From positions 310,001 through 374,000 of IMG/VR virus record IMGVR_UViG_3300049215_000771: 64,000 nucleotides of DNA. One strand, given 5' to 3'. A program made the translations under genes and the position numbers. A model generated the notes under the pieces. The model was not told the origin of the DNA and did no database searches. It saw only the letters and a list, made by a program, of their open reading frames with translations. The stretch's first letter is position 1. Every line of letters begins with the position of its first letter. Origin of the DNA: a virus. Positions 1 to 64,000 of the stretch are shown piece by piece.

Positions 1-1
1 C

Positions 2-244
2 ATGAGTAACATCAATGAAGTTTCGCCGCCTGGCTGGGCCGGCACCGTCAAGGCCATGAAGAAACACAAGGACATCGACAATCCTTTCGCCCTTGCGTGG
101 AGCATGAAGAACAAGGGTGACACTGCGCATTATAAGGACAAGAAGAAAGGAAAACCCGAAAAGAAAACCAAATACAAGCATGAAGAAATTGAGAGGAAAA
201 CCTTCAAACAATTCCTCGAAGAAAAGGGCTGGAAGCCTCAGTAA
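2..244 (+). CDS. Small basic phage protein, 80 aa
   Basis: Unknown function. The first half carries a motif PPGWAGTVKAMKKHKDI followed by NPFALAWSMK, which I have seen in small proteins of many large phages without an assigned role. The middle is lysine-rich and low in complexity. The C-terminus reads KTFKQFLEEKGW, which resembles the N-terminal tag shared by several other proteins here, but placed at the opposite end. The 3' end overlaps the convergent primase gene by 7 bases. The start is at the window edge (ATG at base 2), so the upstream ribosome binding site is not visible. Confidence 0.75.
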   Translation: MSNINEVSPPGWAGTVKAMKKHKDIDNPFALAWSMKNKGDTAHYKDKKKGKPEKKTKYKHEEIERKTFKQFLEEKGWKPQ

Positions 245-1287
245 CCAAAAAAATTCGTCCAGTCCGCCCCTGCCTGGTACGGGAACTGGTAGGAAATTGG
301 TTTAGCAAACTTCTTGATGAACCCGTGGACGATAACCGGGCCTTCCTTGACGTACATCTCATTCCAGTCCTTGTAGGGTTTCGGGGGACGTACAACAAAC
401 AACTTGTCCTTGTGCTTGGAAGTCGTCTGCACCAGCGACAAAGCATCACTCATGACCGTAGTTCCTACCTTTCCCGCTTTGTCACGGTCGAGACACAACA
501 CCAACCTGTAGTCCGCCAGCATGATGGCCTGCTTATCATTCATGTTCTTACCACCACACGCAGCAGCGTTCAAGTCAGAAAACGCCAGACTCATGGCGTT
601 GAACTCACCTTCGCACAAATGCACGAGTTCGCCAGCCCTGGGCCACTTGCCTCCCGGCATGTAAATGACATCACCTTTGCCGACCCCTACCTCCTTGGGC
701 GGGCCGAGGTAGCGAATCTTTGCCTGGGGAAAGATATGTCGCCCGTTCCAGTAAATCAACTTCCCGGTCCTGTCGTAATACGGGATGATGATGCGTGACT
801 TGTAGGGGTGTTCCGTGCAGATGTACAAACCCGTTGTCGGAATCTTACGCCCTTCCAGGTACTCTTCCGCCTTCTGCTTCCACCACTTATTCTTCAGTTC
901 GTCGATCAAGTAGGTGCCATAAGGCAGCAACAGATCAGGCGGGGGCGGCTCGACTTCTTCGGGTTGTTGTTTGGCGAAGAACTCTTCCAGGGCCACTTCC
1001 AGGTCACGAACTGTTGGCTCGCCCTTCAAAATGGCGAGAGCGTCTTCACGGTCGCAGTGGTCGATGAGTTGGACGAAGTTGATGAGGCTGCCCTTGCGGT
1101 CAGTCTTGAAGCAGTGGAATACCCCATACTTGCGGCGTTTCTTTCCACCAACAGGTGACAACCATAGATGATGGCCGTCATCGTCCGGCTCGAAGATGCT
1201 GTTGATGCGGATTTCCGTACCTTTCACGATCACGTCGTCGAAGCGTCGTTCTACCCAGCGTCGGAATCGGTCGAAATCTACAGCCAT
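238..1287 (-). CDS. DNA primase-like protein with TOPRIM domain
   Basis: Predicted phage primase, making RNA primers for lagging-strand synthesis. The C-terminal half has a TOPRIM fold: an acidic strand LCEGEFNAMSLAF (motif Glu), then VLCLDRDKAG with the DxD pair. The N-terminal part resembles a primase zinc-binding region (GVFHCF, then GSLINFVQLIDH), but a full set of Cys ligands is not seen, so zinc binding is doubtful. No helicase domain is fused. I start at the ATG at 1287 (MAVDFDRF) because a TATATA element lies about 10 bases upstream; an upstream in-frame ATG at 1377 would run into the divergent nuclease gene. About 349 aa. Confidence 0.8.
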   Translation of the reverse strand: MAVDFDRFRRWVERRFDDVIVKGTEIRINSIFEPDDDGHHLWLSPVGGKKRRKYGVFHCFKTDRKGSLINFVQLIDHCDREDALAILKGEPTVRDLEVALEEFFAKQQPEEVEPPPPDLLLPYGTYLIDELKNKWWKQKAEEYLEGRKIPTTGLYICTEHPYKSRIIIPYYDRTGKLIYWNGRHIFPQAKIRYLGPPKEVGVGKGDVIYMPGGKWPRAGELVHLCEGEFNAMSLAFSDLNAAACGGKNMNDKQAIMLADYRLVLCLDRDKAGKVGTTVMSDALSLVQTTSKHKDKLFVVRPPKPYKDWNEMYVKEGPVIVHGFIKKFAKPISYQFPYQAGADWTNFFGY

Positions 1288-1296
1288 GCTCTGTTC

Positions 1297-1302
1297 TATA
1301 TA
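1297..1302 (-). promoter_or_regulatory. TATATA element upstream of primase
   Basis: One of a series of intergenic TATATA sequences close upstream of starts in this window; candidate phage late-type promoter core (T4 late consensus is TATAAATA). It ends 10 bases before the primase ATG. Confidence 0.4.
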
Positions 1303-1362
1303 TTGGACTGGCTTATCATTGAATATCGGGTTAAAATACCCAACGATATTGGAGACTACACA

Positions 1363-2124
1363 ATGGACATCGAACACATCAGCGTATCACGAAAACAAAC
1401 CTGGGACACCTGCCAGCAACAATATAAATACCGTTACCATTTGAAGATGTACCCGGAAGGCCCACAACCCATCTACCTTTCCTACGGAAAAACCGTCCAC
1501 AAGGTCGCCGAGGAATACGTCCGGGCACAGGGCAAACGCAAAATCGAGGATATTGCCAAGGACGTTCTCTCCGGGCATATTCTACTCGAACATGGCGTTG
1601 CTGCACCACCCCTGGATCGGGAATACAAGAAAAAATTCCCGCAGCACTGCCGGCATATCAAAGAACTGACCGACAAGATCGGCTACGACGGCGAACTGGA
1701 GTACCAGTTCCACTACGACCTGGACCCGCCGCACGGACGCTTCGTCACAGGCTTCATCGACCGTCTCATCGTCCGGGGCGACAAGTATTTCATCCTCGAC
1801 TACAAGACCACCAAGAAAGGCTTCTGGCGCAAGAACTCAAACACCATCAAGAAAGACCTCCAGTTGGCTGCTTACGGTCGGGTTGTACAACGCACATTCA
1901 ATGCGAAGGCTGAAAACATCCGGGCAGCCTTGTTCTATCTGGAAGGAAACGAACTCGTGTCGGTTCGTTTCAACGACGAGATGTTGTTGAAGGCCGAGCA
2001 GGAGTTGTTGCAGGCGCACATCGACATTTCTACAACCAGCCCTGACGACGCCTATGGGCGAGTTGGCGATCACTGCCGCCGTTGTGATTACCGGCAGGTT
2101 TGTCCTTTTTATTCACTGACATGA
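1363..2124 (+). CDS. PD-(D/E)XK nuclease, RecB/Cas4-like
   Basis: Single-strand/double-strand DNA exonuclease-type domain of the RecB nuclease family, 253 aa. The N-terminus (SVSRKQTWDTCQQQYKYRY) is the usual Sx-x-x-x-C-x-x-x-Y opening of RecB/Cas4-like proteins. A catalytic motif follows: GFIDRLIV, then YFILDYKTTKKG (D and D-x-K of the PD-DxK core). The C-terminus has three cysteines (DHCRRCDYRQVC), the typical Fe-S cluster signature of this family, with a fourth Cys near the N-terminus. The start at 1363 has GGAG upstream. The stop overlaps the next ATG (ATGA). Likely role: recombination or replication DNA processing. Confidence 0.85.
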   Translation: MDIEHISVSRKQTWDTCQQQYKYRYHLKMYPEGPQPIYLSYGKTVHKVAEEYVRAQGKRKIEDIAKDVLSGHILLEHGVAAPPLDREYKKKFPQHCRHIKELTDKIGYDGELEYQFHYDLDPPHGRFVTGFIDRLIVRGDKYFILDYKTTKKGFWRKNSNTIKKDLQLAAYGRVVQRTFNAKAENIRAALFYLEGNELVSVRFNDEMLLKAEQELLQAHIDISTTSPDDAYGRVGDHCRRCDYRQVCPFYSLT

Positions 2125-2696
2125 TTCGTTGCATAGAAGACTTGAAGCGTCCGCCTCGTGTTGGCACGAAGTACAAAGTGCCATGCGTGTTCGGTAAAAT
2201 CGCCAACATTGGCCCGCATTCCATTCCTCCTGATTGGTGGCCGGTACTTCGTCCGTCCCATCAGGACAGTAAATATGCCCCACGCCATCGCACTGTTTGG
2301 AAGAAAACGGATTGCGGCTACGACGGAGTTGACGAAGTTTACTACGAAGACGATCCAACGACACCCCACCACATGCACGTCGATCCGAGGTTCACCCCGG
2401 AATCAATGTACACACCCTGGGAAATCCACAACCGAAGCTGGCACTCGACCATTGTGGCCGAGTCAGACCTGGAGTGGCGGGTGTTGGTATGTGTCCGCAA
2501 AATGCCGATCCAAAGGCTATTCACTGGTTTTGGCCAACTTTTCATTGAAGATCACAAAGATAAATTCATCAAGTGTGGTCGCTGTCCGCACAAGGGGACT
2601 TTGCTGACATCGTGTCCAAGTGAGCGGGGTGTTGTAACCTGCCCCGCTCACGGACTACGATTCAACAAGAAAACTGGTGCCTGCCTAACAACTTAA
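2121..2696 (+). CDS. Phage protein with C-terminal Rieske-type [2Fe-2S] motif
   Basis: 191 aa. The last 40 residues have a complete Rieske signature, C155-x-H157, 16 residues, C174-x-x-H177 (CPHKG and CPAHGLRF), followed by NKKTGACL, exactly where Rieske ferredoxins and ring-hydroxylating oxygenases have their cluster-binding loops. The N-terminal 140 residues are Trp- and His-rich and not recognised. It overlaps the upstream nuclease by ATGA, so the two are probably co-translated. Electron transfer is the family role; its function in a phage is unknown. The convergent protease gene overlaps its end by 4 bases. Confidence 0.75.
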   Translation: MIRCIEDLKRPPRVGTKYKVPCVFGKIANIGPHSIPPDWWPVLRPSHQDSKYAPRHRTVWKKTDCGYDGVDEVYYEDDPTTPHHMHVDPRFTPESMYTPWEIHNRSWHSTIVAESDLEWRVLVCVRKMPIQRLFTGFGQLFIEDHKDKFIKCGRCPHKGTLLTSCPSERGVVTCPAHGLRFNKKTGACLTT

Positions 2697-3649
2697 CGCC
2701 CTCCAGGTAGCGGAATGTAGTTTTGTGGAAACTGTTGTGGAGGCCCATTGCGGTTGATGATGGGAAGTTGCCGGGCAGCAGACCCCATGAAGGGCGGTTG
2801 GTTCAGAAGGAACTCATACCCCCGCTGCTGTCGCCAATACTCATGGATGACGTTGATTGGTGTGAAGTAACCAATTCCACTACCATCAATTCTGGATGTT
2901 CCCCAGCAGGTTCCGATGTAGTAGCCATCATCCGTCATCAATCCGCCCCCGGATCGTCCTGGGCGTGGGCTGTTGTACTTCGTAATCAAGTCCTTGCCTT
3001 CCGGCCCGACAATCTCCACGTCATAATGGGCCACTTCCCGCCCGCCATCACATCCACACGAATGCTGATGTGAACCAGGAGGAATCTGGTAACTCAAAGG
3101 GGCAATAGGGTAGTACGTCGGCACCCAATCTGGCTGGAAAGTAATCAAGCCCGTGTCACAGCCGCTCCTGTGACTGTAGAAAATGACCTTGGCCGGGTAC
3201 TCCTTCGTCGAGTCCAGCTTCTTCTCATTCTGATACCAGGTGATGACTTTGCACGTCATGTTTTTTCTTTCTCCTTCTTCGGCGGACATCGCCCCGTTAT
3301 TCCACAAGTGGCCGCAAGTGGCAACATAGGCAATGTTTCTGGAGGAGTCGTAGTAGCAAATCGTACCGGAACCAGAAGCTCCAGTCACGGAGATTTTCAC
3401 GGAGGCGCAAAGCCAGCGCCTGAACTCTTCCCCACGTTGTTCAACAGGTGGCGCTTGGTTGGAAACCAGTTCGCCGTAACCGCCGCCAATAATAGGCATA
3501 TTGTCCAGCGGATCAGTCCCGATGATGTGACGTTCGGAAAGTTGGATAAGTTGGTGGGTTTCTCGCTGTTGGGTGGGTGTTCCTACACTTAGAATCAAAC
3601 CTGTAGCAATAACAAACAGTGCGAGAAGGACTAAGGAAAATCTGCGCAT
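2693..3649 (-). CDS. Secreted trypsin-like serine protease (first copy)
   Basis: 318 aa with an N-terminal signal peptide (RRFSLVLLALFVIATGLIL). The chymotrypsin-fold triad is readable: H114 in ATCGHLW, D165 in GCDTGLITF, S233 in GRSGGGLM, with a C-terminal strand TCWG. The C-terminal 50 residues are Pro/Asn/Gln-rich. Strong ribosome binding site AAAGGAG before ATG at 3649. Exported endopeptidase is the likely role; targets are unknown. It is one of several exported peptidases in the window, and its nearest relative here by fold is the 52450-53283 protease. Confidence 0.85.
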   Translation of the reverse strand: MRRFSLVLLALFVIATGLILSVGTPTQQRETHQLIQLSERHIIGTDPLDNMPIIGGGYGELVSNQAPPVEQRGEEFRRWLCASVKISVTGASGSGTICYYDSSRNIAYVATCGHLWNNGAMSAEEGERKNMTCKVITWYQNEKKLDSTKEYPAKVIFYSHRSGCDTGLITFQPDWVPTYYPIAPLSYQIPPGSHQHSCGCDGGREVAHYDVEIVGPEGKDLITKYNSPRPGRSGGGLMTDDGYYIGTCWGTSRIDGSGIGYFTPINVIHEYWRQQRGYEFLLNQPPFMGSAARQLPIINRNGPPQQFPQNYIPLPGGR

Positions 3650-3680
3650 TTCACTCCTTTGGGCATGGTCGTCCTGGGAG

Positions 3681-3687
3681 TATATAT
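3681..3687 (-). promoter_or_regulatory. TATATAT element upstream of the secreted protease
   Basis: TATATAT 31 bases upstream of the ATG at 3649, between two minus-strand genes. Same element class as other intergenic TATATA sites here. Confidence 0.35.
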
Positions 3688-3690
3688 TGC

Positions 3691-3999
3691 TCAGAAGGGT
3701 ATCTTGCCCCTACAGATGTCGTAGAGCATCATCCAATCAGAAAGTTTCGCCATCCAGGGATTGCGAAACGCCGCTGGTTTGTTATGCTCAAATATGAAGT
3801 GTCCAGTCCAGGCGAATGGGTACACAATGAAGGGCATGAACACCAACAGTACCAGGAACCACCAGCTTGAAACAACACACAAAGTCAGAACGAGTCCGAG
3901 GTACAATAGAGTGGCAATTTGCCCCAGGACATGCAGACGACGACACCACTTGTTCTGGTGTAAACTCAAATAGTGTTGATAGTAGTCGTTGAATTTCAT
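3691..3999 (-). CDS. Mpo1-like (DUF962) membrane protein
   Basis: 102 aa, with two hydrophobic segments (about 26-43 and 45-62). The conserved DUF962/Mpo1 landmarks are present: H14 near the N-terminus, RRLHVLGQ (H23), then GHFIFEHNKPAAF (H67, E71, N73) and LSDWMM. Yeast Mpo1 is an iron-dependent dioxygenase acting in fatty acid alpha-oxidation; the conserved histidines are the presumed metal ligands. Role in phage infection unknown; membrane lipid change is a possible inference. Divergent from the 4020 gene across a 20-base spacer that holds TATATA. Confidence 0.75.
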   Translation of the reverse strand: MKFNDYYQHYLSLHQNKWCRRLHVLGQIATLLYLGLVLTLCVVSSWWFLVLLVFMPFIVYPFAWTGHFIFEHNKPAAFRNPWMAKLSDWMMLYDICRGKIPF

Positions 4000-4004
4000 G
4001 ATGG

Positions 4005-4010
4005 TATATA
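4005..4010. promoter_or_regulatory. TATATA element between divergent genes
   Basis: TATATA followed directly by GGAGGAAAT and the ATG at 4020. It also lies 5 bases from the divergent start at 3999. The palindromic core could serve either direction. Confidence 0.4.
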
Positions 4011-4019
4011 GGAGGAAAT

Positions 4020-4502
4020 ATGCTCACTCTTGTCGTATCTCACGTCATCGGACTTACCAGGGAGCAACGGTATGATCTTCACGCCGGCAAACCCGTCGAT
4101 GTCGTTGGCGTCAGTGTGCCAGTTTGGTTCGAGAAAGGCAGCACTTCCGAGCCGGCCAACGAAGTGTTTGTCAACTACAAGCTAACGAACAAGAAAGAAT
4201 CATTCCCGATTAAGATGACCAAGTGTGGCTTCGAGATCAACATCCCCCAGGCCAACCCGGAAGCCGAGGCTGAGATCAAACAACTGCCCAAAGACGCCCT
4301 AGAAATTGTAGGGGTAAACACCAATTTTCCAAACTCTACAAACCTGCTCGATCTCAAGGACGGCGGGTCTGAGTTTCTGCAATTCCGTCAATATGCAAAA
4401 ACCAATTTGATTGCAGACGGGCAAGTAACTCGCAAACCTTTGAACATTGTTCATTGCGTCGAGATCAGGCCAATCGAAGATGTGATTCAGACGTTAAGTT
4501 AG
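4020..4502 (+). CDS. Unknown phage protein, 160 aa
   Basis: Not recognised. Mixed alpha/beta composition, no signal peptide, no membrane segment. The start is well supported by GGAGG six bases upstream. The 3' end overlaps the convergent structural gene by 9 bases. Confidence 0.65.
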   Translation: MLTLVVSHVIGLTREQRYDLHAGKPVDVVGVSVPVWFEKGSTSEPANEVFVNYKLTNKKESFPIKMTKCGFEINIPQANPEAEAEIKQLPKDALEIVGVNTNFPNSTNLLDLKDGGSEFLQFRQYAKTNLIADGQVTRKPLNIVHCVEIRPIEDVIQTLS

Positions 4503-5003
4503 TGGGGCATCTCGAAGCGACAAAGACATGCGCATGTTGATGCTGTCACCTGAGTTGAGTGTGACTTCTTGGGACAAAATAACGCTGGCAAGCAACACGC
4601 CTGAGTTATCGCTGGTTGTTGTCATGAACAAATTATTCACTGGCCCCCATGACCCACCATTCGCCTGGAAGGTAATAATGCTGCCAATGGCCTGGTAGAT
4701 GTTGGTTTCATTGATTGTAACTTGTTGAATGTTCCAGCCAGAACTACTGCTCACTTGTTGTCGCAAGTAACCATTGGCAGTGGGTTCATCAACCAGGCTT
4801 TCCATCGTGTCATCGACGGTGATGGTCCCTCGATTATCGAGGCCCATGAAATAGTTGGCGGGCGGCGTGACCCCACCGAAAAGAACACTCAGGAAATACT
4901 GCTCGGCGAGTGTGTGCAGGGTGTTGTAGAGATTTTTATCCTCCCAAATCACTTTCCCATCTCGAATATGCTGTATCTCAATGACTTTCAGGAGATGCTT
5001 CAT
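4494..5003 (-). CDS. Probable virion structural protein, 169 aa
   Basis: Beta-rich protein with an N-terminal stretch WEDKNLYNTLHTLAEQYFL and YFMGLDNRG. This arrangement is typical of small tail or baseplate-associated proteins in large phages, followed by a Ser/Thr/Asn-rich beta domain ending in MRMSLSL. No enzyme motif. The start overlaps the stop of the 2H phosphoesterase gene (ATGA), so it is translated from the same minus-strand message as the genes from 5003 to 8711. Assignment as structural is inference from composition and context. Confidence 0.6.
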   Translation of the reverse strand: MKHLLKVIEIQHIRDGKVIWEDKNLYNTLHTLAEQYFLSVLFGGVTPPANYFMGLDNRGTITVDDTMESLVDEPTANGYLRQQVSSSSGWNIQQVTINETNIYQAIGSIITFQANGGSWGPVNNLFMTTTSDNSGVLLASVILSQEVTLNSGDSINMRMSLSLRDAPLT

Positions 5004-5569
5004 TTTGCCCCTATCTTGATCTTGGTTCTGGTGCCTGTTTTCGAGGAAAAGATAAGTTCGGCGGGGCTGAAAGTCTCTCCTTTGAACACTTCTTCGCCGA
5101 CGAACTTATCTGCTTTGCCTTTCTTCACATAAGCGATGGTGACGTGTGGGATGTAGGACGGATAAGCATCGGTAGCCGGCAAGTTGTTGCTCAAAGTCTT
5201 GTGCAGTTTGTGCAACATCTCGCTTTCTACTTCAATCTTCAACACATCAAACTTGTCATTTGACGTGAACAAGGACATCCTCCCAAGCACCACTTCGCCA
5301 GTTCGCTCGTTGTGAAGCACCTTCTCGACCGGGCGATGATCGGAAGAATGCAGCCCATATAACACAGTAATGTGCGGTTCTTCTTCACGACCGAAGGTTG
5401 GGTCGTCCGGGTTTGTGTACAACATGGAATCAGGAACGTGATGGTCGCTCCATTCCAGGATGTTTTGGGCCAATTTATCTGGCAAGTTTACTTGTGTCGA
5501 TGAGTATTGGTATATTACATCATATCCATCAACCAAAAATTGCCTGAATGTTGTCGTCTTCCCCCTCAT
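5000..5569 (-). CDS. 2H phosphoesterase (2'-5' RNA ligase-like)
   Basis: 189 aa with the two hallmark H-x-T motifs of the 2H superfamily: H66-I-T (EEPHITVLYGL) and H142-V-T (IPHVTIAYVKKG), 76 residues apart as expected for the two-fold symmetric fold. Family members hydrolyse or ligate 2'-5' or cyclic phosphodiesters. In T4, the 2H protein Acb1 degrades the cyclic nucleotides of CBASS immunity, so anti-CBASS is a reasonable hypothesis but not shown. The N-terminus TTTFRQFLVD resembles the tag motif of other proteins here. The start overlaps the upstream gene by 41 bases. Confidence 0.8.
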   Translation of the reverse strand: MRGKTTTFRQFLVDGYDVIYQYSSTQVNLPDKLAQNILEWSDHHVPDSMLYTNPDDPTFGREEEPHITVLYGLHSSDHRPVEKVLHNERTGEVVLGRMSLFTSNDKFDVLKIEVESEMLHKLHKTLSNNLPATDAYPSYIPHVTIAYVKKGKADKFVGEEVFKGETFSPAELIFSSKTGTRTKIKIGAK

Positions 5570-5885
5570 ATTCGGAGTTCTTTCTTCTTCGCTGGTGAAT
5601 TTCTTCGATTTTCTTTTTCTCCACAGCGATCATCTCGTCGATCAAGTCGATGGTTTGTTTGACAGCGAAGGGGTTGACAACCTGACCATTGATAACCGGC
5701 CAGTTGTTGGTTTGTGCCGGTTGTTTCTGCCATTGTTCACGCCGCTCACGCTTTGTTTCAATCCGCTCCAGTCGTTCGAGAGCCGCCCGGATTTGAGCCT
5801 TGACTTCCGCCAAGGCGAAATCTTCTGGTACGTTTCTATAAGCCTGCGACAACAGGCTTTTTACTTCTTGTGTGTTATGCTTCAT
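5529..5885 (-). CDS. Unknown coiled-coil protein, 118 aa
   Basis: Not recognised. Highly charged; residues about 28-55 (ALERLERIETKRERREQ) and 78-100 look helical or coiled-coil. Its ATG overlaps the preceding stop as TAATG, so translation is probably coupled to the gene at 5885-6829. Position between terminase and the 2H phosphoesterase suggests a late operon member. Confidence 0.6.
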   Translation of the reverse strand: MKHNTQEVKSLLSQAYRNVPEDFALAEVKAQIRAALERLERIETKRERREQWQKQPAQTNNWPVINGQVVNPFAVKQTIDLIDEMIAVEKKKIEEIHQRRRKNSEYEGEDDNIQAIFG

Positions 5886-6829
5886 TATTCTGCCTTTCTA
5901 AACAGATCGAGCCAACGGATAGGTGCCTCGCTGATCTCGCTCATTAGTTTGTTGTTTTTCAACTTAACCCGCCACACATCCATTCCCGGCGAGTCGGGAG
6001 CCTCCTCCCGCAATACCGACCCAACAGGCAAAGAAGACTCAATGCCCAGGGCGATCTCACGCTTCACCTGCTCAAACCTGTGACGATCTTTGGGATGCGC
6101 CACAACGTACAAGACCTGAAACGCTGATCTTGGTTTCGTTCCCTGGAGAGAACGAACCAACTGCGTGTAATCTTCTTGAACACTCATCGGAAATCCATCT
6201 ACATCCTGAATATCGTACAATTCCAAACCTGTAGGTTTGGTATTGTTGCACATGAAAGTCATGGATGGTGGTTGCCCAACAAGCACCTGGCCCTCATTAG
6301 ATACCCAGGAAGCATCCGGCATGAGAGCCTGGAAAATTACACTACTGCCGTTCCATTTGTGGACCCGGCCAATAGCCCGTTCGATAAGTTCCACCATCTT
6401 CGCTGCATTCTTCTGAGTTTCAGCAAGAATTGACTCTACAACTCGGTTGGCGGTTTCTTTGGAGAATTGAATCTCCTTGCCGTAGAGGTAACTGCGGCAC
6501 TCGAACAAACCATTCTCGATCACCCCGACTATATCGGGGTCTTTTCCTCTCGCCCAGGCAGTGAACTGCTCGTGCGCCCGCCTAATTTTGGCCGGATCAC
6601 GGGCAGCCACAGCCATGAGCATTTCTTCCATTCTCGGATACGTCAGCTTGACCAAATTCGGGCGCAAGTCTAGTATCTCGGCCAAGTGCGTAAGGAAACA
6701 TTCACCCCGCTTGAGTGGATCAAGCAAAGTGTCATAAACATCACGCTCCAGCGACTCCTTGTAGTGATCCAAGGAGAGTTCGACGGCTGGACGCTTCTTA
6801 GATTCCAGATACTTGGCAAACGACGACAT
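5885..6829 (-). CDS. Unknown late protein directly after terminase, 314 aa
   Basis: Function not recognised. The first 130 residues are helical and charged; the C-terminal half is alpha/beta, including RSAFQVLYVVAHPKDRHRF and a final segment EAPIRWLDLFRK. The start ATG at 6829 follows the terminase stop by one base (TGATATG), with GGGTGG just inside the terminase end, so translation is coupled. A TTG 12 bases further upstream is possible but less likely. The first residues, MSSFAKYLESKKR, fit loosely to the tag motif of candidate capsid cargo. Confidence 0.65.
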   Translation of the reverse strand: MSSFAKYLESKKRPAVELSLDHYKESLERDVYDTLLDPLKRGECFLTHLAEILDLRPNLVKLTYPRMEEMLMAVAARDPAKIRRAHEQFTAWARGKDPDIVGVIENGLFECRSYLYGKEIQFSKETANRVVESILAETQKNAAKMVELIERAIGRVHKWNGSSVIFQALMPDASWVSNEGQVLVGQPPSMTFMCNNTKPTGLELYDIQDVDGFPMSVQEDYTQLVRSLQGTKPRSAFQVLYVVAHPKDRHRFEQVKREIALGIESSLPVGSVLREEAPDSPGMDVWRVKLKNNKLMSEISEAPIRWLDLFRKAE

Positions 6830-6830
6830 A

Positions 6831-8711
6831 TCACCACCCAAATTCTTTGAGGAGTTTGTCGTATCTACGCTGGACTCCGAACATTACTGCTGGCATGATA
6901 CTATCCTTGCCGGGAGCCAAGATGTCTACGTTTTCCTCATCAGTAAGCAAATCTTCCGGCTTGCCTTCCATCAACTCCCGCTTGATTTCTTCGTACAAGT
7001 CCGTTTTGAATGTGTTTGTCAGTTCCTTGGGGACATCGGCACCCATTGGGATATTGCGAACGAGAGCATCACGCACATACAAAGCCATACACATCGCCAT
7101 GATAGCGTCATCGTGCTGGCCCTTCTGCGCCTCAGCTTTCTTCGTCACCGGGTTGTACTCGAACGTGTGCAACTCAGTTACAAACCGGAAGCTGTTGACA
7201 CGCATCGTGTTGTCAATCAAGCGATTCTGAAGTGCCTGAAGATACAAAGGTCGATTTGTGCTGTTCAGCTTGATGCCAGGTTTTGTAGCTGCTATACCTT
7301 TCGTTCCCTCATAGTGCAAGTTGTCGTAGAACAACGTGTGCTGGAGGTAATTCAACACGGACCCGCCTGGACCCATGTTTTCAACAACCACCAAGGCGTT
7401 GTTGTAGTAGATCGCCACTTCGTTCAGAACTTGAGCAAAAATGTGTGGCGGAATGGTGTTGGAGTAAAATTCGGCAACCTGTTCCAAAGTTGCTGTGTTG
7501 AGAACCTGGAACACGGAATTGTCGTTGTTCTCGCATTGACCTTCGGCCACGTCCACACCGATGATGTACTCCTGGCCGTCTTCTGGTTCCTTCCAAAGCC
7601 AAAGGGCACCCTTGTTGTGTTCATCCTCGATCTGCGACACACGCCCGGCCCGGTTACACCACTTGGAGAACATCTTGCGTGTCGGGTAGTTGTTCATCGT
7701 CTGCTCATGCAGGCGACGGATGACGTTTTCTTTGAAGTAGGTGTCACCAGAACCCAGGAACTCACGCAAAACTTCCTGGAGCAGACCCTTCTCGCCAAGT
7801 TGTTTCTTCTGATCGTCGAACCATTCCTCGTTGTTGTAATCCGGGTGTTCCCAATAGTCCAAGTCAATGACGTGGAACTTGTTACGTTTCTCCTTGCCGT
7901 CGATGTAGGTCTGATGATACCAGTTACCCAAACCGTTGACTGTAGAAACCAAGGTGCAACCACCACCCGTGGACAGTACCGGCCACATAGCCTTCCAGTG
8001 AGTGTCCATGTCAGGAATGAAAGCTGCTTCGTCAACGATCAGGAACGTAACAGACTTACCACGAGCAGCTTCCGGGGAGTAGAACTTCAGAGCGCCGCCT
8101 GTTTGTGTGAATACCTTCAAGTGGTCATTCCATTTGCTGTCCTTTGGTGGCTTCAGCCATTCCGGGAAGTTCTCGATGGCACGGTCGGCCATCATGCCGA
8201 TGTCTGTAGCTTCACGGTCAGTTTTGGACAGTAACATCACTTGCTGATCGGTATCGAACATGCAGCGCCATAGCCCCCACAGGAGGGTTACGGTTGTCAG
8301 ACCACCCTGACGGAACTTGGAAATGATGTTGAAACGAAAATTCTCGTAGTCATTGATGACACGCCGCTGGTATCCATACAATATGAATGGAATGAGGCCA
8401 CGCAGGGGGTGCAAAATCTTTACATACTTGTGGCAAAAATAGGCAAAGCTATTGGTGCATTTGATGATCTCCCGCTGCTGACGAACCTTGTCGTAGCTCT
8501 CGATGCTTGCCATTGGCTCGTCGGGGTCGATCTCAAGTTCGTATTTGTCAAACGTGTAGTACGGGACTAACTTGCCCGTCGCTTTGTCTGTGTAAGTCTC
8601 GTCGTACTCGCCAGCATAGTAGTCCTTGAGTGTTTTGTACTTGCTACGCCAGACTGAATCTGCTTTACTTTTGAAGAACACCTGTGGTGGTGCTTTGATT
8701 TCTTGGTCCAT
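6831..8711 (-). CDS. terL: Terminase large subunit (T4 gp17 type)
   Basis: Packaging motor ATPase and headful nuclease, 626 aa. ATPase domain: Walker A-like loop at about 132-140 reads KFRQGGLTT, with Leu in place of the usual Lys; Walker B FLIVDEAAF at 223-231 with the catalytic Glu. RNase H-type nuclease domain: first Asp in IIGVDVAEG (about 387), Glu region VVVENMGPGG, and the DD pair in GQHDDAIMAM. The ATG at 8711 has AAAGGATGGG upstream; an in-frame ATG at 8789 would run into the divergent peptidase leader. First gene of a minus-strand run through 5003. Confidence 0.95.
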   Translation of the reverse strand: MDQEIKAPPQVFFKSKADSVWRSKYKTLKDYYAGEYDETYTDKATGKLVPYYTFDKYELEIDPDEPMASIESYDKVRQQREIIKCTNSFAYFCHKYVKILHPLRGLIPFILYGYQRRVINDYENFRFNIISKFRQGGLTTVTLLWGLWRCMFDTDQQVMLLSKTDREATDIGMMADRAIENFPEWLKPPKDSKWNDHLKVFTQTGGALKFYSPEAARGKSVTFLIVDEAAFIPDMDTHWKAMWPVLSTGGGCTLVSTVNGLGNWYHQTYIDGKEKRNKFHVIDLDYWEHPDYNNEEWFDDQKKQLGEKGLLQEVLREFLGSGDTYFKENVIRRLHEQTMNNYPTRKMFSKWCNRAGRVSQIEDEHNKGALWLWKEPEDGQEYIIGVDVAEGQCENNDNSVFQVLNTATLEQVAEFYSNTIPPHIFAQVLNEVAIYYNNALVVVENMGPGGSVLNYLQHTLFYDNLHYEGTKGIAATKPGIKLNSTNRPLYLQALQNRLIDNTMRVNSFRFVTELHTFEYNPVTKKAEAQKGQHDDAIMAMCMALYVRDALVRNIPMGADVPKELTNTFKTDLYEEIKRELMEGKPEDLLTDEENVDILAPGKDSIMPAVMFGVQRRYDKLLKEFGW

Positions 8712-8719
8712 ATACCCAT

Positions 8720-8733
8720 CCTTTCTAATTAAG
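8720..8733 (-). promoter_or_regulatory. Shared leader motif CTTAATTAGAAAGG before terL
   Basis: On the minus strand this reads CTTAATTAGAAAGG and ends 8 bases before the terL ATG. The same 14 bases occur before the portal start (20879-20892) and at 46905-46918 (minus). It includes the AAAGG ribosome binding site and an AT-rich palindrome TTAATTA. Confidence 0.45.
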
Positions 8734-8750
8734 GCCATAATTGGCATGGG

Positions 8751-8756
8751 TATATA
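8751..8756 (+). promoter_or_regulatory. TATATA element upstream of M28 peptidase
   Basis: TATATA 20 bases before the ATG at 8776, in the divergent spacer between terL and the peptidase gene. GGGAGGAAAAC follows as ribosome binding site. Confidence 0.4.
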
Positions 8757-8775
8757 GCCACTTTGGGAGGAAAAC

Positions 8776-9921
8776 ATGCGGAAACTCACACTCCTGGCGT
8801 TGACCCTCGCAATCCTGATCGGCGTGGTGTATGTGGCGAAAAAGCAGCCCGGCCCGCAAAAACACCAACCAATTGTTCAAAACCCCTGGCCTAAGCAGAA
8901 AGAAGAAAAGCCCCCGCAACCACCCCAGCCCAAACCAGAAATTACCTTCGAGCAAGCCATCGGCGAGATTACTGAAGCTGACTTGCTCAAACACATGAAC
9001 TACCTTTGCTCTCAGGAGAATGAAGGTAGGATGTCGGGCAAGGCCGGCAACAAAACCTGCGCTGTCTATGTTGAACAACAATTCACCGCAGCCGGCCTGA
9101 ACGTGATGCGACAGAAGTTTCCGATCTCACGAGCCAACCCCGGCCCCAAGAATGAAAATGGCGATGACTTCTCCGAAAACATCATCGCTTGGATTGACGG
9201 AAACGATCCGGCCCTGAAAAATGAAATAATGGTCGTTGGGGCGCATATGGATCACATTGGCTACGGCCCACAATGGAGTTCAGCACGGGGGCAGGGCTTG
9301 AAGATTCACCCTGGGGCAGACGACAATGCCAGCGGCACCACAGCCCTCATCGAGATTGCTCGTGCCCACGCCAAGTGCAAATCACAGGTGAAGCGAACAA
9401 CCATCTTCATGGCTTTTTCCGGCGAGGAGATGGGATTGGTTGGCAGTCGTTACTACTGTAACAATCCCGTATTTCCGAAGAACGGGCCATCCATGTCCAA
9501 GCATATTTTTATGCTCAATATGGATATGATTGGATATTTGAACAAGGGCAGGCTGATGGCCGATTGGGGCGATGCCGAGAAAGTGACGCCAGACCTGAAA
9601 GGGATCATGAACGACCTGAGCGGCAAGTACACGTTCGCAAGATCAATTACCAGCAGTGGTTCTGGCGGAAGCGACCACGCTAGTTTTGCGGCCAAGAATG
9701 TGCCCGTTTGTATTTTGCATACCGGCCAGCACCCTCAATATCATACGCCGCAAGATACGGTGGACCGTATCAATATGCCTGGCATGACGCAAGTGACCAA
9801 ATACGCAACCGAGTTGGCATGGCGTATTGGGCACGCTCCCCGTTTCGCAAGTTACTACGGTGGGGAGTTGAAGAAGTCCGAGTTCGATCACGACTCGATT
9901 CAATTTGGAGGAACGAAATGA
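8776..9921 (+). CDS. Membrane-anchored M28 zinc aminopeptidase
   Basis: 381 aa. Hydrophobic N-terminal anchor or signal (LTLLALTLAILIGVVYV), a Pro-rich linker (about 46-56), then an M28 catalytic domain with all metal ligands: H157 (GAHMDHIG), D182 (GADDNASG), E217/E218 (FSGEEMG; catalytic base and ligand), D250 (NMDMIGY), H323 (QYHTPQD). Family members remove N-terminal amino acids from peptides, usually outside the cytoplasm. Strong ribosome binding site GGGAGG. The stop overlaps the ferritin-like gene start (ATGA). The anchor resembles that of the small 53307 gene. Confidence 0.92.
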   Translation: MRKLTLLALTLAILIGVVYVAKKQPGPQKHQPIVQNPWPKQKEEKPPQPPQPKPEITFEQAIGEITEADLLKHMNYLCSQENEGRMSGKAGNKTCAVYVEQQFTAAGLNVMRQKFPISRANPGPKNENGDDFSENIIAWIDGNDPALKNEIMVVGAHMDHIGYGPQWSSARGQGLKIHPGADDNASGTTALIEIARAHAKCKSQVKRTTIFMAFSGEEMGLVGSRYYCNNPVFPKNGPSMSKHIFMLNMDMIGYLNKGRLMADWGDAEKVTPDLKGIMNDLSGKYTFARSITSSGSGGSDHASFAAKNVPVCILHTGQHPQYHTPQDTVDRINMPGMTQVTKYATELAWRIGHAPRFASYYGGELKKSEFDHDSIQFGGTK

Positions 9922-10358
9922 CGTTGAATGATATGATCGCCCTGCTCAATGGGGACTTGATGAACGAATGGAAGCATTTGCGCTTCTACCTGGCGAATGC
10001 CAGCCTGATGACTGGCCTGCACGCCCATGAGTACAAGGAGTTTCTGCTGAAGGCTGCTGAGGGGGAAATGGCCCATGTTGTTGCCTTCCAAGACCTGATT
10101 ATTGGACTTGGAGGGATGCCTACAACAGATAGCAACCCTTTCCTGACCACTTCTGACCCGACCGAGGTTGTAAAATTGGCCTTGGCGATGGAAGATGAGG
10201 TAGTGAAGAACTATGTACAACGGCAGGACGACGCCCGGAAGCTGGCGGCGACTGATCCGGTCAATGGGGGCTGGATTGATGTGTTCATGGACGGGCAAAT
10301 CCAAGACAGCAGGGAAGATGCTGACCATTTGCGGCAGATTTTGAAAGGCATCAAGTAA
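9918..10358 (+). CDS. Ferritin-like di-iron protein, 146 aa
   Basis: Four-helix ferritin-like domain. Ligand pattern close to bacterioferritin: E17 (NEWKHLRFY), E50 and H53 (EGEMAHV), E92/E94 (MEDEVVKNY), and E133/D134 with H137 (SREDADHL). The family stores iron or uses a di-iron site against peroxide. Length and helix order match bacterioferritin-type proteins, but the haem Met was not verified. The ATG at 9918 overlaps the M28 stop; GGAGG lies in the M28 gene end. Whether it is enzymatic or a structural relic is unknown. Confidence 0.75.
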   Translation: MTLNDMIALLNGDLMNEWKHLRFYLANASLMTGLHAHEYKEFLLKAAEGEMAHVVAFQDLIIGLGGMPTTDSNPFLTTSDPTEVVKLALAMEDEVVKNYVQRQDDARKLAATDPVNGGWIDVFMDGQIQDSREDADHLRQILKGIK

Positions 10359-10369
10359 AGGAGGGGTTC

Positions 10370-10912
10370 ATGCCGACCGAGAACGAACGCAAGTACGTTC
10401 TGAACGCCAAGTGCGAACGGGCCGTCGCTGACATGGCGATTCAGAAGTACGAAATCTCACAAGGTTATCTGATCGCCACACGAGGCATCACGGTGCGTGT
10501 GAGAAAGTCAGTTCCCGTATACGCCAACGGCAACAACAAAGGCGGATATTTCTTCACCATGAAAGTGAATACGGGCGGTCGGTGTGTGGAAGTAGAAAAC
10601 AAACTCGATAAGCGGGATTTTGATGACTTGTGGGCCATCTCCCTCAACAAGCTGGAGAAGATTCGCTATGATGTGCGGGCCGGCAAGTACCTGTGGGAGT
10701 GCGACTTCTTCAAGGACTACAAGGCTCAAACGTACATCGCTATTGCTGAGATCGAACTCCCCGAAGGCCAGATGGAACCCGATTCACTGCCTCCCTTCAT
10801 CAAGGACAACCTTCTATATCGAGTTGCATTGACAGACACAAGGTTCTCGAATAAGCTATTAGGTGATGCGAGGTATGCAGCCGATCTGCTTACCGAAATC
10901 ACCAAGAAATGA
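10370..10912 (+). CDS. CYTH domain protein (triphosphate tunnel family)
   Basis: 180 aa. The N-terminal E4-x-E6-x-K8 (ENERKYVL) is the diagnostic CYTH motif. Alternating charged beta strands lining the tunnel follow: VRVRKS, FFTMKV, EVENKL, KIRYDV, LWECDFF and IAEIELPEG. Members hydrolyse inorganic triphosphate, thiamine triphosphate or RNA 5'-triphosphates, or cyclise ATP. Substrate cannot be told from sequence. AGGAGG precedes the ATG at 10370. In the same plus-strand operon as the peptidase and ferritin-like genes. Confidence 0.85.
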   Translation: MPTENERKYVLNAKCERAVADMAIQKYEISQGYLIATRGITVRVRKSVPVYANGNNKGGYFFTMKVNTGGRCVEVENKLDKRDFDDLWAISLNKLEKIRYDVRAGKYLWECDFFKDYKAQTYIAIAEIELPEGQMEPDSLPPFIKDNLLYRVALTDTRFSNKLLGDARYAADLLTEITKK

Positions 10913-10919
10913 GAACCCC

Positions 10920-11222
10920 ATGAAATACAACCTTGTACGAAACATGCCCGTGGCCCGTTTTTGGTACAAAGGGCATCACACCCATCCCGTGCGCCGGACC
11001 ATCCTGGTCATTGAATCGACCCCGCACCTGTTTGTCGGATATGAAGTCCGTGAAGGAAGGATTCTTCGTAAGTTGCAAGATGCTCCAATCAAAAGCTACA
11101 GGAAGGACAAGATCGCCAACACCTACTCGTTGCGCCCGGATGCGCCACTCCGTAGGGAGAACCCCAACGCCAGCACCCTCAAACGAGAGAAGTTGCTTAG
11201 TTTGATCGAAACCGGCTTCTAG
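10920..11222 (+). CDS. Small WYL-like/SH3-like protein, 100 aa
   Basis: Not firmly recognised. A basic beta-rich core, FWYKGHHTHPVRRTILVIE, followed by GYEVREGRILRKL and APIKSYRKDKIA, recalls part of a WYL or SH3-like ligand-binding barrel. Last gene of the 8776-11222 operon, with a perfect hairpin terminator directly after it. Start at 10920 gives eight bases between genes. Confidence 0.55.
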   Translation: MKYNLVRNMPVARFWYKGHHTHPVRRTILVIESTPHLFVGYEVREGRILRKLQDAPIKSYRKDKIANTYSLRPDAPLRRENPNASTLKREKLLSLIETGF

Positions 11223-11235
11223 TCTTTCCGCAAGA

Positions 11236-11277
11236 AAACTGCTCGGCTCACTCCTACATAGGTGAGCCGAGCAGTTT
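11236..11277 (+). terminator. Rho-independent terminator after the M28 operon
   Basis: Perfect 16-bp inverted repeat (arms 11236-11251 and 11262-11277) around a 10-base loop, with the downstream arm ending in TTT followed by CGTTT. Ends the plus-strand operon 8776-11222. Confidence 0.85.
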
Positions 11278-11298
11278 CGTTTAATGAAGGAAAGAAAG

Positions 11299-12399
11299 AT
11301 GCCGTTTTACCAAAACCCGTTTGATGAAGATTTCCGTGGCAACTGGATTCTGGACGACCGCCAGTTGTCCTTGACGTTCAAATGCCCAGGGAACCGAAAC
11401 CAAACGAACCTAGCTGTTTGTTGGAATTTTGAACCTTACGATCTGTCCACGTTCAACACGCTTACTATCTACTACGCCTTCGACCGGGCAGACCTGGTTC
11501 CAACCCAGCCTGGAGGTTTGTCGGCGGGGAGTGGTATTGCGCAGCGGGCATTTGTAAATTGGGCCTCCTTGCCCATTAACATAGCAGGTGCCAATCCTTC
11601 GGCAACACTGGCCGCTGAAATAGTCGCCATCCTGAATGCCAACACGACATTTTCAGATCATCTGGTTGCCAGCCTGGACAATTTCCAGCGTGGCACCAAC
11701 CAGCCGACCATGCGTGTAGTCATCAAAGGGAAGAAACCAAAACACGCTTTCAAGTTCTATTTTGACAATGGTGGAGCCGAGCAAAAGTTGAAATTCAACA
11801 AATATGCCGGCGTCTCCGACCTTCCTTCATACTTCGACCGCCACACCATCGCCAATCGTTTCCAGTACAACGACAGCGTTGGTCTACTTGTCCGTTTGTC
11901 ACAATCAATTTCAGGTATCAGCGCCGCCAACCCCACGGTGGTCACAACTGTCAACCCCCACGGACTAACCACGGGCGATGTAATTTACGTTGACAATTCT
12001 GATTCTAATCCGGTCATTGACGGGCAACAAACCGTAACAGTTACGGGTGCCAACACTTTCACAGTACCAGTCAATGTATCCACGGCGGGCACACGGGGCG
12101 AGTTCTTGACCACACAAAACTACAACGTGGTCAAAGACTATGGCCTTGACCCATTGTCAATGAAACAAGATTGGGAACAGTTGTCGGGTGGTTCCCAATC
12201 CTTCATGTTCACAAGTCAAACTTTTGACAGTAATAGTCCGCCACGGATGACACAACAGATTCTATACCATGCTGGTTCGGTTGCTGGCGACTTGGCGGTA
12301 AAAACGATCTATGTATACAGCGGAACGAACACCCAGCCGATTCAAATCTTCCAGATTCCGTATCAGTTGCAGACTGCCGACCTGATTACTCCACCGTAA
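11299..12399 (+). CDS. Virion structural protein with FCCH-like beta domain
   Basis: 366 aa, beta-rich. Residues about 205-260 (PHGLTTGDVIYVDN and TVTVTGANTFTVPV) match the FCCH-like beta-barrel repeat (HGL-x-x-G-D-x-V ... ANTFT) that recurs in phage tail and baseplate proteins. The N-terminal third resembles adhesion or tail-associated proteins by composition. I start at the ATG at 11299 because GAAGGAAAG sits upstream; an ATG at 11284 is in frame. The 3' end overlaps a small minus-strand gene by 14 bases. Confidence 0.7.
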   Translation: MPFYQNPFDEDFRGNWILDDRQLSLTFKCPGNRNQTNLAVCWNFEPYDLSTFNTLTIYYAFDRADLVPTQPGGLSAGSGIAQRAFVNWASLPINIAGANPSATLAAEIVAILNANTTFSDHLVASLDNFQRGTNQPTMRVVIKGKKPKHAFKFYFDNGGAEQKLKFNKYAGVSDLPSYFDRHTIANRFQYNDSVGLLVRLSQSISGISAANPTVVTTVNPHGLTTGDVIYVDNSDSNPVIDGQQTVTVTGANTFTVPVNVSTAGTRGEFLTTQNYNVVKDYGLDPLSMKQDWEQLSGGSQSFMFTSQTFDSNSPPRMTQQILYHAGSVAGDLAVKTIYVYSGTNTQPIQIFQIPYQLQTADLITPP

Positions 12400-12583
12400 A
12401 ATCGTGATGAGTCCAGAAAGCTGCTGATTTGGATAAGTCGTAGAACGAACGTACAACCCGTGTTTCCTTGGGAGGCACGGGTTGTTTTGTATCTTCAATC
12501 ACTTCCACGGAATAAAAAGGGCGGTTGTGAAGTTCCACACCCGCCCATTCGTGCATTAGTTCTTGCCATGTTTCTGGCGGCAT
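12386..12583 (-). CDS. Small protein downstream of tail-anchored protein, 65 aa
   Basis: Not recognised. Supported by position: ATG four bases after the stop of the 12588-13193 gene and a protein-like sequence (HNRPFYSVEVIED). No clear ribosome binding site. A hairpin with a T-run for the opposite strand lies inside it, so the reading frame might instead be chance. Confidence 0.4.
   Translation of the reverse strand: MPPETWQELMHEWAGVELHNRPFYSVEVIEDTKQPVPPKETRVVRSFYDLSKSAAFWTHHDFTVE
12453..12485 (+). terminator. Hairpin terminator for the 11299-12399 transcript
   Basis: 10-bp inverted repeat (ACAACCCGTG and CACGGGTTGT), 13-base loop, followed by TTTGT. Lies 54 bases after the structural gene stop on the plus strand. 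Confidence 0.55.
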
Positions 12584-12587
12584 TGTT

Positions 12588-13193
12588 TTACATACCGAAG
12601 ATTACATACCCCAAACCAACAACAAGGGCTGCGATGACACCCCACAGGATCAAGTTCATAGTCGGGTTCGGCTGAGTGTTGCCACCAACACGACGACCGA
12701 TTTCATCTGCCAGGCTACCTGGAACCGGCGTTGGCTGAACCGGCTGAACTGGCTGAACCGGGGCCGGCGCAGGCTGGGGTGCTGGCCTTACGTCGTCCTT
12801 CACCGCTTTCATCGCAGCGACAATCGCCTCGATCATTTCTTCCCTGGTAACGTGGCAAGGGTTGTCGTCTGTCTGCTGGTCAGTGCTGAGAGATCGAACC
12901 GATGGTTCTGCAACCAAATGTTCAACCAACTGCATCTGTACTTTCGGCTCGATAGACTCGACTTTTTTCTCAACCACTGCACCAGTTTTGTCGATGGTGT
13001 GGATTTCCCTCTCGTAAACGAAGGGCTTCCTTTTTTCTACAACTCGCTGCGAAAGGCGAAGTGGTCGCTCATCTTCAACGTGAAGTTCTACAACCCGTTC
13101 CGCCTCTCCGTTAGGATTCACATTCTCCGTGACCCGACGCTCGGCCCTGCGGCCATCTTCAAGCGTCCACTTTTCAGATTTGAAGTCGTCCAT
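12588..13193 (-). CDS. C-terminally membrane-anchored protein, 201 aa
   Basis: Unknown family. Charged N-terminal 100 residues, a Pro/Ala/Val-rich linker (about 137-155), a short segment SLADEIGRRVGGN, then a single C-terminal membrane helix (MNLILWGVIAALVVGLGYV). This is a tail-anchored layout with the bulk in the cytoplasm or virion. AAGGAGAA precedes the ATG. No signal peptide. Confidence 0.7.
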   Translation of the reverse strand: MDDFKSEKWTLEDGRRAERRVTENVNPNGEAERVVELHVEDERPLRLSQRVVEKRKPFVYEREIHTIDKTGAVVEKKVESIEPKVQMQLVEHLVAEPSVRSLSTDQQTDDNPCHVTREEMIEAIVAAMKAVKDDVRPAPQPAPAPVQPVQPVQPTPVPGSLADEIGRRVGGNTQPNPTMNLILWGVIAALVVGLGYVIFGM

Positions 13194-13261
13194 AATAGTT
13201 CTCCTTATAGAGACGGTCTAGGAGTATGTATCCAGCAGCAATGGAAATCTGAAGGAGACTA

Positions 13262-13549
13262 TTAGCACTTTGGCCGTACCTTGACCTCTCGGATGTCCAC
13301 GCCGGGACCACCCAATATCTTCTCGGCGATTTCTGTCGCTTCTGCCCTCGCTTCTTCAATGGTTGTAGCTTGAATAACAGGAAGGTTCTTGTACTCGATT
13401 CCAAGTCCCCTGTCATAACGAACGATTGCAACGAACTCGCCAATAACCGGCTTCTTCGTCTTGGCATCCTGCAAAGCACGATAGACGATCTCGACAGCCT
13501 CCTCGAAGCTGTGCCCTTTGGCGATGAGTTCCTGAAGTAGATTTTCCAT
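13262..13549 (-). CDS. Unknown protein, 95 aa
   Basis: Not recognised. Starts with a helical segment (MENLLQELIAKGHSFEEAVEIVYRAL, quoted in part: ENLLQELIAKGHSFEEAV), then a small alpha/beta unit in which strands are followed by TTIEEARAEATEIAEKIL. The ATG at 13549 sits 16 bases after a TATATA element; AAAGG is 11 bases upstream. Confidence 0.6.
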   Translation of the reverse strand: MENLLQELIAKGHSFEEAVEIVYRALQDAKTKKPVIGEFVAIVRYDRGLGIEYKNLPVIQATTIEEARAEATEIAEKILGGPGVDIREVKVRPKC

Positions 13550-13564
13550 AGGATGGACCCTTTG

Positions 13565-13570
13565 TATATA
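13565..13570 (-). promoter_or_regulatory. TATATA element upstream of the 13549 start
   Basis: TATATA 16 bases before the ATG at 13549 on the minus strand, between two minus-strand genes. Confidence 0.4.
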
Positions 13571-13596
13571 GGAGCAATATCTTGATTTTACCCTGG

Positions 13597-14148
13597 CTAG
13601 ATGCCCCACTTCAACCGCATCTCCTGTAGAAATTCGGCCTGCTCCCTTCGGGCCTCACGGTTGACAACTTTCGCTTGTGCCTTCCTGTTTGTTCTTTCCT
13701 TCTTCTTGCAAGACTCAAACAAGTTCTCAACAACCTTCTCCCACTCGTGACCAGGAACGTACCCATCGAGTTCGTTGGCAAGTTCCCTGTAGACCAGGTG
13801 TCCCTGCCAATAAGTCTTCAAGTCCCTCGTTTCTTCGTTCCAGCTAATCTCCAAATGAATCCCCCGGCGCAGCCCATCAAAATGCCAACCAATAAGATGG
13901 GTTACTTCTTCCTCATCGAAATAAGGAATAGCATCTTCATCAGGAATTTCATCGAAATCAGGAAGAAAATTCTGCTCGAAGTTAGCAGAACCTTGACGCA
14001 CCATTGGCTCTCCGAAGGTTTTAGCAATGCGTGCCAGTTTTCCTTCACCGCCCATATAGCCATTCTTCATGGCCTCAATCGTGCGATGTTCTCGAATTGT
14101 TTGTTCTTTCCGAAGGAACAAAGCGGGATGTTCTTTTCGTTGATTCAT
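13597..14148 (-). CDS. Unknown protein, 183 aa
   Basis: Not recognised. Basic ends and an acidic middle (PDFDEIPDEDAIPYFDEEE), then LIGWHFDGLRRGIHLEISW. The C-terminus is Arg/Lys-rich. The ATG at 14148 follows a TATATA element by 4 bases and has no convincing ribosome binding site. Confidence 0.6.
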   Translation of the reverse strand: MNQRKEHPALFLRKEQTIREHRTIEAMKNGYMGGEGKLARIAKTFGEPMVRQGSANFEQNFLPDFDEIPDEDAIPYFDEEEVTHLIGWHFDGLRRGIHLEISWNEETRDLKTYWQGHLVYRELANELDGYVPGHEWEKVVENLFESCKKKERTNRKAQAKVVNREARREQAEFLQEMRLKWGI

Positions 14149-14152
14149 ACAC

Positions 14153-14158
14153 TATATA
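14153..14158. promoter_or_regulatory. TATATA element between divergent genes
   Basis: TATATA 5 bases from the minus start (14148) and 29 bases before the plus start (14187). Confidence 0.4.
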
Positions 14159-14186
14159 CCCACGTCTTCCACAATAAAGGAGTGTT

Positions 14187-15881
14187 ATGCCTATCCCAGC
14201 CAACAGATCGAAGATTGTTATCGGCAAAAACCTGCCGGTCCCTCGCCCACCCCGTCCAATCAATCAAGGTCCAGTACATTACTTCTATGACGATCCATCC
14301 ACCCCCGATCTCGTAGACGACGTGCCAATTGGTCCAACCCCACTGCCCGTCGCTATTCAGGGCTATATGGGCGGTGGACAACCAGTGGGATCGCTGTCGT
14401 GGCAAGCATCTACCAGCGCTGTTACCATCGGCAATGCCATGAGGTACATTACATCTCGTTGTAGCAGAAGGGCGATTGTCCGTTGGGCTGCAACCAACAC
14501 CTTGATGATTTTGGTCCGTGCTGGTGAGGATTTGAATGCTTACTACGACCGCCAGGCACTCAGGTTCTTCTACATCAAAGACCCTGTAACCAACCAGATT
14601 GTTTTTGCCTGCGATGCCGCCAGCGTAGTCGCCCACGAGTTGGGTCACGCTGTATTGGATATTCTACGCCCTGACTTCTGGAATACGCAGTCCCTTGAGA
14701 TTTTTGCTTTCCACGAAGCGTTCGGTGATTGCCACGCCCTGTTGGAGATTATGCAGCATGACAAGGTTCTCCAGTACGCATTGAACGAGACAGGCAACAA
14801 CCTGCTCCAAAGCAACGTCATCAGCCGACTCGCCAAGCAGATGGGAGCATGTGCCTATCATATCGCTCCTCCGTCCGCAGGATATAACCCCAACTACCTG
14901 AGAAACGCCGTCAACGACTTCAAGTACGTTCTGCCGGAAACTCTCCAGGAAGATACGCCAGATACAGTGTTGAGCAAGGAACCCCACAACTTCAGCCGTA
15001 TTTGGACTGGAGCATGGTGGGAGATCGTGGCAAAAATTCACCAGAAACTCATGGGCAGCATGGACCCACTGTCGGCTTTGCGCCAGGCTCGTGACACAGC
15101 CTGTGACTTGCTGGTAAATGCCGTGATCGACGTGCCCAATACACCACGCTTATACGACGCCTTGGCACGCCAGATGCTTGTGGTCGATGGACAGAATGGA
15201 GGCGCTTACAAAGACATACTCACCGAGGTATTCAACAACAGGAATATCCTCCTGAACAGGGTCACAGCGATGAGCGCAGTCGAGCAAGACACCATTGCCG
15301 CCATGCCAAACGCAAACGTCGTTCTGCACCCGATGGGCAAAAGCGTGTACCTCAGAAACAACAAAAAACTAAAAATGATGGATCACACCGTTTCTGCTCT
15401 TGCCAATGGGCGGCAGAATCCGTTGTATGGAGTTCATGTGGAAGTTCCGATGGAGAGTGCCTACCATTTCAATCATCAAGGTGTTATGGTAGACAGCCAT
15501 GAGGCTGATGAGGGGGAAGCCATCGAGTCAGCCCGGCACTGCCTGGACTTCCTGCACAATCACCGGATGGTCAGTCCTGATCCCAAAACGGCGTTCGAGA
15601 TCAAGGACAACAACCTGGTGCGCACTCACGCTTGCGGTGCTTGGTGTCCGAAGTGTAACAGAAACAATGCTTGCATTCCGGGTTCACCGGAATATCAGAA
15701 AGGATACAAGGCCAACAACAACGCCGGTTGCGGGTGCAAAGGGTGCGGTAACATCCCGGTGTGCGATTGTGATGGACCACCACCAGGACCAAGGCAAAAA
15801 CTAGGTTGCTTCACTACGGTTAAAACGGGTGGTGCAGCCAGATATAGCCACGGGCAGAACGCTTCAAGGAAAGTTTGCTAA
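14187..15881 (+). CDS. Thermolysin-like zinc metallopeptidase with Cys-rich tail
   Basis: 564 aa. H150-E-L-G-H154 followed 23 residues later by E177 in FHEAFGD is the thermolysin (M4-type gluzincin) arrangement: two His ligands, catalytic E151, third ligand E177 and conserved D181. No signal peptide is visible, and the first 50 residues are Pro-rich. The last 100 residues hold a Cys-rich region (CGAWCPKCNRNNAC, GCGCKGCGNIPVCDC) that may bind zinc. Could be a virion-associated or released peptidase. AAGGAG precedes the ATG at 14187. It overlaps the convergent lipoprotein gene by 4 bases. Confidence 0.85.
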   Translation: MPIPANRSKIVIGKNLPVPRPPRPINQGPVHYFYDDPSTPDLVDDVPIGPTPLPVAIQGYMGGGQPVGSLSWQASTSAVTIGNAMRYITSRCSRRAIVRWAATNTLMILVRAGEDLNAYYDRQALRFFYIKDPVTNQIVFACDAASVVAHELGHAVLDILRPDFWNTQSLEIFAFHEAFGDCHALLEIMQHDKVLQYALNETGNNLLQSNVISRLAKQMGACAYHIAPPSAGYNPNYLRNAVNDFKYVLPETLQEDTPDTVLSKEPHNFSRIWTGAWWEIVAKIHQKLMGSMDPLSALRQARDTACDLLVNAVIDVPNTPRLYDALARQMLVVDGQNGGAYKDILTEVFNNRNILLNRVTAMSAVEQDTIAAMPNANVVLHPMGKSVYLRNNKKLKMMDHTVSALANGRQNPLYGVHVEVPMESAYHFNHQGVMVDSHEADEGEAIESARHCLDFLHNHRMVSPDPKTAFEIKDNNLVRTHACGAWCPKCNRNNACIPGSPEYQKGYKANNNAGCGCKGCGNIPVCDCDGPPPGPRQKLGCFTTVKTGGAARYSHGQNASRKVC

Positions 15882-16327
15882 CGATTAAGCAATTTGAGGC
15901 GTTGTCCCTTGATTGGTCGCCCCCTATCAAACTCAACCGTGTCAACGTAATTGTCCGTGGTCCGGTAGACGAGTTCTGCAAAGTCCTTGTCGCCCATGAA
16001 ATTAACACGGATGTTTACTTTGGTGATATGGGGGCGAATTGTCAAAACATGAATCTTGAAACGATCCTTGTCCCCGGCAATAATGTAGAACCCGTCTTTT
16101 ACCGGCTCGTCCTTGGTGATGGGAAGGTTGAGTTCTTTTAAGGCAGACTTGACGGAGCGGTGCATTGTAGGCATTTCTTCGTCATAGTATTTATGAGCCT
16201 CACCTTCCTTCCACATGATGACGCCGGTTACAATAGGACTGGCGAGGTTAAAAGGGCTGATCGGCGAGCAGCCCTGTGCGGCCAAAACCGCAAATAAAAG
16301 AGCAAAAAAGAGCGTGAATTTTTTCAT
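15878..16327 (-). CDS. DUF3568 family lipoprotein
   Basis: 149 aa. Signal peptide with lipobox LAAQGC near residues 15-20, so the mature protein would be lipid-anchored. The rest matches the DUF3568 pattern: WKEGEAHKYY, then HRSVKSALKELNLPITKDEP, DRFKIHV, TKVNIRVNFMGDKDFAELVY. This family is bacterial and of unknown function. In a phage it may change the host envelope or be a lysis or exclusion factor; this is inference. The frame continues open through the opposite strand of the poly-Asp gene, but the lipobox fixes the start at 16327. Confidence 0.85.
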   Translation of the reverse strand: MKKFTLFFALLFAVLAAQGCSPISPFNLASPIVTGVIMWKEGEAHKYYDEEMPTMHRSVKSALKELNLPITKDEPVKDGFYIIAGDKDRFKIHVLTIRPHITKVNIRVNFMGDKDFAELVYRTTDNYVDTVEFDRGRPIKGQRLKLLNR

Positions 16328-16378
16328 GACCTTCCTCCTCTCTATGTATCGCTGTGGACCCGAAAAAGGAGAACCATC

Positions 16379-16705
16379 ATGAGCCGTTACGACGAATGGG
16401 GCAGCACGGCCCGCAAACAGTACGACGACGATGAAGAAAACCAGGACATCATGGATGTCGATGACGAAGACATCGACGAAGATGACCTGGACGACGAAGA
16501 CGATCTCGACGATGACGACGATCTCGACGATGACGACTTCGACGACGATGACGACGAAGATTGGGACGACGATGACGACGACCTCGACGATGACGACTTC
16601 GACGACGATGACGATGACGAAGACGACTTCGACGATGACGATGACGACGATGACTTCGACGACGATGATGACGATGAGGATTTCGACGACGAGGACGAGG
16701 ACTAA
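16379..16705 (+). CDS. Extremely acidic poly-aspartate protein, 108 aa
   Basis: After a short ordinary start (MSRYDEWGSTARKQY) nearly all residues are Asp or Glu, broken by regularly placed Leu, Phe or Trp (DDLDDDDFDDDD-type units). AAGGAG before the ATG supports translation. It may mimic DNA charge, bind metal or basic proteins, or act as a chaperone for basic virion proteins; none is shown. The DNA is built from GAC/GAT repeats, so the tract is prone to length change. Confidence 0.75.
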   Translation: MSRYDEWGSTARKQYDDDEENQDIMDVDDEDIDEDDLDDEDDLDDDDDLDDDDFDDDDDEDWDDDDDDLDDDDFDDDDDDEDDFDDDDDDDDFDDDDDDEDFDDEDED

Positions 16706-17386
16706 GTGCATCTGGCTATCGAGTATCTTGCAAGGAAAAAGCTGTTCCGTGAGTGGTTCAACATCCCTTGCTCGCTGTTTGTGCAAGAAAGGGGAACGCA
16801 AAACAAGATCGCAGTAACAATCAACGAGGAGTTCAAACCTTCGGAGTTGTACTGCGTCAAGCACTGGCATATTTGCAAGTGTAAGCGCTCCCAGGCACTT
16901 CCGTCTTTCACCGAGTTTAGAGTCCCCAAATCTGAAGTGTTTACGCATCAGGCGGTGGTCCTATCAGGTCATCGCCTGATGCCTTACCACGCCTGCCCGA
17001 TCCCATTTCAAGAAAATGGCACACATCACCCGATGTCGGAAGAAATCTACACCTTCTTCTATGACAACTATTTAGACACTTTCAAGCACCGAGAGGCGAA
17101 GGTGAACTGGCTTTGGACCGAGTTCATCATGACCTATCTCCCTCAATTGTGCAGTCGTTCTCTCTATATACCGTTGTACAAATCTGATGCGGAAATCGCC
17201 TCAGACCAGCGTAGCATGGTGGCGACTGTGTACTCCGAAGTATGGCAGTGCTGGATCAAGTGGTGCAAATACATGCTCTACCTTGATGGCGTCCCCGGCG
17301 AACTGGTCTTCCTGGGCGAGTACCAACAAGGAGGTTTATGGACCGAAATAGCGCCTCAGTTGTCATTGTCTCGCTTCTTACACTGA
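16706..17386 (+). CDS. Unknown protein, 226 aa
   Basis: Not recognised. Rich in Trp, Tyr, His and Cys (KHWHICKCKRSQ and WQCWIKWCKYM). It begins with GTG directly after the poly-Asp stop (TAAGTG), with GAGG in the upstream coding end, so it is probably translationally coupled. Its last 49 bases overlap the start of the next gene. Confidence 0.55.
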   Translation: MHLAIEYLARKKLFREWFNIPCSLFVQERGTQNKIAVTINEEFKPSELYCVKHWHICKCKRSQALPSFTEFRVPKSEVFTHQAVVLSGHRLMPYHACPIPFQENGTHHPMSEEIYTFFYDNYLDTFKHREAKVNWLWTEFIMTYLPQLCSRSLYIPLYKSDAEIASDQRSMVATVYSEVWQCWIKWCKYMLYLDGVPGELVFLGEYQQGGLWTEIAPQLSLSRFLH

Positions 17387-18108
17387 TCCTTGCCTTTCTG
17401 CCCTCCAAGCAGGCCGCTCAGGTTCCAGTTGTTGAAAACAACCAGCCACCTGTTCGCATGGACCGGCTGTACCCCGACCCGGAACAACCTCATGTTCCTA
17501 ACCCCGTCGCTGCCTACGAAGGTACGCCGGACGACGAAGAAGAACTGAAAAATTGCCAAGTCCCCATCCCCATGAAGGATCGGGTATTCAACCGCACCGG
17601 CATTCAATGTGTTTGGTGTTCCATTGAATGCCTGGGGCGTTGGGCCGAAGAAAAAAAACTTGTCGGCCCGCCTTGCATGACTGACTGGCCGGATTGCAAA
17701 AGCTACTCCGGGCCGGGCAGCGCCGGCAGCAAATTACGAGAGATCAAAGTCCGCTTCGAGCAAGTTACCGACAAGACCAAAGGGCGAGAACTGATTCGCA
17801 GGTGTGTCGTCCAGGAACGCCGTGGCGTATTGTTCTCCGTTCCTGGACATGCTATGAACCTCGTACACTACGACGAACAAAACAAAATCGTCAAGTATAT
17901 CAATAACTCCGACAAAACGCTGAAGGTTCGGACCTGGACGATGGATGAGTTCGAGAAACGCTGGGAAGGTTGGGTGCTGGCGATCTACGCCGACAATGAC
18001 ATCATCCCCTTCAAGTTTACCCCGCCCGCTTGCTTGATCCCCATTGTGGACCGCATGGGCAACGGCGTTTTTGATCCCAAGCAGTACATCTTGATTCCTG
18101 GCAGGTAA
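17338..18108 (+). CDS. Secreted papain-like/C39-like cysteine peptidase candidate
   Basis: 256 aa with an N-terminal signal or anchor (SVVIVSLLTLILAFL) and a Pro-rich linker. The catalytic order fits a papain-fold peptidase: GIQCVWCSIECLGRW (C91 or C94 as nucleophile, Q90 upstream), VPGHAMNLVHYD (H171), and INNSD (N190). A second Cys set (C113, C120) may form disulfides, consistent with export. AAGGAGGT precedes the ATG. A transglutaminase-like fold is the alternative. Two structured RNA units follow its stop. Confidence 0.7.
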   Translation: MDRNSASVVIVSLLTLILAFLPSKQAAQVPVVENNQPPVRMDRLYPDPEQPHVPNPVAAYEGTPDDEEELKNCQVPIPMKDRVFNRTGIQCVWCSIECLGRWAEEKKLVGPPCMTDWPDCKSYSGPGSAGSKLREIKVRFEQVTDKTKGRELIRRCVVQERRGVLFSVPGHAMNLVHYDEQNKIVKYINNSDKTLKVRTWTMDEFEKRWEGWVLAIYADNDIIPFKFTPPACLIPIVDRMGNGVFDPKQYILIPGR

Positions 18109-18126
18109 CGGATATGATAAAACATC

Positions 18127-18174
18127 GTGAGCAACAGAGTTCCTGTGAATAATCACAGGCAAACGCTTTCTCAC
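18127..18174 (+). ncRNA. Structured RNA unit A (tandem, upstream of sirtuin)
   Basis: 48 bases folding into an outer stem GTGAG/CTCAC and an inner 7-bp hairpin (CCTGTGA, loop ATAA, TCACAGG), separated by unpaired CAACAGAGTT and CAAACGCTTT. Unit B, eight bases downstream, has the same length and fold. Two base pairs differ between units by compensating changes (T-A to C-G in both outer and inner stems). Not matched to a riboswitch class I can name. Confidence 0.65.
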
Positions 18175-18179
18175 AACAT

Positions 18180-18233
18180 CTAGCGAGCAAAAGAGTTCCT
18201 ACGAGCAATCGCAGGCAAATCCTTTCTCGCTAG
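18180..18233 (+). ncRNA. Structured RNA unit B, with terminator-like tail
   Basis: The 48-base core at 18183-18230 repeats unit A. The outer stem is extended to 8 bp (CTAGCGAG/CTCGCTAG), and the inner hairpin has a GCAA tetraloop with one A-C mismatch. ATTTTTC follows, so this unit could act as an intrinsic terminator or attenuator 23 bases before the sirtuin ATG. Confidence 0.65.
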
Positions 18234-18255
18234 ATTTTTCATTGGGAGTACCTTC

Positions 18256-18999
18256 ATGGACACAATCGTAACATTTTCTGGCGCTGGATTGTCGAACGAA
18301 TCCGGCATCCCCACGTTCCGAGATTCCAATGGCTTGTGGCACAACCACAAAGTCGAGGACGTTGCCGACCACAAAGCCTGGGAACGACCCGATAATCGTC
18401 AACTCATGCTGGACTTCTACGCCGAGAGGTTCAACAACATTCACTCAGTCCAACCCAATGCCGCCCACTATGCCCTGGCGAAGTTGGAACAGAAATACAA
18501 AGTAATCAACATCACACAGAACATTGATGATCTGTTGGAGAGGGCTGGTTGTACGAATGTCTGGCACCTGCATGGCAGCATCAACTCTCGTAAATGTGAG
18601 TGGCACAAGTCGATCACCAATTTGGATGGCGACATCAACTTCAAATGCGACTATCAAACTGTTCACACGGAGCCGGTCAAGCTGGGTGATTTGTGCCCCA
18701 AATGTGGTGGGCAGTTGCGCCCGGATGTTGTTTGGTTCGGCGAAGCCGTTGACATGAAGTACAAAGAACTGGATGAACTGGCTGCAATCGCCAAGGTTTT
18801 CATCGGCATCGGCACTAGCGCTCAGGTACAACCGGCTGCGGGGTTGTTGTTCACTTTCAGGGTCGCCGAGAAGAAGTATTTCATCGACCTGAAGCCGCCG
18901 TTGAGATTACACAGCTTCACCAGGTTGGAAGGCAAAGCCGGCGACCACATGCCGCCGCTGGCGGAAGAGTTACTTCTTCTTGCTGAAAATAGGACGTGA
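18256..18999 (+). CDS. Sirtuin (Sir2 family NAD-dependent deacylase)
   Basis: 247 aa with all main Sir2 motifs: GAG-x-S-x-ESGIPTFR (9-22), TQNIDDL (87-93), catalytic H106 in HLHGS, RPDVVWFGE (155-163), GTS (186-188). Zinc site: C114, C147 and C150 are clear, and the fourth ligand is probably C131. Sirtuins remove acyl groups from lysines at the cost of NAD. A phage copy may change host protein acylation or lower NAD. GGGAGT lies 11 bases before the ATG, and the tandem structured RNA is in the leader. The 3' end overlaps a small convergent gene by 30 bases. Confidence 0.93.
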   Translation: MDTIVTFSGAGLSNESGIPTFRDSNGLWHNHKVEDVADHKAWERPDNRQLMLDFYAERFNNIHSVQPNAAHYALAKLEQKYKVINITQNIDDLLERAGCTNVWHLHGSINSRKCEWHKSITNLDGDINFKCDYQTVHTEPVKLGDLCPKCGGQLRPDVVWFGEAVDMKYKELDELAAIAKVFIGIGTSAQVQPAAGLLFTFRVAEKKYFIDLKPPLRLHSFTRLEGKAGDHMPPLAEELLLLAENRT

Positions 19000-19185
19000 C
19001 TTCTCCCTGCCCCCGTTCTTCCTAGTCGGGGGCAGTTCTTTTGGATTGATCCCATCCATTGCGGGATGCGGGTGATTCTTCAACACCTGCTCTATCCCGT
19101 CACCTTCGTCATCGACTTGAGACGGACTCACTGGCCCGACAAGTCCACCTGACTCCCTCAGTCTCCACTCACGGTATGAAATCAT
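18970..19185 (-). CDS. Small candidate capsid-cargo protein, 71 aa
   Basis: Starts MISYREWRLRESGG, which fits the tag shared by other small proteins here (aromatic-x-x-W, then LRE followed by Ser, a T4 gp21-type L-x-E site). The rest is polar, ending in a basic SRPIFSKKK. The ATG lies 13 bases after a TATATA element; CCTGGAGG is a possible ribosome binding site. Function unknown. Confidence 0.6.
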   Translation of the reverse strand: MISYREWRLRESGGLVGPVSPSQVDDEGDGIEQVLKNHPHPAMDGINPKELPPTRKNGGREKSRPIFSKKK

Positions 19186-19198
19186 AAAGCCTCCAGGG

Positions 19199-19204
19199 TA
19201 TATA
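19199..19204. promoter_or_regulatory. TATATA element between divergent genes
   Basis: TATATA 14 bases before the minus start (19185) and 32 bases before the plus start (19236). Confidence 0.4.
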
Positions 19205-19235
19205 ATCCTGCACGTTTCAATTGCAACGGAGGCGT

Positions 19236-20309
19236 ATGAACCAACGGACTGACCCAAGGGGATGGCTTATCGCTGGACTGGCAGCCATAATCCTCCTGGT
19301 CGGCGGCTACAAGCTGGAGAAGAAATATCACCCGGCTCGGCCCGAAATGCCGACTCCAAGGACGGAGATAATCCCTCCTCCCCCGCCTCAGCCGGAACCT
19401 CCAAAAACGCCGGCCACTCCCAACATTTCAACAGCGATCCCGGCGTTTGCCCAATACCCAGGCATCGTAACCCAGCTTCAGAAATGGAACCAGGAAGCGC
19501 CGGACCTGACCGAAGTAGGCACCTACGGCAAGTCCCGTCAGGGCAAAGACTTAACCTACATTCGTGTAACCAACAAATTCGACAGTAGCCCCAAACCTGT
19601 CGTGTTGATCCACGGCTGCATCCACGGCAATGAGCCGCACGCCACAACAACCGTCATGGCCCTCATCGGGACCATGCTGGCAAACTATGGCAAAGATCAG
19701 GAGGTCACGACCCTCATCAACACACGGGACATCTACTTCGTACCTGTCATGTGCGTTGATAGTTATCCAAACTCCCGACACATTGACGGCGTGGACCCGA
19801 ACCGTGATTACCCGTGTCCGAAATACCCGAACAAAACTTCAACACCATGCGTGAAGGCCATGCAGGACTTCTTCACGAAGATCAAACCCAAGGCGGTGAT
19901 GAGTTGCCATACGTTCGGACGAGTGTTCTTGTGCCCGTGGGGAGATCAGATGCAGACCTGTCCGAATTGGAGCGACTACCAGCGCATCATCGGCAAGATT
20001 TCTACAATGTGCCAGTACCGCATCGACCGGGCTTGCAATATGTACGGCCAGCCAATTCATGGCGGCGAACTTGACTGGTACTACCGTCGTGGAGCCTTCT
20101 CGGTCGTCATGGAAATCGGCACACACCAACACCCGCCGTCCATGCAAGAAATCCAGTCGGAGTTCCAAAGAACCTACAAGGGTTTGCTGTGCTTCATCCA
20201 GGAAGCCCCAACCGTCAACATCCAGCCCGTGTCATTTATAGAAGACCAATGGCTGCGAACGGAGAAAATGATAGTACCGATTAAATGCCACGTCAGCATG
20301 ACGAACTAA
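19236..20309 (+). CDS. Membrane-anchored M14 zinc carboxypeptidase
   Basis: 357 aa. N-terminal membrane segment (GWLIAGLAAIILLVGGY), Pro-rich linker, then an M14 domain. Zinc ligands are H130-x-x-E133 (IHGCIHGNEPHA) and H225 (SCHTFG), with substrate-binding DPNRDYP (N189, R190) and catalytic E293 in VVMEIGTHQHP. Resembles the gamma-D-glutamyl/peptidoglycan peptide type or a general carboxypeptidase; specificity is not resolvable. ACGGAGG precedes the ATG. Same anchor-plus-proline-stalk layout as the M28 protein. It overlaps the convergent sulfotransferase gene by 78 bases. Confidence 0.92.
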   Translation: MNQRTDPRGWLIAGLAAIILLVGGYKLEKKYHPARPEMPTPRTEIIPPPPPQPEPPKTPATPNISTAIPAFAQYPGIVTQLQKWNQEAPDLTEVGTYGKSRQGKDLTYIRVTNKFDSSPKPVVLIHGCIHGNEPHATTTVMALIGTMLANYGKDQEVTTLINTRDIYFVPVMCVDSYPNSRHIDGVDPNRDYPCPKYPNKTSTPCVKAMQDFFTKIKPKAVMSCHTFGRVFLCPWGDQMQTCPNWSDYQRIIGKISTMCQYRIDRACNMYGQPIHGGELDWYYRRGAFSVVMEIGTHQHPPSMQEIQSEFQRTYKGLLCFIQEAPTVNIQPVSFIEDQWLRTEKMIVPIKCHVSMTN

Positions 20310-20849
20310 TTCGAGGGGGACCAGATTCGTGCTGGCCCCCTTCTTCATTGGCATCATTTCCAACGGCTGCTTCAAGCCCAAATACCTTTCCACCAGCGGC
20401 AGCCCTCGTCCTGTCTCAATGTCCTCCCACGTCAACAATACCGCCCCTGGAGTTCGCTTCGCCATTTCACACATCCGACGCAGCCTGTAGCAGTAGTAGT
20501 TACAAGCCGCCTGGGGCTTGTAGATGCGCACCAGTTCATTTAAGGTTTGCTCAGGCGGACGTATGACATAGATGAACTTGCAGTGCTTGTAGGCGTCCTT
20601 TGTCTGTAGCCAGAAATTGTACAACAACTCGTCCATGTAAATTGCCGCCTGGTTGTCCAGCTTGTGACGTTGCTGGGTCAAGGCCAAGATGGTGGGCATG
20701 TCGTAGTAGGGAAAACCCGACCGGAAACCCTGTACTCGTGGGTTCTGGTCCAGGATGTGATACAACACGTCCGAACCAGACTTCAAATGACTCGTAAGGA
20801 ATAGAACTTTTTTCATGTCGTCTGGAAGGAAAAAATCAACATCTCCCAT
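20232..20849 (-). CDS. Sulfotransferase-like P-loop protein
   Basis: About 205 aa. KKVLFLTSHLKSGSDVLYHIL matches the 5'-phosphosulfate-binding loop of PAPS sulfotransferases (here quoted in parts: VLFLTSHLKSGSDVLYHIL). FIYVIRPPEQTLNELV corresponds to the 3'-phosphate strand with its Arg. This family moves sulfate from PAPS to sugars, lipids or proteins. In this phage it could decorate surface glycans made by the encoded glycosyltransferases; that is inference. Start at the ATG at 20849 (AGGTAG upstream) or at the next ATG at 20816. Confidence 0.7.
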   Translation of the reverse strand: MGDVDFFLPDDMKKVLFLTSHLKSGSDVLYHILDQNPRVQGFRSGFPYYDMPTILALTQQRHKLDNQAAIYMDELLYNFWLQTKDAYKHCKFIYVIRPPEQTLNELVRIYKPQAACNYYCYRLRRMCEMAKRTPGAVLLTWEDIETGRGLPLVERYLGLKQPLEMMPMKKGASTNLVPLELVRHADVAFNRYYHFLRSQPLVFYK

Positions 20850-20878
20850 ATCTACCTGCAAGTGTCTTCGGACACCTG

Positions 20879-20892
20879 CTTAATTAGAAAGG
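20879..20892 (+). promoter_or_regulatory. Shared leader motif CTTAATTAGAAAGG before portal gene
   Basis: Identical to the 14 bases before terL. Provides the AAAGGGAG ribosome binding site of the portal gene and ends 10 bases before its ATG. Confidence 0.45.
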
Positions 20893-20902
20893 GAGAATAA
20901 CA

Positions 20903-23470
20903 ATGCCTATTTGGAGTGACTTCTTCAAGTTGTTCACTTATGCCGGCGAGAAAGACCCGCTGGCTAAGAAGAAGGATACACGAAACCTACAAGGTGCCGG
21001 TATCGGTCAACCTGACGTGTATCCAACGCTTGGCGGTGAAGGCCAGGCGGGTGGTGCTGGTGGGGGCCAGGGTCAAGCCCAGCTTCGCCAGTCCTATGAC
21101 ATGATCGACACCACGACTTTGACAAACCGCTCCATGCGGTACAAAGAGTACGAGCGTCTTCGCAACGTCCCGGAAATCGAAATGACCATGACGGTACTGG
21201 CCGATGAAGCCTGTGTAGCAGGCAGTACCCCGATTGCCACACCATTCGGTTTCCAAACCATCGAATCATTGGCTGCCAAGTACAAACCGGAAGAACGCTT
21301 CCTTTGTTACTGCTGGGACAGCCACACTCAAGATTACACGTTAGGCTGGGCCTATCACCCACGCCTAGTCAAAAGAGCGCCAACCGTCACAGTTATACTG
21401 GACGACGGCCACACTTTCACTGTGACCCACGACCACCGCATCATGCGGAAGAATGGTGCCTGGGTTCAGGCTGGCGAGATAGTACGAGGCGATGAATTGA
21501 AGCCTTTCTACCGCCTGCCCGCCAGTTACCGACACACCAAGCAAAAAGCCAAACAATTCCCACGCATCTTCTCCACCAACAAAGGCTGGATCACTGAACG
21601 CCAGTTGTTGGAAGAATGGAAAACCGGCAAGGAAGACCCAAAGCTGGAGAAGGTCAATCGGGCGATGCGCATGATCTGCGGCGGCTTGAACGTCCGTCAG
21701 ATTGCCAGATTGATGGAATATGACTGGCAAACCATTGAGAATTGGCTTCGGGCCGAGGGCTTCTCCCATCGAGAAGTCAAGATTCTATCGAAGCATCGTG
21801 AGTCTCGCCGGGTAGTCGGCGTTCACGAAAGCCCTGAGATGGACGTTTACGATATGTCCGTCGAAGAACACAAGTGTTTTGCCACAGATTGTGTCATCAT
21901 GCACAACTGCCAGAAAGATGAAGAAGGCAACGTATTCAAGGTAATTTGCAGCAGTGCCGCCGCCAAGAAAGAAGTTGAGTTCCTGTTGCGTCATCGGAAC
22001 ATGCTCAACCTGAATCGTTTGTCATGGACCTGGTTCAAGAACTTGTGCATCATGGGCGATTTCTTTGTAGAAACCGTCATCAACCCGGACAGCCCCAAGG
22101 AAGGCATCTACAAGGCCGTGCCACTCCCACCGGAGAGCATGTACCGGATCGAAACAACCAAGGGCAAGCTGATTGAGTTCCAGCAGTCTAAGGAAGGCCC
22201 GGACTACCAGGCTATCGTGCGTGCGCCGATGGTTTCTCAGGCGGGCGAGGCCGAATTGAACCAAAGCATGGCAATTCGCTTTGCCAACAACCAGATCGTA
22301 CACTTCAGGATTGGTGACGACCGCAAAACTTTCTACCCATACGGACAATCCCTCATCGAGCCGGCTCGTAGCCCCGCCCATCAACTGAGGTTGATGGAAG
22401 ATGCTATGGTCGTGTATCGACTTACCCGTGCCCCTGAACGTAGGGTGTTCTATGTGGACGTTGGACAGTTACCTCCGTTCAAGGCTGAAGCCTTCATTGA
22501 AAGGTTGAAGGATCAGTTCAGGAAGCGTAAGATAGCACAGAATAGGGGAGTTCCTGGGGCCAACCAAGTTGAAGAAAGGTGGCAGCCACCCGCCCAGGAC
22601 GAAGATTACTGGTTGCCTATTAGACCGCAAAGCCAGACAAGGATTGAAACGCTTCCGGGTGCGCAGAACCTTGGAGAGATCGACGATGCGATTTACTTCA
22701 GGAACAAGTTGTTTACGGCATTGAACTTCCCAAAAAATTACTTCGCCAACGAAGACCCTGGTGCGACTAGAATTACATTGTCGGCTCAGGATGTGAAGTT
22801 TGCCCGTATGGTGGAGAGGCTTCAAAGCCACTTCGAGGACGGACTGTTGGAATTGGCCGAGAGGCATCTTCAGTTGCGTGGCTACCCGGAGGAAGCCTAC
22901 GAGGATTTGAAGATCAAGATGACCCCACCTTCCGACTGGAGGGAGTTGTCCAGGGCTGAAGTCGTCAACGGACGTTATGGCAATGCGACCACACTCAAGT
23001 CTGGTCAGTTGATGGCTGATTGGGACATCATGGTGAAGATTCTCAAGTTCACGGAAGACGAAGCTGAGGAGATGTTGAGCCGCTTGAAGATTCAGAAGTT
23101 GGAAGACCTGAAGCTACAGGTACTCGCTCAGAACCCACAGTTGTTGGGTATCGGTATTCCTGGACAAGACCCGCAACCCGGACAGGAACTTGGTTCCGAG
23201 CCGGGCGGTCCAAGTCCGAATCCGTCGCCCGATGGCGGCGGTCAGCAGCCGCCTCCCGATCAGGGGGCACCGCCTGCTGCTCCTGGCGGGGACCAACCGC
23301 CTCCAGGTGGCGATCAAGGACCGGCTCCCGCTGGCGCATCGCCTGCTGAGGGAAGTCCGCTACCGGAAGTCGAGCCTGAAGATGTCAAGAAGTTCGATCT
23401 TGAGATTCAGGACTACGAGACAGAGCAGGACGAGGAAGACATCGACCACAGCATAGGTGAAGACAAGTGA
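20903..23470 (+). CDS. Portal protein (gp20 type) interrupted by an intein
   Basis: 855 aa precursor; 623 aa after splicing. The portal is the 12-fold ring for DNA entry at the head vertex. Conserved portal features flank and follow the insertion: RYKEYERLRNVPEIEMT, LMEDAMVVYRLTRAPERRV and YFRNKLFTALNFPKNYF, typical of T4-like gp20. The intein occupies residues 104-335. The first 65 residues include a Gly/Gln-rich stretch. The last 100 residues are Pro/Gly/Gln-rich, then acidic (EQDEEDIDH), longer than T4 gp20. GGGAGAATAAC precedes the ATG. First gene of the plus-strand head cluster. Confidence 0.95.
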   Translation: MPIWSDFFKLFTYAGEKDPLAKKKDTRNLQGAGIGQPDVYPTLGGEGQAGGAGGGQGQAQLRQSYDMIDTTTLTNRSMRYKEYERLRNVPEIEMTMTVLADEACVAGSTPIATPFGFQTIESLAAKYKPEERFLCYCWDSHTQDYTLGWAYHPRLVKRAPTVTVILDDGHTFTVTHDHRIMRKNGAWVQAGEIVRGDELKPFYRLPASYRHTKQKAKQFPRIFSTNKGWITERQLLEEWKTGKEDPKLEKVNRAMRMICGGLNVRQIARLMEYDWQTIENWLRAEGFSHREVKILSKHRESRRVVGVHESPEMDVYDMSVEEHKCFATDCVIMHNCQKDEEGNVFKVICSSAAAKKEVEFLLRHRNMLNLNRLSWTWFKNLCIMGDFFVETVINPDSPKEGIYKAVPLPPESMYRIETTKGKLIEFQQSKEGPDYQAIVRAPMVSQAGEAELNQSMAIRFANNQIVHFRIGDDRKTFYPYGQSLIEPARSPAHQLRLMEDAMVVYRLTRAPERRVFYVDVGQLPPFKAEAFIERLKDQFRKRKIAQNRGVPGANQVEERWQPPAQDEDYWLPIRPQSQTRIETLPGAQNLGEIDDAIYFRNKLFTALNFPKNYFANEDPGATRITLSAQDVKFARMVERLQSHFEDGLLELAERHLQLRGYPEEAYEDLKIKMTPPSDWRELSRAEVVNGRYGNATTLKSGQLMADWDIMVKILKFTEDEAEEMLSRLKIQKLEDLKLQVLAQNPQLLGIGIPGQDPQPGQELGSEPGGPSPNPSPDGGGQQPPPDQGAPPAAPGGDQPPPGGDQGPAPAGASPAEGSPLPEVEPEDVKKFDLEIQDYETEQDEEDIDHSIGEDK
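21212..21907 (+). mobile_element. Mini-intein inside the portal gene
   Basis: 232 codons in frame. The first residue is C (CVAGSTPIATPFG, block A), block B is VTHDHRIM, block F is VYDMSVEEHKCFAT, and block G is DCVIMHN followed by extein C. All splice-junction residues (C1, H in block B, HN at the end, C+1) are present. No LAGLIDADG or HNH motif lies in the linker; instead a helix-turn-helix-like segment (LNVRQIARLMEYDWQTIENW) is found. The insertion sits at a conserved portal stretch (VLADEA then CQKDEEG). Confidence 0.95.
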
Positions 23471-23487
23471 TTCTAGGCACTTACAAC

Positions 23488-23727
23488 ATGCCGAAATTTG
23501 CAATCAACAACCGGCGAGAAATTGAGAGTTCAACTCTCGCCGGTTGTTTCTACTGTTTGGCTACTTTCAAACCTGAAGAAGTCAAGGATTACACAGATGG
23601 GGACAAGACTTGTATTTGTCCCCGCTGTGGTATTGATGCCGTTGTTGGCAATCTTGGCCTTGAGGAAGAAGTAACCGAGGAGAAATTGCGCAAAGCGCAA
23701 TTCTACTGGTTCAAGAAGAAAGATTAA
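23488..23727 (+). CDS. Small zinc-ribbon protein, 79 aa
   Basis: Two Cys pairs, CFYC and CPRC, spaced as in a zinc ribbon, in the frame GCFYCLATFKPEEV and TCICPRCGIDAVVGN. This corresponds to a small bacterial cytoplasmic family of unknown function. ATG at 23488; a GTG at 23467 overlapping the portal stop is possible. A 12-bp perfect inverted repeat lies within the first third of the gene. Confidence 0.7.
   Translation: MPKFAINNRREIESSTLAGCFYCLATFKPEEVKDYTDGDKTCICPRCGIDAVVGNLGLEEEVTEEKLRKAQFYWFKKKD
23508..23546 (+). repeat. 12-bp perfect inverted repeat within the zinc-ribbon gene
   Basis: Arms CAACCGGCGAGA (23508-23519) and TCTCGCCGGTTG (23535-23546), 15-base loop, followed by TTTC. It looks like an intrinsic terminator or attenuator 38 bases after the portal stop, although inside a credible reading frame. 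Confidence 0.6.
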
Positions 23728-24653
23728 ACATCATCTTCTTTCCGGCTGTGGAAGTAGCCTTTGATGGCATCGTGCATTCCTTTCTTGCGACTGGCCCATT
23801 CGTACACGTTGCCATACAAAACAATGTCGTTCATGGGGTCATAATCGTACTCCAGAACGATGTCATGTCGATCCATGTACGCCCGGTTCTTGAGGCTGCC
23901 GTGCCACAAATGCCAGATGTCAATGGGCAGGTAGTCCAATCGAGGCTCCAACTCCTTCAACTTTCTGGCGTAAGCCATCATGTGATCTTTCATAGCGGGC
24001 GTGAACTTCTTCGCAAATCCATGAATGTCCCAGGAGTTGAAGTAGCAGTCCACCAGGAAGGTGTCGCCGCTACCAATGATGTTTTTATCATAGATGCCGT
24101 TAAGGGGCGTGTCGAAGAAGAAGTCCCTACGGGCTGCCCAGGCAAAACCTGGGGCCGAGAAGGGTAGCTGATGAGCCATCCTCCTTTGTAGCCAATTGCG
24201 GTGAATCATCTTTTGCCAGACGACTCCCTGAATCATCATCAGCTTGTCTTTACCGTTGAAATGGGTATGCCCTTTCGGAAGGTAAATCACTTTCTTGAAA
24301 AGCTGGATGATGTCGTTTTTCTTTAGTTTTTCAACAGCTATTTTCGCCCAATCTTTGTTGGTGAAAATGATGTCGCAGTCAAGCCAGGCAAAGTATTTGC
24401 ATTCTGGCGGTAGTTTGGAAACAGCGTAATTGATGAGCCGTTCTTTTTGCCACATGATGCTGTTCGATCTCAAGTGGAAAACGGTCTTACTTTCTGGAAT
24501 TTGGAACTTGTCATTATTGAACGCACATTCAACAGTGATAAGTTTTACGCCTTGAAGACGTAGATTTTCAGCGAAAACGTGGTAGTTGTTCAGCAAAGAA
24601 TCAAACTTCGCCGGATTGAAGAACGTAGTGACGGCACAAAACTCATTAGTCAT
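23724..24653 (-). CDS. GT-A type glycosyltransferase
   Basis: 309 aa. DxD-type metal/nucleotide-sugar motif in YFAWLDCDIIF, an acceptor-side segment PGFAWAARRDFFF, and WHLWHGSLKNRAYM near the C-terminus. The same three landmarks occur in the 38252-39232 protein, so the two are paralogues. Likely adds sugars to phage DNA-independent targets such as virion proteins or host surface glycans; substrate unknown. GAGGGAGC precedes the ATG at 24653. It overlaps the zinc-ribbon gene by 4 bases. Confidence 0.85.
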   Translation of the reverse strand: MTNEFCAVTTFFNPAKFDSLLNNYHVFAENLRLQGVKLITVECAFNNDKFQIPESKTVFHLRSNSIMWQKERLINYAVSKLPPECKYFAWLDCDIIFTNKDWAKIAVEKLKKNDIIQLFKKVIYLPKGHTHFNGKDKLMMIQGVVWQKMIHRNWLQRRMAHQLPFSAPGFAWAARRDFFFDTPLNGIYDKNIIGSGDTFLVDCYFNSWDIHGFAKKFTPAMKDHMMAYARKLKELEPRLDYLPIDIWHLWHGSLKNRAYMDRHDIVLEYDYDPMNDIVLYGNVYEWASRKKGMHDAIKGYFHSRKEDDV

Positions 24654-24688
24654 AGCTCCCTCTCTGTGACAAAGCTGGTAGGCTTCGA

Positions 24689-24694
24689 TATATA
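24689..24694 (-). promoter_or_regulatory. TATATA element upstream of glycosyltransferase
   Basis: TATATA 36 bases before the ATG at 24653. Confidence 0.35.
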
Positions 24695-24738
24695 GCCACA
24701 GAGTCAAGCCATTTCAATTTAGAACTTCACCGGATTCA

Positions 24739-25083
24739 TCAAGTGTTAGGCATTTCTCCGTGCGCCGAGTCCGCACTGTTCGGAACTACCACGTCACCAT
24801 CACCATGATCGAACCCATGACCGAAGGACGCTCCCATGCGTGGCTTCTTCTTGCTGGGCTTCGGGTGGGCGTTCTTGTGATTCATCTTGTCCAGTTCGAT
24901 CTGAATGTCCGGGTCTTGTTTGGCAAGACGTTGTAGAAACGAGACTACTTCGGAGTGATATTTCTCGGCGGCGTGCTGAAGCGCCTTCATGATACCACTT
25001 TCTTCCCCATCCTTGTCGTCGGCCTGATCGACATCCAGAAAGCTATTTTCCTTCAAACCTACGAACTGACTGAATGTTTTCAT
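24739..25083 (-). CDS. Candidate capsid-cargo protein, 114 aa
   Basis: Begins MKTFSQFVGLKENSF, very close to the T4 internal-protein leader MKTYQEFIAE, with L-x-E at residues 10-12. The middle is helical (MKALQHAAEKYHSEVVSFL); the C-terminal 40 residues are basic then His/Gly/Asp-rich. Encoded next to the head operon on the opposite strand. GAGGGATT precedes the ATG. Function unknown. Confidence 0.65.
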   Translation of the reverse strand: MKTFSQFVGLKENSFLDVDQADDKDGEESGIMKALQHAAEKYHSEVVSFLQRLAKQDPDIQIELDKMNHKNAHPKPSKKKPRMGASFGHGFDHGDGDVVVPNSADSAHGEMPNT

Positions 25084-25257
25084 AATCCCTCGCTGTTTTT
25101 GCATCTCACTGCATACCTATGTAGTGAGGGACACTGAATTTGAAGGCCCAACCCCGAAGAATTAAAGGGGTCGTTAATATATACCTCTATATGCGGGGGC
25201 ATCCGAGTTGTTGGAATGATTCGGAGAACAACACACAGCACTAGGGAGTCGCAAACT
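25084..25257. promoter_or_regulatory. Divergent spacer with TATATA and small hairpins
   Basis: 174 bases between the cargo candidate and the head gene. Holds TATATA at 25178-25183, a 6-bp hairpin CTCACT/AGTGAG (about 25105-25128) whose loop contains CATACCTATGT, and a CCCC/GGGG mini-hairpin around 25153-25170. Likely the promoter region for the 25258-30279 head genes. Confidence 0.4.
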
Positions 25258-27207
25258 ATGAAAAGAAAACTCATCAGCTTCGATGTCTTCAAGAAGATCG
25301 AGGAAGGCTCAATTTCCACCGCCCAGCACGAGTTGGCCGGTGCGGAAGAAGTGTTGTCCAAGACCTTGGGCGTCGATGAACTGAGGCTGCACTGCTTTGG
25401 AGAATCGGATGTAACTTACCAGAGCTTGGACGGCAGCTTCGTTCATGCAAATTACAAGATCAACAAGAACCAGCTTGTACTTGAGAACATCGAGTCGTTG
25501 GTCATTGAGGAAGAAACCGAGAAGAAGAAAGCTCGTGACGTACTCACCAGCATGGTGGAATCCCTGCTGGACAACAACGAAGCTAAGGCATCCGAACAAT
25601 TCGAGAATTACCTTTCTTTGCCCGTCGTTCGCCGGGATTTGATCGTTTCTGAAGCCTTTGATGTTTCAGTATCCAAACCATCTGGCAAACATTCTTCCCT
25701 GTACGGCAAGAAACAAGATCGTGGCCTAGTTGCCAAGCGTATCCGTGAGATGAAGAAGACCAAGAAGAAGCTAACTGCTGCTCCAAGTCTTCGTGCATCC
25801 GTCGCCAAGAAACGTGCCAACGCCGCCAAGAAGCTCGGCGGGGCCAACAATCCACGGTGGCGCACTTACGCCCGCAAGGTGAAGCCGACAACCATGAAGG
25901 AATGGTCGGTGATGTGCGAACACATCATGGACTACCTGGATTACAAAGAATTCGGCCCAACCATCAAGGAATCCCTCGTTCAGAACGATGAGAAGGGTAA
26001 TGTCGTAGCGGTCGCCATGCCGACTATCCAGAAGCGTAACGAAGGCAAGATTTTGTCCTTCAACTGGAAGACTTTGGATCACGAAGTAAAAACCCAGCGA
26101 GCCAAGATCAAGCGGCTTGCCGAGGACACGAACTTCTGCAAGGCGATGGCCGATCTGAAGCGTTACAACAACATTTCCGACAATACAGCACTTGAAGAAA
26201 CGCTGGAGAAGATTGTCTCCATGTGGCCTGATGTTTTGTATCTGACTCAGACCGAGTTGGCAGAACAGATCGGCGCTGCTTTGGAAACTGCGGCTGTCAA
26301 GAATTACGACGACCAGACCTGTGAGTTCATGGCGGAAGGCATCTTGAGGATGGCTCACCACGCCTACACGGATCGGGTTCGCAAGATTTCCAGCATGGCT
26401 GGCGTTTCCCCGGAAGCAACTACCGAAAGCACTGAGGAGAAGGACGCTTACGCCAACTTCGCCAAGGTGTGTGCCGACTTCTACCCACAGTTGGACGAGT
26501 CGGATCAGGCCGAGTTGAGGGTTTTTGCTGATCTCTACAAGGCTTTGCACGAAGTCTTCCGCATTGCATCTGAAACTGGCGATGAAGCTACTCGTAGTGA
26601 GGTTGCCAGCTACTTGAACAATTGCGAAGCGATCTTGAACCGTGAAAGCCAGCCAGATTTGAGTCTGGCCGAAACAATTGCCAATTATTTGTACGACCTG
26701 GCGGAAGCCAATGTGGAAGGGGCCAAGGACACTTGGGACGTTTCCAACAGTGACGTTCACACCACGGTCAGCGGCGATCACCCACGCATGTCTTGGGCTG
26801 CGAAGGTAACAAATGCTGTTCCTTCCAACTTCCCAGGCGATTGGGGCGGCAAGGCTCCAGTTTCGGACGGCAAGAGCTACCGCAATGGCCTCGAAGACGA
26901 AATGAGGAGCCGTTCGTGGAGCCAGTACGCCAGCGGTGAAACTTACCCGGATTTGAAGAACCCATATGTTCCGAAGTCTCCGTGGGATGTTGGCAATTAC
27001 AAGATGAAGGGTGAGGAAAGCGCTGCAACCGCTGGAACAAGCGATTGGAGCCGTTGGCAGTCGAAAGATACCTGGCCAAACCTCCAGAATCCATACGTTC
27101 CTGACTCGCCTTGGGATAAGAGCAAGTACAAGGCCACCATCGACAAGGGCAACCTGGTTGTGGACAAGGGCGAGACGAAGCAGGGCAGCGTAAAAAACCA
27201 CTTCTAA
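25258..27207 (+). CDS. Large head-operon protein with NPYVP repeats, 649 aa
   Basis: Between portal and prohead protease, so probably a head or core component. Parts: N-terminal leader MKRKLISFDVFKKIEEGS (with I-x-E before G, like a gp21 site); a basic segment (about 160-220; KKTKKKLTAAP); a long helical domain; and a C-terminal repeat region with two units reading YPDLKNPYVPKSPWD and WPNLQNPYVPDSPWD. The same NPYVP unit occurs in the small 41097 gene. No enzyme motif. Start ATG 25258 with AGGGAG upstream. Not identified with a named T4 protein. Confidence 0.7.
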   Translation: MKRKLISFDVFKKIEEGSISTAQHELAGAEEVLSKTLGVDELRLHCFGESDVTYQSLDGSFVHANYKINKNQLVLENIESLVIEEETEKKKARDVLTSMVESLLDNNEAKASEQFENYLSLPVVRRDLIVSEAFDVSVSKPSGKHSSLYGKKQDRGLVAKRIREMKKTKKKLTAAPSLRASVAKKRANAAKKLGGANNPRWRTYARKVKPTTMKEWSVMCEHIMDYLDYKEFGPTIKESLVQNDEKGNVVAVAMPTIQKRNEGKILSFNWKTLDHEVKTQRAKIKRLAEDTNFCKAMADLKRYNNISDNTALEETLEKIVSMWPDVLYLTQTELAEQIGAALETAAVKNYDDQTCEFMAEGILRMAHHAYTDRVRKISSMAGVSPEATTESTEEKDAYANFAKVCADFYPQLDESDQAELRVFADLYKALHEVFRIASETGDEATRSEVASYLNNCEAILNRESQPDLSLAETIANYLYDLAEANVEGAKDTWDVSNSDVHTTVSGDHPRMSWAAKVTNAVPSNFPGDWGGKAPVSDGKSYRNGLEDEMRSRSWSQYASGETYPDLKNPYVPKSPWDVGNYKMKGEESAATAGTSDWSRWQSKDTWPNLQNPYVPDSPWDKSKYKATIDKGNLVVDKGETKQGSVKNHF

Positions 27208-27219
27208 TTAGGAGCCGAG

Positions 27220-27906
27220 ATGAACAAAGAAGAGTTGCAACTACTCATTGAATGTTGCTCAGTTCCCGGCTGCTACATGGAAATGAATCTGCACGAGTCA
27301 TCTGACAGGAAGTCGGGATTGACTAGGTTCAGGGGAAAATTTCAGGAAGCCGAGGCTGTCAACAAAAACAAACGGATGTACCCACACGCCGTCCTTGACG
27401 AAAACGTGAAGAAATTACAAGAAGTGGTTTCTGCGAAAGGTCTGGTAGGCGAGTTGGACCACCCAACGGACAGCATCATCCATTTTGAGAAGGCGTCCCA
27501 CGTCGTCACTAGATTGTGGTGGGAAGGCAACAACTTGATGGGTGAAGGCGAGATACTACCTACGCCATGTGGTGAGATTCTAAACGCTCTCATTAAAAGC
27601 GGCGTGCGAGTCGGTATCAGCAGTAGGGGAGTCGGCAGTGGAAAAGTTGATGAGAATGGAATTCTCGTCATCAGTGATAGCTACAAGCTAATCACTTTCG
27701 ACGCCGTGGCCGATCCTAGCACCTTCAACGCTTTTCAGGCGAAGATAGGTGGAAAGAGCGAAACTTACATTCCCACTCAAAATACCAGAAGTGCTGCGAA
27801 AAACGAAAGTAGCAGCATACATAAGGTAAATAAGGACGCACTAATTGCTTGTTTGGGTGGGATCATCACTAAGGAAACTAGCACAATCAAAGCGAGGTTA
27901 GGCTAA
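27220..27906 (+). CDS. Prohead maturation protease (gp21 type)
   Basis: 228 aa serine protease that matures the prohead and cleaves scaffold, capsid and internal proteins, in T4 after (L/I)-x-E. Catalytic His in GELDHPTD (about residue 80) and nucleophile Ser in VGISSRGVG (about 131) follow the S77-type order. It precedes scaffold and capsid genes, the same order as T4 21-22-23. GGAGCC is upstream, and the stop overlaps the scaffold ATG (TAATG). Confidence 0.92.
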   Translation: MNKEELQLLIECCSVPGCYMEMNLHESSDRKSGLTRFRGKFQEAEAVNKNKRMYPHAVLDENVKKLQEVVSAKGLVGELDHPTDSIIHFEKASHVVTRLWWEGNNLMGEGEILPTPCGEILNALIKSGVRVGISSRGVGSGKVDENGILVISDSYKLITFDAVADPSTFNAFQAKIGGKSETYIPTQNTRSAAKNESSSIHKVNKDALIACLGGIITKETSTIKARLG

Positions 27907-28805
27907 TGGACAAGATTGTAGAAGCACTGAAGAAGCTACTGCCTGATTCCGAGGTTAGCGAAGTTGCCGGTGCGGTGAAGGATATGTTGGAGGCAGCGAA
28001 GGCTGAACTCGAAGCTGAGTACAACGCAAAGTTGGAAGAAGCCTACACCGAGCTATCCACCGAACTTGCAACAGCCGAGAAGACCGCCGAAGCAGGCTAT
28101 CAGGAAGCGTACTCCATTATTGGAGAGTTGCGCAATCGCCTGGAGCTTCAGGGTGAGGAATACAAGCACGCACTGGAAGAAGGCTACGAAGAAGCCTACC
28201 AGATGCTCAAGGGTGAACGTGACAAGAACAACACCCTCGAAGTCGAAATGTACGAGGAGTACGACCGCAAGCTGGCCGAGATGAAGGAATACATTGTCGA
28301 TAAGGTCGATCAGTTCCTTCGGTTCAAGGGCGGCGAGATTTATGAGCAGGCCAAGCGAGACATTTTGAATGACCCACGCATGGCTGAACACAAGGTCGCA
28401 CTCGACAGAATTGTGGACATCACTTCTCAGTATCTTTCTGATGAAGATTTCAACGGCGCTACTTCTTCTAAGCTAGACGAAGCAATGAAGGCTGTTGAAG
28501 AAATGAAGGGACAACTCCGAATTATGGAGGCCCGGAACATCAGACTTTCAACAGAGAATACTAAGTTGAATGAGACTGTCCGCCAGGCTCAGGAATTGAT
28601 TACTGAGTCCCGTAGGACTGCTTCTTCCGAGAAGAAGGAAGCCGTCATTACAGAACAGAAAGAAAGAGCGCAGAAAGCAAAGAACGTAACGGGGAGCGGA
28701 CATACCGTCGATAAGACGGATGGGGTGGTTATTGCGGAATATGCCAACCCCGATCACGAGATGAACGATTTGCTCGTTCTCTCTGGAGTTAAGAAGACCC
28801 AATAA
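27906..28805 (+). CDS. Scaffold (prohead core) protein, gp22 type
   Basis: 299 aa, almost entirely acidic coiled coil (long runs such as AKAELEAEYNAKLEEAY), with the low aromatic content expected of a core protein removed by the protease. Translation is coupled to the protease by TAATG. Several L-x-E or I-x-E sites are available for cleavage. C-terminus ends DLLVLSGVKKTQ, which could contact the shell. Confidence 0.88.
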   Translation: MDKIVEALKKLLPDSEVSEVAGAVKDMLEAAKAELEAEYNAKLEEAYTELSTELATAEKTAEAGYQEAYSIIGELRNRLELQGEEYKHALEEGYEEAYQMLKGERDKNNTLEVEMYEEYDRKLAEMKEYIVDKVDQFLRFKGGEIYEQAKRDILNDPRMAEHKVALDRIVDITSQYLSDEDFNGATSSKLDEAMKAVEEMKGQLRIMEARNIRLSTENTKLNETVRQAQELITESRRTASSEKKEAVITEQKERAQKAKNVTGSGHTVDKTDGVVIAEYANPDHEMNDLLVLSGVKKTQ

Positions 28806-28842
28806 CGGGCCAACCTACAGATAGGAAACAAAAAGGAAATAG

Positions 28843-30279
28843 ATGAACGCAAATTCCAAATTCCTGAACGAAGCTAGAGAGTTGGAAGGTCGTTGGGGCA
28901 AGACTGGCCTCTTGGAAGGCATTGAAGATCGCTACATCCGATCCGCCACCGCCGTTCTGCTTGAAAACCAGCGCCTCATGAACGAAGTTTCGACCGACAC
29001 TGGCGACATCGCTCAGTTCAAGCGTATCAGCATCCCGTTGGTACGTCGTATTTACCCGCAGCTAATTGCTAACAAGATTGTATCTGTTCAGCCATTGCTC
29101 GGCCCAACAGGTTTGGTGTACTACCTGCGCTTCCGGTACTCGTCCAACAAGGGCGCTACTCGTGGAGCGGACAACAACGGCGGCTTCCCGGCTGACGATG
29201 TGAACACCCTCATGCAGTTGGCTGATGGTACTGCCAACTTGGACATTTTCTACACGCACCAGTTCGTGCAGAACGAGTCCACCAGCACCGACAACGGTGG
29301 CAACGTCACTTCGGCGTACAGCCCGTTGGAACACACCCCGATCCTGGCCGGCACCATCACGGGCACGATCTATGACGGCTCCCTCGCAGTGCAGACCTTC
29401 GTGGTTTCCTCGACCGGAACCTTCACCTTCTCCAACATCGGTAGCCCAGCTACCTACGTCACCGCTGGTTCTTTGAACCTGACGACTGGCGAGTTGGTGT
29501 TGACTTGGAACTCGGCCCCAGGCCCGAACCACGCTGTACTTTCCTACGAGTACAACATGGAATGTCAACAAGATTTGCCGGAAATCAACTTGGTCATTGA
29601 GTCGGAAGAAATTGCCGCCAAGACCCGCAAGTTGAAGGCTGTATGGTCCTACGAAGCGCAGCAGGACTTGCGCTCGCAGCACAACCTCGACGCCGAGGCT
29701 GAGTTGACGGCTGTATTGGCCCAGGAAATCAACCTCGAAATCGACCGTGAAGTGTTGACGGACCTCCGTAACAACAGCGGTACGGTAGCGGCATGGGATT
29801 TCAACACGGCATTGGGCGAAACCATCAAGGAGAAGTATGAGTCGCTGTATGTGAAGGTTGTTGAAATCAGCAACGTCATCCACAGGAAGACTCTTCGTGG
29901 TGGTGCAAACTGGATGGTAACTTCCCCTGAAGTTGCTTCCATCTTCGAGACGGCAACCGCTGGTTTCGCACCGGCTCCATCTGAGACGTTCACTTCGTCG
30001 CTGGGTATCCAGTACGTCGGAACCGTCAACAACAGGTGGCGGTTGTACAAAGACCCGTTGTTCCCATCGAACCAGATTCTCATGGGGTACAAGGGTGATT
30101 CTTACATGGATTCGGGTTACTTCTATTGCCCCTACGTCCCGCTCACGCAGACGCCTGTGGTTTTGGACCCTGAGTCCTTCTGTCCGAGGAAGGGTATCCT
30201 TACACGTTACGGGAAGAAACTGTTGCGTGAAGGGGCCAAGTTCTACGCCAGGATGTCCATCGCCAACTTCGTCATCTAA
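28843..30279 (+). CDS. Major capsid protein (gp23 type)
   Basis: 478 aa. T4 gp23 landmarks: N-terminal arm with SATAVLLENQRLMNE, then RRIYPQLIANKIVSVQPL, GPTGLVYYLRFRY, and the C-terminal NQILMGYKGDSYMD followed by GYFYCPYVPL and KGILTRYGKKLL. An immunoglobulin-like insertion around 165-240 is Thr/Ser-rich. The N-terminal arm is presumably cut by the prohead protease. AAGGAAATAG precedes the ATG. Its last 10 codons and following 30 bases are repeated at 31261-31320, and residues 408-440 are echoed in the 41369 gene. Confidence 0.96.
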   Translation: MNANSKFLNEARELEGRWGKTGLLEGIEDRYIRSATAVLLENQRLMNEVSTDTGDIAQFKRISIPLVRRIYPQLIANKIVSVQPLLGPTGLVYYLRFRYSSNKGATRGADNNGGFPADDVNTLMQLADGTANLDIFYTHQFVQNESTSTDNGGNVTSAYSPLEHTPILAGTITGTIYDGSLAVQTFVVSSTGTFTFSNIGSPATYVTAGSLNLTTGELVLTWNSAPGPNHAVLSYEYNMECQQDLPEINLVIESEEIAAKTRKLKAVWSYEAQQDLRSQHNLDAEAELTAVLAQEINLEIDREVLTDLRNNSGTVAAWDFNTALGETIKEKYESLYVKVVEISNVIHRKTLRGGANWMVTSPEVASIFETATAGFAPAPSETFTSSLGIQYVGTVNNRWRLYKDPLFPSNQILMGYKGDSYMDSGYFYCPYVPLTQTPVVLDPESFCPRKGILTRYGKKLLREGAKFYARMSIANFVI

Positions 30280-30307
30280 ACATGACAAGTTGATGGCAGC
30301 TTGAAAC
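30249..30307 (+). repeat. Direct repeat copy 1 (end of capsid gene)
   Basis: 59 bases spanning the last 10 capsid codons, stop and trailer. Repeated at 31261-31320 with a single extra A after the stop. Each copy is followed directly by a hairpin terminator. Confidence 0.95.
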
Positions 30308-30308
30308 A

Positions 30309-30345
30309 AAGCCCTGGAGATTTTTCTCCAGGGCTTTTTCTTTTC
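30309..30345 (+). terminator. Terminator of the head operon
   Basis: 12-bp perfect stem AAGCCCTGGAGA/TCTCCAGGGCTT with a 4-base loop, followed by TTTCTTTT. Confidence 0.9.
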
Positions 30346-30355
30346 CTTCTCCTGC

Positions 30356-30451
30356 ATCAACCTGCGTCCGCTCCCTGGACCGGAAAACCTCTCGAAAGCC
30401 TGGAAATACGATGCGGGAAAGTTCCAAGAGTGGTTAAAAGACCTCATCTAA
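30356..30451 (+). pseudogene. Possible gene-end remnant
   Basis: An open stretch ending in TAA whose last residues read AWKYDAGKFQEWLKDLI, protein-like but without a start codon or ribosome binding site after the terminator. It may be the tail of a gene lost when the nuclease cassette arrived. Confidence 0.25.
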
Positions 30452-31237
30452 CGTAGAATACCAGATTTTTTCATCAACCTCACAGATTGGATTCTGATGC
30501 AGATAATCTGGATACTTGGCGCATGGGGGCAAATCTCTGCTGCGAGCGAAAGCAAAATCGGTAATGCAGCCGGTCCTCAAGTAAAGACTCACTGCGAAAA
30601 TGTCCTGAGAATCAAATCTACAACTACTTGTAGAATGATGTTTGGATTTGGTGTGGATTAGTCGGGCGTATTTGGTGTTTGTTCCCCATAATGACTTGAT
30701 CTCGACTTTCTTTTTTGTGTCATTTTTGGATACAGCGAAATCGAAATTGTAGTATCTTCCAATGTGTTTTGCACAATCTCCTGGCATCTTTTTAACCTTG
30801 AAATTGTTACAACGACAATACCGAACAAATTCGTGTTCGACAAGGCCGCTCAAAAAGGAACCGCTTGTTCCATAACGATCTATTTCCAGCAAATCGCCAA
30901 CCTGGAGATGAGTGAGAGCCTGCGACAAATCATCTTTCTTGTTACTGCCTACATATATTTCTCCTTCCGCTAGATTGTTGGAGACAGCAATTATTCGCCC
31001 TTTTGCCAATTCCTTCCACTGCATTGTTTCAACAAAATTGCTACGAACAAATTTGCCGGTCTGTCCTGGAACCAACAATTCGTCATCTGTAGCATCTAAA
31101 ACAAACGAAGCTGTCCATTGCGTTCCATTCTTGCGAAGCGTCTTATCAATTCGCAAGATCGGAATGTAAGCAGGAAGTAGTACAGATTTCAAAGAATCTT
31201 GCGTCAGTCCCTTGTATTTTGCTTGTAACAGACCCAT
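30434..31237 (-). CDS. PD-(D/E)XK restriction-like nuclease, probable homing-type insertion
   Basis: 267 aa. The core reads YYNFDFAVSK then KKKVEIKSLWGTNT (D, then E-x-K), followed by FDSQDIFAVSLYL, an arrangement of type II restriction-like nucleases. Flanked by a 59/60-base direct repeat of the capsid gene end, so this is probably an inserted cassette, like free-standing homing endonucleases that spread into conserved phage genes. The frame is AT-richer than the head genes. ATG at 31237; earlier in-frame codons fall in the duplicated capsid sequence. Confidence 0.7.
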   Translation of the reverse strand: MGLLQAKYKGLTQDSLKSVLLPAYIPILRIDKTLRKNGTQWTASFVLDATDDELLVPGQTGKFVRSNFVETMQWKELAKGRIIAVSNNLAEGEIYVGSNKKDDLSQALTHLQVGDLLEIDRYGTSGSFLSGLVEHEFVRYCRCNNFKVKKMPGDCAKHIGRYYNFDFAVSKNDTKKKVEIKSLWGTNTKYARLIHTKSKHHSTSSCRFDSQDIFAVSLYLRTGCITDFAFARSRDLPPCAKYPDYLHQNPICEVDEKIWYSTLDEVF

Positions 31238-31260
31238 GCTTAATGATATGTCAATAAGCA

Positions 31261-31320
31261 CAGGATGTCCATCGCCAACTTCGTCATCTAAAACATGACA
31301 AGTTGATGGCAGCTTGAAAC
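31261..31320 (+). repeat. Direct repeat copy 2 (displaced capsid gene end)
   Basis: 60 bases nearly identical to 30249-30307. Still encodes SIANFVI and a stop, but no capsid body precedes it. Confidence 0.95.
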
Positions 31321-31323
31321 GAC

Positions 31324-31356
31324 AAAGGCCAGGCATTTCTGCCTGGCCTTTTTCTT
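31324..31356 (+). terminator. Hairpin terminator after repeat copy 2
   Basis: 12-bp stem AAAGGCCAGGCA/TGCCTGGCCTTT, loop TTTC, then a T-rich tail. A different sequence from the terminator after copy 1 but the same position. Confidence 0.88.
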
Positions 31357-31381
31357 TTGTGTCAAGTGCATACAATTCGAT

Positions 31382-32044
31382 ATGACTACATCACTACAAA
31401 TCTGTGGCTCTTGCAACGAGGCCAAACCACCAGAAGAATTCTACCCACCTACTTCCCATGAAAAACGCTGTCGCTCTTGCGCCAAATTAGAACAACACGC
31501 CAGGGTGAAAGCGGCCCACGCAGCAGGAATGACTCGCCGCCAGTGGGTCAGAAATGTTTCTGCCGAGGCTCGGAGCGAGGCTCTAGCCTTCTGGCGATCT
31601 ACACTCCTTCAAATTCAAACAAACACTCCGAAGGAGCAACCAAAAAAGAAAGCGCCCAAAGCTACATTCGATCATCTTGCTCTGCAAACCAGAGAACACA
31701 GCCGGTCGATGAAGAAAAAGATCAAGGAAGAACGGGCGAAACTGAACAACAAGCAAATAGACATCAAGGAAGGATTCATCTACGCAATCGTCAACCCGAA
31801 CATGAGTGAAGTTAGCCTGGGCATGACGCTTTCCTATGAAGATAGACTGAAAACCTATCAGCGCTACGATCCACACAAACGATTCTCTGTGGCGTATGCA
31901 AGGTTTGTCAAAAACAGGAGCAAGGCCGAGGCCAGGCTACATGCCGCCTTCAAAAAAGCCAGACTCTACGATGACGCAGAATGGTTCGCCATCACTGTAG
32001 AAGAAGCCATCAAAGTGATGGATGAAATAGCTGAAACAAGTTGA
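31382..32044 (+). CDS. GIY-YIG-like (T5orf172-type) endonuclease with zinc finger
   Basis: 220 aa. N-terminal zinc finger (CGSC ... CRSC). The C-terminal half starts EGFIYAIVNPNMSEVSLGMT, then RLKTYQRYDPHKRF, and RSKAEARLHAAFKKARL with a conserved Glu, as in T5orf172/GIY-YIG nuclease domains of phage homing enzymes. Follows the PD-(D/E)XK cassette, so this is an insertion hot spot after the capsid gene. No strong ribosome binding site. Confidence 0.75.
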   Translation: MTTSLQICGSCNEAKPPEEFYPPTSHEKRCRSCAKLEQHARVKAAHAAGMTRRQWVRNVSAEARSEALAFWRSTLLQIQTNTPKEQPKKKAPKATFDHLALQTREHSRSMKKKIKEERAKLNNKQIDIKEGFIYAIVNPNMSEVSLGMTLSYEDRLKTYQRYDPHKRFSVAYARFVKNRSKAEARLHAAFKKARLYDDAEWFAITVEEAIKVMDEIAETS

Positions 32045-32055
32045 TACATATCTGC

Positions 32056-32229
32056 ATGAAGAAAAAGAAGAAAGGCGATCTAAAAACAGTGTTCGATGAC
32101 GAAGGCGAGCCTGTCGTCGTCGCAATGCCGAAAGGCAATTCACAGAAGAAAGAAAGCATCGAATCAAAAGTGAAAACATTCAAGGGGTGGCTGTTGGACA
32201 ACCACCCCTTGGATGAAGCTCTTACTTGA
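32056..32229 (+). CDS. Small basic protein, 57 aa
   Basis: Not recognised. Contains VKTFKGWLLDNHPLDEAL near its C-terminus, similar to the tag motif found at the N-termini of candidate cargo proteins. Its end overlaps a 10-bp inverted repeat and the convergent 32222 gene. Confidence 0.5.
   Translation: MKKKKKGDLKTVFDDEGEPVVVAMPKGNSQKKESIESKVKTFKGWLLDNHPLDEALT
32181..32211 (+). repeat. 10-bp inverted repeat in gene end
   Basis: CAAGGGGTGG and CCACCCCTTG around an 11-base loop. No T-run follows on the plus strand; it may be a bidirectional transcription brake between convergent genes. Confidence 0.5.
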
Positions 32230-32674
32230 CGATGTATTTCGTGCCTTCAACGATCAGCCAGGAGATGGTCCTGTGATCGACCTGACGGACTCGGCCACGC
32301 AGATCGCCCGTTTCAGGAACGATGTCCAATTCCTCAACCATCGAGCGGCCCAGGAGTGGTTCCGCCTTGATGAGTCGCCCACGCAAAGTGCGCTGGCTTT
32401 TGTCGGACTTCTCGAACGAGACAGTGAATGGACGGTTGTGAGATGTGACAAGGATTTCAGCCGCCTTGGTTTTGGAAACTTTTTCTTCCTTGTCGTATTG
32501 GTCAGCCGAGAAAGCCCGTTCAACCAGTTCCTTGCCCGTGACCTTCATGCCCTTGCCGGGTTGGTCAACGTCATCTCCCCAAAACTCATGAGAGATTGGG
32601 TTGGAACCTTTCACCTTGATATAGTGCATAACGGCCATGATGTCGCCGTCTTTGATCTTGTTTGCGTCTGCCAT
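32222..32674 (-). CDS. Conserved-looking phage protein, 150 aa
   Basis: Function unknown. The C-terminal half has a beta-rich pattern TLRGRLIKAEPLLGRSMVE and RQVDHRTISWLIVEGTKY that I associate with a small protein of large phages lacking assigned function. The ATG at 32674 has AGGTG upstream. A perfect palindrome TTGTAG-TT-CTACAA sits at 32696-32709, 22 bases before the start, a possible operator. Confidence 0.6.
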   Translation of the reverse strand: MADANKIKDGDIMAVMHYIKVKGSNPISHEFWGDDVDQPGKGMKVTGKELVERAFSADQYDKEEKVSKTKAAEILVTSHNRPFTVSFEKSDKSQRTLRGRLIKAEPLLGRSMVEELDIVPETGDLRGRVRQVDHRTISWLIVEGTKYIVK

Positions 32675-32736
32675 AAGTCACCTGAAGGTTAAATGTTGTA
32701 GTTCTACAATAATATCGACACATCGTCGCTATTCCT

Positions 32737-33066
32737 TTAGCTCACTTGCCGTCCCAGGTCATGAGGAGCGATGCTGGTCTTCGACCCGTTCGGCAACCTT
32801 ACCAACACCTTTCCATCCCTTTCTTCCAAGACCTGAACCAAGATGGTATGCGTTGGATGCCACGCCTCGCCTTGTTGTTCGTAGTGGGCAATACGCTGCT
32901 TGTCAGCCAAGATTTCTTTCTTGGTCTTGTTCGCTTCCCGCTTTGTGCAGCAGAAGATAACATCGAGCAAACGTGGTTTTTCACCTTGTAAATACTCTTC
33001 CGGTAAATCCCAAACCATTACGTCGAAACCTGCCGGTTGATGGATTCTCACTTGAAGGTCGATCAT
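32737..33066 (-). CDS. Unknown protein, 109 aa
   Basis: Not recognised. Alpha/beta: FDVMVWDLPEEYL, LLDVIFCCTKREAN, a helix, then TILVQVLEERDGKVLVRLP. Start overlaps the upstream flavoprotein stop (ATGA), so probably co-translated with it. Confidence 0.6.
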   Translation of the reverse strand: MIDLQVRIHQPAGFDVMVWDLPEEYLQGEKPRLLDVIFCCTKREANKTKKEILADKQRIAHYEQQGEAWHPTHTILVQVLEERDGKVLVRLPNGSKTSIAPHDLGRQVS

Positions 33067-33566
33067 TTGCCATATCCCTTGACGTAATCCTTCGGCTCGA
33101 CCCAATTGATGTCGCCAAACCCACCGATGTACTGGATTTGTGCGGCCTCCATCCTGTAGAAGTTGAAGTCCTCAAAGTCGATGTATTGTTCGGTGTTCGG
33201 ATTGGCCTTCAGATAAATGTCCCGCAGCTTCTTGCGGTCCTTGGCGTCCGTCACCTTCGCCAATTTGCCGGCAAACGTGATCCTGGCGCTGTTCGATACA
33301 TCTTCCTTGTCGATCTTCATCACCATCAGGCTGCATTTTGGATTCTTCTTGAGATTCTTGGTGTGCTGGGCCATGTCGCTGATGAACAAGAACGGCACCC
33401 CTTTGTCATCCAGAGCATAAACAACCAAGGTGCCAAATGGCGTACCTTTGAAGTCAGATGACAAAGTTGCGACTTTCTCGTTCTTCACCAGGTTGTACAT
33501 GGCGTCGTATTCCTTCTCGTCTGAGTGTGCAACGCACAAAGCAGTCAATAACATGAGTTGAAGCAT
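33063..33566 (-). CDS. HugZ-like flavin split-barrel protein with signal-like N-terminus
   Basis: 167 aa. Pyridoxamine-5'-phosphate oxidase-like split barrel: GTPFGTLVVYALDDKG, FISDMAQHTKNLKKNPKC, then ARITFAGKLAKV. The C-terminal IDFEDFNFYRMEAAQIQYI with GGFG and INW recalls the HugZ haem-degrading branch. The first 15 residues are hydrophobic (LQLMLLTALCVAH), suggesting export, unusual for this flavoprotein family. Haem breakdown and iron release are the family role; the phage role is unknown. Coding continues without a gap into the 33066 gene. Confidence 0.75.
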   Translation of the reverse strand: MLQLMLLTALCVAHSDEKEYDAMYNLVKNEKVATLSSDFKGTPFGTLVVYALDDKGVPFLFISDMAQHTKNLKKNPKCSLMVMKIDKEDVSNSARITFAGKLAKVTDAKDRKKLRDIYLKANPNTEQYIDFEDFNFYRMEAAQIQYIGGFGDINWVEPKDYVKGYGK

Positions 33567-33567
33567 T

Positions 33568-34098
33568 TTATTTCTTCTTTCTCCTGCGGCCTGGCGGCAA
33601 AAATGTTGTTTCGGACAAGTAGCGATCTTCCTCGATACAAGGGTCGCAAACGAACTTGTCCGTGCCGCTCCAATGACCTTCGCCCGCAGGTATTTCGTAC
33701 TTGCATAATATGCAGTACGTTGGGTCATGATGTGGAAAAATAACATGAAAGGGATGATGGATCAAGGCGAAAATATCGGGAACTGAGAAGTTGGAAGCCT
33801 GTGTTCGATCCGCCTCCACCCTGACGTGTAGGTTCTTGTCCCTGTCCGTCCACCAGGCCACGCCCAGCCTTGATGTTTGTCCCGTGGCGTAGCCGCCGTC
33901 CGCCTTGTCGGGAGCGCCGCCGTTCCATTGCAGCACGCCTTCTGGTTTCTGCCATATGGGTTCCAGCGTGTAGTTGTCCGGCATCTTGACCTTCCTTGAC
34001 CTCACTTGTTGTTGTACACCCTCAAGAAGTTCTTTGATGGCCAATCGAACCTTCTGAAGTGTGGGATTCGTGAGAACGAGCCAGTGCATGTTGCCCAT
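33568..34098 (-). CDS. Unknown protein with C-terminal zinc motif, 176 aa
   Basis: Not recognised. C-terminal CILCKYEIPAGEGHW and FVCDPCIEE give two CxxC pairs with spacing of a zinc ribbon; the very end is basic (PGRRRKKK). A Trp-rich segment WQKPEGVLQWNGG precedes. It directly precedes the HugZ-like gene on the same strand. Confidence 0.55.
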   Translation of the reverse strand: MGNMHWLVLTNPTLQKVRLAIKELLEGVQQQVRSRKVKMPDNYTLEPIWQKPEGVLQWNGGAPDKADGGYATGQTSRLGVAWWTDRDKNLHVRVEADRTQASNFSVPDIFALIHHPFHVIFPHHDPTYCILCKYEIPAGEGHWSGTDKFVCDPCIEEDRYLSETTFLPPGRRRKKK

Positions 34099-34226
34099 GC
34101 ACTATAGTAGTCCAGGTGTTTCAAACAACCAATTGTGAAGACTGGATGAGGCGCTTGACAAAAACTAATTCGTGGCGAAGAATTGGGTAGAAGAAGAAAA
34201 AAAATGTCCCTAGCAAAAGAGGAACT

Positions 34227-34844
34227 ATGGACGCAAAATGGTTGGAAATCCAGGCTGTGGACCTGGCGACGGTGAAGGAAAAATTCAAATGGCGGAAAGG
34301 TTGGTGGTGGTGCCTGTGGCACGACGCCGACAAGATCGAACAGGAGTATCGACAATTCCTGTATCTGATCGCAACAAACCCTGGGGAAATGGTGGTCCCC
34401 TGGACGCAAGACATGGACGACTTCTGGCACGAACACATCCTCGACACATCTAAGTATCAAGCAGACTGCAACACAATTCACGGCTCCTTCATTCATCACA
34501 ATCCGCACGTCCCGAAGGGGTCGGAAACGCACGACAAGGCATTCACCAAGACCAAAACTCTCTACAAAAACGCCTTCAAGGACAAAGCCGAGAAGAAACG
34601 TGACACCGGCAGCGCAGGCTGCGGTGGAGCGGGCTGTACGACCTTCATGCCCATCGTGTTCTGTGCAACCCACACTAGCTGTAGCTCTCACGGACATGAC
34701 GGCGGGCACCACGGAGGCGATACGGGTCATAGCTGCGGTCACGGAGGCGATGCGGGTCATGGCTGTGGTCACGGGTGCGGTGGCCACGGATGCGGTGGAG
34801 GAGGTTGTGGTGGAGGCGGCTGCGGGGGTGGATGTAGCAGCTAA
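34227..34844 (+). CDS. Glycine-rich domain-containing protein (GRDP-like)
   Basis: 205 aa. The N-terminal domain has the signature VVPWTQDMDDFWHEHILDT, then YQADCNTIHGSFIHHNP, found in bacterial and plant proteins annotated as glycine-rich domain-containing. After a helical, basic linker, the last 70 residues are almost only Gly, His and Cys (GCGHGCGGHGCGGGGCGGG), a likely metal-binding or cross-linking tail. Function unknown. Followed directly by the large palindrome in front of the tail tube gene. Confidence 0.7.
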   Translation: MDAKWLEIQAVDLATVKEKFKWRKGWWWCLWHDADKIEQEYRQFLYLIATNPGEMVVPWTQDMDDFWHEHILDTSKYQADCNTIHGSFIHHNPHVPKGSETHDKAFTKTKTLYKNAFKDKAEKKRDTGSAGCGGAGCTTFMPIVFCATHTSCSSHGHDGGHHGGDTGHSCGHGGDAGHGCGHGCGGHGCGGGGCGGGGCGGGCSS

Positions 34845-34848
34845 GTAG

Positions 34849-34913
34849 GAATTTCATTACCCTCCTTACTCTGTTAGGTGACATCCCAACAAGTAAGGAG
34901 GGTAATGAAATTC
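34849..34913 (+). promoter_or_regulatory. 22-bp hairpin sequestering the tail tube start site
   Basis: Perfect 22-bp inverted repeat (34849-34870 and 34892-34913) with a 21-base loop. The downstream arm contains the ribosome binding site AAGGAGGG and the ATG at 34905. A transcript starting upstream would bury the start; one starting in the loop would not. Confidence 0.85.
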
Positions 34914-35423
34914 GATCTGTACAAGAAAAAGTACCGCTGGAAGTTCTCAGCGGACTTCCCTGGGGCAACTCTGGCCGAGCAATTCGTCAAAATCGACGAG
35001 CGCCCGACCCTTCACATCGTTGAAAAAGAAAACAGCGACGGCAGTTTCCGCATTGAGAAACAGTCCTGGGCACCACTCGTCACGACGTTCTACGATCCAG
35101 GCACAACTGGACCCCAGGAACTCAAATGCGATTTGACGGGGCTATACACACTTCTGGCCGGGTTCTACGACTTCGGCGCATGTCTTTTCAAAACGGACGA
35201 CCCTTCCGAAAAGCTGGAAGAAATCAAAGACAGGCTCGGAACTGGTAAAATCACCATGTACGACGGCGAGACGCCCATTGAAATTTGGGAACTCCGTGGC
35301 TTGTGGCCGCACTCCGTCAACTTCGGCGATTTGTGCTATTCCAGCAGCGACGAGACGGAAATCGAGATTACCTGGCGATTCAAGGAGTGCAGCTACCACA
35401 ATCTGCTAACCCCAGCTAAATAG
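34905..35423 (+). CDS. Tail tube protein, gp19 type (first copy)
   Basis: 172 aa. Matches the contractile-tail tube fold pattern: KYRWKFSADFPG, then YDGETPIEIWELRGLWPHSVNFGDLCY with SSSDETEIEITWRF at the end. The same closing pattern (WKM ... INFGELDYTSSEEVTIELTMRY) is found in the 43362-44063 protein. The start is within the hairpin described above. Followed after four bases by a glycosyltransferase-like gene. Confidence 0.85.
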   Translation: MKFDLYKKKYRWKFSADFPGATLAEQFVKIDERPTLHIVEKENSDGSFRIEKQSWAPLVTTFYDPGTTGPQELKCDLTGLYTLLAGFYDFGACLFKTDDPSEKLEEIKDRLGTGKITMYDGETPIEIWELRGLWPHSVNFGDLCYSSSDETEIEITWRFKECSYHNLLTPAK

Positions 35424-35427
35424 GGGT

Positions 35428-36462
35428 ATGAGAATCGCATCATTCACCATGTTCGGCCAATACCCACATGGGATTGACCTTCATGTTCGCAACCTGAAGT
35501 GGGCGCTCACAAAAGACGACCATGTTTACATTGTCACGCTTCCGAAAATCATCGAGGATTTCAAACTGGAAAGTGGTGGCAACGTCACTTACATTCCGTT
35601 CCATCATATTGATGAAGGCGACTTCATCAATTTTTGGGCCGGGTTTCCGGGCATCATCAAGAACCTGAACATCAAACCGCAATGGTTTCAGTTCATGGAA
35701 GGCGACATCTGGTTCCACAAGAAGCCAGGGTTCGTGCCGAGAAACCCGAAGGAAATAGCCAACTACCTGCCGCTGCAAACCCACTACCATGCGGTCATGG
35801 CAGGCAACAAGCTGTTGCAGCCAAGGGTATGGGAAGGCGGCACGCTCGTTCATGGAGATGTCGTTCGTCGGGCCATCGACAACGACATCTCTTTTTCTTT
35901 CGTCAAGGAGTTCTTCTGCGAGTTCGATCCCGACTATTGGGAAGACCTGATGGGCGGTAGGATCAGCCTGCGCTATTTCAAGGCTCCAGACACATTCGAC
36001 GAGTTCAACCTCTACTGTGCCCTAATCGAAAAAAGCAAGATTTGCCACTTCGACCGGGCCGTTCATCTTCGAGGCCCGGAGAGTTTACACCGAAAATTTC
36101 CCCATCTCTACAACACTTGTACTGACGAACAATTGGTAGAACCATCGAAGGTTTTGCCCTACCTGTGTGTGTATGGCGCAATCGCACCGTACTACATTGA
36201 TGGTCACTGGAAAGGCATGATCCAGTGGCACAAAATGAAGCCTGAGTTTCAGAAGGAATTCGTGCGTTTACTGCCGACTGCGAGCGAATGGATGAAGCCA
36301 GAAGAATATGTGCGCCTGGTGGAGATCACAGAAGCGATCAGAAATAAGGATCACCCTTTGTCCAATCCAGCCCCAGCATCTCCTTCACTTTGGGTAAGAC
36401 CCTCCAAAGTTCGTAATCGTCGTATTCGTGGACGGTGGGCACCCAATCGCAAACATCTATGA
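35428..36462 (+). CDS. Glycosyltransferase-like protein
   Basis: About 344 aa. The N-terminus (RIASFTMFGQYPHGIDLHVRN) and a central GDIWFHKKPGF suggest a sugar-nucleotide transferase, though a clear DxD is not seen. The last 40 codons overlap the convergent HAD gene by 125 bases and read as low-quality basic sequence (VRNRRIRGRWAPNRK), so the functional protein probably ends near residue 303 and the natural stop may have been lost. The start context CTAAATAGGGGTATGA is identical to that of the 42827 gene. Confidence 0.6.
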   Translation: MRIASFTMFGQYPHGIDLHVRNLKWALTKDDHVYIVTLPKIIEDFKLESGGNVTYIPFHHIDEGDFINFWAGFPGIIKNLNIKPQWFQFMEGDIWFHKKPGFVPRNPKEIANYLPLQTHYHAVMAGNKLLQPRVWEGGTLVHGDVVRRAIDNDISFSFVKEFFCEFDPDYWEDLMGGRISLRYFKAPDTFDEFNLYCALIEKSKICHFDRAVHLRGPESLHRKFPHLYNTCTDEQLVEPSKVLPYLCVYGAIAPYYIDGHWKGMIQWHKMKPEFQKEFVRLLPTASEWMKPEEYVRLVEITEAIRNKDHPLSNPAPASPSLWVRPSKVRNRRIRGRWAPNRKHL

Positions 36463-37012
36463 AATGCTTTTCGGCTTTCTTGATGACTTCCTTGGCGACG
36501 GCTTTGGGGTCTTTCTCCTCAGCGCCGATGCCAAGGATTCGCATTTTGTTGGTGATTTCAACACTGTGAACATCTAGGTTGTCGATCAGCAACCACTTCC
36601 TGCCAGCCAGGTGATACTTCTCAGCAAGTTCGCCTGGCTTTGTTTCTTTGGCGCTGTGCATTCCCTTGACGTATTTCGACCAGCCCAACACTTCAACGAC
36701 TTTCTCAACGTAGTCGATGCGGCTGTGGCTCAAGATGATGAAATCGGCGAACTTGGAAATGGCTTTGACGAGGTTGGTCGCTCCGGGTCGTGGAAACAAG
36801 TACATATCCTGATCTTCGGCATGGATCAGGCGCACATCCGGGTAGGGCTTCTTGTTTGGAACGATCATTTTGGCAAATTCTTTGTTCTGTGGATGGTCCT
36901 TCAGCCAGCCAATTTCCATATTGTGAACGAGGGTTTCGTCCAGATCGGAGAACACGGCGGGGCGTCCACTTTCATTTTGTTCAAGCCAAAGGCCAAATTG
37001 CATGAGGTTCAT
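36338..37012 (-). CDS. HAD-family phosphatase with cargo-like leader
   Basis: 224 aa. HAD motif I FSDLDETLVHN (nucleophile D23, D25), motif II ILSHSR, motif III/IV region WLLIDNLDVHS. Substrate not resolvable; could be a nucleotide or polynucleotide 3'-phosphatase-type enzyme. The first 16 residues (MNLMQFGLWLEQNESG) precede the HAD fold and match the candidate capsid-targeting tag. ATAAATACC lies 10 bases upstream of the ATG, close to the T4 late consensus. Confidence 0.85.
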   Translation of the reverse strand: MNLMQFGLWLEQNESGRPAVFSDLDETLVHNMEIGWLKDHPQNKEFAKMIVPNKKPYPDVRLIHAEDQDMYLFPRPGATNLVKAISKFADFIILSHSRIDYVEKVVEVLGWSKYVKGMHSAKETKPGELAEKYHLAGRKWLLIDNLDVHSVEITNKMRILGIGAEEKDPKAVAKEVIKKAEKHFIDVCDWVPTVHEYDDYELWRVLPKVKEMLGLDWTKGDPYF

Positions 37013-37036
37013 CGCAAGGTATTTATCGCTGCACCG

Positions 37037-37043
37037 TATATAT
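37037..37043. promoter_or_regulatory. TATATA element plus ATAAATACC between divergent genes
   Basis: The spacer 37013-37047 has ATAAATACC (minus strand, just upstream of the HAD start) and TATATA just before the dTMP kinase ATG. No other signal seen. Confidence 0.4.
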
Positions 37044-37047
37044 TTGC

Positions 37048-37809
37048 ATGGTGAGTCTCGATGGTTTCACAGAGTATGTCTTCAACGAGAGCGTTGAAGT
37101 AATTGATGCAAAGAAGCAAGTCCGTGATATTCTCAAGCAAAAGCGGGCCACAAACAGGAAAGGTCTTCTTATTTGTTTCGAGGGTATCGACGGAGTAGGC
37201 AAAACTACGCAGGTTGACAAATTGATGGATTACCTGGACGGTAAGGGATACGAAGTCATCCACACCAAATGGAACTCTTCCCCCTTGCTCAAAAAACCCA
37301 TCAAGAAAGCCAAAGAAAAACATATGCTCACGCCGATCTTGTACTCGCTGCTGCACGCTGCCGACATGGTGGTGAGGTACGAGAACGAGATCGTGCCGGC
37401 CTTGAACGCCAACAAGATCGTAGTTTCCGATAGATATATCTATACATCTATGGCTCGTGACTCGGCGAGGGGCGTTGACACGGGCATCTTAGAGAAAATA
37501 TACGCCGATATTCGCCAGCCGGATATTTTGTTCCATTGCGTATTGCCCATCCATCGAGCCTTCCATCGCCTCGTCAAAGAAAAAGACCTGACCTACTACG
37601 GCGTCGGCATGGATTTGAACCTTGCGGACAACATGGAAGACAGCTACATTAAATACGAGAACCTGGTAGACAAGGCTTACCGGCGCATCCTGCCGAAAGT
37701 CACCAGCTACGTCAAACTCGACATGGGCAAAAGCATTGAAGAAATTGCCCTGGAAGTCGAGCGTGTTGTCAAAGAAAAAACAGGCATCGGCAAGTACAAG
37801 AAGGATTGA
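37048..37809 (+). CDS. tmk: Thymidylate kinase-like enzyme
   Basis: 253 aa; phosphorylates dTMP to dTDP for DNA synthesis. P-loop FEGIDGVGKTT at 44-54, DR motif VSDRYIYTSMARDSARG (about 126-142), and a LID region near DLTYYGVGMDLN. An extra N-terminal 37 residues precede the kinase fold. Other deoxynucleotide kinases have a similar core, so the exact base is inferred from motif similarity. Followed by DUF4031 and a small gene in one operon. Confidence 0.85.
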   Translation: MVSLDGFTEYVFNESVEVIDAKKQVRDILKQKRATNRKGLLICFEGIDGVGKTTQVDKLMDYLDGKGYEVIHTKWNSSPLLKKPIKKAKEKHMLTPILYSLLHAADMVVRYENEIVPALNANKIVVSDRYIYTSMARDSARGVDTGILEKIYADIRQPDILFHCVLPIHRAFHRLVKEKDLTYYGVGMDLNLADNMEDSYIKYENLVDKAYRRILPKVTSYVKLDMGKSIEEIALEVERVVKEKTGIGKYKKD

Positions 37810-37812
37810 AAT

Positions 37813-38118
37813 ATGACTGTGTACGTCGATCCACTTAGAGAGGTTGATCCCAGGCCCGGCTGGAAGTGGAATACAGCCTGCCACCTGATTGCAGACTCAC
37901 TTGACGAGTTACATGCCTTTGCTGCCCGCCTGGGCTTGCGGAGGGCATGGTTCCAACCACATCGCATATTTGACCACTACGATCTTCACTTGCGGAAGCG
38001 AAAACTGGCTGTTAAGCTGGGAGCAGTGGAGGTTGATATGACTTGGCTCAAAAATCGCATCAGGGCCAAACAAAATGAGCGAGCCAAAGTTTCAGGTAGG
38101 TCAACAGTTGATTGTTAG
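37813..38118 (+). CDS. DUF4031 protein, 101 aa
   Basis: MTVYVDPL, then HLIADSLDELHAFAARLGL and RRAWFQPHR ... HYDLH ... AVKLGAVEV are the family hallmarks. DUF4031 is a small family of unknown function found in bacteria and phages. Four bases after the dTMP kinase. Its end overlaps the next gene by 44 bases. Confidence 0.85.
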   Translation: MTVYVDPLREVDPRPGWKWNTACHLIADSLDELHAFAARLGLRRAWFQPHRIFDHYDLHLRKRKLAVKLGAVEVDMTWLKNRIRAKQNERAKVSGRSTVDC

Positions 38119-38362
38119 ACACGGCAGCGGAAGTTTTCTGCACGTTGTCGTTAAGAAGGTCATCAAATCTGCGAAAAAATACTGGTACGAGTTTGTAGAA
38201 ACAGAAGAACAGTTTCCGATGTTTTTGTCGGAAACTGTTCTGTTGAAGATTTTACATCCTGTTCTCGGTCAGGTCGTGGTCGATACTATCCTCATTCCGG
38301 CTGCGGAAGTAGGCACGAAGATCATCTCTCAACTTGATATTATGATCGGTCAAAGCCCATAG
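38075..38362 (+). CDS. Small SH3-like protein, possibly shorter than the frame
   Basis: 95 codons. The first 60 residues (FQVGQQLIVRHGSG, FLHVVVKKVIKS) look like a small beta barrel. A 14-bp perfect hairpin begins after residue 44, and the last 37 codons lie on top of the convergent glycosyltransferase gene, so the true end may be earlier or the overlap is an accident of a lost stop. Confidence 0.5.
   Translation: MSEPKFQVGQQLIVRHGSGSFLHVVVKKVIKSAKKYWYEFVETEEQFPMFLSETVLLKILHPVLGQVVVDTILIPAAEVGTKIISQLDIMIGQSP
38206..38241 (+). repeat. 14-bp perfect inverted repeat
   Basis: AGAACAGTTTCCGA and TCGGAAACTGTTCT with an 8-base loop TGTTTTTG. It looks like a terminator or attenuator for the dTMP kinase operon, although inside an open frame. 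Confidence 0.65.
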
Positions 38363-39232
38363 ACCCTGCCAATCTTTCTTGAGATCGAGCAGTGGGTGGT
38401 ACTTGTTGTCAATAAGAATCTGCCATCGTTCCTTGTACTTTCTGTCACGTTTCTTTCCATGCCAGTGATGTAACACAGTCCCAGGCATATATCCCACATT
38501 CCTGTGGATATGGGTTTCGGCCCGCTCCTGCCATCGCATCAACTCTCCCATGTACGCCGGGTCCAGCTTGTCGCCGGGCAACGATTGTTCGATCTTGCCG
38601 ATCAATCCGAAAGCCATATGACGGTCGGCAGCGCCCAAGATGGCAATGTCGATCAAACCGCCCAGGTGGTCGATGGCTTCACGACGGGCTGCCCAGGCAA
38701 AACCAGGGTGCCAATTGGAGTAACACTTCGTCGGTGGAAAACCGTGCAAATAGCTGTAGACAAAACCACGGTGACGCTGGAAGGTTTCGTGATTGGGGCA
38801 CAAGTCTTGCGCCGTCGAGAACATCTGGATAACATGGTAATGCTGAAGCTGGTTCAGTGTTTCACGCACCCAATCATGGCGGGCGAAAGAAATATCGGCG
38901 TCAATCCAGGCGACGTACTCCCAATCGGAAGGCAAGCGAGAAATAGCGACGTTAATCATGTTTTCTTTGTGCCAGATTTCCGAACGGGTGCGCAGTTGGA
39001 TGTGCCGAGGGTTATTGGCTTCAGTTACAGCGAACGGGCGATGCCCGAAAGCCACTTCGACAGTGTAGAGTTCTGCGCCGGCATCACTACACATCTTGGC
39101 GAAGTCTTCGTACAACTTGTAGCGAGTACGATAACGACAAGGGTTTGTAATAGGCGCAATCACATACAACTTAGCATTGTCCGGGTGCAACCTATTGGAC
39201 AGCGGGTGAGTAACGTGCATCGAATGGCTCAT
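38252..39232 (-). CDS. GT-A type glycosyltransferase (paralogue)
   Basis: 326 aa. DxD motif in YVAWIDADISF, acceptor segment HPGFAWAARREAI, and VLHHWHGKKRDRKY, matching the 23724-24653 protein. The N-terminal 80 residues include a strand-loop (LYVIAPITNP) typical of the nucleotide-sugar domain. AAGGAG precedes the ATG at 39232. The C-terminal end, FRSRNEDSIDHD, is like the FHSRKEDDV end of the paralogue. Confidence 0.85.
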   Translation of the reverse strand: MSHSMHVTHPLSNRLHPDNAKLYVIAPITNPCRYRTRYKLYEDFAKMCSDAGAELYTVEVAFGHRPFAVTEANNPRHIQLRTRSEIWHKENMINVAISRLPSDWEYVAWIDADISFARHDWVRETLNQLQHYHVIQMFSTAQDLCPNHETFQRHRGFVYSYLHGFPPTKCYSNWHPGFAWAARREAIDHLGGLIDIAILGAADRHMAFGLIGKIEQSLPGDKLDPAYMGELMRWQERAETHIHRNVGYMPGTVLHHWHGKKRDRKYKERWQILIDNKYHPLLDLKKDWQGLWALTDHNIKLRDDLRAYFRSRNEDSIDHDLTENRM

Positions 39233-39333
39233 GGGAGACAACTCCTTTTGTTGTAGAATTCAACCTATCTAGTCTTTCCGTTCCCCTTTCTTTTTAGACC
39301 TTTGTACCTGCCGTCCATTGAAAGGAGAATGCG

Positions 39334-39915
39334 ATGGTAATAACCGACAAGTTTGAAATTGATGGGAAGGAAGTTACAGGTCATTTCAGCCTGGAATATC
39401 TGCAAGATGCAGAAATCCAAATGCGGCTTTTGGGAAAATTCCGCACCACCGAGATCACGGATGAGGAAATCGCCATCTGGAAGGCTATATCCTTCGGCAT
39501 TGACCGCACACCGAGCGGCGAATTGGATCAATCACCCGAAGCTGTAACCTGGCGTGAGCTATTGGGATGCGACGGGCCGGGGTTCCGTTGCCCCATTTTG
39601 ACCGGCGAGATCACCCAGCAAGAGATCAACGAGTGGGGCGTCGAGTACGAAAAACTGAAAAAGATAGATTTCGAGGCCGTGAAAAAGAAGTATAATGTAA
39701 AGTTCGAGTCCGACCACGAGCCGCCGTACCCGGAGTACGATACTTCCACGCCTGGAGATTGCTGGCCTCCGTTTCAGCCTACTGCGCCGATTCAATGGCC
39801 TGCCGAGTCAACGATTTTCCCGTGGGTGGAAGACACAAGGCCGAAGGCAAACAACATCCTGGACTCGTTCCTGAACTTTTTCTCGAATCCAGATACCTAT
39901 GGACCTCGTAGTTGA
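39334..39915 (+). CDS. Unknown protein, 193 aa
   Basis: Not recognised. N-terminal KFEIDGKEVTGHFSLEYL, a helical acidic middle, and a Pro/Trp-rich C-terminal third (CWPPFQPTAPIQWPAE). AAAGGAG precedes the ATG. Its end overlaps the nucleoside hydrolase start by 17 bases. Confidence 0.6.
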   Translation: MVITDKFEIDGKEVTGHFSLEYLQDAEIQMRLLGKFRTTEITDEEIAIWKAISFGIDRTPSGELDQSPEAVTWRELLGCDGPGFRCPILTGEITQQEINEWGVEYEKLKKIDFEAVKKKYNVKFESDHEPPYPEYDTSTPGDCWPPFQPTAPIQWPAESTIFPWVEDTRPKANNILDSFLNFFSNPDTYGPRS

Positions 39916-40774
39916 AACCGACGTAGGACATGACCCCGATGACCTGTTTGCTCTCTGTTACCTCGTTGCTGCTGGGGTCAATGTCCGAACCATCCTGATC
40001 TCTCCTGGTGATCCCGACCAAATCGCCATAGCCCGGTACTTCTGTGATCGGGTTGGGTTGAAAATACCAATCGGGGTCGCCCAGGAGGGCAGGATGAAAC
40101 TCTCTTCCGGCTCGATTCACCATGAACTGCTCAAGCGAGCCAACCTGCCACTGGAAGCCAAGGCTGATGGCCTGGGAGTAGACATTCTCCAAGATGTGTT
40201 CAAGAACTATCCAGACTCCGAACTTTTCATCATTGGTCCCGTGACCAGCATCGGCACTTACCTTGGCAAAACTGGTCGCAAGGTGAAGCGGGCAACGATG
40301 CAGGGCGGATTTCTCTCCTATCGCTACCACGCCCCGATGAAACGAGAGCCGAAGTTTGAGGACAAAACCTGGATGCCGACCTTCAACCTCAACGGGGATC
40401 GCAAGGCTGGCGTGAAATTTCTGGAGGCCGACATCGAAGAACGTCGGATGGTCGGCAAAAACGTCTGCCACACGGTTGTTTTTAACCAGGAACGATACGA
40501 ACAAATCGAGGTACAACGAACGAACGTCAACGGTGCCGCCGCCATGCTGTTCGACTACGCTGCTGGTTTGTATCTTGACAAACATGAAGGCAAGAAATTC
40601 CACGATCCGACTGCCGCCTGTCTCCACCTGCACCCGGAGATCGGGACATGGGTAAGGGGTAGAACAGTGAAGATGGAATCGGGCTGGGGAACTGAACTCG
40701 ATCCCGATGGAGATTACATCTGCGCCGACGTGGATCACGACAAATTGTGGCGATACATTCTGAACCAGAAATAG
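39899..40774 (+). CDS. Inosine-uridine nucleoside hydrolase-like enzyme
   Basis: 291 aa. N-terminal calcium-binding motif in slightly divergent form: VVETDVGHDPDDLFAL (D8, D12, D14/D15; family DTDxGxDD). C-terminal HDPTAA supplies the last Asp ligand. FIIGPVTSIGTYL corresponds to the central ITGPLTNLA-type strand. Members split nucleosides to base and ribose. A phage role in nucleotide salvage or in removing nucleotide-derived immune signals is possible; neither is shown. Confidence 0.82.
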   Translation: MDLVVETDVGHDPDDLFALCYLVAAGVNVRTILISPGDPDQIAIARYFCDRVGLKIPIGVAQEGRMKLSSGSIHHELLKRANLPLEAKADGLGVDILQDVFKNYPDSELFIIGPVTSIGTYLGKTGRKVKRATMQGGFLSYRYHAPMKREPKFEDKTWMPTFNLNGDRKAGVKFLEADIEERRMVGKNVCHTVVFNQERYEQIEVQRTNVNGAAAMLFDYAAGLYLDKHEGKKFHDPTAACLHLHPEIGTWVRGRTVKMESGWGTELDPDGDYICADVDHDKLWRYILNQK

Positions 40775-40801
40775 TAGATACCACCATGACAAACTTCAGG
40801 A

Positions 40802-40840
40802 GTGGCTTCCGTTAGGTTCCCCAACCTAACAGGAGGCCAC
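40802..40840 (+). promoter_or_regulatory. Hairpin covering the ribosome binding site of the 40841 gene
   Basis: 17-bp stem with one G-U pair and one bulge: GTGGCTTCC then GTTAGGTT, loop CCCC, AACCTAAC, A, GGAGGCCAC. The AGGAGG lies in the downstream arm and the ATG follows immediately. Confidence 0.75.
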
Positions 40841-41020
40841 ATGAGCCACAGACGAATCAGACTCCCACGAGTCGCCCAGGAGAAACGAAACAACCAAGAA
40901 GGCTGGAATCGAGCCAGCCGCAGCCCCATCCATCTTCCTGACCATTGGTCTGAGGAACAGTGGGTTCGGGATCAGCGAAGCTGGAAGAAGTTTCGCAAGA
41001 CACAATACAAGCCGAAATGA
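40841..41020 (+). CDS. Small basic protein, 59 aa
   Basis: Arg/Lys/Trp-rich, including PDHWSEEQWVRDQRSWKKF. Not recognised. Own leader hairpin and own terminator make it a single-gene unit with apparently tight control. Confidence 0.6.
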   Translation: MSHRRIRLPRVAQEKRNNQEGWNRASRSPIHLPDHWSEEQWVRDQRSWKKFRKTQYKPK

Positions 41021-41022
41021 TG

Positions 41023-41060
41023 AACCGAGCCGCACTAGATAGGTGCGGCTCGGTTTTTTT
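41023..41060 (+). terminator. Rho-independent terminator
   Basis: 13-bp perfect stem AACCGAGCCGCAC/GTGCGGCTCGGTT, 7-base loop, followed by T5G. Ends the 40841 gene. Confidence 0.9.
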
Positions 41061-41096
41061 GTTGATCGAACTTACAATTCATCAGGAGGAAACATC

Positions 41097-41372
41097 ATGT
41101 CATACGAATCAATGGCTAATTTCTTGGTCCACAAGATAAAGCGTGTAAGTGTGTCGGAAAGCGCTGACCCGAACAAGTGGCCGACAAACAACTCGTGGGG
41201 CAACACACCGAGCGGCGGCTGGCCCCGGTTGGACAATCCCTACGTCCCCAAGCAGAACAACAACTCAAGCTGGAAGGCTTCGGACACGGGGATCGTGACC
41301 GAGGAAGAAATGCAGAAGAAGCAGGCCACAAAGAAGTACAGGAGCATTGACGACCCGTGGGAAGAATCATGA
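41097..41372 (+). CDS. Small protein built from head-protein motifs, 91 aa
   Basis: Contains WPRLDNPYVPKQNNN, the same NPYVP unit found twice at the C-terminus of the 649-aa head-operon protein (25258-27207). Ends KKYRSIDDPWEES, whose YRSIDDPWE is repeated at the end of the next gene. AGGAGG precedes the ATG. Overlaps the next start as ATGA. Function unknown; perhaps a capsid-binding or decoy protein. Confidence 0.7.
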   Translation: MSYESMANFLVHKIKRVSVSESADPNKWPTNNSWGNTPSGGWPRLDNPYVPKQNNNSSWKASDTGIVTEEEMQKKQATKKYRSIDDPWEES

Positions 41373-41617
41373 AAAACCCGCTCGGTCGGCCCAATCAAAT
41401 CTTGATGGCCTACCGTGGCGATTCGATGATGGACGCAGGCTATTTTTACGCACCCTACATCCCCCTTCAGTCTACACCAGTGGTAGGAATTCCGCCGCCC
41501 GCTGTTCCATCGGTTCCATCGCCAGAAGAAGAAAACGACACGGTGATCCCGGAGTGGGCAAGGAAAACAGTCTACCGTTCCATCGACGATCCCTGGGAAA
41601 CTTCCACTCCTGACTGA
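41369..41617 (+). CDS. Small protein carrying a major-capsid-protein fragment, 82 aa
   Basis: Residues 7-39 match capsid residues 408-440 at 23 of 33 positions (NQILMAYRGDSMMDAGYFY here, NQILMGYKGDSYMDSGYFY in the capsid). The rest is Pro-rich and ends VYRSIDDPWETSTPD. Reading frame intact, coupled to the upstream gene by ATGA, and codon-level divergence from the capsid gene is high, so this is an old, kept fragment rather than a fresh duplication. Confidence 0.75.
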   Translation: MKNPLGRPNQILMAYRGDSMMDAGYFYAPYIPLQSTPVVGIPPPAVPSVPSPEEENDTVIPEWARKTVYRSIDDPWETSTPD

Positions 41618-41700
41618 AAATTTCCCTTGACGCAACTCCTATGCCGACAAGCAGTTCTTCCACCGACATCTCGTCTGGTTGTACAATCCGAGAAAACTAC

Positions 41701-41730
41701 TTGACAACTGGCCTTGACCCGTAGTAGTAT
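41701..41730 (+). promoter_or_regulatory. Sigma70-like promoter
   Basis: TTGACA (41701-41706), 18-base spacer, TAGTAT (41725-41730), in a 187-base spacer before the GC-rich 41805 gene. It is the clearest housekeeping-type promoter seen in the window. Confidence 0.55.
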
Positions 41731-41804
41731 AGCTCTCAGACAAGACGCAGCCGACTGTCGGCGGCGGCAACAAACGAGTTGATCCTTATTGTGAAGGGGA
41801 AACG

Positions 41805-42500
41805 ATGAGCGACAAGAACAAGGGTGGGAAGCCGGCAGCGGACGTTCAGCCCGTGGCGGCGCAACAGGTGAATCAGACGGCTCAGGTCGAGGAGGAGGCG
41901 GTCCCGGACGAACGTGACCAGGCCGAACTCGCAGCGGCACGGGAGGCGGACGCTCAGGCGCAGGCACAACCGGCCCAGCCGGAACCGGAGCCGGAAGCCC
42001 CGGAAGCCCCGGAAGCCCCGGAAGTTCTGGCGATTCGTCAGGCGTTCGCCGCCTTCGAGGATCGCATCACGGCCTACGAACGGGAGAACGAACAGAAGCG
42101 TGCCGAGATCGAGGCGAACGAGGAAAAGATCAACGAGCTTCGCTCGACGCTCCGCACCAAGTTCGGTGGCTTGTTCGGTCAGTCGGCATCACCAGTCCGT
42201 TCGGCCCCGACCAAGAAGCAGGCCAGCAACGGCAGCGCCAAGAAGTCGGTCAGCAAGCCCGCCGCCAGCAACGGCAACGGCAGCCGCACCCGGACGAACT
42301 ACGGCGACGGCAACAGCACGGGCGACCTGATCGCCGCCTGTCTGAAGAAGGCGAAGAAGCCGGTCAACTCCGAGCAGTTGACGGCGTACCTGAAGCAGCA
42401 CGGCAACACCACCAACCCGTCCGTGGAACTGTCCCGGATGGTCGCCAAGGGACTCGTGGTCCGGCCCAGCCGGGGCTTCTACGAGTGGGCGGGCGAGTAA
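41805..42500 (+). CDS. GC-rich Ala/Pro/Glu-rich protein with winged-helix-like C-terminus
   Basis: 231 aa. N-terminal half low complexity (PEPEPEAPEAPEAPE), then a coiled-coil segment (ENEQKRAEIEANEEKIN), a Ser/Asn/Lys linker, and a C-terminal 60-residue domain GDLIAACLKKAKKPVNSEQL ... GLVVRPSRGFYEW with winged-helix-like spacing. Codons end mostly in G or C, clearly unlike neighbours, suggesting recent origin from a high-GC host. GAAGGGGAAACG precedes the ATG. A nucleoid-type or regulatory DNA-binding protein is possible. Confidence 0.7.
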   Translation: MSDKNKGGKPAADVQPVAAQQVNQTAQVEEEAVPDERDQAELAAAREADAQAQAQPAQPEPEPEAPEAPEAPEVLAIRQAFAAFEDRITAYERENEQKRAEIEANEEKINELRSTLRTKFGGLFGQSASPVRSAPTKKQASNGSAKKSVSKPAASNGNGSRTRTNYGDGNSTGDLIAACLKKAKKPVNSEQLTAYLKQHGNTTNPSVELSRMVAKGLVVRPSRGFYEWAGE

Positions 42501-42531
42501 ATCCATCGCCGGGCAGACGTGGCTAGATGGT

Positions 42532-42565
42532 GAACACAGCCGGGAGTAAAATCCCGGCTGTGTTC
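42532..42565 (+). terminator. Strong hairpin after the GC-rich gene
   Basis: 14-bp perfect stem GAACACAGCCGGGA/TCCCGGCTGTGTTC with a 6-base loop. No long T-run, so termination strength is uncertain. Confidence 0.65.
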
Positions 42566-42579
42566 GTCTACATACCTAC

Positions 42580-42822
42580 ATGAAGACATTTCTCGAATGG
42601 CTGAAATTACGAGAAGAAGGCGGCTTGTTCGGCAACCCAGGCACACCCTATCCCGATGGCTTGACGCCCACCACTTCTAAGAAACTTGGCCCCAACAAAG
42701 GCAAACTCGACAATTCCGGCATGAGCGGCGGTCCTGGTCGCAAAAGTGCTGGTGGAATGCCTGCGGCTGGTGGTGCGCCCATTCCTCCCGCTGGTGGAAA
42801 TACCCCTGCACCACCTAAATAG
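42580..42822 (+). CDS. Candidate capsid-cargo protein, 80 aa
   Basis: Begins MKTFLEWLKLREEGGLFG, the best match to a T4-like capsid-targeting leader with L-x-E. The rest is Gly/Pro/Asn-rich, probably disordered. The ATG lies in CATACCTACATGA, a sequence also found at 46381-46393. Four bases separate its stop from the C39 peptidase ATG. Confidence 0.6.
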   Translation: MKTFLEWLKLREEGGLFGNPGTPYPDGLTPTTSKKLGPNKGKLDNSGMSGGPGRKSAGGMPAAGGAPIPPAGGNTPAPPK

Positions 42823-42826
42823 GGGT

Positions 42827-43429
42827 ATGATTAGTTTCAGGACATGGCTTGAAGAACATGATGATTTTGAGGCAGAAGCCGGACCCCACATCAAAGTGCT
42901 GCTGCCGAGCGTTAAACAAAGCAGCAACTACGACTGCGGTGCTGCTGCGCTTCGTGCCATAGCGGAATACTTCAAAGTCGGCCCTGAGAAGGAAGCCGAC
43001 TTCATCAAGGCTTGTAAAACCACCAAGAAGGACGGCACCGACCCGGATGGCATCATCAGGGCGGCTCATGCCTTCGGCCTCAACACCAGGGCCAAGGCGG
43101 GGATGTCCATTGAGGAATTGAAATCCTTCCTAGACATGGGCAGGCCCATCATGTGTCTGATTCAAGCCTACGGCGAGCCAGACGAGTACCACAAGCCACA
43201 AAGCGGGCACTACGTCAATGCCATCGGTTACGACGGCAATCACATCTATTTTGAAGACCCGTCAATGAAAGGCAACCGTGGGATGTTGCCTTTCAAGGAA
43301 TTCAAGAAACGCTGGCATGACAAAGGCGAGGGAGGCAAAAGCTACACCCGCTGGGGCGTCGTCATCTGGAAGCAGTCCGACGAAGGAACTGATCGAGAAT
43401 ACGTTCCCCAGGCGAAGAAGATTCCATGA
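42827..43429 (+). CDS. C39-like cysteine peptidase with capsid-targeting-like leader
   Basis: 200 aa. Leader MISFRTWLEEHDDFEAEAG, then a C39 fold: Q31 and C37 in QSSNYDCGAAALRAI, H128 in SGHYVNAIGYD, D144 in YFEDPS. Complete catalytic set. C39 domains cut peptides after double-Gly leaders or act as general cysteine peptidases. The leader suggests packaging into the head and delivery with the DNA. The end overlaps the convergent tail tube gene by 68 bases. Confidence 0.85.
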   Translation: MISFRTWLEEHDDFEAEAGPHIKVLLPSVKQSSNYDCGAAALRAIAEYFKVGPEKEADFIKACKTTKKDGTDPDGIIRAAHAFGLNTRAKAGMSIEELKSFLDMGRPIMCLIQAYGEPDEYHKPQSGHYVNAIGYDGNHIYFEDPSMKGNRGMLPFKEFKKRWHDKGEGGKSYTRWGVVIWKQSDEGTDREYVPQAKKIP

Positions 43430-44063
43430 CCGGGCACTTGATGATCCACTCATCCGGCATCTTCCATTCTTCCTTCGTTGCCATGATGCCTTCCCATTGT
43501 GGCTCGTAGCCCGGAACGCCAGGGCAGTGGCTTTTGTACTCAACCTTTGAGTAGCGCATTGTCAACTCTATCGTTACTTCTTCCGAGGACGTGTAGTCTA
43601 GCTCGCCAAAGTTGATTGCCGTAATCGAGCAGTTGCTCATCTTCCACTCCTCCATGACATTGCCACACCCATCGTACAACTTCAGAATGGAATCACATGG
43701 ATTGGTTGCTTGCGAGAGAAGGTCTTTCGGAAATGGCGACTGAGGGTTGTTGTACTGCCAGGCCAAAAACTCCCACAAATCTTTCGTGTTCTGGTCATTG
43801 GTACTGATGCCATAATAAGTGATGGTCATTTCTTCCCAATTGGTTTTACCAGGAACCCACATTTTGTTGTTGAGAAAATCTATCTCAGTTTCTTCGACAC
43901 TAAGATTGGGCCGTGCGGCTACCTTCACGAATTGAGGTTGAACGATAGTTGCGCAGGTCGATGGGTCTAGTAGCTCCAGTGTCCAGCGAAACTTTCTCTT
44001 TATGAGGATGTTGGAATTTCCCAACACCCCTAGTTGTCCGATTCCCATTTGGCTTACACTCAT
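43362..44063 (-). CDS. Tail tube protein, gp19 type (second copy)
   Basis: 233 aa. KRKFRWTLELLDP at the start and SILKLYDGCGNVMEEWKMSN, INFGELDYTSSEEVTIELTM near residue 170 match the gp19 pattern of the first copy. The last 40 residues after YEPQWEG are extra and lie over the end of the C39 gene. Could be a tube terminator-like or alternative tube subunit. Confidence 0.8.
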   Translation of the reverse strand: MSVSQMGIGQLGVLGNSNILIKRKFRWTLELLDPSTCATIVQPQFVKVAARPNLSVEETEIDFLNNKMWVPGKTNWEEMTITYYGISTNDQNTKDLWEFLAWQYNNPQSPFPKDLLSQATNPCDSILKLYDGCGNVMEEWKMSNCSITAINFGELDYTSSEEVTIELTMRYSKVEYKSHCPGVPGYEPQWEGIMATKEEWKMPDEWIIKCPVMESSSPGERILDQFLRRTASR

Positions 44064-44145
44064 TGATCTCCTTGTTCCATTATATGCCTGAAATTACAGG
44101 CGTTCGGGATAAATAGTTATGTTCGTTATTGTTACGGAGGAAGGT

Positions 44146-44568
44146 ATGAACAACAGCAACAACACCATCGGCATCATCGTTGTCGGTCTTATCGCATTCC
44201 TCGCCATTGTCGTAACTGGCAAATGGCTGTTGGATAGGCATCACGACCATTACCATGAGCCACGAGCGGAGATGGCAGCACCACCTGCGACTCCTGCGAC
44301 ACCACAACAACCAGGCGTAATTGTTGTGCCTGGGGCACCTGGGCCATACCCCTACTACGTTCCAGCCTGGCACAACAACCAACATTTTTGGGCTGGCTAT
44401 AATGACGGCTGGAATGCAATCGGTCGTCGTCTAGCAACGCCGGAATATCTGAAAGGATATGAGATCGGCGAACACGACAGGAGATTGGGTCGTCACTACT
44501 ACTACGACCACTACTACCCGCCAGGGTTCAGCCTACGTTTGCCAGGTTTCCACCTGAACATTCGTTAA
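44146..44568 (+). CDS. Single-pass membrane protein, 140 aa
   Basis: One N-terminal membrane helix (IGIIVVGLIAFLAIVVTG), then a Pro/Ala-rich linker and a Tyr/His/Arg-rich C-terminus (HDRRLGRHYYYDHYYPPG). Not recognised. GGAGGAAGGT precedes the ATG; ATAAATAG lies 40 bases upstream. A terminator hairpin follows. Confidence 0.65.
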   Translation: MNNSNNTIGIIVVGLIAFLAIVVTGKWLLDRHHDHYHEPRAEMAAPPATPATPQQPGVIVVPGAPGPYPYYVPAWHNNQHFWAGYNDGWNAIGRRLATPEYLKGYEIGEHDRRLGRHYYYDHYYPPGFSLRLPGFHLNIR

Positions 44569-44575
44569 ATGAGTC

Positions 44576-44604
44576 AAAAGCCCACAGAAATGTGGGCTTT
44601 TTTC
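44576..44604 (+). terminator. Rho-independent terminator
   Basis: 11-bp stem AAAAGCCCACA/TGTGGGCTTTT, loop GAAA, T-run TTTTTT. May also serve the convergent phosphoesterase gene on the other strand. Confidence 0.9.
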
Positions 44605-44605
44605 A

Positions 44606-45307
44606 TTACGTCGTCAAATCAGTGTAGATTGACACATCGTCGAAGTGATGAAGGACAACTTCTCCATTTTTCACAACCAGATAAGTGCAAGGACGTTCCG
44701 TCCAGCACCCACTGTTGTAGTAACTGATTTTGCCTGGGTCTTCCAATTCCAGATGCGTATGCCCGCAACACACAATATCGCAATCTTTCTTGCAGGCATA
44801 TTCCTTTGCTTTCATCTGTACAATTTCTGAGCAGCGCAAGAAGGTTTTGCTGTATTTTTTGGCGTGCTTGGCCCAATAGATGTGGATTTTCTGCATCAAG
44901 TAGTAAATCCAATCACCGACCCATGTAATGATGGGATGGTCGGTGAGGAACTTGTCAAAACGATCACCGTGCAGAACAAGCACACGTTTTGTAGCTGTTT
45001 GGAATATGTATTCCTCAGCCACGTCAACGCCGATGAGATGAGAAATGATCTCGGCAGGCCCGTCGTGGTTGCCGTTGAGCCAAATGGTGTGGACGTGATC
45101 CGAGATGGAACGGAGTTTCGACAACACCTTCCAGTGTAGTTTGTGCAGGCGTCGGAAGTCCCACGAATCGAAGACATCCCCATTCAAAATCAAGTGACGA
45201 GTTTGAATCTCACCACTATTGATCTGATCGAGAAAGTCTACAATTAACTTGGCCTGGCAAACGTAACTTCCCAGGTGCAAGTCTGAGAGGATTACGGCAT
45301 CATTCAT
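44606..45307 (-). CDS. Calcineurin-like metallophosphoesterase (LpxH-like)
   Basis: 233 aa. Full metal-binding set: SDLHLGS (D9, H11), NGDVFDSW, NGNHDGP, VLHGDRFD and CCGHTHLE. The arrangement, including HGDRFD, recalls LpxH-type UDP-diacylglucosamine hydrolases; other substrates are possible. Start at the ATG at 45307. Confidence 0.88.
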   Translation of the reverse strand: MNDAVILSDLHLGSYVCQAKLIVDFLDQINSGEIQTRHLILNGDVFDSWDFRRLHKLHWKVLSKLRSISDHVHTIWLNGNHDGPAEIISHLIGVDVAEEYIFQTATKRVLVLHGDRFDKFLTDHPIITWVGDWIYYLMQKIHIYWAKHAKKYSKTFLRCSEIVQMKAKEYACKKDCDIVCCGHTHLELEDPGKISYYNSGCWTERPCTYLVVKNGEVVLHHFDDVSIYTDLTT

Positions 45308-45342
45308 TACCGTATGGTACTGGATAGCGGGAGAAAAATGCA

Positions 45343-45753
45343 GTGGTAAAATCAAAACTTCACAAAACAATCATGCTTGATCCACATATCACAGAATTGA
45401 ACAAGAAAACCGAGGAAGAAGGCGGCATCAACGTATCGAAGCTGAAGCCCGGAACGAGAGTCATCGTCAAGACCAAGAACAGCATCTATGAAATGACGGT
45501 CATCAACGGAAACAGGATATGGCTGAAAGGGGGCAAGTATTTCCCCGAATTCGTCGAACGCTATTTCTTGGGGTCCACCTGGGGCGGCTCGTGTCTCAAA
45601 TTGCATTGGGTCGGCTACGACATGCGAATGGAATTCACAAACTCACACAACGGAGTTGTCGAAACCATTCGCACCAGTCGTGTCGAAGCCGCCACAATTT
45701 GCGGTGAAGGTTGGTCCTATGACCTCGATTGGCCTAGTCGTACCGATCCATGA
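45343..45753 (+). CDS. Unknown protein with beta-barrel-like start, 136 aa
   Basis: Not recognised. GTRVIVKTKNSIYEMTVING suggests a small barrel; later GSTWGGSCLKLHWVGYD and IRTSRVEAATICGEGW. GTG at 45343 has GGGAG upstream; the ATG at 45373 is an alternative. It overlaps the convergent LAGLIDADG gene by 20 bases. Confidence 0.55.
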   Translation: MVKSKLHKTIMLDPHITELNKKTEEEGGINVSKLKPGTRVIVKTKNSIYEMTVINGNRIWLKGGKYFPEFVERYFLGSTWGGSCLKLHWVGYDMRMEFTNSHNGVVETIRTSRVEAATICGEGWSYDLDWPSRTDP

Positions 45754-46306
45754 TGAACTTCGGCATACGATGAACAATCGTGTGCAAGAACTCATACGCT
45801 CCACGGTTGCTGAACACGATTTCATGCCGACCCCGACAAAGATGCGCAGCACAATCGCAATCCAACGAGTTGAAGTATTCGCAGATAATCTTTGTTCCTT
45901 CCTCGCCGAACTTGTGCGTCCGTAGATAAGCCTTTCGCTTGCTTTTGCGTCCGGCATCCACGAACCAAATCATCCAGGCCACGTCATTGAGAATTTCCAA
46001 CGTCTCAGGCGTGATGATCTTCTTACCATCTTTGTAGAAACTTTCATACAATTCGTTGAATACAGGGTAAGCTATCGAGTAGCACCTGAAGGTGTTCTTG
46101 TCCCGTTTGATGACGTTTTCATCCATCTTGAAGAATTCATGCAGCCCAGCCGTTTTGTACAACAGCCAGTCGTAATCCCGATCACGCATCGCAAGATAGC
46201 AATTTTTTCCTCGTTCTGGTTTGATGATCGACGAACCGCCCAAAATCGTTCCGTACAACACCTGCTTCTGGTTGTTTTTCAACTCTGGTCCCAATTGATA
46301 TGTCAT
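45734..46306 (-). CDS. LAGLIDADG homing endonuclease
   Basis: 190 aa. Two degenerate LAGLIDADG helices: LYGTILGGSSIIKPERG and AWMIWFVDAGRKSKR, the second with the catalytic Asp. RDRDYDWLLYKTAGL lies between them. Free-standing; likely mobile by gene conversion. GGAGGAG precedes the ATG at 46306, with TATATA 17 bases further upstream. Confidence 0.85.
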   Translation of the reverse strand: MTYQLGPELKNNQKQVLYGTILGGSSIIKPERGKNCYLAMRDRDYDWLLYKTAGLHEFFKMDENVIKRDKNTFRCYSIAYPVFNELYESFYKDGKKIITPETLEILNDVAWMIWFVDAGRKSKRKAYLRTHKFGEEGTKIICEYFNSLDCDCAAHLCRGRHEIVFSNRGAYEFLHTIVHRMPKFIMDRYD

Positions 46307-46322
46307 ATTCTCCTCCTGCTTG

Positions 46323-46328
46323 TATATA
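46323..46328 (-). promoter_or_regulatory. TATATA element upstream of homing endonuclease
   Basis: TATATA 17 bases before the ATG at 46306. Confidence 0.4.
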
Positions 46329-46430
46329 AGCGTTTCGCAACATTTTTTCCGATTACTATGTGAGAAAAAACGGGTGGTGCATACCTACATGAGAACATCG
46401 TAGTTCATTTGAACAAGGAGATAAAACAAC

Positions 46431-46805
46431 ATGGGTGCAACAAGCGTCACTGGTGTTTCTGGTCCAGGTACAGTTGCAGGAAAGCAACGTGGCTCAGAAC
46501 ACATGAGTCTGTCGGTCAAGAAACTTATCGGCCCGCACATCGTTGCGGCTGGTACTGTTACTTTGAGCGGCACGACTGGTGTAGTTGAAATCCCGGCCCC
46601 TGGTATGCCAGGCGAAGCCTACGACGGCAACTACAACCCGGACTCTGTGTCCAACTACTCCGTCATTCTGACTTCCTCGACCGCCACTGCGCCGTATGTC
46701 TCGGTTGCCTTGGCTGCGGTTGCTTTGACCAACACATGGAATTTCACCATCACTGCTGGAAACAACGCAACGGTATCTTGGCTCGTCGTGAAGAACGGCC
46801 TGTAA
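46431..46805 (+). CDS. Ser/Thr/Ala-rich virion protein candidate, 124 aa
   Basis: Beta-rich, Gly/Thr/Val-rich with few charges (GTVTLSGTTGVVEIP, LTSSTATAPYVSVALAA), like a capsid decoration or tail-associated protein. AAGGAG precedes the ATG. Flanked on both sides by homing-type nuclease genes, which tend to sit beside conserved structural genes. Confidence 0.6.
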   Translation: MGATSVTGVSGPGTVAGKQRGSEHMSLSVKKLIGPHIVAAGTVTLSGTTGVVEIPAPGMPGEAYDGNYNPDSVSNYSVILTSSTATAPYVSVALAAVALTNTWNFTITAGNNATVSWLVVKNGL

Positions 46806-46820
46806 TCGAATTACATGAAA

Positions 46821-46848
46821 AAACCCGTCACTAGGAAGTGACGGGTTT
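46821..46848 (+). terminator. Hairpin terminator
   Basis: 12-bp perfect stem AAACCCGTCACT/AGTGACGGGTTT, loop AGGA, 15 bases after the 46805 stop. Confidence 0.75.
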
Positions 46849-46904
46849 AGCGAGCCAGACGCTCTAAAATCTGGAAACAGAAAGGGTTTGACTCATCCTT
46901 TTAG

Positions 46905-46918
46905 CCTTTCTAATTAAG
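46905..46918 (-). promoter_or_regulatory. Third copy of CTTAATTAGAAAGG
   Basis: Same 14 bases as upstream of terL and the portal gene, here at the end of the HNH gene on its strand. No gene starts just after it on the minus strand, so it could be a relic of a displaced promoter. Confidence 0.4.
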
Positions 46919-47350
46919 CAGAGGTAGCTCGACAGTTGTGTGGCTGTCGAGCTTCCTTTGTTTACGGAGACTGTAGATTTCTCTAATCGTCTTCGCAAGC
47001 ATCAGTTTTTCGCCAAATGTATATATGCTGTTGAACGTAATGTTACAAGGCCAACAGCAAGGTACGCAATTTTCTTTGCTGTAGAACGGCTCGTTGTCCT
47101 TCCTGTCCAAACCGCTACCAGTCTCGTTGAGCGGCCCCAAACAGTAGAAACAAACATTCTCCTGGATGATTTGGGCGTACTCCTCCAGCGTTAAGTCGAA
47201 CGTAAACTTCCGGCTCGCCGCAGATGCTTTTGCGGACCTGTATCGACCCGACACAGACCTGGCTTTTTTTCTGAGTCGCTTCTTGTTCTCTTCTTTATGG
47301 GCCTGGAAGTAATCCTTCAGGTACTTGGTTCTGGCTGTTTTATTCCTCAT
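46910..47350 (-). CDS. HNH endonuclease
   Basis: 146 aa. Basic N-terminus and a zinc-HNH core CFYCLGPLNETGSGLDRKDN ... CVPCCWPCN: CxxC knuckles around an LDR-x-DN active-site strand, typical of phage homing or packaging-associated HNH proteins. Start coupled to the upstream stop by TAATG. Its end contains an inverted repeat AGCTCGACAG/CTGTCGAGCT (46926-46953). Confidence 0.85.
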   Translation of the reverse strand: MRNKTARTKYLKDYFQAHKEENKKRLRKKARSVSGRYRSAKASAASRKFTFDLTLEEYAQIIQENVCFYCLGPLNETGSGLDRKDNEPFYSKENCVPCCWPCNITFNSIYTFGEKLMLAKTIREIYSLRKQRKLDSHTTVELPLLN

Positions 47351-47865
47351 TAGTGAATAGCCAGTTTGCGAAGTGACGAAGCACTGCCGGACTTGTTATC
47401 CATGCTGATGCCGCCATTCTTGACACGTTCCTTGTCACGTTTCTTCTGGTTTTCAATCTCGGCAGTGGTGCGTTTACGACGCACCAACGGCTGGAAAACG
47501 TAAACACCTGGCGGAACTTTTGCCTGGCGGACTGCGTTGTTCGCCCTTGCCCATTTTCCGCCAGCATCGTCGAACTCCTTGGCAATGCTTTTCATTTCGC
47601 CATTTTCATCCATGTACTTCGGCGTGCTGTACGCATAGACGTGCCGGCCCTTGACGATGAAAGTCATCCTCCAGCCAACTCGAATTTCATCGTAGTTGTA
47701 GTCGGCATCCTGAAACGCTTGCGACAAAGCACATTTTTTGGCATCATCGCAAACGGCATGTCGCAGATGAGTGTCGCCAAGGTATACAGACTTCGGCAAC
47801 ATTTTGGGATCATTATCCCCAAAATGGATTTGTTTTCCAGGGAACATCAGATCGTATTTGCTCAT
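47350..47865 (-). CDS. Unknown phage protein, 171 aa
   Basis: Not recognised. Contains LPKSVYLGDTHLRHAVCDDA, CALSQAFQDADYNYDEIRVG and a very basic C-terminus (RRKRTTAEIENQKKRDKE). AAAGGAG precedes the ATG. A 17-bp leader hairpin with an AT-rich loop lies 30-75 bases upstream. Confidence 0.6.
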   Translation of the reverse strand: MSKYDLMFPGKQIHFGDNDPKMLPKSVYLGDTHLRHAVCDDAKKCALSQAFQDADYNYDEIRVGWRMTFIVKGRHVYAYSTPKYMDENGEMKSIAKEFDDAGGKWARANNAVRQAKVPPGVYVFQPLVRRKRTTAEIENQKKRDKERVKNGGISMDNKSGSASSLRKLAIH

Positions 47866-47894
47866 TTTGTTCTCCTTTCAAGAGTATTGAGCAG

Positions 47895-47940
47895 TAAGGT
47901 TTCCCTTACCTTGATAATATATGAGGTAAGGGAAGCCTTA
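47895..47940 (-). promoter_or_regulatory. 17-bp hairpin with AT-rich loop
   Basis: Stem TAAGGTTTCCCTTACCT/AGGTAAGGGAAGCCTTA with one G-U pair; the loop TGATAATATATG carries ATATAT. It may be a terminator of the upstream genes combined with a promoter for the 47865 gene. Confidence 0.55.
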
Positions 47941-47952
47941 TCAAGATCAGAT

Positions 47953-48513
47953 TTACTCACTTCCGGGGCTGTGGAACTTGATGTTTTTGTCAGCCCATTC
48001 GATTGCCATGTGAAGACCACGAGCGAGCAAGCCAACAAGTTGGGTGGGGTTGCCACTTCCCTCGATGGCGATGTTATCTCGTTCATTGTCTTCGATCCAA
48101 ACCAAAGCGAAGCACAAGTTATCTCGTTTCTTGAGTTCGCCGGCCATCTGGCGGATTGTAGTGAGTGACAGATCGGGCAAACCAAGTTCTTTCTGCTTGG
48201 CTTTCGCCAAAGTTCCTGTTTCCTGGATGGTAACGAACATCTTGGTCAGCACTTGGCAGCAACGAATACGAGACTCCTCATCCCCCTCTATAACAAGGTG
48301 GTAAGTCACGATTTCGGGGTTATTTTGGTCAGGGAAAGTCAGCAACTTGCAGCCATGTGTTTCAGTTATTTCAGTCACGAAGGAAGAAATAGCGGAAACA
48401 ATAGCTTGTCCATTGCATCGAAATGTAACATAGGTATCATTGTCGGAATCGGTTACGGTCAATCCTTGGAACCGTCCGATGGTTTCCAACAGAATGTCAA
48501 AATCCTTCATCAT
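47953..48513 (-). CDS. Unknown protein, 186 aa
   Basis: Not recognised. Alpha/beta; segments GLTVTDSDNDTYVTFRCNG, EIVTYHLVIEGDEESRIRCC and a helical C-terminus. ATGATG start overlaps the stop of the SWIM protein gene, so it is translated together with it. Confidence 0.6.
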   Translation of the reverse strand: MMKDFDILLETIGRFQGLTVTDSDNDTYVTFRCNGQAIVSAISSFVTEITETHGCKLLTFPDQNNPEIVTYHLVIEGDEESRIRCCQVLTKMFVTIQETGTLAKAKQKELGLPDLSLTTIRQMAGELKKRDNLCFALVWIEDNERDNIAIEGSGNPTQLVGLLARGLHMAIEWADKNIKFHSPGSE

Positions 48514-49046
48514 CCCTCCAATAGACCGGCGTGGTCGAGCGATTGTACCAATTTGATTAGGTGCTTGCACATTCCCGGCATTTCCAGCGGGTTTGCCGGT
48601 GGTCCTCCCGCAGCTTCGTACCTTCTTCGCTTGCTTCCGTACAGCGACCGATCCAGGTGGTCATAGTAATTGAATCTCCACCTGAAATCAGCGCAGTCAC
48701 ATCTCAACAGTACGTCGTTTTCTGCATAGCTCAATCGTTCAAGCACATAATGCAATCCATCACTGGCTACAATCTCGACCCAATCCTGATGCTCCTTCTC
48801 AGGATGGTAGCGGACTTGTTTGAACAATACCATCGGCTGGTACACTTTCCCTGACTCACCACTCTCAGCAGTGCCCTTGATGAACAAAGTTTTCACGCCA
48901 ACGAACGGAGTCCAAGATAGCTCCACAATCTTCACAGGGTCTATGGCATGTTGCCTTTTTGTTGTGCGAGGAAACGCTGCCACCGTACTCTGGTAAAGAT
49001 CATTGAGAGAGGATTCGTCCAAGTGCATCCAGTCGATGAACCGCAT
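48510..49046 (-). CDS. SWIM zinc-finger protein with cargo-like leader
   Basis: 178 aa. SWIM motif CDCADFRW ... PGMCKHLIKL (CxCx(n)CxH), a DNA- or protein-binding zinc finger. The N-terminus MRFIDWMHLDESSL fits the tag motif (W, then L-D-E before Ser). Middle region beta-rich. Could be head-packaged and act on host DNA or protein after entry; that is inference. Confidence 0.72.
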   Translation of the reverse strand: MRFIDWMHLDESSLNDLYQSTVAAFPRTTKRQHAIDPVKIVELSWTPFVGVKTLFIKGTAESGESGKVYQPMVLFKQVRYHPEKEHQDWVEIVASDGLHYVLERLSYAENDVLLRCDCADFRWRFNYYDHLDRSLYGSKRRRYEAAGGPPANPLEMPGMCKHLIKLVQSLDHAGLLEG

Positions 49047-49089
49047 GAAGATATGTATCCCAGGTAACTACAATACTGGTAGGAGGAGT

Positions 49090-49401
49090 ATGAGCGAAAT
49101 TATCCAGTTTCCCGGACAACCGCAAGAATCCAAGCGCCCGGAAGGGAAGAAGAAGTTTGAAGTGAAGATGCGCAAGGCCAAGGGCGGCGGCATTGAGAAA
49201 GCCATCTTCATTGACGACGAACAACTTGATTGGGAGATCGACATGAACTCCTACATCGAGGCCATGAAGATGGGACCAATGTACCGTCGTGCCGTTCAGA
49301 AAGACATCGAGAAACATTTCATCGAAAGCCTCTCGGATTTCCTGGGCCGCAAGGTTACAATGGAAGAAATCAAAACAGCGATCAAAACAGGTTGGATTTG
49401 A
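49090..49401 (+). CDS. Unknown protein, 103 aa
   Basis: Not recognised. Basic N-terminus (QESKRPEGKKKFEVKMRKAK), then a helical C-terminal half (YIEAMKMGPMYRRAVQKDIE). GGAGGAG precedes the ATG. Three bases before the aminotransferase start. Confidence 0.6.
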   Translation: MSEIIQFPGQPQESKRPEGKKKFEVKMRKAKGGGIEKAIFIDDEQLDWEIDMNSYIEAMKMGPMYRRAVQKDIEKHFIESLSDFLGRKVTMEEIKTAIKTGWI

Positions 49402-49404
49402 TAT

Positions 49405-50670
49405 ATGATGAACCCAAACGAAGTCCACGAGGTAATGCGTGAGTATACCATCGGGGATGGAGAGCATATTGTAATCGACAGGGACCGTAGCTTGGGTTCA
49501 TACATGGCTGATGCTCGCACGGGTCGTCGCTACTTAGACTGCGCTTCGCAATTCGCCAGTCAGCCCCTTGGTTGGAACCATCACAAACTCAACGATAAAT
49601 GGAACTACCTGGGCCGGGCCGCAGTTCACAAATACGCCAACTCGGACTTCTACAGCACCGACCTCGCCGAGTTCGTTTTGGAATTCGCCAACATTACTCC
49701 CGACTTCAAATACCACTTCTTCATCGAAGGCGGCACCCTTGGCGTAGAGAATGCCCTCAAAGCAGCCTTCGACTGGAAAGCGCAAAAGCTGGGATTGTCG
49801 GAAGAACAAGCCAACGACCTGGATGTGATTCACTTCAAGCAAGCCTTCCACGGACGCAGTGGCTACACGCTCTCCCTTACCAACACCACGCCCAACAAAA
49901 CAGCGCTATTTCCGAAGTTCAAATGGACCAGGGTACTCAACCCAAAGATTCACTTCCCGATGGTAATTGAAGATGTGTTGGCTGCCGAGAAGGAAAGCAT
50001 CTATCAGATACTCACAGGCATAACTCGCAACTGCAAGAAAACAGCAGCTATTGTTGTCGAAAGCATCCAGGCCGAGGGCGGCGACAACCACTTCCGCCCG
50101 GAGTTCTTCAGGGAACTGCGCAAGATCGCCGATGCCCATGATGTCATGCTCATCATGGACGAAGTACAAACAGGGCTGGGACTCACGGGACAATTCTGGT
50201 GCTACCAGCATTACGGCATGGTGCCCGATATGATTTGCTTCGGGAAGAAAACGCAGGTGTGCGGTTTTTGTTCTACGGAGCGAATCGACGAAGTTGAAAA
50301 CAACGTGTTCCACGTTTCCAGTCGAATCAACTCGACATGGGGCGGCAACATCGTTGACATGGTTCGGGCTAAATACATCATCGACATCATCCTTGAAGAT
50401 GGTCTGACTGCTAATGCAGCAAACGTAGGAAGATTGTTCCTCAATAAACTTCAGAATATCCCAAGGATTACCAATGTGCGAGGGCGGGGCTTGTTCCTCG
50501 CCTTCGACTTGGAATCAGATGCAAGTCGCAACGACGTGCTGCATCTGATGAGCGATAAAATGATAGCGATGAAATGTGGGGAGCGCTCCATACGACTACG
50601 GCCCCACCTGACGTTCTCGGATGAGGACGCTGATGAGGCCGTGAAAATCATTACCGAAGCTGTAGTTTAG
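49405..50670 (+). CDS. lat: L-lysine 6-aminotransferase-like class III aminotransferase
   Basis: 421 aa. PLP-binding landmarks: FFIEGGTLGVENALK, AFHGRSGYTLSLTNT, MDEVQTGLGLTG (D252), ICFGKKTQVCG (Schiff-base Lys 281 or 282). HVSSRINSTWGGNIVDMVR is characteristic of the lysine epsilon-aminotransferase branch. Reaction: lysine plus 2-oxoglutarate to 2-aminoadipate semialdehyde plus glutamate. Complete length. Unusual phage metabolic gene, possibly linked to the glutamate dehydrogenase at 53669. Confidence 0.88.
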   Translation: MMNPNEVHEVMREYTIGDGEHIVIDRDRSLGSYMADARTGRRYLDCASQFASQPLGWNHHKLNDKWNYLGRAAVHKYANSDFYSTDLAEFVLEFANITPDFKYHFFIEGGTLGVENALKAAFDWKAQKLGLSEEQANDLDVIHFKQAFHGRSGYTLSLTNTTPNKTALFPKFKWTRVLNPKIHFPMVIEDVLAAEKESIYQILTGITRNCKKTAAIVVESIQAEGGDNHFRPEFFRELRKIADAHDVMLIMDEVQTGLGLTGQFWCYQHYGMVPDMICFGKKTQVCGFCSTERIDEVENNVFHVSSRINSTWGGNIVDMVRAKYIIDIILEDGLTANAANVGRLFLNKLQNIPRITNVRGRGLFLAFDLESDASRNDVLHLMSDKMIAMKCGERSIRLRPHLTFSDEDADEAVKIITEAVV

Positions 50671-52493
50671 GCCCAAGTCCTGGGTCGCTTGTCTTTCCTG
50701 TAGGGCTTCAAAATCGACTCAAAGAAATCTTTGTCGCCACGATAAATTGTGTGATCCCTGCTGGTGTTCATATCGTTGCGATGTTGCTGCGCAAGGATGG
50801 CGGCAATCTTTTCGTGCTTTTGTTGATCGTTCAGGTTTTGATCCCTGTGAATCTTGGTGATCTCTGCCTTGGCGTCATCACTGATGCTCTTGTCCTGGAT
50901 GCCGCCGTTATCTATCGCCCAACGTAGTTTTCCGACATCTTCGGGACTCCAATCATTTGTAGTATCTGGTGCCGGTTGCGTACCGCCATTGGTTGTCGCA
51001 CCCGTCGAACCTGGGGCGGCGGGCGGCAATTTCCAAATACCACGCTGCCGCCAATCATCGAGTTTCTTTTCCATGTCATCAACCGAATTGATGCTGGAAG
51101 CCCATTGAGCAAGTTTATTTTTGGGAGCGTTATCCCAAATAATTCGAGCCAATTCTTTGCTATATTGCTGCGGATTGCCCCCATGTTTTTGCGCTAACTG
51201 AACTACAAAATCATTCAGTTTTTTCCCTTCTGGAGTTTCAAGATTCTTCATCTTGGCTTCGTCCTCCTCCGTACTGAGTTGCTGCGCAATAGCATGTCCA
51301 GGAGTGGATTGTGATTGCGCCCCAGGAGTGGATTGTGATTGCGCTGATGTATCTGGCCCGCCGATTGCTTTCATGATGGACTGAACATGCTTCATGAAGT
51401 CGGGGCCAAAATGTTGCAATTGCTGCTGATTATGCAGCAAAGCGGTCAACGCTTGGATGGCCTGGTTCTTGGCGTCTGTTTGAATTCCTTGTGCGGCCCT
51501 ATTCCAACCAGCACCGAATCCGCCCTGGCCGAATATGTTGCTGACACCACCCCACAATTTCTTACCCCAATCCCATTCGCTGATAACATCCTGGAACTCA
51601 TCAGGAGTAAGATACCGACCCTGCTTGATGTACCAATTGGCAAATGCCGCTGGATCGTGGCCGGTTTCGGCGAGCCTGTTACAAAGACGACGAATCTTCT
51701 GCTCAATCAACACATGCTGCAAGAACGGATTTTCTTGTGGGTTGTAATGCGATTTCTGAACCTGTGGTGCTGCTTGTGGTGCTTGTGGTGGTGCTTGTGG
51801 TGCTTGTGGTACTTGTTGTGGTGCTTGTGGTGGTGCTTGTGGTGGTGCTTGTGGTGCCGCTTGTGGCGGATTCTGCAACATGCCAATTACTGCATGAAGT
51901 GATCCGACAAAGGCTTGATTGTTTTTCAAATCATCGGGCAATTTCCCCGAAAGATTCTGCAACGCTTGCATGGCGTTACTGATTACACCTTGAATGGCCT
52001 GGTTCTGTTGTGGAGCCTGTCCAGCGGCACCTTGTTGCCCACCAGCTTGCCCGCCTCCCGCTTGCCCAGCGGGTTGACCAGAAGCATCTTGTCCTCCACC
52101 AAGGCCGAGGCCCGCTTTAGCGCCGCCCAACAAATGCCCACCTGCTGTGCCCAATGCACCACGAATAGCCCCACCACCAAGAGCCATAGCAGCACCGGGA
52201 ACAGCAGCAAGATGGCCGGCACCCGTCCCAACAGCCTGTCCTAACTGAGCAAAATTATCGTAGTTGACGTTTTTCTTCCACCAGTCGAGGACACGATTTT
52301 CGACCAGTAGCAATTCTTGCTGAAGCCATTGTTTGGATTGTTCGGGTGCATCTTCCTTGTAGAGAATGCCTTCCGTGGCAAACCACTCGACGAATTTGCG
52401 AGGGTTTACGCCACGGGAGGCCATCAAGGTGAAGGCTGTTTCAGCTAGATTATTCAGCCGTCGAGAGCCGATGTGTTGGGCAAAAGACCGCAT
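50667..52493 (-). CDS. Large Gln/Pro/Ala-rich protein with internal duplication, 608 aa
   Basis: Probably an internal head or tail-length type protein. Two similar helical blocks: residues about 10-80 (RRLNNLAETAF ... KFVEWFATEGILY) and about 265-330 (RRLCNRLAETGHD ... AFANWYIKQGRYL), each ending near a Trp-rich stretch. Between them lie a Gly-rich hydrophobic region and tandem PPQAPPQAPPQAPQ repeats; later a repeated QSQSTPGA. Starts MRSFAQHIGSRRL. It overlaps the aminotransferase by 4 bases and shares its first 44 bases with the upstream protease gene. Confidence 0.7.
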   Translation of the reverse strand: MRSFAQHIGSRRLNNLAETAFTLMASRGVNPRKFVEWFATEGILYKEDAPEQSKQWLQQELLLVENRVLDWWKKNVNYDNFAQLGQAVGTGAGHLAAVPGAAMALGGGAIRGALGTAGGHLLGGAKAGLGLGGGQDASGQPAGQAGGGQAGGQQGAAGQAPQQNQAIQGVISNAMQALQNLSGKLPDDLKNNQAFVGSLHAVIGMLQNPPQAAPQAPPQAPPQAPQQVPQAPQAPPQAPQAAPQVQKSHYNPQENPFLQHVLIEQKIRRLCNRLAETGHDPAAFANWYIKQGRYLTPDEFQDVISEWDWGKKLWGGVSNIFGQGGFGAGWNRAAQGIQTDAKNQAIQALTALLHNQQQLQHFGPDFMKHVQSIMKAIGGPDTSAQSQSTPGAQSQSTPGHAIAQQLSTEEDEAKMKNLETPEGKKLNDFVVQLAQKHGGNPQQYSKELARIIWDNAPKNKLAQWASSINSVDDMEKKLDDWRQRGIWKLPPAAPGSTGATTNGGTQPAPDTTNDWSPEDVGKLRWAIDNGGIQDKSISDDAKAEITKIHRDQNLNDQQKHEKIAAILAQQHRNDMNTSRDHTIYRGDKDFFESILKPYRKDKRPRTWA

Positions 52494-53283
52494 TCTGTTC
52501 TCCTACTGGTTCGTAATACTTCAGGCGTAGCGTAGCGAACGCCATAACCGGCATTTTTTCCTTTCGGTTATATACGAACCCCAATGCGTTATTTAGCCCG
52601 TCGTCCCAGGTTTTGAACCAAGACATCGGAACGTAGTAAGAACGACTAAAAATCGGTGGAGCAAATGGCGCAGGCGGGACACGGTATCTAACAGCAACGC
52701 CGATGACCTCGTTGTGTTTGTTGAAAAGCGGCCCTCCTGAATCTCCAGGAAGAATACAACAAGAAGTACGAATGAGTCCCTTGTTCATTGCCGGCGTTCT
52801 GGTGTATACTCCTGTGATCTTTCCATCATCAAAACAAGGGTCATCGGCCATAGCAAAACCAACTCTTTTCACAGGTTCGCCAAACTTCAATTGGTAACTG
52901 AACAAAGCAAGTTTCGCTACCTCCAGCCTATCTTTGCTTTCAAACAAAACAACAGCTAAATCTTTTTCTTGGCTGTGGGCGTAAACCGTGGCCGGGTAGC
53001 GAGTGAAACCCATCAATTTGCCATTTTTGTCATAGCTCATGACGTACACAGAAAATTCACTACTTTCAGCGGTGATGTGTTGACAAGTGATAGCGACGTT
53101 ACGATATTTTTCTCCGACAAGTTCAGACCTAACAACGAAGGCAGTGCCGTGTCCTCCTTCATTATCTACCAGCTTAACAACTGGCTTGAGGGTTTGCCTC
53201 AGTAGTTTTTCGGGAGCATCGCCACTAAATACTGGTGAAGTTGAGAGCAATAGCAAGAAGCTGCAAGCAAGATATTTCAACAT
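52450..53283 (-). CDS. Secreted trypsin-like serine protease (second copy)
   Basis: 277 aa. Signal peptide (KYLACSFLLLLSTSPVFS), then triad H69 (AITCQHIT), D108 (EKDLAVV), S182 (LPGDSGGPLFN). HtrA/trypsin-like without a PDZ domain. Same fold class as the 2693-3649 protein but different in sequence. Exported endopeptidase; target unknown. Its C-terminal 14 codons overlap the start of the 608-aa gene on the same strand. Confidence 0.88.
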   Translation of the reverse strand: MLKYLACSFLLLLSTSPVFSGDAPEKLLRQTLKPVVKLVDNEGGHGTAFVVRSELVGEKYRNVAITCQHITAESSEFSVYVMSYDKNGKLMGFTRYPATVYAHSQEKDLAVVLFESKDRLEVAKLALFSYQLKFGEPVKRVGFAMADDPCFDDGKITGVYTRTPAMNKGLIRTSCCILPGDSGGPLFNKHNEVIGVAVRYRVPPAPFAPPIFSRSYYVPMSWFKTWDDGLNNALGFVYNRKEKMPVMAFATLRLKYYEPVGEQNAVFCPTHRLSTAE

Positions 53284-53306
53284 TGGTTTTCCAAGTTAAG
53301 GAGGAC

Positions 53307-53582
53307 ATGATGGAAAGGAACCATCTTTACGTCCTGATTTTGATTTTGGGCACGGCCCTGGGCGTAACCTACGTCAGCAAGACGAAGGGCGGAATCGACA
53401 AGATTTTCACCCCGTCAGCGCCGGCAAGGGATAGTTGGATGCGTGACGATCCAGGTTGGGATAGGATGCCACAACCGGCTCCTACTCCACCGGCTCCAGT
53501 TCCGCCAACGAATCCCACACCGCCGCCGACACCACCGACGCCGCCCCCGCAACAGCCACAACCAAGGCAATCACCTGGCTGA
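53307..53582 (+). CDS. Membrane anchor plus proline-rich stalk, 91 aa
   Basis: N-terminal helix LYVLILILGTALGVTYVSK, short acidic/Trp segment, and a Pro-rich tail (PPPTPPTPPPQQPQP). The anchor resembles that of the M28 peptidase (LAILIGVVYVAKK), and the stalk resembles those of the M28 and M14 proteins, but no enzyme follows. It may be an orphan anchor or a truncated peptidase. AAGGAGG precedes the ATG. Confidence 0.65.
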   Translation: MMERNHLYVLILILGTALGVTYVSKTKGGIDKIFTPSAPARDSWMRDDPGWDRMPQPAPTPPAPVPPTNPTPPPTPPTPPPQQPQPRQSPG

Positions 53583-53668
53583 AGGGTTTGATCCATATTC
53601 GCAGTTGCGAATTCGACACCAAATCCTATATGATACTATAGTGAAGATCAACCACGAGGGTCAATATC

Positions 53669-54934
53669 ATGGGGATGTTAGAAGAAGCAAAAAAGCAGCT
53701 TGATGCTGCGGCCCAATATGCAGAAATCGACCCTGAAAGTTGGGAAAGACTTCAATATCCGCAAAAAACCCTAAATGTCGTAATCCCAATGCGACATGAT
53801 GACGGAACGCTGAAGATGTATAAAGCGTACCGTTGCCAATACGACACAACGCTCGGCCCGGCGAAGGGAGGTATTCGTTACCATCCCAACGTCTGTCGGG
53901 ATCACTGCGAGGCGTTGGCGTTCTGGATGACATTCAAATGCGCTGCCTTGAAGCTCCCCTTCGGGGGAGCCAAAGGCGGCATTTGTGTTGACGCCACGAA
54001 ACTTTCACATCGAGAGTTGGAGCGTCTGAGCAAATCATACATCATTGCCTTCGCCGACTTCATCGGTCCCGACGAAGACATCCCTGCTCCTGATCTATAC
54101 ACAGATGAAAGGATCATGGGCTGGATGTACCAACAATATCGCCAGATCAAAGGCGGGCACCCGAAAGACATCGTAACCGGCAAACCAACGGCTTTGGGTG
54201 GAATCGAGGGGCGAAATTCGGCGACAGGTTACGGCGGGTACTACTGCCTGGAAACGATATTGAACTCAAATATGGGTCCGCCCAATATCCCTCCCAATCT
54301 CGACGATATTCGAGTTGCCATCCAGGGCTTCGGCAAAGTGGGATATTGGTTTGCCGAGAAATGTTTCCGACAAGGGTTGAAAGTCGTCGCCCTCAGCAAT
54401 GAGTTCGGCGGCTGCTACTGCGAACACGGCATCAATGTCGCCGCCGCTCGCAAATGCCTGGATGAGAGTGGAGGCAAGGAGTGGGGGCAGGGAGACAAGC
54501 TAACCAACGATGAACTCCTTCAAATGAACGTGGATTTGTTGGTTCCTGCCGCCATTGAGAATGTGTTGACCAAAGATAATGCTGGCAAGGTGCAAGCAAA
54601 GATGATTTTGGAATTGGCGAACGGCCCTACTACAAATGAGGCCGACGCCATTTTGAATGACAAAGGGGTATTTGTCATTCCCGACATCCTGGCGAACGCC
54701 GGGGGAGTCGTTGTTTCTTACTTCGAGTGGCTTCAGAACAGGACGGCTCGCAACTGGACTTTGGAGCAGGTAGATGATGACTTGAAGAAGATGATGGACT
54801 ATGCCACAGAAAAAACTCTGGCCTACAAAGTGAAGCACAAAATCTCGGCCAGAACAGCGGCATATGTACTGGCCTTGAGGCGAATCAATGCGGCCAACGC
54901 CTGTCTTGGGAACAAAGGTTATTTTCAGCGTTGA
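53669..54934 (+). CDS. gdhA: Glutamate dehydrogenase family enzyme
   Basis: 421 aa, full length. Substrate domain: GPAKGGIRYHP (K66), MTFKCAALKLPFGGAKGG (K90, K102), then DIPAPDLYTDERIMGWM. NAD(P) domain: VAIQGFGKVGYWFA (GxGxxG), and late LANAGGVVVSYFEW. Catalyses reversible glutamate + NAD(P) to 2-oxoglutarate + ammonia; other Leu/Phe/Val branch substrates cannot be excluded. Pairs with the lysine aminotransferase, which uses 2-oxoglutarate and makes glutamate. Confidence 0.9.
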   Translation: MGMLEEAKKQLDAAAQYAEIDPESWERLQYPQKTLNVVIPMRHDDGTLKMYKAYRCQYDTTLGPAKGGIRYHPNVCRDHCEALAFWMTFKCAALKLPFGGAKGGICVDATKLSHRELERLSKSYIIAFADFIGPDEDIPAPDLYTDERIMGWMYQQYRQIKGGHPKDIVTGKPTALGGIEGRNSATGYGGYYCLETILNSNMGPPNIPPNLDDIRVAIQGFGKVGYWFAEKCFRQGLKVVALSNEFGGCYCEHGINVAAARKCLDESGGKEWGQGDKLTNDELLQMNVDLLVPAAIENVLTKDNAGKVQAKMILELANGPTTNEADAILNDKGVFVIPDILANAGGVVVSYFEWLQNRTARNWTLEQVDDDLKKMMDYATEKTLAYKVKHKISARTAAYVLALRRINAANACLGNKGYFQR

Positions 54935-55545
54935 ACAGCATATGGGCTAAACTGGTTCTCATCGCCTTGTTGTGTGGGTGTGGATACCTCATTCTCACCA
55001 ACCTGCCAAAAACCGTCGTGGAATCTTCCAAAACGGCAGAGTTTGTCATGAATTGTCCTTTCAAGACCATTCAGAAAGGTCTGAAGCAAGGGAAGTTTGA
55101 AAAAGAAACCCTGCGCATCAATGGAGCGGTCATCTTGGAGAAGAAATGGATTGACCAACAATTTCACATCGAGAGGATTCTACACAAGGACAGGTATTGG
55201 GAGTTCCGGGGCCAACTCCTTGCCAAAGTTCAAGTAGACAATCCGAAAGCAGGCAAGCTGACTGTTGATTTGGTAGAAGAAATCGAGTTCGCCATCGACC
55301 ATATCACCATCAAAACCACGCTGGCGAAACCCCTGGAAATTGGCTTGACGGACATGAAAGAAACAATATCCATTGTGCCGCAAGGCGACAATCAAACCAG
55401 GGTGAAGCTAACAACTTACCTGAAACTACACAGGTGGATTCCCAAGTCCTGGAAGTCATTCGCCCAGGAACAAATGGACGGGGCGGCGAATGAGGCCATT
55501 GAAAACATGACGACGGCGATCAATTCCCTTGGCGGTAGACAGTGA
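54931..55545 (+). CDS. Membrane-anchored SRPBCC/START-like protein candidate, 204 aa
   Basis: N-terminal helix WAKLVLIALLCGCGYLIL, then a beta-rich domain (LVEEIEFAIDHITIKTTLAK) with a C-terminal helix SFAQEQMDGAANEAIENM, the layout of a SRPBCC hydrophobic-ligand fold. Start TTG overlaps the dehydrogenase stop (TTGA). Weak family call; function unknown. Confidence 0.5.
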   Translation: MNSIWAKLVLIALLCGCGYLILTNLPKTVVESSKTAEFVMNCPFKTIQKGLKQGKFEKETLRINGAVILEKKWIDQQFHIERILHKDRYWEFRGQLLAKVQVDNPKAGKLTVDLVEEIEFAIDHITIKTTLAKPLEIGLTDMKETISIVPQGDNQTRVKLTTYLKLHRWIPKSWKSFAQEQMDGAANEAIENMTTAINSLGGRQ

Positions 55546-55873
55546 CGGTAATGCTGAAGTGCGAAATCTCCCCCGTTGGGGTCTGGTAGTCGATACAAAC
55601 AACGCCGGACATCGGGTCGAAGCTGGTAATTGTCCACTGATTTCTTGAATTCACCAGCCAACTGCGTGGATTTGCTCGTTCTATACGCTGCCACACTCCA
55701 TTATTCACATTCGCCGTGATTACGTTCTGCGCAACGCCAGTGATGTTGACTAACTGTTGTGTTCCCACCAGAACTACGAATTGCGGGTCGATATTCGACG
55801 GCAATAAGGCAAGAAGCGTTGCCTGGGACATCGGCGACTGGACGCTACAGGCTTGTCGTTGGAAAGTTGACAT
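55520..55873 (-). CDS. Virion-associated protein candidate, 117 aa
   Basis: Beta-rich, hydrophobic: LLPSNIDPQFVVLVGTQQLV, ITGVAQNVITANVNNGVWQ, then SHFSITVTVYRQGN. No enzyme motif. TATATA lies 6 bases before the ATG at 55873. It overlaps the previous gene end by 26 bases. Confidence 0.5.
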   Translation of the reverse strand: MSTFQRQACSVQSPMSQATLLALLPSNIDPQFVVLVGTQQLVNITGVAQNVITANVNNGVWQRIERANPRSWLVNSRNQWTITSFDPMSGVVCIDYQTPTGEISHFSITVTVYRQGN

Positions 55874-55878
55874 ACAAG

Positions 55879-55884
55879 TATATA
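55879..55884. promoter_or_regulatory. TATATA element between divergent genes
   Basis: TATATA followed by GGTGAACCAT and ATG at 55895; also 6 bases from the minus start at 55873. Confidence 0.4.
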
Positions 55885-55894
55885 GGTGAACCAT

Positions 55895-56101
55895 ATGGAC
55901 AACGCTCCTGAGAACTGTTATTTTTGGATAGACAACACCGTGCCGGAAGAGCAACGGATGATGAACGTCATGTGCGTAGAGTGCCACGACAAAAATCACC
56001 CCGACCTCGAAGCCTGGTTTTGGGAAGGGATAAAAGGCTACGGCCCCTACGACTTCATTTGCGACAAGTGCGGCAAAGTAATACACAAGGCTAATAGGTG
56101 A
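55895..56101 (+). CDS. Small zinc-finger protein, 68 aa
   Basis: CVECHD and CDKCGK give a two-knuckle zinc finger. Acidic and Trp-rich in between (LEAWFWEGIKGYGPYD). Not recognised. An alternative GTG start lies at 55886. Confidence 0.6.
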   Translation: MDNAPENCYFWIDNTVPEEQRMMNVMCVECHDKNHPDLEAWFWEGIKGYGPYDFICDKCGKVIHKANR

Positions 56102-56109
56102 TTATTTCT

Positions 56110-56190
56110 CGCCTCTGGTGAGCGTGTCGCATAAATACCAAATGGGAGCCGTTCCCTGAAAGAAAACCGAGCGAAACGAGAACAGAGGCG
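56110..56190 (+). promoter_or_regulatory. Leader hairpin with ATAAATAC in the loop, before adenine methylase
   Basis: 8-bp arms CGCCTCTG (56110-56117) and CAGAGGCG (56183-56190); the downstream arm overlaps the GAGGCGG ribosome binding site. The loop carries ATAAATAC (56131-56138), close to the T4 late consensus. A transcript starting in the loop would free the start site. Confidence 0.5.
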
Positions 56191-56195
56191 GAAAA

Positions 56196-56999
56196 ATGAG
56201 CAGAATTAGACCAGCTTTCAAGTGTCATGGTGGGAAATACTACCTGTCCGAGTGGATTATCTCACATTTCCCTGAGAACTACAAAGACTACACCTACATC
56301 GAGCCTTACTGCGGTGGGGCCAATATCCTCATCAACAAGGAAAAATCGCCCCTTGAGGCCATTTCCGACACCGATCTCACTGTCATTCAAATCTTTCGGG
56401 CTTTGCGAGACGAGCCGAAGGAATTTGCACGCCGTTTGAACCTGATGAAATACTGTCAGGAAACCTTCGACCGGGCGGTAAAACGTCAAAATGGACCGTT
56501 TGACGATTATCTCGATCAAGCGATCAACGAATATGTCTTGCGGCGCATGTCCCGTGGTGGCTTGCGAAAGGCTTTTGCCTGGAGCAACCGGCTACGAGGA
56601 GGGCAGCCCGGAGATGTAAATGCGTGGAAAACGGCTTTGGCCCAGCTTCCGATCCTGGCCGAGCGTATGAAGGAAGTTTACATTTTCAACAAGCCTGCAC
56701 TGGAGGTTATCAAAACCTTCAACACGAAAAACGTGCTGGTCTATGCTGATCCACCGTACCTACATGACACCCGGCACAGCAAGAATGTTTACGCCAACGA
56801 GATGACCATCGACGATCATATCGAACTGTCCAGGGTTCTCAACACCTTCGCCGGGAAAGTTGTTCTCAGCGGCTACCCATCTCCGTTGTACACCAGGCTT
56901 TATCAGAACTGGAATTGCGAGAAGAAGAAGGTCGCCAACCACTCGTCTCAAGCCAGGGCGAAGGAAGTCAAGACTGAGATGATCTGGAAGAACTTCTGA
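56196..56999 (+). CDS. dam: D12-class DNA N6-adenine methyltransferase
   Basis: 267 aa. AdoMet motif region YIEPYCGGANI (35-45), an early KCHGGKYYL, and the catalytic DPPY at 185-188 (LVYADPPYLHD). Modifies adenines in a short target, probably protecting phage DNA from restriction. Target sequence unknown; Dam-like GATC methylation is possible. Start with GAGGCGG upstream. Confidence 0.92.
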   Translation: MSRIRPAFKCHGGKYYLSEWIISHFPENYKDYTYIEPYCGGANILINKEKSPLEAISDTDLTVIQIFRALRDEPKEFARRLNLMKYCQETFDRAVKRQNGPFDDYLDQAINEYVLRRMSRGGLRKAFAWSNRLRGGQPGDVNAWKTALAQLPILAERMKEVYIFNKPALEVIKTFNTKNVLVYADPPYLHDTRHSKNVYANEMTIDDHIELSRVLNTFAGKVVLSGYPSPLYTRLYQNWNCEKKKVANHSSQARAKEVKTEMIWKNF

Positions 57000-57030
57000 C
57001 AGAAATCCATTCCTAAAGACTACATAGTTC

Positions 57031-57258
57031 ATGCGACTATCCTTCAAGGATTGGCTTCATGAGGCAGATTCTTTCTCGAATACACCAGATGGTGCGGGAG
57101 AGATATGGGATAACAATTCCAACGCCGACCGTGGCTTCGGGCGCTCAGGTGCGAAAAGCAAAAACGTGAGCAAAGGAGTCACACCGGAACGAGCGGATTT
57201 CGACCCGGACGAGCTATACCTTGGCAAACAGCAGAAGAAGGGCTGCAAAAAGAAGTAA
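57031..57258 (+). CDS. Candidate capsid-cargo protein, 75 aa
   Basis: Begins MRLSFKDWLHEADSF, with W then L-H-E before Ala, an ideal T4 gp21-type site. The rest is polar and Asn/Gly-rich, with a basic Cys-containing end (KQQKKGCKKK). Unknown function. Confidence 0.65.
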   Translation: MRLSFKDWLHEADSFSNTPDGAGEIWDNNSNADRGFGRSGAKSKNVSKGVTPERADFDPDELYLGKQQKKGCKKK

Positions 57259-57275
57259 GCAGCATAAGGAGATAA

Positions 57276-58160
57276 ATGTCTATTCAACCCAATTACCCAC
57301 TGTTCGACCCGGCATTCAACGCCAGTGTTACGGGTGAAAGCTACGAGAACCCGACGAACACGGTCTACACTCCTCCGGTGCTAGGTACTGGCAACCCCGA
57401 TCCTGTGTATGACCCTGCGTTCGCCGAATATGTAGAAGGAACTCCGTATGAGGACGCTCCCAATGGTCCCGCCATTGTTCCTTACTACAGCCCGGACTAC
57501 AACCAGAAGAAAACAGGTAACGCCTACCAGACGCAGGGTACGGTTTACAATCAGCCGCCAGCCCAGCCTTCGGCACAGCCAACTGGCGTGTACGGACCAG
57601 CGTTTTTCAGTGCCAACTTGCATCAGTCCTACCAGGCAGCAGGCCAGCAGTATAACACTGTAACTGGTCAGTCTACGGGCGACCCGGACCCGGTGTATGG
57701 CCCGGCATTCGCTGCGGCTGCTACGCAGCAGTCGTACCAGCCGGATGGTCAGGTAAACGACAGCCAGGTTGTCAGCCCGGTCATTACCTTCCAGGTCAAT
57801 CTGCTCAATCCGTTGCTTCCAGGTGGAGATTTGCCGCCTAACAGGACCAGCTTGGATGGAAACGAAATTGTTTCGGAAGCGAACAACCAATTGGCTACAA
57901 GGACCGTTTGGTTCCCGGATATGGTCGTCAACAGCGACGGCAGCACTGGTGGTTCACCGGCTGTTGAAGGTATTGGTGGAATTTTCGCCGGACAAAATGG
58001 CAACGGGCAAAACGGCGCAAGCTACAACCACCCGCAGGGCTACCTGCATCACGGTTCGCTATTCACTGTCAAGGGGCAAAGGGCTATGTACTTGAAGAAC
58101 CTCTTCGTGTCGAATCCGCCAGCACCGGCTGATTTACTCATCGTTGTTTCTCAGTCGTAA
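57276..58160 (+). CDS. Virion protein with PAF repeats, 294 aa
   Basis: N-terminal half has four repeats of about 30-45 residues built on a core (D/G)PAF: YPLFDPAFNASVTGESY, PDPVYDPAFAEYVEGTPY, GVYGPAFFSANLHQSY, DPVYGPAFAAAATQQSY. The C-terminal half is a beta-rich domain (GIFAGQNGNGQNGASYNHPQ). Likely structural. GGAGATAA precedes the ATG. Confidence 0.65.
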   Translation: MSIQPNYPLFDPAFNASVTGESYENPTNTVYTPPVLGTGNPDPVYDPAFAEYVEGTPYEDAPNGPAIVPYYSPDYNQKKTGNAYQTQGTVYNQPPAQPSAQPTGVYGPAFFSANLHQSYQAAGQQYNTVTGQSTGDPDPVYGPAFAAAATQQSYQPDGQVNDSQVVSPVITFQVNLLNPLLPGGDLPPNRTSLDGNEIVSEANNQLATRTVWFPDMVVNSDGSTGGSPAVEGIGGIFAGQNGNGQNGASYNHPQGYLHHGSLFTVKGQRAMYLKNLFVSNPPAPADLLIVVSQS

Positions 58161-58181
58161 CCTCTAGCCAAAGGTGGTGGA

Positions 58182-58544
58182 ATGGCCGTGTCGTTTCAAA
58201 AACTATGGGAAAGCATGGAGTCCGCCCGCAAGGGCGGACACCACCTTGATGACAAGGCGATGGAAGCCATTCGCAACGGTATCAACGTCCGGGAGGATTT
58301 TTGGGAAGACTTTATGTTAGTCATCAACAACTCCGGGGCGATGTCGGTATTGCTCGATGTGCCGGTCACTAAAATCGGCGCTTGGCATCAAAGGGTGAAA
58401 GAAGCACTGGACAAGGTGAAAGCCGCTGACACGGTGCCGGACCCGAAAGACAAAAGCAACCTGATGAAAACAGGAATGCCGAAAGAAGATGACGAAACCG
58501 ATCCGAAGGTTACTGTCCTCAATCAAATGGGTGGAGAAGAATGA
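58182..58544 (+). CDS. Unknown head-cluster protein, 120 aa
   Basis: Not recognised. Begins MAVSFQKLWESMESARKGG, a weak fit to the tag motif. Helical, acidic C-terminus. Overlaps the next gene (ATGA). Confidence 0.55.
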   Translation: MAVSFQKLWESMESARKGGHHLDDKAMEAIRNGINVREDFWEDFMLVINNSGAMSVLLDVPVTKIGAWHQRVKEALDKVKAADTVPDPKDKSNLMKTGMPKEDDETDPKVTVLNQMGGEE

Positions 58545-58915
58545 AATCGCTATGTGAATGGCGTCTCGCCAACTCCGACCCGGATTGGGAGAAAGTAAAA
58601 AGTACATGGGGTGGTGGAAAGAAGACTCTCGATCCGAATCTCGTCAACAAGATGAGAGTCAAGATCGAAGGAATCAAGGAATGGTTTGTGCGTGAACTTG
58701 GAGAGCCAAAAATCACCAGCTTCCGTGACGTTCCGCCCAACATGCGTGATTCCTTGGCTCAAGCTATCGTGGCGGCAACGATGAAAGTCTTCTACACAGA
58801 AGGTGGGGATGTGCCGGGCATGGCAACCATCGACCAGACAAAAAGTCAACAACCAAATGTTCCAGCCCCGCAACCACAAAATCAAACAAGCGCACCAGCG
58901 GGATGGAAGGGATAA
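58541..58915 (+). CDS. Candidate capsid-cargo protein, 124 aa
   Basis: Begins MKSLCEWRLANSDPDW; W7 fits the tag, but L-x-E is absent in the first 15 residues. Middle helical; C-terminus Gln/Pro/Asn-rich. TAATG overlap with the next gene. Unknown function. Confidence 0.55.
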   Translation: MKSLCEWRLANSDPDWEKVKSTWGGGKKTLDPNLVNKMRVKIEGIKEWFVRELGEPKITSFRDVPPNMRDSLAQAIVAATMKVFYTEGGDVPGMATIDQTKSQQPNVPAPQPQNQTSAPAGWKG

Positions 58916-59295
58916 TGATGAGAAAGTTTCACGAATGGGTTAATCTGCGTCTTCGAGAAGATGGTACTGTTCCAGGCACTCCACAGATGAGTCCTGGCGG
59001 AAATACACCAATGCCTTTGGGACACGCTCACGGCGATCCAAATCCTGGTTCTGGAGGCGCTGGGGCTGCGGGTGGGCCTCCACAAAACAACCAGGGCCAA
59101 AGTGGTAGCGAAGACGAATCCGTACTTACTGGCAATTTGGAACGCCACTTCAATATGCTCATGACCGATCTTAGCAAACTCAACAGAATGAACAAGGCGA
59201 AAGCCGGCGAGATTTTGAATCACATCATGCAGGCCATGTCGCAACTCGGCGTACAAAAAAACGTCGCAACTAACGCCGTTAAACAAAACTTCTAA
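58915..59295 (+). CDS. Candidate capsid-cargo protein, about 126 aa
   Basis: ATGATG start; the protein begins MRKFHEWVNLRLREDGTV (W7 and L-R-E). Middle Gly/Pro/Asn-rich, C-terminal 50 residues helical (LERHFNMLMTDLSKLNRMN). Ends the four-gene run 57276-59295, closed by a terminator. Confidence 0.6.
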   Translation: MMRKFHEWVNLRLREDGTVPGTPQMSPGGNTPMPLGHAHGDPNPGSGGAGAAGGPPQNNQGQSGSEDESVLTGNLERHFNMLMTDLSKLNRMNKAKAGEILNHIMQAMSQLGVQKNVATNAVKQNF

Positions 59296-59310
59296 CCGTT
59301 CATACAACAA

Positions 59311-59360
59311 ATACCGCCCGTGCATTCTCTACCTATTATGATGCACGGGCGTATTTTTTT
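59311..59360 (+). terminator. Rho-independent terminator
   Basis: Stem of 11 bp or more (CGCCCGTGCAT/ATGCACGGGCG) with AT-rich extension, followed by a run of T. The next gene's ribosome binding site GGAGC begins right after. Confidence 0.9.
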
Positions 59361-59369
59361 GGAGCAAGC

Positions 59370-61391
59370 ATGGCAGAAGAAGAAAGAATTGTAAACCGCA
59401 ATACCAGGCAATCCTACCATGACAAAATCAAGGCAGCGTTGGCAAAAAAACCAACTTCCGCTATGATAAACAATCGTGCGATGCCAGTGCAAGAACTGAA
59501 CAAGATAATTACCAACCAAACACCGACCGTCGAGCCGGTGCAACCAGTTCAGCGTCGAGTCATAAGAAATGTAAGAAAGAAAAGGGCTATGGAACGCCGT
59601 CCGGCAACAGCCATAATGCCCTACACAGAAGCGAAAAGTGATCCGGCCCCTATGCCAGAAGCCTATCTCTACAGTGTGCCAGAATGGTTCACACCAAAAA
59701 CGAAACCGAAAATTTCGGTAATCATTCCGTTGTTCAAAAGCAACGCTGTAGTGACCGATCAAATCAAAACGTGGATTCATGAGAAAGACATTGACGTAGA
59801 AATCATCTATGTCGATGACAACTGCCCCACCAACTCCAAAGCCACTGTACTGAAGGCGTGGGAAGATCGTGGCGAGAAGAAACCAGTAGGTAAAATCGTA
59901 GCAAACCGTGAGAATGTGGGCTACGGACGAGCGTGCAACGTCGGGGCACTTCATGCTAGTGGCGATTATCTTATCTTCCTCAACTCAGATACCAAAGTTA
60001 CTGAGGGGTGGATCAAACCTATGCTCGATTTGTTCGACAACCCCAAAGTAGGGATCGTCGGCAACTTGCATCTGAAGGAAGGTGGGCCGCACCACAACAC
60101 TGTGGACAGTGCTGGTTCTGCCTGGAACTGGTCAAGCATGTATTTTGAACACATCGGGCGGCATCATTACAAAGGCGCTCACCTATCCCAACCCTTCGCT
60201 TATCCAAACCTACCAGAAGACCTGCGTGGCGTCAGCGAACGTGAGATGGTAACTGGTTGTTGCTTCATGACTCCCGCCAAAGTGTTCAATGAAGTAGATG
60301 GTTTCGATCCGAGGTATCGAATCGGGTATTGGGAAGATTCGGACTTGTGCATGAAAGTCCGAGAATTAGGTTACAAGATTTTGTTTCAACCAAGGAGCAT
60401 CATATGGCACAAGTTGTCACACTCTGGAGCGGCGGGCCACGCTCACTACCGAGAAAACACAGACTTCTTCCGCAATCGTTGGTACAACAGCGGGAGAGTG
60501 GACAAACTCCTGTTCACGCCAAGGCCAGGCGGTCCTCCCGTGGTCAAAAACATCCTGGTCAAACGAATTGCGGCCAACGGAGATGTGCTGATGGCAACAT
60601 CAATCCTTCCGGCCCTCAAGAAGAAATGGCCTAAAGCAACGATTACTTTCTGGACGGGATGTGAACAAATTTTGTTTGGGCACCCAATGATCGACAAGAT
60701 CGTATCGTTCAATCCCAAGCAACAGTTCGATTACGTCGTCAACCTCGATCTTGCTTACGAGTATCACCCAACCTGGTCCATTCTCAAAAGCTATGCTTTC
60801 GAGGCCGGTGTTCCAGTTGAAGATTGCAAAGCGTACATGGCTACTAAACCATTGCGTTGGCAACTTCCCAAACCCTACATCGTAATGCACGCCAAGCGAG
60901 AAGAAGGATTTGGTTGGGCTGGGCGCAACTGGAAGGGAGATCGCTTCACTGACATCGCCGACCGGCTGCGGAAAGAAGGACACAACATTGTCCTAGTCGG
61001 CGGGCCTGGAGATTGGCAGTTGCCCCACGACCTAGACCTGCGTGGCCGGACAAATCCACAAGAACTTGCAGCAATCATGAAGGATGCCAGCTTCTTTGTC
61101 GGGATGGATTCCATGCCAATGCACATGGCACAAATTTTTGGCGTCCCTGGCGTCGTATTCTTTGGGAGCATATTGCCAAAATACAGGCTAACAGGAAGTA
61201 GGCTTCACCCGATCAATGCAACGCACCTGGACTGTCTTGGGTGTCACCACAAATCCAAACCACCCTCGATAGGAACGAGTTCATGCGCCAGGGGCGATTT
61301 CGCTTGTGAATATGACATCACTGTTGATATGTTCTGGAACAAAATCAAGGAAGTAATGAACGGTAAGAAAACATGGCTACCAGTGGTATGA
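59370..61391 (+). CDS. GT2-GT9 glycosyltransferase fusion
   Basis: 673 aa. After a basic 100-residue leader, a GT2 domain: KISVIIPLFKS, IIYVDDNCPTNS, LIFLNSDTKVTEGW and GYWEDSDLCMKVRELGY. From about 390 a GT9 (heptosyltransferase-like) domain: VKNILVKRIAANGDVLMAT, YIVMHAKREEGFGW, IVLVGGPGDWQLP, FVGMDSMPMHMAQIFGVP. A two-enzyme fusion for glycan synthesis, perhaps on virion or host envelope. Not followed closely by another gene. Confidence 0.88.
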   Translation: MAEEERIVNRNTRQSYHDKIKAALAKKPTSAMINNRAMPVQELNKIITNQTPTVEPVQPVQRRVIRNVRKKRAMERRPATAIMPYTEAKSDPAPMPEAYLYSVPEWFTPKTKPKISVIIPLFKSNAVVTDQIKTWIHEKDIDVEIIYVDDNCPTNSKATVLKAWEDRGEKKPVGKIVANRENVGYGRACNVGALHASGDYLIFLNSDTKVTEGWIKPMLDLFDNPKVGIVGNLHLKEGGPHHNTVDSAGSAWNWSSMYFEHIGRHHYKGAHLSQPFAYPNLPEDLRGVSEREMVTGCCFMTPAKVFNEVDGFDPRYRIGYWEDSDLCMKVRELGYKILFQPRSIIWHKLSHSGAAGHAHYRENTDFFRNRWYNSGRVDKLLFTPRPGGPPVVKNILVKRIAANGDVLMATSILPALKKKWPKATITFWTGCEQILFGHPMIDKIVSFNPKQQFDYVVNLDLAYEYHPTWSILKSYAFEAGVPVEDCKAYMATKPLRWQLPKPYIVMHAKREEGFGWAGRNWKGDRFTDIADRLRKEGHNIVLVGGPGDWQLPHDLDLRGRTNPQELAAIMKDASFFVGMDSMPMHMAQIFGVPGVVFFGSILPKYRLTGSRLHPINATHLDCLGCHHKSKPPSIGTSSCARGDFACEYDITVDMFWNKIKEVMNGKKTWLPVV

Positions 61392-61635
61392 TTGTTGCCG
61401 CCGTGACTCCACCACGATGCGGTCAAGTCGGACAATCTCCGTTCCGCTGATGGAGCAGGCATTCACCCCTTCTGGCTCTCAGCACCTACAAACGAAGAAG
61501 CGTTCTTGAAGCACGGCGACAACAATCAAAGCGTTTCAAGAACGCATGGCAAGTTGTTGGGTTTTCATGTGAACTCCTGATTTCAGCCCACCCACCCTAT
61601 ATACGAGTGTCCGATTCAACACAAGGAGGAGAATC
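61392..61635. other. Intergenic spacer with an 11-bp inverted repeat
   Basis: 244 bases without a convincing gene. Holds a perfect inverted repeat GCGTTCTTGAA/TTCAAGAACGC (61500-61510 and 61535-61545, 24-base loop) and TATATA at 61598-61603, 33 bases before the next ATG. No T-run after the repeat. Could contain a small RNA or operator; nothing else seen. Confidence 0.5.
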
Positions 61636-61887
61636 ATGACGAACTTTTGGAACTGGTTGATGGGCGTTCTTGGACTGGCACCAACAGTGCTGGCCGATGT
61701 CAAGCCAATCGTTGACGACGGCGAGGCTATTGTTGTCGCTCTGGAGAAAGTCATCAGCGACATTAAGACAAGGAACTTCACGTCTGTCGTCGCCGACACG
61801 CAGGCTCTCGCAACCGATGTTCAGACTTTCGCAACCGAAGTTCAGGCTGTAATCACTCAGATTCAGTCTAGCAACACCACCAAGTAA
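61636..61887 (+). CDS. Small helical protein, 83 aa
   Basis: Hydrophobic start MTNFWNWLMGVLGLAPTVLA, then an amphipathic helix with repeated ATDVQ/ATEVQ units (TQALATDVQTFATEVQAVI). Not recognised; a holin-like or membrane-associated role is conceivable but unsupported. AAGGAGGAG precedes the ATG. Confidence 0.6.
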   Translation: MTNFWNWLMGVLGLAPTVLADVKPIVDDGEAIVVALEKVISDIKTRNFTSVVADTQALATDVQTFATEVQAVITQIQSSNTTK

Positions 61888-61898
61888 ATAGCTGCCTT

Positions 61899-62351
61899 AT
61901 GGCTGCAACGAAACGTAAATTAACAGCGTTAGACATTAACGCCATACTGAAGAAACTGGACGATTACCTTGTTTCGCTACAGAAACAGTGGGACGCCCAA
62001 CCACATTCTCCATCTAGTTGGTGGAGACTGAACAGGGTGCGCTTCTCGCAAGGCGTCCAGTTCCTCATCGAATGCTTGGACAAGTTGGTTTTGTTCGTAG
62101 AGGACTTGATCCCGGCTGGTACGGATAAAAAAGCCGCCGTTATCTCGCTCCTGGACAAGTTGTTCGATTACGTTGTTACACCATGTTTACCGATCTGGCT
62201 GAAACCATTCGCCCCGATCATCAAAGACATCGTGATTAACTTCGTGATCTCCAGCATTATCGACTTGATTGTGTCCAAGTACAACAAAGGCATTTGGAAA
62301 AAGGATGTGACATATGCCAAGACGAAGACCTACTACCTCCCACGCAGATAA
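61899..62351 (+). CDS. Hydrophobic helical protein, 150 aa
   Basis: Amphipathic and hydrophobic helices, including LFDYVVTPCLPIWLKPFAPI and IVINFVISSIIDLIV. Not recognised. Sits between the small helical protein and the subtilisin, whose start lies inside its end (38-base overlap), so the three are probably one operon. Confidence 0.6.
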   Translation: MAATKRKLTALDINAILKKLDDYLVSLQKQWDAQPHSPSSWWRLNRVRFSQGVQFLIECLDKLVLFVEDLIPAGTDKKAAVISLLDKLFDYVVTPCLPIWLKPFAPIIKDIVINFVISSIIDLIVSKYNKGIWKKDVTYAKTKTYYLPRR

Positions 62352-63285
62352 GTTTCATTGCAAACTCCTGCCGTATGTACGGGAAGACCTACTTACGATG
62401 CAGGATGTGCAAAAACAAGTTGGCTGGGAAATTACAGCTTTCAACTTGCCATTGGCCTGGAACTACTCGCAAGGCGAGGGCGTCAAAGTCGCCGTCATCG
62501 ACAGTGGTGCCGACCTAGACCACCATGACCTTGTAGAAAACCTGCTGCCCGGCAAAAACTTTGTCGATCCAACCAAGACCCCGGAGGACGACTGCGGCCA
62601 CGGTACGCACGTCACAGGCATCATCTGCGCTAAAAACACCGAGATGGGTATGGTGGGTGTTGCCCCGAAATGCAAAGTCATTCCGGTGAAGGCTTTGAAC
62701 AACAAGGGAGTCGGGGATTTGCGAAACGTCGCTGAGGCTATTCGCTGGTCAGCAGATCAGGGTGTAGACTTCATCACGATGTCGCTTGGCTCCCCCGCAC
62801 CACTTCAACAAGTACGCAAGGCTTTGCAGTATGCGGTATCGAAAGGTGTTGTGATTTTCTGTGCAGCCGGCAACGCTGGCACGACACGGGAGATTTTCTA
62901 CCCTGCGGCTTACCCGGAAGCAATTGGCGTAGGAGCAATTGACGAAAAATTCGAGCGTGCAAACTTCAGTTGCACAGGCAATGACCTGGACTTCCTGGCC
63001 CCTGGCGTCCGCATCCTGAGTACGGTCCCCGACAACTGGTACGCCGTGATGTCTGGTACAAGCCAGGCGAACCCGTTCCTGGTGGGCGTGGCAGCCCTGC
63101 TACTGTCCTACAAGCGGGCACGCAACCTGGACTTGAAGCTGGACACGAATGATGATTACTGCAATGCTTTGAAACAGTACACGATCCCGTTGGCCGATCC
63201 GCAATTTGCCGGCAACAGATTCTTCCAGGGCTTTGGAATCATTGATCCACGGAAGATGGAGGAGTGGGCGGCGGCGCACCAGTAA
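62314..63285 (+). CDS. Subtilisin-like S8 serine protease, no signal peptide
   Basis: 323 aa. Complete triad: D63 (VAVIDSGAD), H96 (DCGHGTHVTGI), S250 (SGTSQANP), oxyanion N187 (CAAGNAG). No signal peptide; the start (LPYVREDLLTM ... AFNLPLAWNY) resembles intracellular subtilisins, which have a short N-terminal propeptide. Probably acts in the cytoplasm or virion, unlike the exported peptidases elsewhere here. The start overlaps the previous gene. Confidence 0.92.
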   Translation: MPRRRPTTSHADKFHCKLLPYVREDLLTMQDVQKQVGWEITAFNLPLAWNYSQGEGVKVAVIDSGADLDHHDLVENLLPGKNFVDPTKTPEDDCGHGTHVTGIICAKNTEMGMVGVAPKCKVIPVKALNNKGVGDLRNVAEAIRWSADQGVDFITMSLGSPAPLQQVRKALQYAVSKGVVIFCAAGNAGTTREIFYPAAYPEAIGVGAIDEKFERANFSCTGNDLDFLAPGVRILSTVPDNWYAVMSGTSQANPFLVGVAALLLSYKRARNLDLKLDTNDDYCNALKQYTIPLADPQFAGNRFFQGFGIIDPRKMEEWAAAHQ

Positions 63286-63907
63286 GCTGGGCTTGAAGCG
63301 ATTCAATCTGCTTCTTCAGTGCCCCTGCTGCCTCGTAGTTTTCAATCTCAATGGCTTTCGCCATTTTCAGCCTGTAAGATTTGATGCGTTCCTCAATGGA
63401 AGCGTTCTGATCCACAGGCTGTTCTGTTTTTGGAACAGGCTTGTTGACTTTGGGCGACTTGCCGACATGCTGCGTGGCCCCTGCGTGGGAATGCTTGGCA
63501 ACTATCTTCAACTCCTCGCTGAAGTGTTCCCAGCACGTTGCGCAGCCAACCTTGCCATTCTCGGCAAGTTTTCTGACAGTCATGCCACATGATGGGCATG
63601 GCGGTTTGCCAGCGTTTCTAAGTTGAGATTTTGGTTGTTGGGGTTGTTGCATCGTTTTAGCCAACATAGCGCCAAGTAATGCGGTCAAGAAACTAGACAA
63701 TAAAGTGGGAGCAGGCGGCGCAGGAGGCGGCTGTGGGACCGCCTCCTGTTTTACCTGTTTCGTTGTTTCTGGAGCCATATCCATATATTTGGCAGAACAA
63801 TCCTTGCACAAATGCAACTCCACGAACGACCCATCTGGCTTCAGTTCTGTGATATGAGTCGTCCTGCGTTTTGGACAGGGCTGACCAGAAAACGGGCAGA
63901 GGTCCAT
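63239..63907 (-). CDS. McsA-like UVR-motif zinc protein
   Basis: 222 aa. Zinc pairs CPFSGQPC and LCKDCS, then CPSCGMTVRKLAENGKVGC and CATCWEHF, followed by AKHSHAGATQHVGKSPK and a C-terminal UVR motif (YRLKMAKAIEIENYEAAGA). This is the McsA order; McsA activates the arginine kinase McsB for protein turnover. An inserted Pro-rich linker and a hydrophobic segment (about 65-85) are unusual. Start coupled to the upstream stop (TAATG). It overlaps the subtilisin gene by 47 bases. Confidence 0.8.
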   Translation of the reverse strand: MDLCPFSGQPCPKRRTTHITELKPDGSFVELHLCKDCSAKYMDMAPETTKQVKQEAVPQPPPAPPAPTLLSSFLTALLGAMLAKTMQQPQQPKSQLRNAGKPPCPSCGMTVRKLAENGKVGCATCWEHFSEELKIVAKHSHAGATQHVGKSPKVNKPVPKTEQPVDQNASIEERIKSYRLKMAKAIEIENYEAAGALKKQIESLQAQLTGAPPPTPPSSVDQ

Positions 63908-64000
63908 TATTTTTTCCTTTCGATGAGATTGTTCTCATCGTTGAAATCACGGACTTCTTTCAAGTATAGCTCACGTTCCTTCTCAGGAATCTCATCCTTG
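63907..64000 (-). CDS. Partial gene, C-terminal end only
   Basis: The last 30 codons of a minus-strand gene running off the window: charged, helical, ending NDENNLIERKK, stop TAA overlapping the McsA-like ATG. Function cannot be told. Confidence 0.6.
   Translation of the reverse strand, partial: KDEIPEKERELYLKEVRDFNDENNLIERKK

Follow-up and report, generated by a model that had tools for sequence, protein, structure and literature searches.

Organization of the window

The window, the whole stretch of DNA analyzed here, is 64,000 nucleotides long and comprises bases 310001–374000 of a 532,729-base virus record. It carries a T4-type portal, head maturation protease, and major head protein arranged in T4 order, and a gp21-family protease and T4-type head genes occur within one genome. 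The gp21-like protease that a sequence-only reading of the window had placed at 27220 was confirmed by its family match. The head genes and their neighbors are as follows.

20903–23470, + strand: T4-type portal protein (match 4.3e-75)
25258–27207, + strand: 649-aa protein between portal and protease; start MKRKLISFDVFKKIEE, leader-like by eye
27220–27906, + strand: gp21-type head maturation protease (PHROG head maturation protease, 8.6e-49); its own start is MNKEELQLLIE
27906–28805, + strand: 299-aa protein without a family match, at the position of T4 scaffold gene 22
28843–30279, + strand: major head protein (4.8e-82)

We take the 649-aa protein to sit where the T4 map has genes 67/68. A search with the major head protein found relatives on 337 contigs, of which 80 were kept. 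The closest record by this protein was LR756511 (595 kb; 81.5% identical), and the head protein of LR756508 shared 44% of residues over 68% of its length.

Nine window proteins had been proposed to share a capsid-targeting leader like that of T4 internal proteins. These genes, together with two others whose starts resemble the leader by eye, are listed below with any TA[ACT]ATA box noted upstream.

18970–19185, − strand: 71-aa protein; leader MISYREWRLRE (orthologue L025:133–327, MISFREWRLRE); box TATATA at 19199–19204, 19 nt 5′ of the ATG, plus GGAGG
24739–25083, − strand: 114-aa protein (the slot protein) between the portal and the 649-aa protein; leader MKTFSQFVGLKE
36338–37012, − strand: 224-aa NIF/HAD-type phosphatase (NIF, 1.2e-8); leader MNLMQFGLWLEQNE; box TAAATA at 37020–37025
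37048–37809, + strand: 253-aa thymidylate kinase (Thymidylate_kin, 4.7e-22), divergent from the 37012 gene across a common 35-bp intergenic stretch; start MVSLDGFTEYVFNE, leader-like by eye only; box TATATA at 37037–37042
42580–42822, + strand: 80-aa G/P-rich protein; leader MKTFLEWLKLRE (LR756511 counterpart: GTG start, KTFREFLQVRE); box TACATA at 42569–42574
42827–43429, + strand: 200-aa C39-type peptidase (C39, 6.1e-12); leader MISFRTWLEE; box TAAATA at 42816–42821
48510–49046, − strand: 178-aa protein with a C-x-C...C-K-H stretch, presumably SWIM-like (one homologue is annotated SWIM-type); leader MRFIDWMHLDE; box TACATA at 49052–49057
57031–57258, + strand: 75-aa protein; leader MRLSFKDWLHE (gene at this place in LR756511: start MNFKQWFQERV); box TACATA at 57021–57026
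58182–58544, + strand: 120-aa protein; related start MAVSFQKLWES, spacing 4, by eye (LR756511 orthologue: MTFLEAWESV)
58541–58915, + strand: 124-aa protein; leader MKSLCEWRL, without L-x-E (gene at this place in LR756511: start MKSYREWKADGDDQLNE)
58918–59295, + strand: 125-aa protein; leader MRKFHEWVNLRLRE

All nine proposed leaders were located exactly, each at an ATG (42580, 42827, 57031, 58541, and 58918 on the + strand; 19185, 25083, 37012, and 49046 on the − strand). The aromatic spacing described for them held in 8/9, with F/Y at about residue 4 and W/F three residues on at about residue 7; the exception, 58541, has L-x-x-W. L-x-E, expected in most leaders, is encoded in seven and missing from 37012 and 58541. 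The original list was real but incomplete, as the starts at 25258, 37048, and 58182 also look leader-like by eye; these score only 0.4, 1.1, and 1.2, respectively, on the leader profile used below because their aromatic pair occupies other positions. Our home-made gene caller kept 7/9 leader genes and missed 19185 and 49046. Scored on their first 20 residues, these two reach 13.2 and 12.5, respectively, and orthologues bearing the leader occur in L025 (for 19185) and in LR756511 and L084 (for 49046).

Enrichment of the leader at protein starts

The leader profile was trained on the nine window leaders only, and expected counts were derived from windows inside the proteins being scored. A profile search of the full phage proteome had been proposed as a check on the leader family; in the rest of this genome (200 kb), 14/290 starts scored at least 5, compared to 1.73 expected. 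The corresponding values were 42/770 (5.40 expected) for LR756511, of which 445 kb was scored, and 74/750 (5.05 expected) for 82 IMG/VR loci of related contigs, where orthologues were counted repeatedly. At scores of at least 8, there were 16 starts in LR756511 (0.34 expected), 3 in the rest of the genome (0.05), and 26 in the IMG/VR loci (0.33). The window itself gave 8/79 at 5 or above (0.64 expected), but the profile was trained there and one of these eight hits (2693–3649) resembles a signal peptide. Enrichment agreed between two gene callers, with the earlier gene set included; the totals for G000 and LR756511 depend on the home-made caller. Scaling from the excess at 5 or above, we extrapolate to roughly 40 tagged proteins for the present phage and 49 for LR756511.

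Among five T4-related phages, of which T4 was one and each of which was scored over 50 kb, 4/272 starts reached a score of 5 (1.8 expected) and 1/272 reached 7. Because these phages show little or no excess, the leader is not a general trait of T4-like phages. LR756508 likewise had no excess at 5 or above (1/59, 0.67 expected) and had 9/59 starts at 3 or above compared to 3.14 expected; starts such as MKFKELLKEQ and MRLKEILLEN in this record may be a variant of the leader.

It is extremely improbable that chance, or the composition typical of protein starts, accounts for the leader. The profile cut-offs do let some such starts through, amounting to the 5.40 expected among the 42 in LR756511, but the excess in that genome rises steeply with score, the real starts of T4-related phages seldom match, and shuffled starts gave few matches. 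Internal windows, shuffles, and the starts of other phages thus refute chance or composition as a full account.

Some individual hits scoring 5–6 are chance matches. The example given is L003:43819 (6.6), which is probably a primase; a DNA primase is among the matches listed, with the member unnamed.

Correspondence with T4 targeting and processing residues

In T4 IPIII, head targeting is described as a property of the first ten residues, with mutants assigning targeting chiefly to residues 4 and 7 and processing to residues 8 and 10 (as presented in PMC9026906). The residues shared across the window leaders are these same targeting and processing residues. When the profile was applied to T4 60–110 kb, ipI, ipII, and ipIII were the top three of 63 called genes, with scores of 5.2, 3.4, and 3.4; the latter two fall under the counting cut-offs, and the match with T4 is therefore one of rank and residues and not of close sequence. 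The T4 start given for comparison in the sequence-only reading, MKTYQEFIAE, is that of ipII and ipIII, and ipI starts MKTFKEF.

For the cleavage site, starts were chosen from profile columns through the second aromatic only, with the window excluded. Hydrophobic-x-E occurred at +2 to +9 of the second aromatic in 59/111 of these starts compared to 412/2220 internal windows, and about half (52/111) lacked it. The position of E peaked at +5 (21) and +3 (17), and A and S were the commonest residues following it. Opposite T4 gp23 FLTE65, the major head protein has LMNE, LFNE, or LINE (LMNE in the window) in an alignment read by eye. The L-x-E of the 49046 family is no evidence of cleavage, because the motif is also present in RAS14, XacN1, and L071 relatives that have no aromatic leader. 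The earlier T4-like interpretation thus stands with respect to the key residues, the ranking of ipI–III, the T4-type head genes, and the unrelated bodies discussed below, and falls short where L-x-E is absent (2/9) or undiagnostic (the 49046 family). A role of the leader as a targeting and processing signal is likely and well supported by sequence.

A signal for some other site, such as a phage nucleus or a membrane, is very unlikely. The N-terminus is short, hydrophobic, and probably helical, and amphipathic helices are able to bind membranes. The leader nevertheless fits the T4 residues and ranked the T4 internal proteins first, to our knowledge T4 forms no nucleus, and enrichment of hydrophobic-x-E would have no role at such a site. 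We rejected the reading of the leader as a nucleus import signal.

Conserved leaders on changing bodies

The 22 hits in this genome fall into 22 clusters, so the leader precedes unrelated bodies and common ancestry of the tagged proteins is ruled out; the 42 hits in LR756511 form 41 clusters. The slot gene at 25083 allowed comparison of leader and body across loci. The window and 41 of 60 loci made up the set, after exclusion of 6 loci without a called opposite-strand gene, 12 near-identical repeats, and, beforehand, L100, in which the slot gene has no leader; the start was shifted to an internal Met in 5/42, and L058 and L071, which depart from the strict pattern, were counted as misses. The aromatic pair is kept in 40/42, with E at +5 in 29/40 and D in 7. 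Identity was 0.40 in the leader, a value raised by anchoring the alignment on the aromatics, compared to 0.24 in the body.

A DNA- or RNA-level signal, either a promoter or a translation start that incidentally encodes the leader residues, might be considered on the grounds that an upstream box often abuts the ATG (see below), but is highly improbable. In the slot leaders, codons vary while residues are kept (TTT/TTC, TAT/TAC, several L/V/I codons, GAA/GAG) and hydrophobic residues interchange, and we rejected a DNA-level signal on this variation.

Other families gave related pictures. The C39 proteins, with 45–48% identity overall, all keep F4 and W7, and the linker after the leader varies in length; in three HAD proteins, F6, L8, W9, L10, E11, and E14 are invariant. 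For the 49046 protein, the leader is present in the window, LR756511, and L084 and absent from L071, L079, and L090, and the relatives in RAS14 and XacN1 have a different start. In L029, a leader-bearing C39 protein adjoins a 44% identical C39 protein without one. Because the 49046 family and the L029 pair differ in the leader, it seems that a pre-existing protein can acquire or lose the tag.

Identities of tagged proteins

Three of the family lists used show 25 families each, out of 45, 56, and, for the defence library, 49. Tagged proteins include C39 peptidases (leader scores 14.1, 8.9, and 7.2), HAD phosphatases (11.0, 9.7, and 6.8), an AAA_33 kinase-like protein (7.6), and, in relatives, an 861-aa UvrD helicase (11.2) and a tRNA nucleotidyltransferase (7.9). 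Also among the matches listed were an FMN reductase (5.8), a MoxR-type ATPase (5.7), and an acyl transferase-like protein (5.4), with weaker leaders on HAD_SAK_1 (4.6) and SpoVR (4.2) proteins. The recurrence of RNA-end enzymes hints at a possible tRNA-repair load. The HAD protein had no match among the phage records searched, and the C39 protein had no relative in viral_contigs, the one in L029 coming from the head-protein scan. A structure model of the HAD protein was poor (mean pLDDT 53.6, ~33 in the leader region), and nothing was drawn from it. Matches listed from the defence library were mainly helicase models against one member and support no claim.

Past residue 15, the nine window proteins (71–224 aa) have calculated pI values of 5.5 to 10.1. 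As a set, they are not small basic proteins like IPI–III, and for this reason we class the leader, and not the bodies, with T4.

Tagged proteins might instead build the prohead core, like T4 gp67/gp68, being targeted and cut without serving as active cargo. The 649-aa protein beside the protease has a leader-like start in 55/60 loci (aromatic pair at residues 8/11), with hydrophobic-x-E around residues 14–18 in 35/60, and among the tagged proteins are several small ones that belong to no known family. We consider this explanation unlikely for the tagged proteins as a whole, as recognizable enzymes carry the tag (C39, HAD phosphatase, UvrD, tRNA nucleotidyltransferase, and AAA_33 kinase-like), tagged genes are scattered over the genome, and bodies vary from phage to phage. 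Some tagged proteins could nonetheless be core components rather than ejected cargo.

A late-promoter-like box upstream of leader genes

TA[ACT]ATA was found within 60 nt 5′ of 64/98 leader genes compared to 277/1650 others, an excess that was present in all four A+T bins and best of 60 permutations. The 98 proteins were obtained from 108 by removing 12 (three doubtful and nine slot orthologues) and adding the SpoVR (4.2) and HAD_SAK_1 (4.6) proteins. The box starts 10–14 nt 5′ of the ATG in 36 leader genes and 55 others. Conversely, genes picked solely by a box 9–14 nt before the ATG had leader scores of at least 3 in 61/121 cases compared to 183/1773. Eight of the twelve listed window genes have a box, 10–13 nt 5′ of the ATG in six. 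A Shine-Dalgarno sequence precedes 8% of box-abutting genes compared to 70%, a difference that is partly mechanical because the box occupies those same few bases.

Late-gene promoters are given as TATAAATA for T4 and NATAAATA for a cyanophage (PMC2984593). The late sigma family phrog_234 is matched in this genome (3.5e-8) and in LR756511 (7.4e-8). From the position of the box, we infer that transcripts may start at or beside the ATG, giving leaderless mRNAs, and that the tagged genes would be expressed late.

Discussion

We think it probable that the leader acts as a capsid targeting sequence of the T4 type, deployed on a large scale, with bodies that are freed in the head and enter the next host with the DNA. 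The aromatic pair near residues 4 and 7 would dock each protein on the prohead core during core assembly, the gp21-type protease would cut behind hydrophobic-x-E to leave the body free inside the head, and the freed body would be packed along with the DNA and then enter the next host with it. Each phage of the group would carry a few dozen such proteins, including enzymes, compared to three (plus Alt) in T4. Core binding, cleavage, packaging, and ejection are predicted steps; on this reading, the particle probably contains the tagged proteins and delivers them to the host cell.

Judged from the genes, the system represents a greatly enlarged version of the one that T4 uses for its internal proteins. 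It resembles IPI, IPII, and IPIII in the position and kind of the aromatic pair, the hydrophobic-x-E that follows, the gp21-type protease, and the placement of one leader on unrelated bodies. Unlike the three T4 proteins, the few dozen here prefer W as the second aromatic, have E at +5 besides +3, include enzymes and proteins of up to several hundred residues that are not all basic, and mostly have their own late-like box near the ATG. For P1 DarB, an N-terminal stretch is likewise described as sufficient to send a reporter into the head (PMC9024508), but DarB has another sequence and is one large protein, and P1 is not known to have a separate scaffold. The giant phages phiKZ and SPN3US also carry numerous proteins inside the head, with cleavage after x-x-E in some of them, but the passages concerned mention no common aromatic leader (PMC9026906, PMC10052503); in SPN3US, cleavage is after A-x-E and 42 head proteins were judged uncut (PMC10052503). 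The capsid tag, its function in T4, and its spread onto further basic proteins in T2 and T6 are already known from the portions of the literature consulted; we found no account of a capsid tag in huge phages in those portions, which included parts of PMC3012670, PMC9391042, PMC7162821, PMC7824862, and PMC13282480.

The phage proteins that host defences encounter first are the injected ones, and most of these have gone unrecognized because they have no sequence in common. A real tag of this kind would mark injected proteins in the genomes of phages that have never been grown and would provide cargo lists open to testing, with enzymes among them whose delivery by T4 is not known. A broader proposal, to which we give about an even chance, is that in this widespread huge-phage clade the T4 capsid tag now serves as a general export code. 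In each genome, a few dozen unrelated proteins (C39 peptidase, HAD phosphatase, UvrD helicase, and nucleotide and RNA-end enzymes), many from genes with an ATG-abutting late-type box and no Shine-Dalgarno sequence (perhaps giving leaderless late mRNAs), would be loaded into the head, delivered at time zero, and swapped by gain and loss of the tag. If this is true, the cargo of an uncultured phage would be readable from its sequence.

Leader variants and relatives

In LR756508, a virus more distantly related by its head protein, the starts MKFKELLKEQ, MRLKEILLEN and MSVRFKQLLFE may represent a leucine variant of the leader, the short N-terminal putative capsid-targeting tag; 9 of its 59 starts reached a leader-profile score of at least 3, compared to 3.14 expected. 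On L029, a related viral contig, two C39 proteins are encoded side by side, one with the leader and one without:

L029:17136-17756 (+), C39 protein
L029:18520-19095 (+), C39 protein

Other window proteins and an intein

Proteins with a single N-terminal hydrophobic stretch, resembling membrane-anchored or secreted proteins:
window 2693, 8776, 17338, 19236, 44146, 53310, 54931

The start of the protein at 18256-18999, MDTIVTFSGAGLSNESGIPTFR, presumably resembles SIR2-type deacylases. The portal protein (20903-23470) is 855 aa long, and its stretch CVAGSTPIATPFG, near residue 103, has what we take to be a likeness to an intein start.

At 36338-37809, 35 bp are common to the divergent phosphatase and thymidylate kinase genes and contain two opposed late-promoter-like boxes. 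The window kinase is uninterrupted, unlike its orthologue on a related contig (L024:4121-5944 (-)), which is split by a Hint plus LAGLIDADG homing endonuclease domain; this insertion is an intein.
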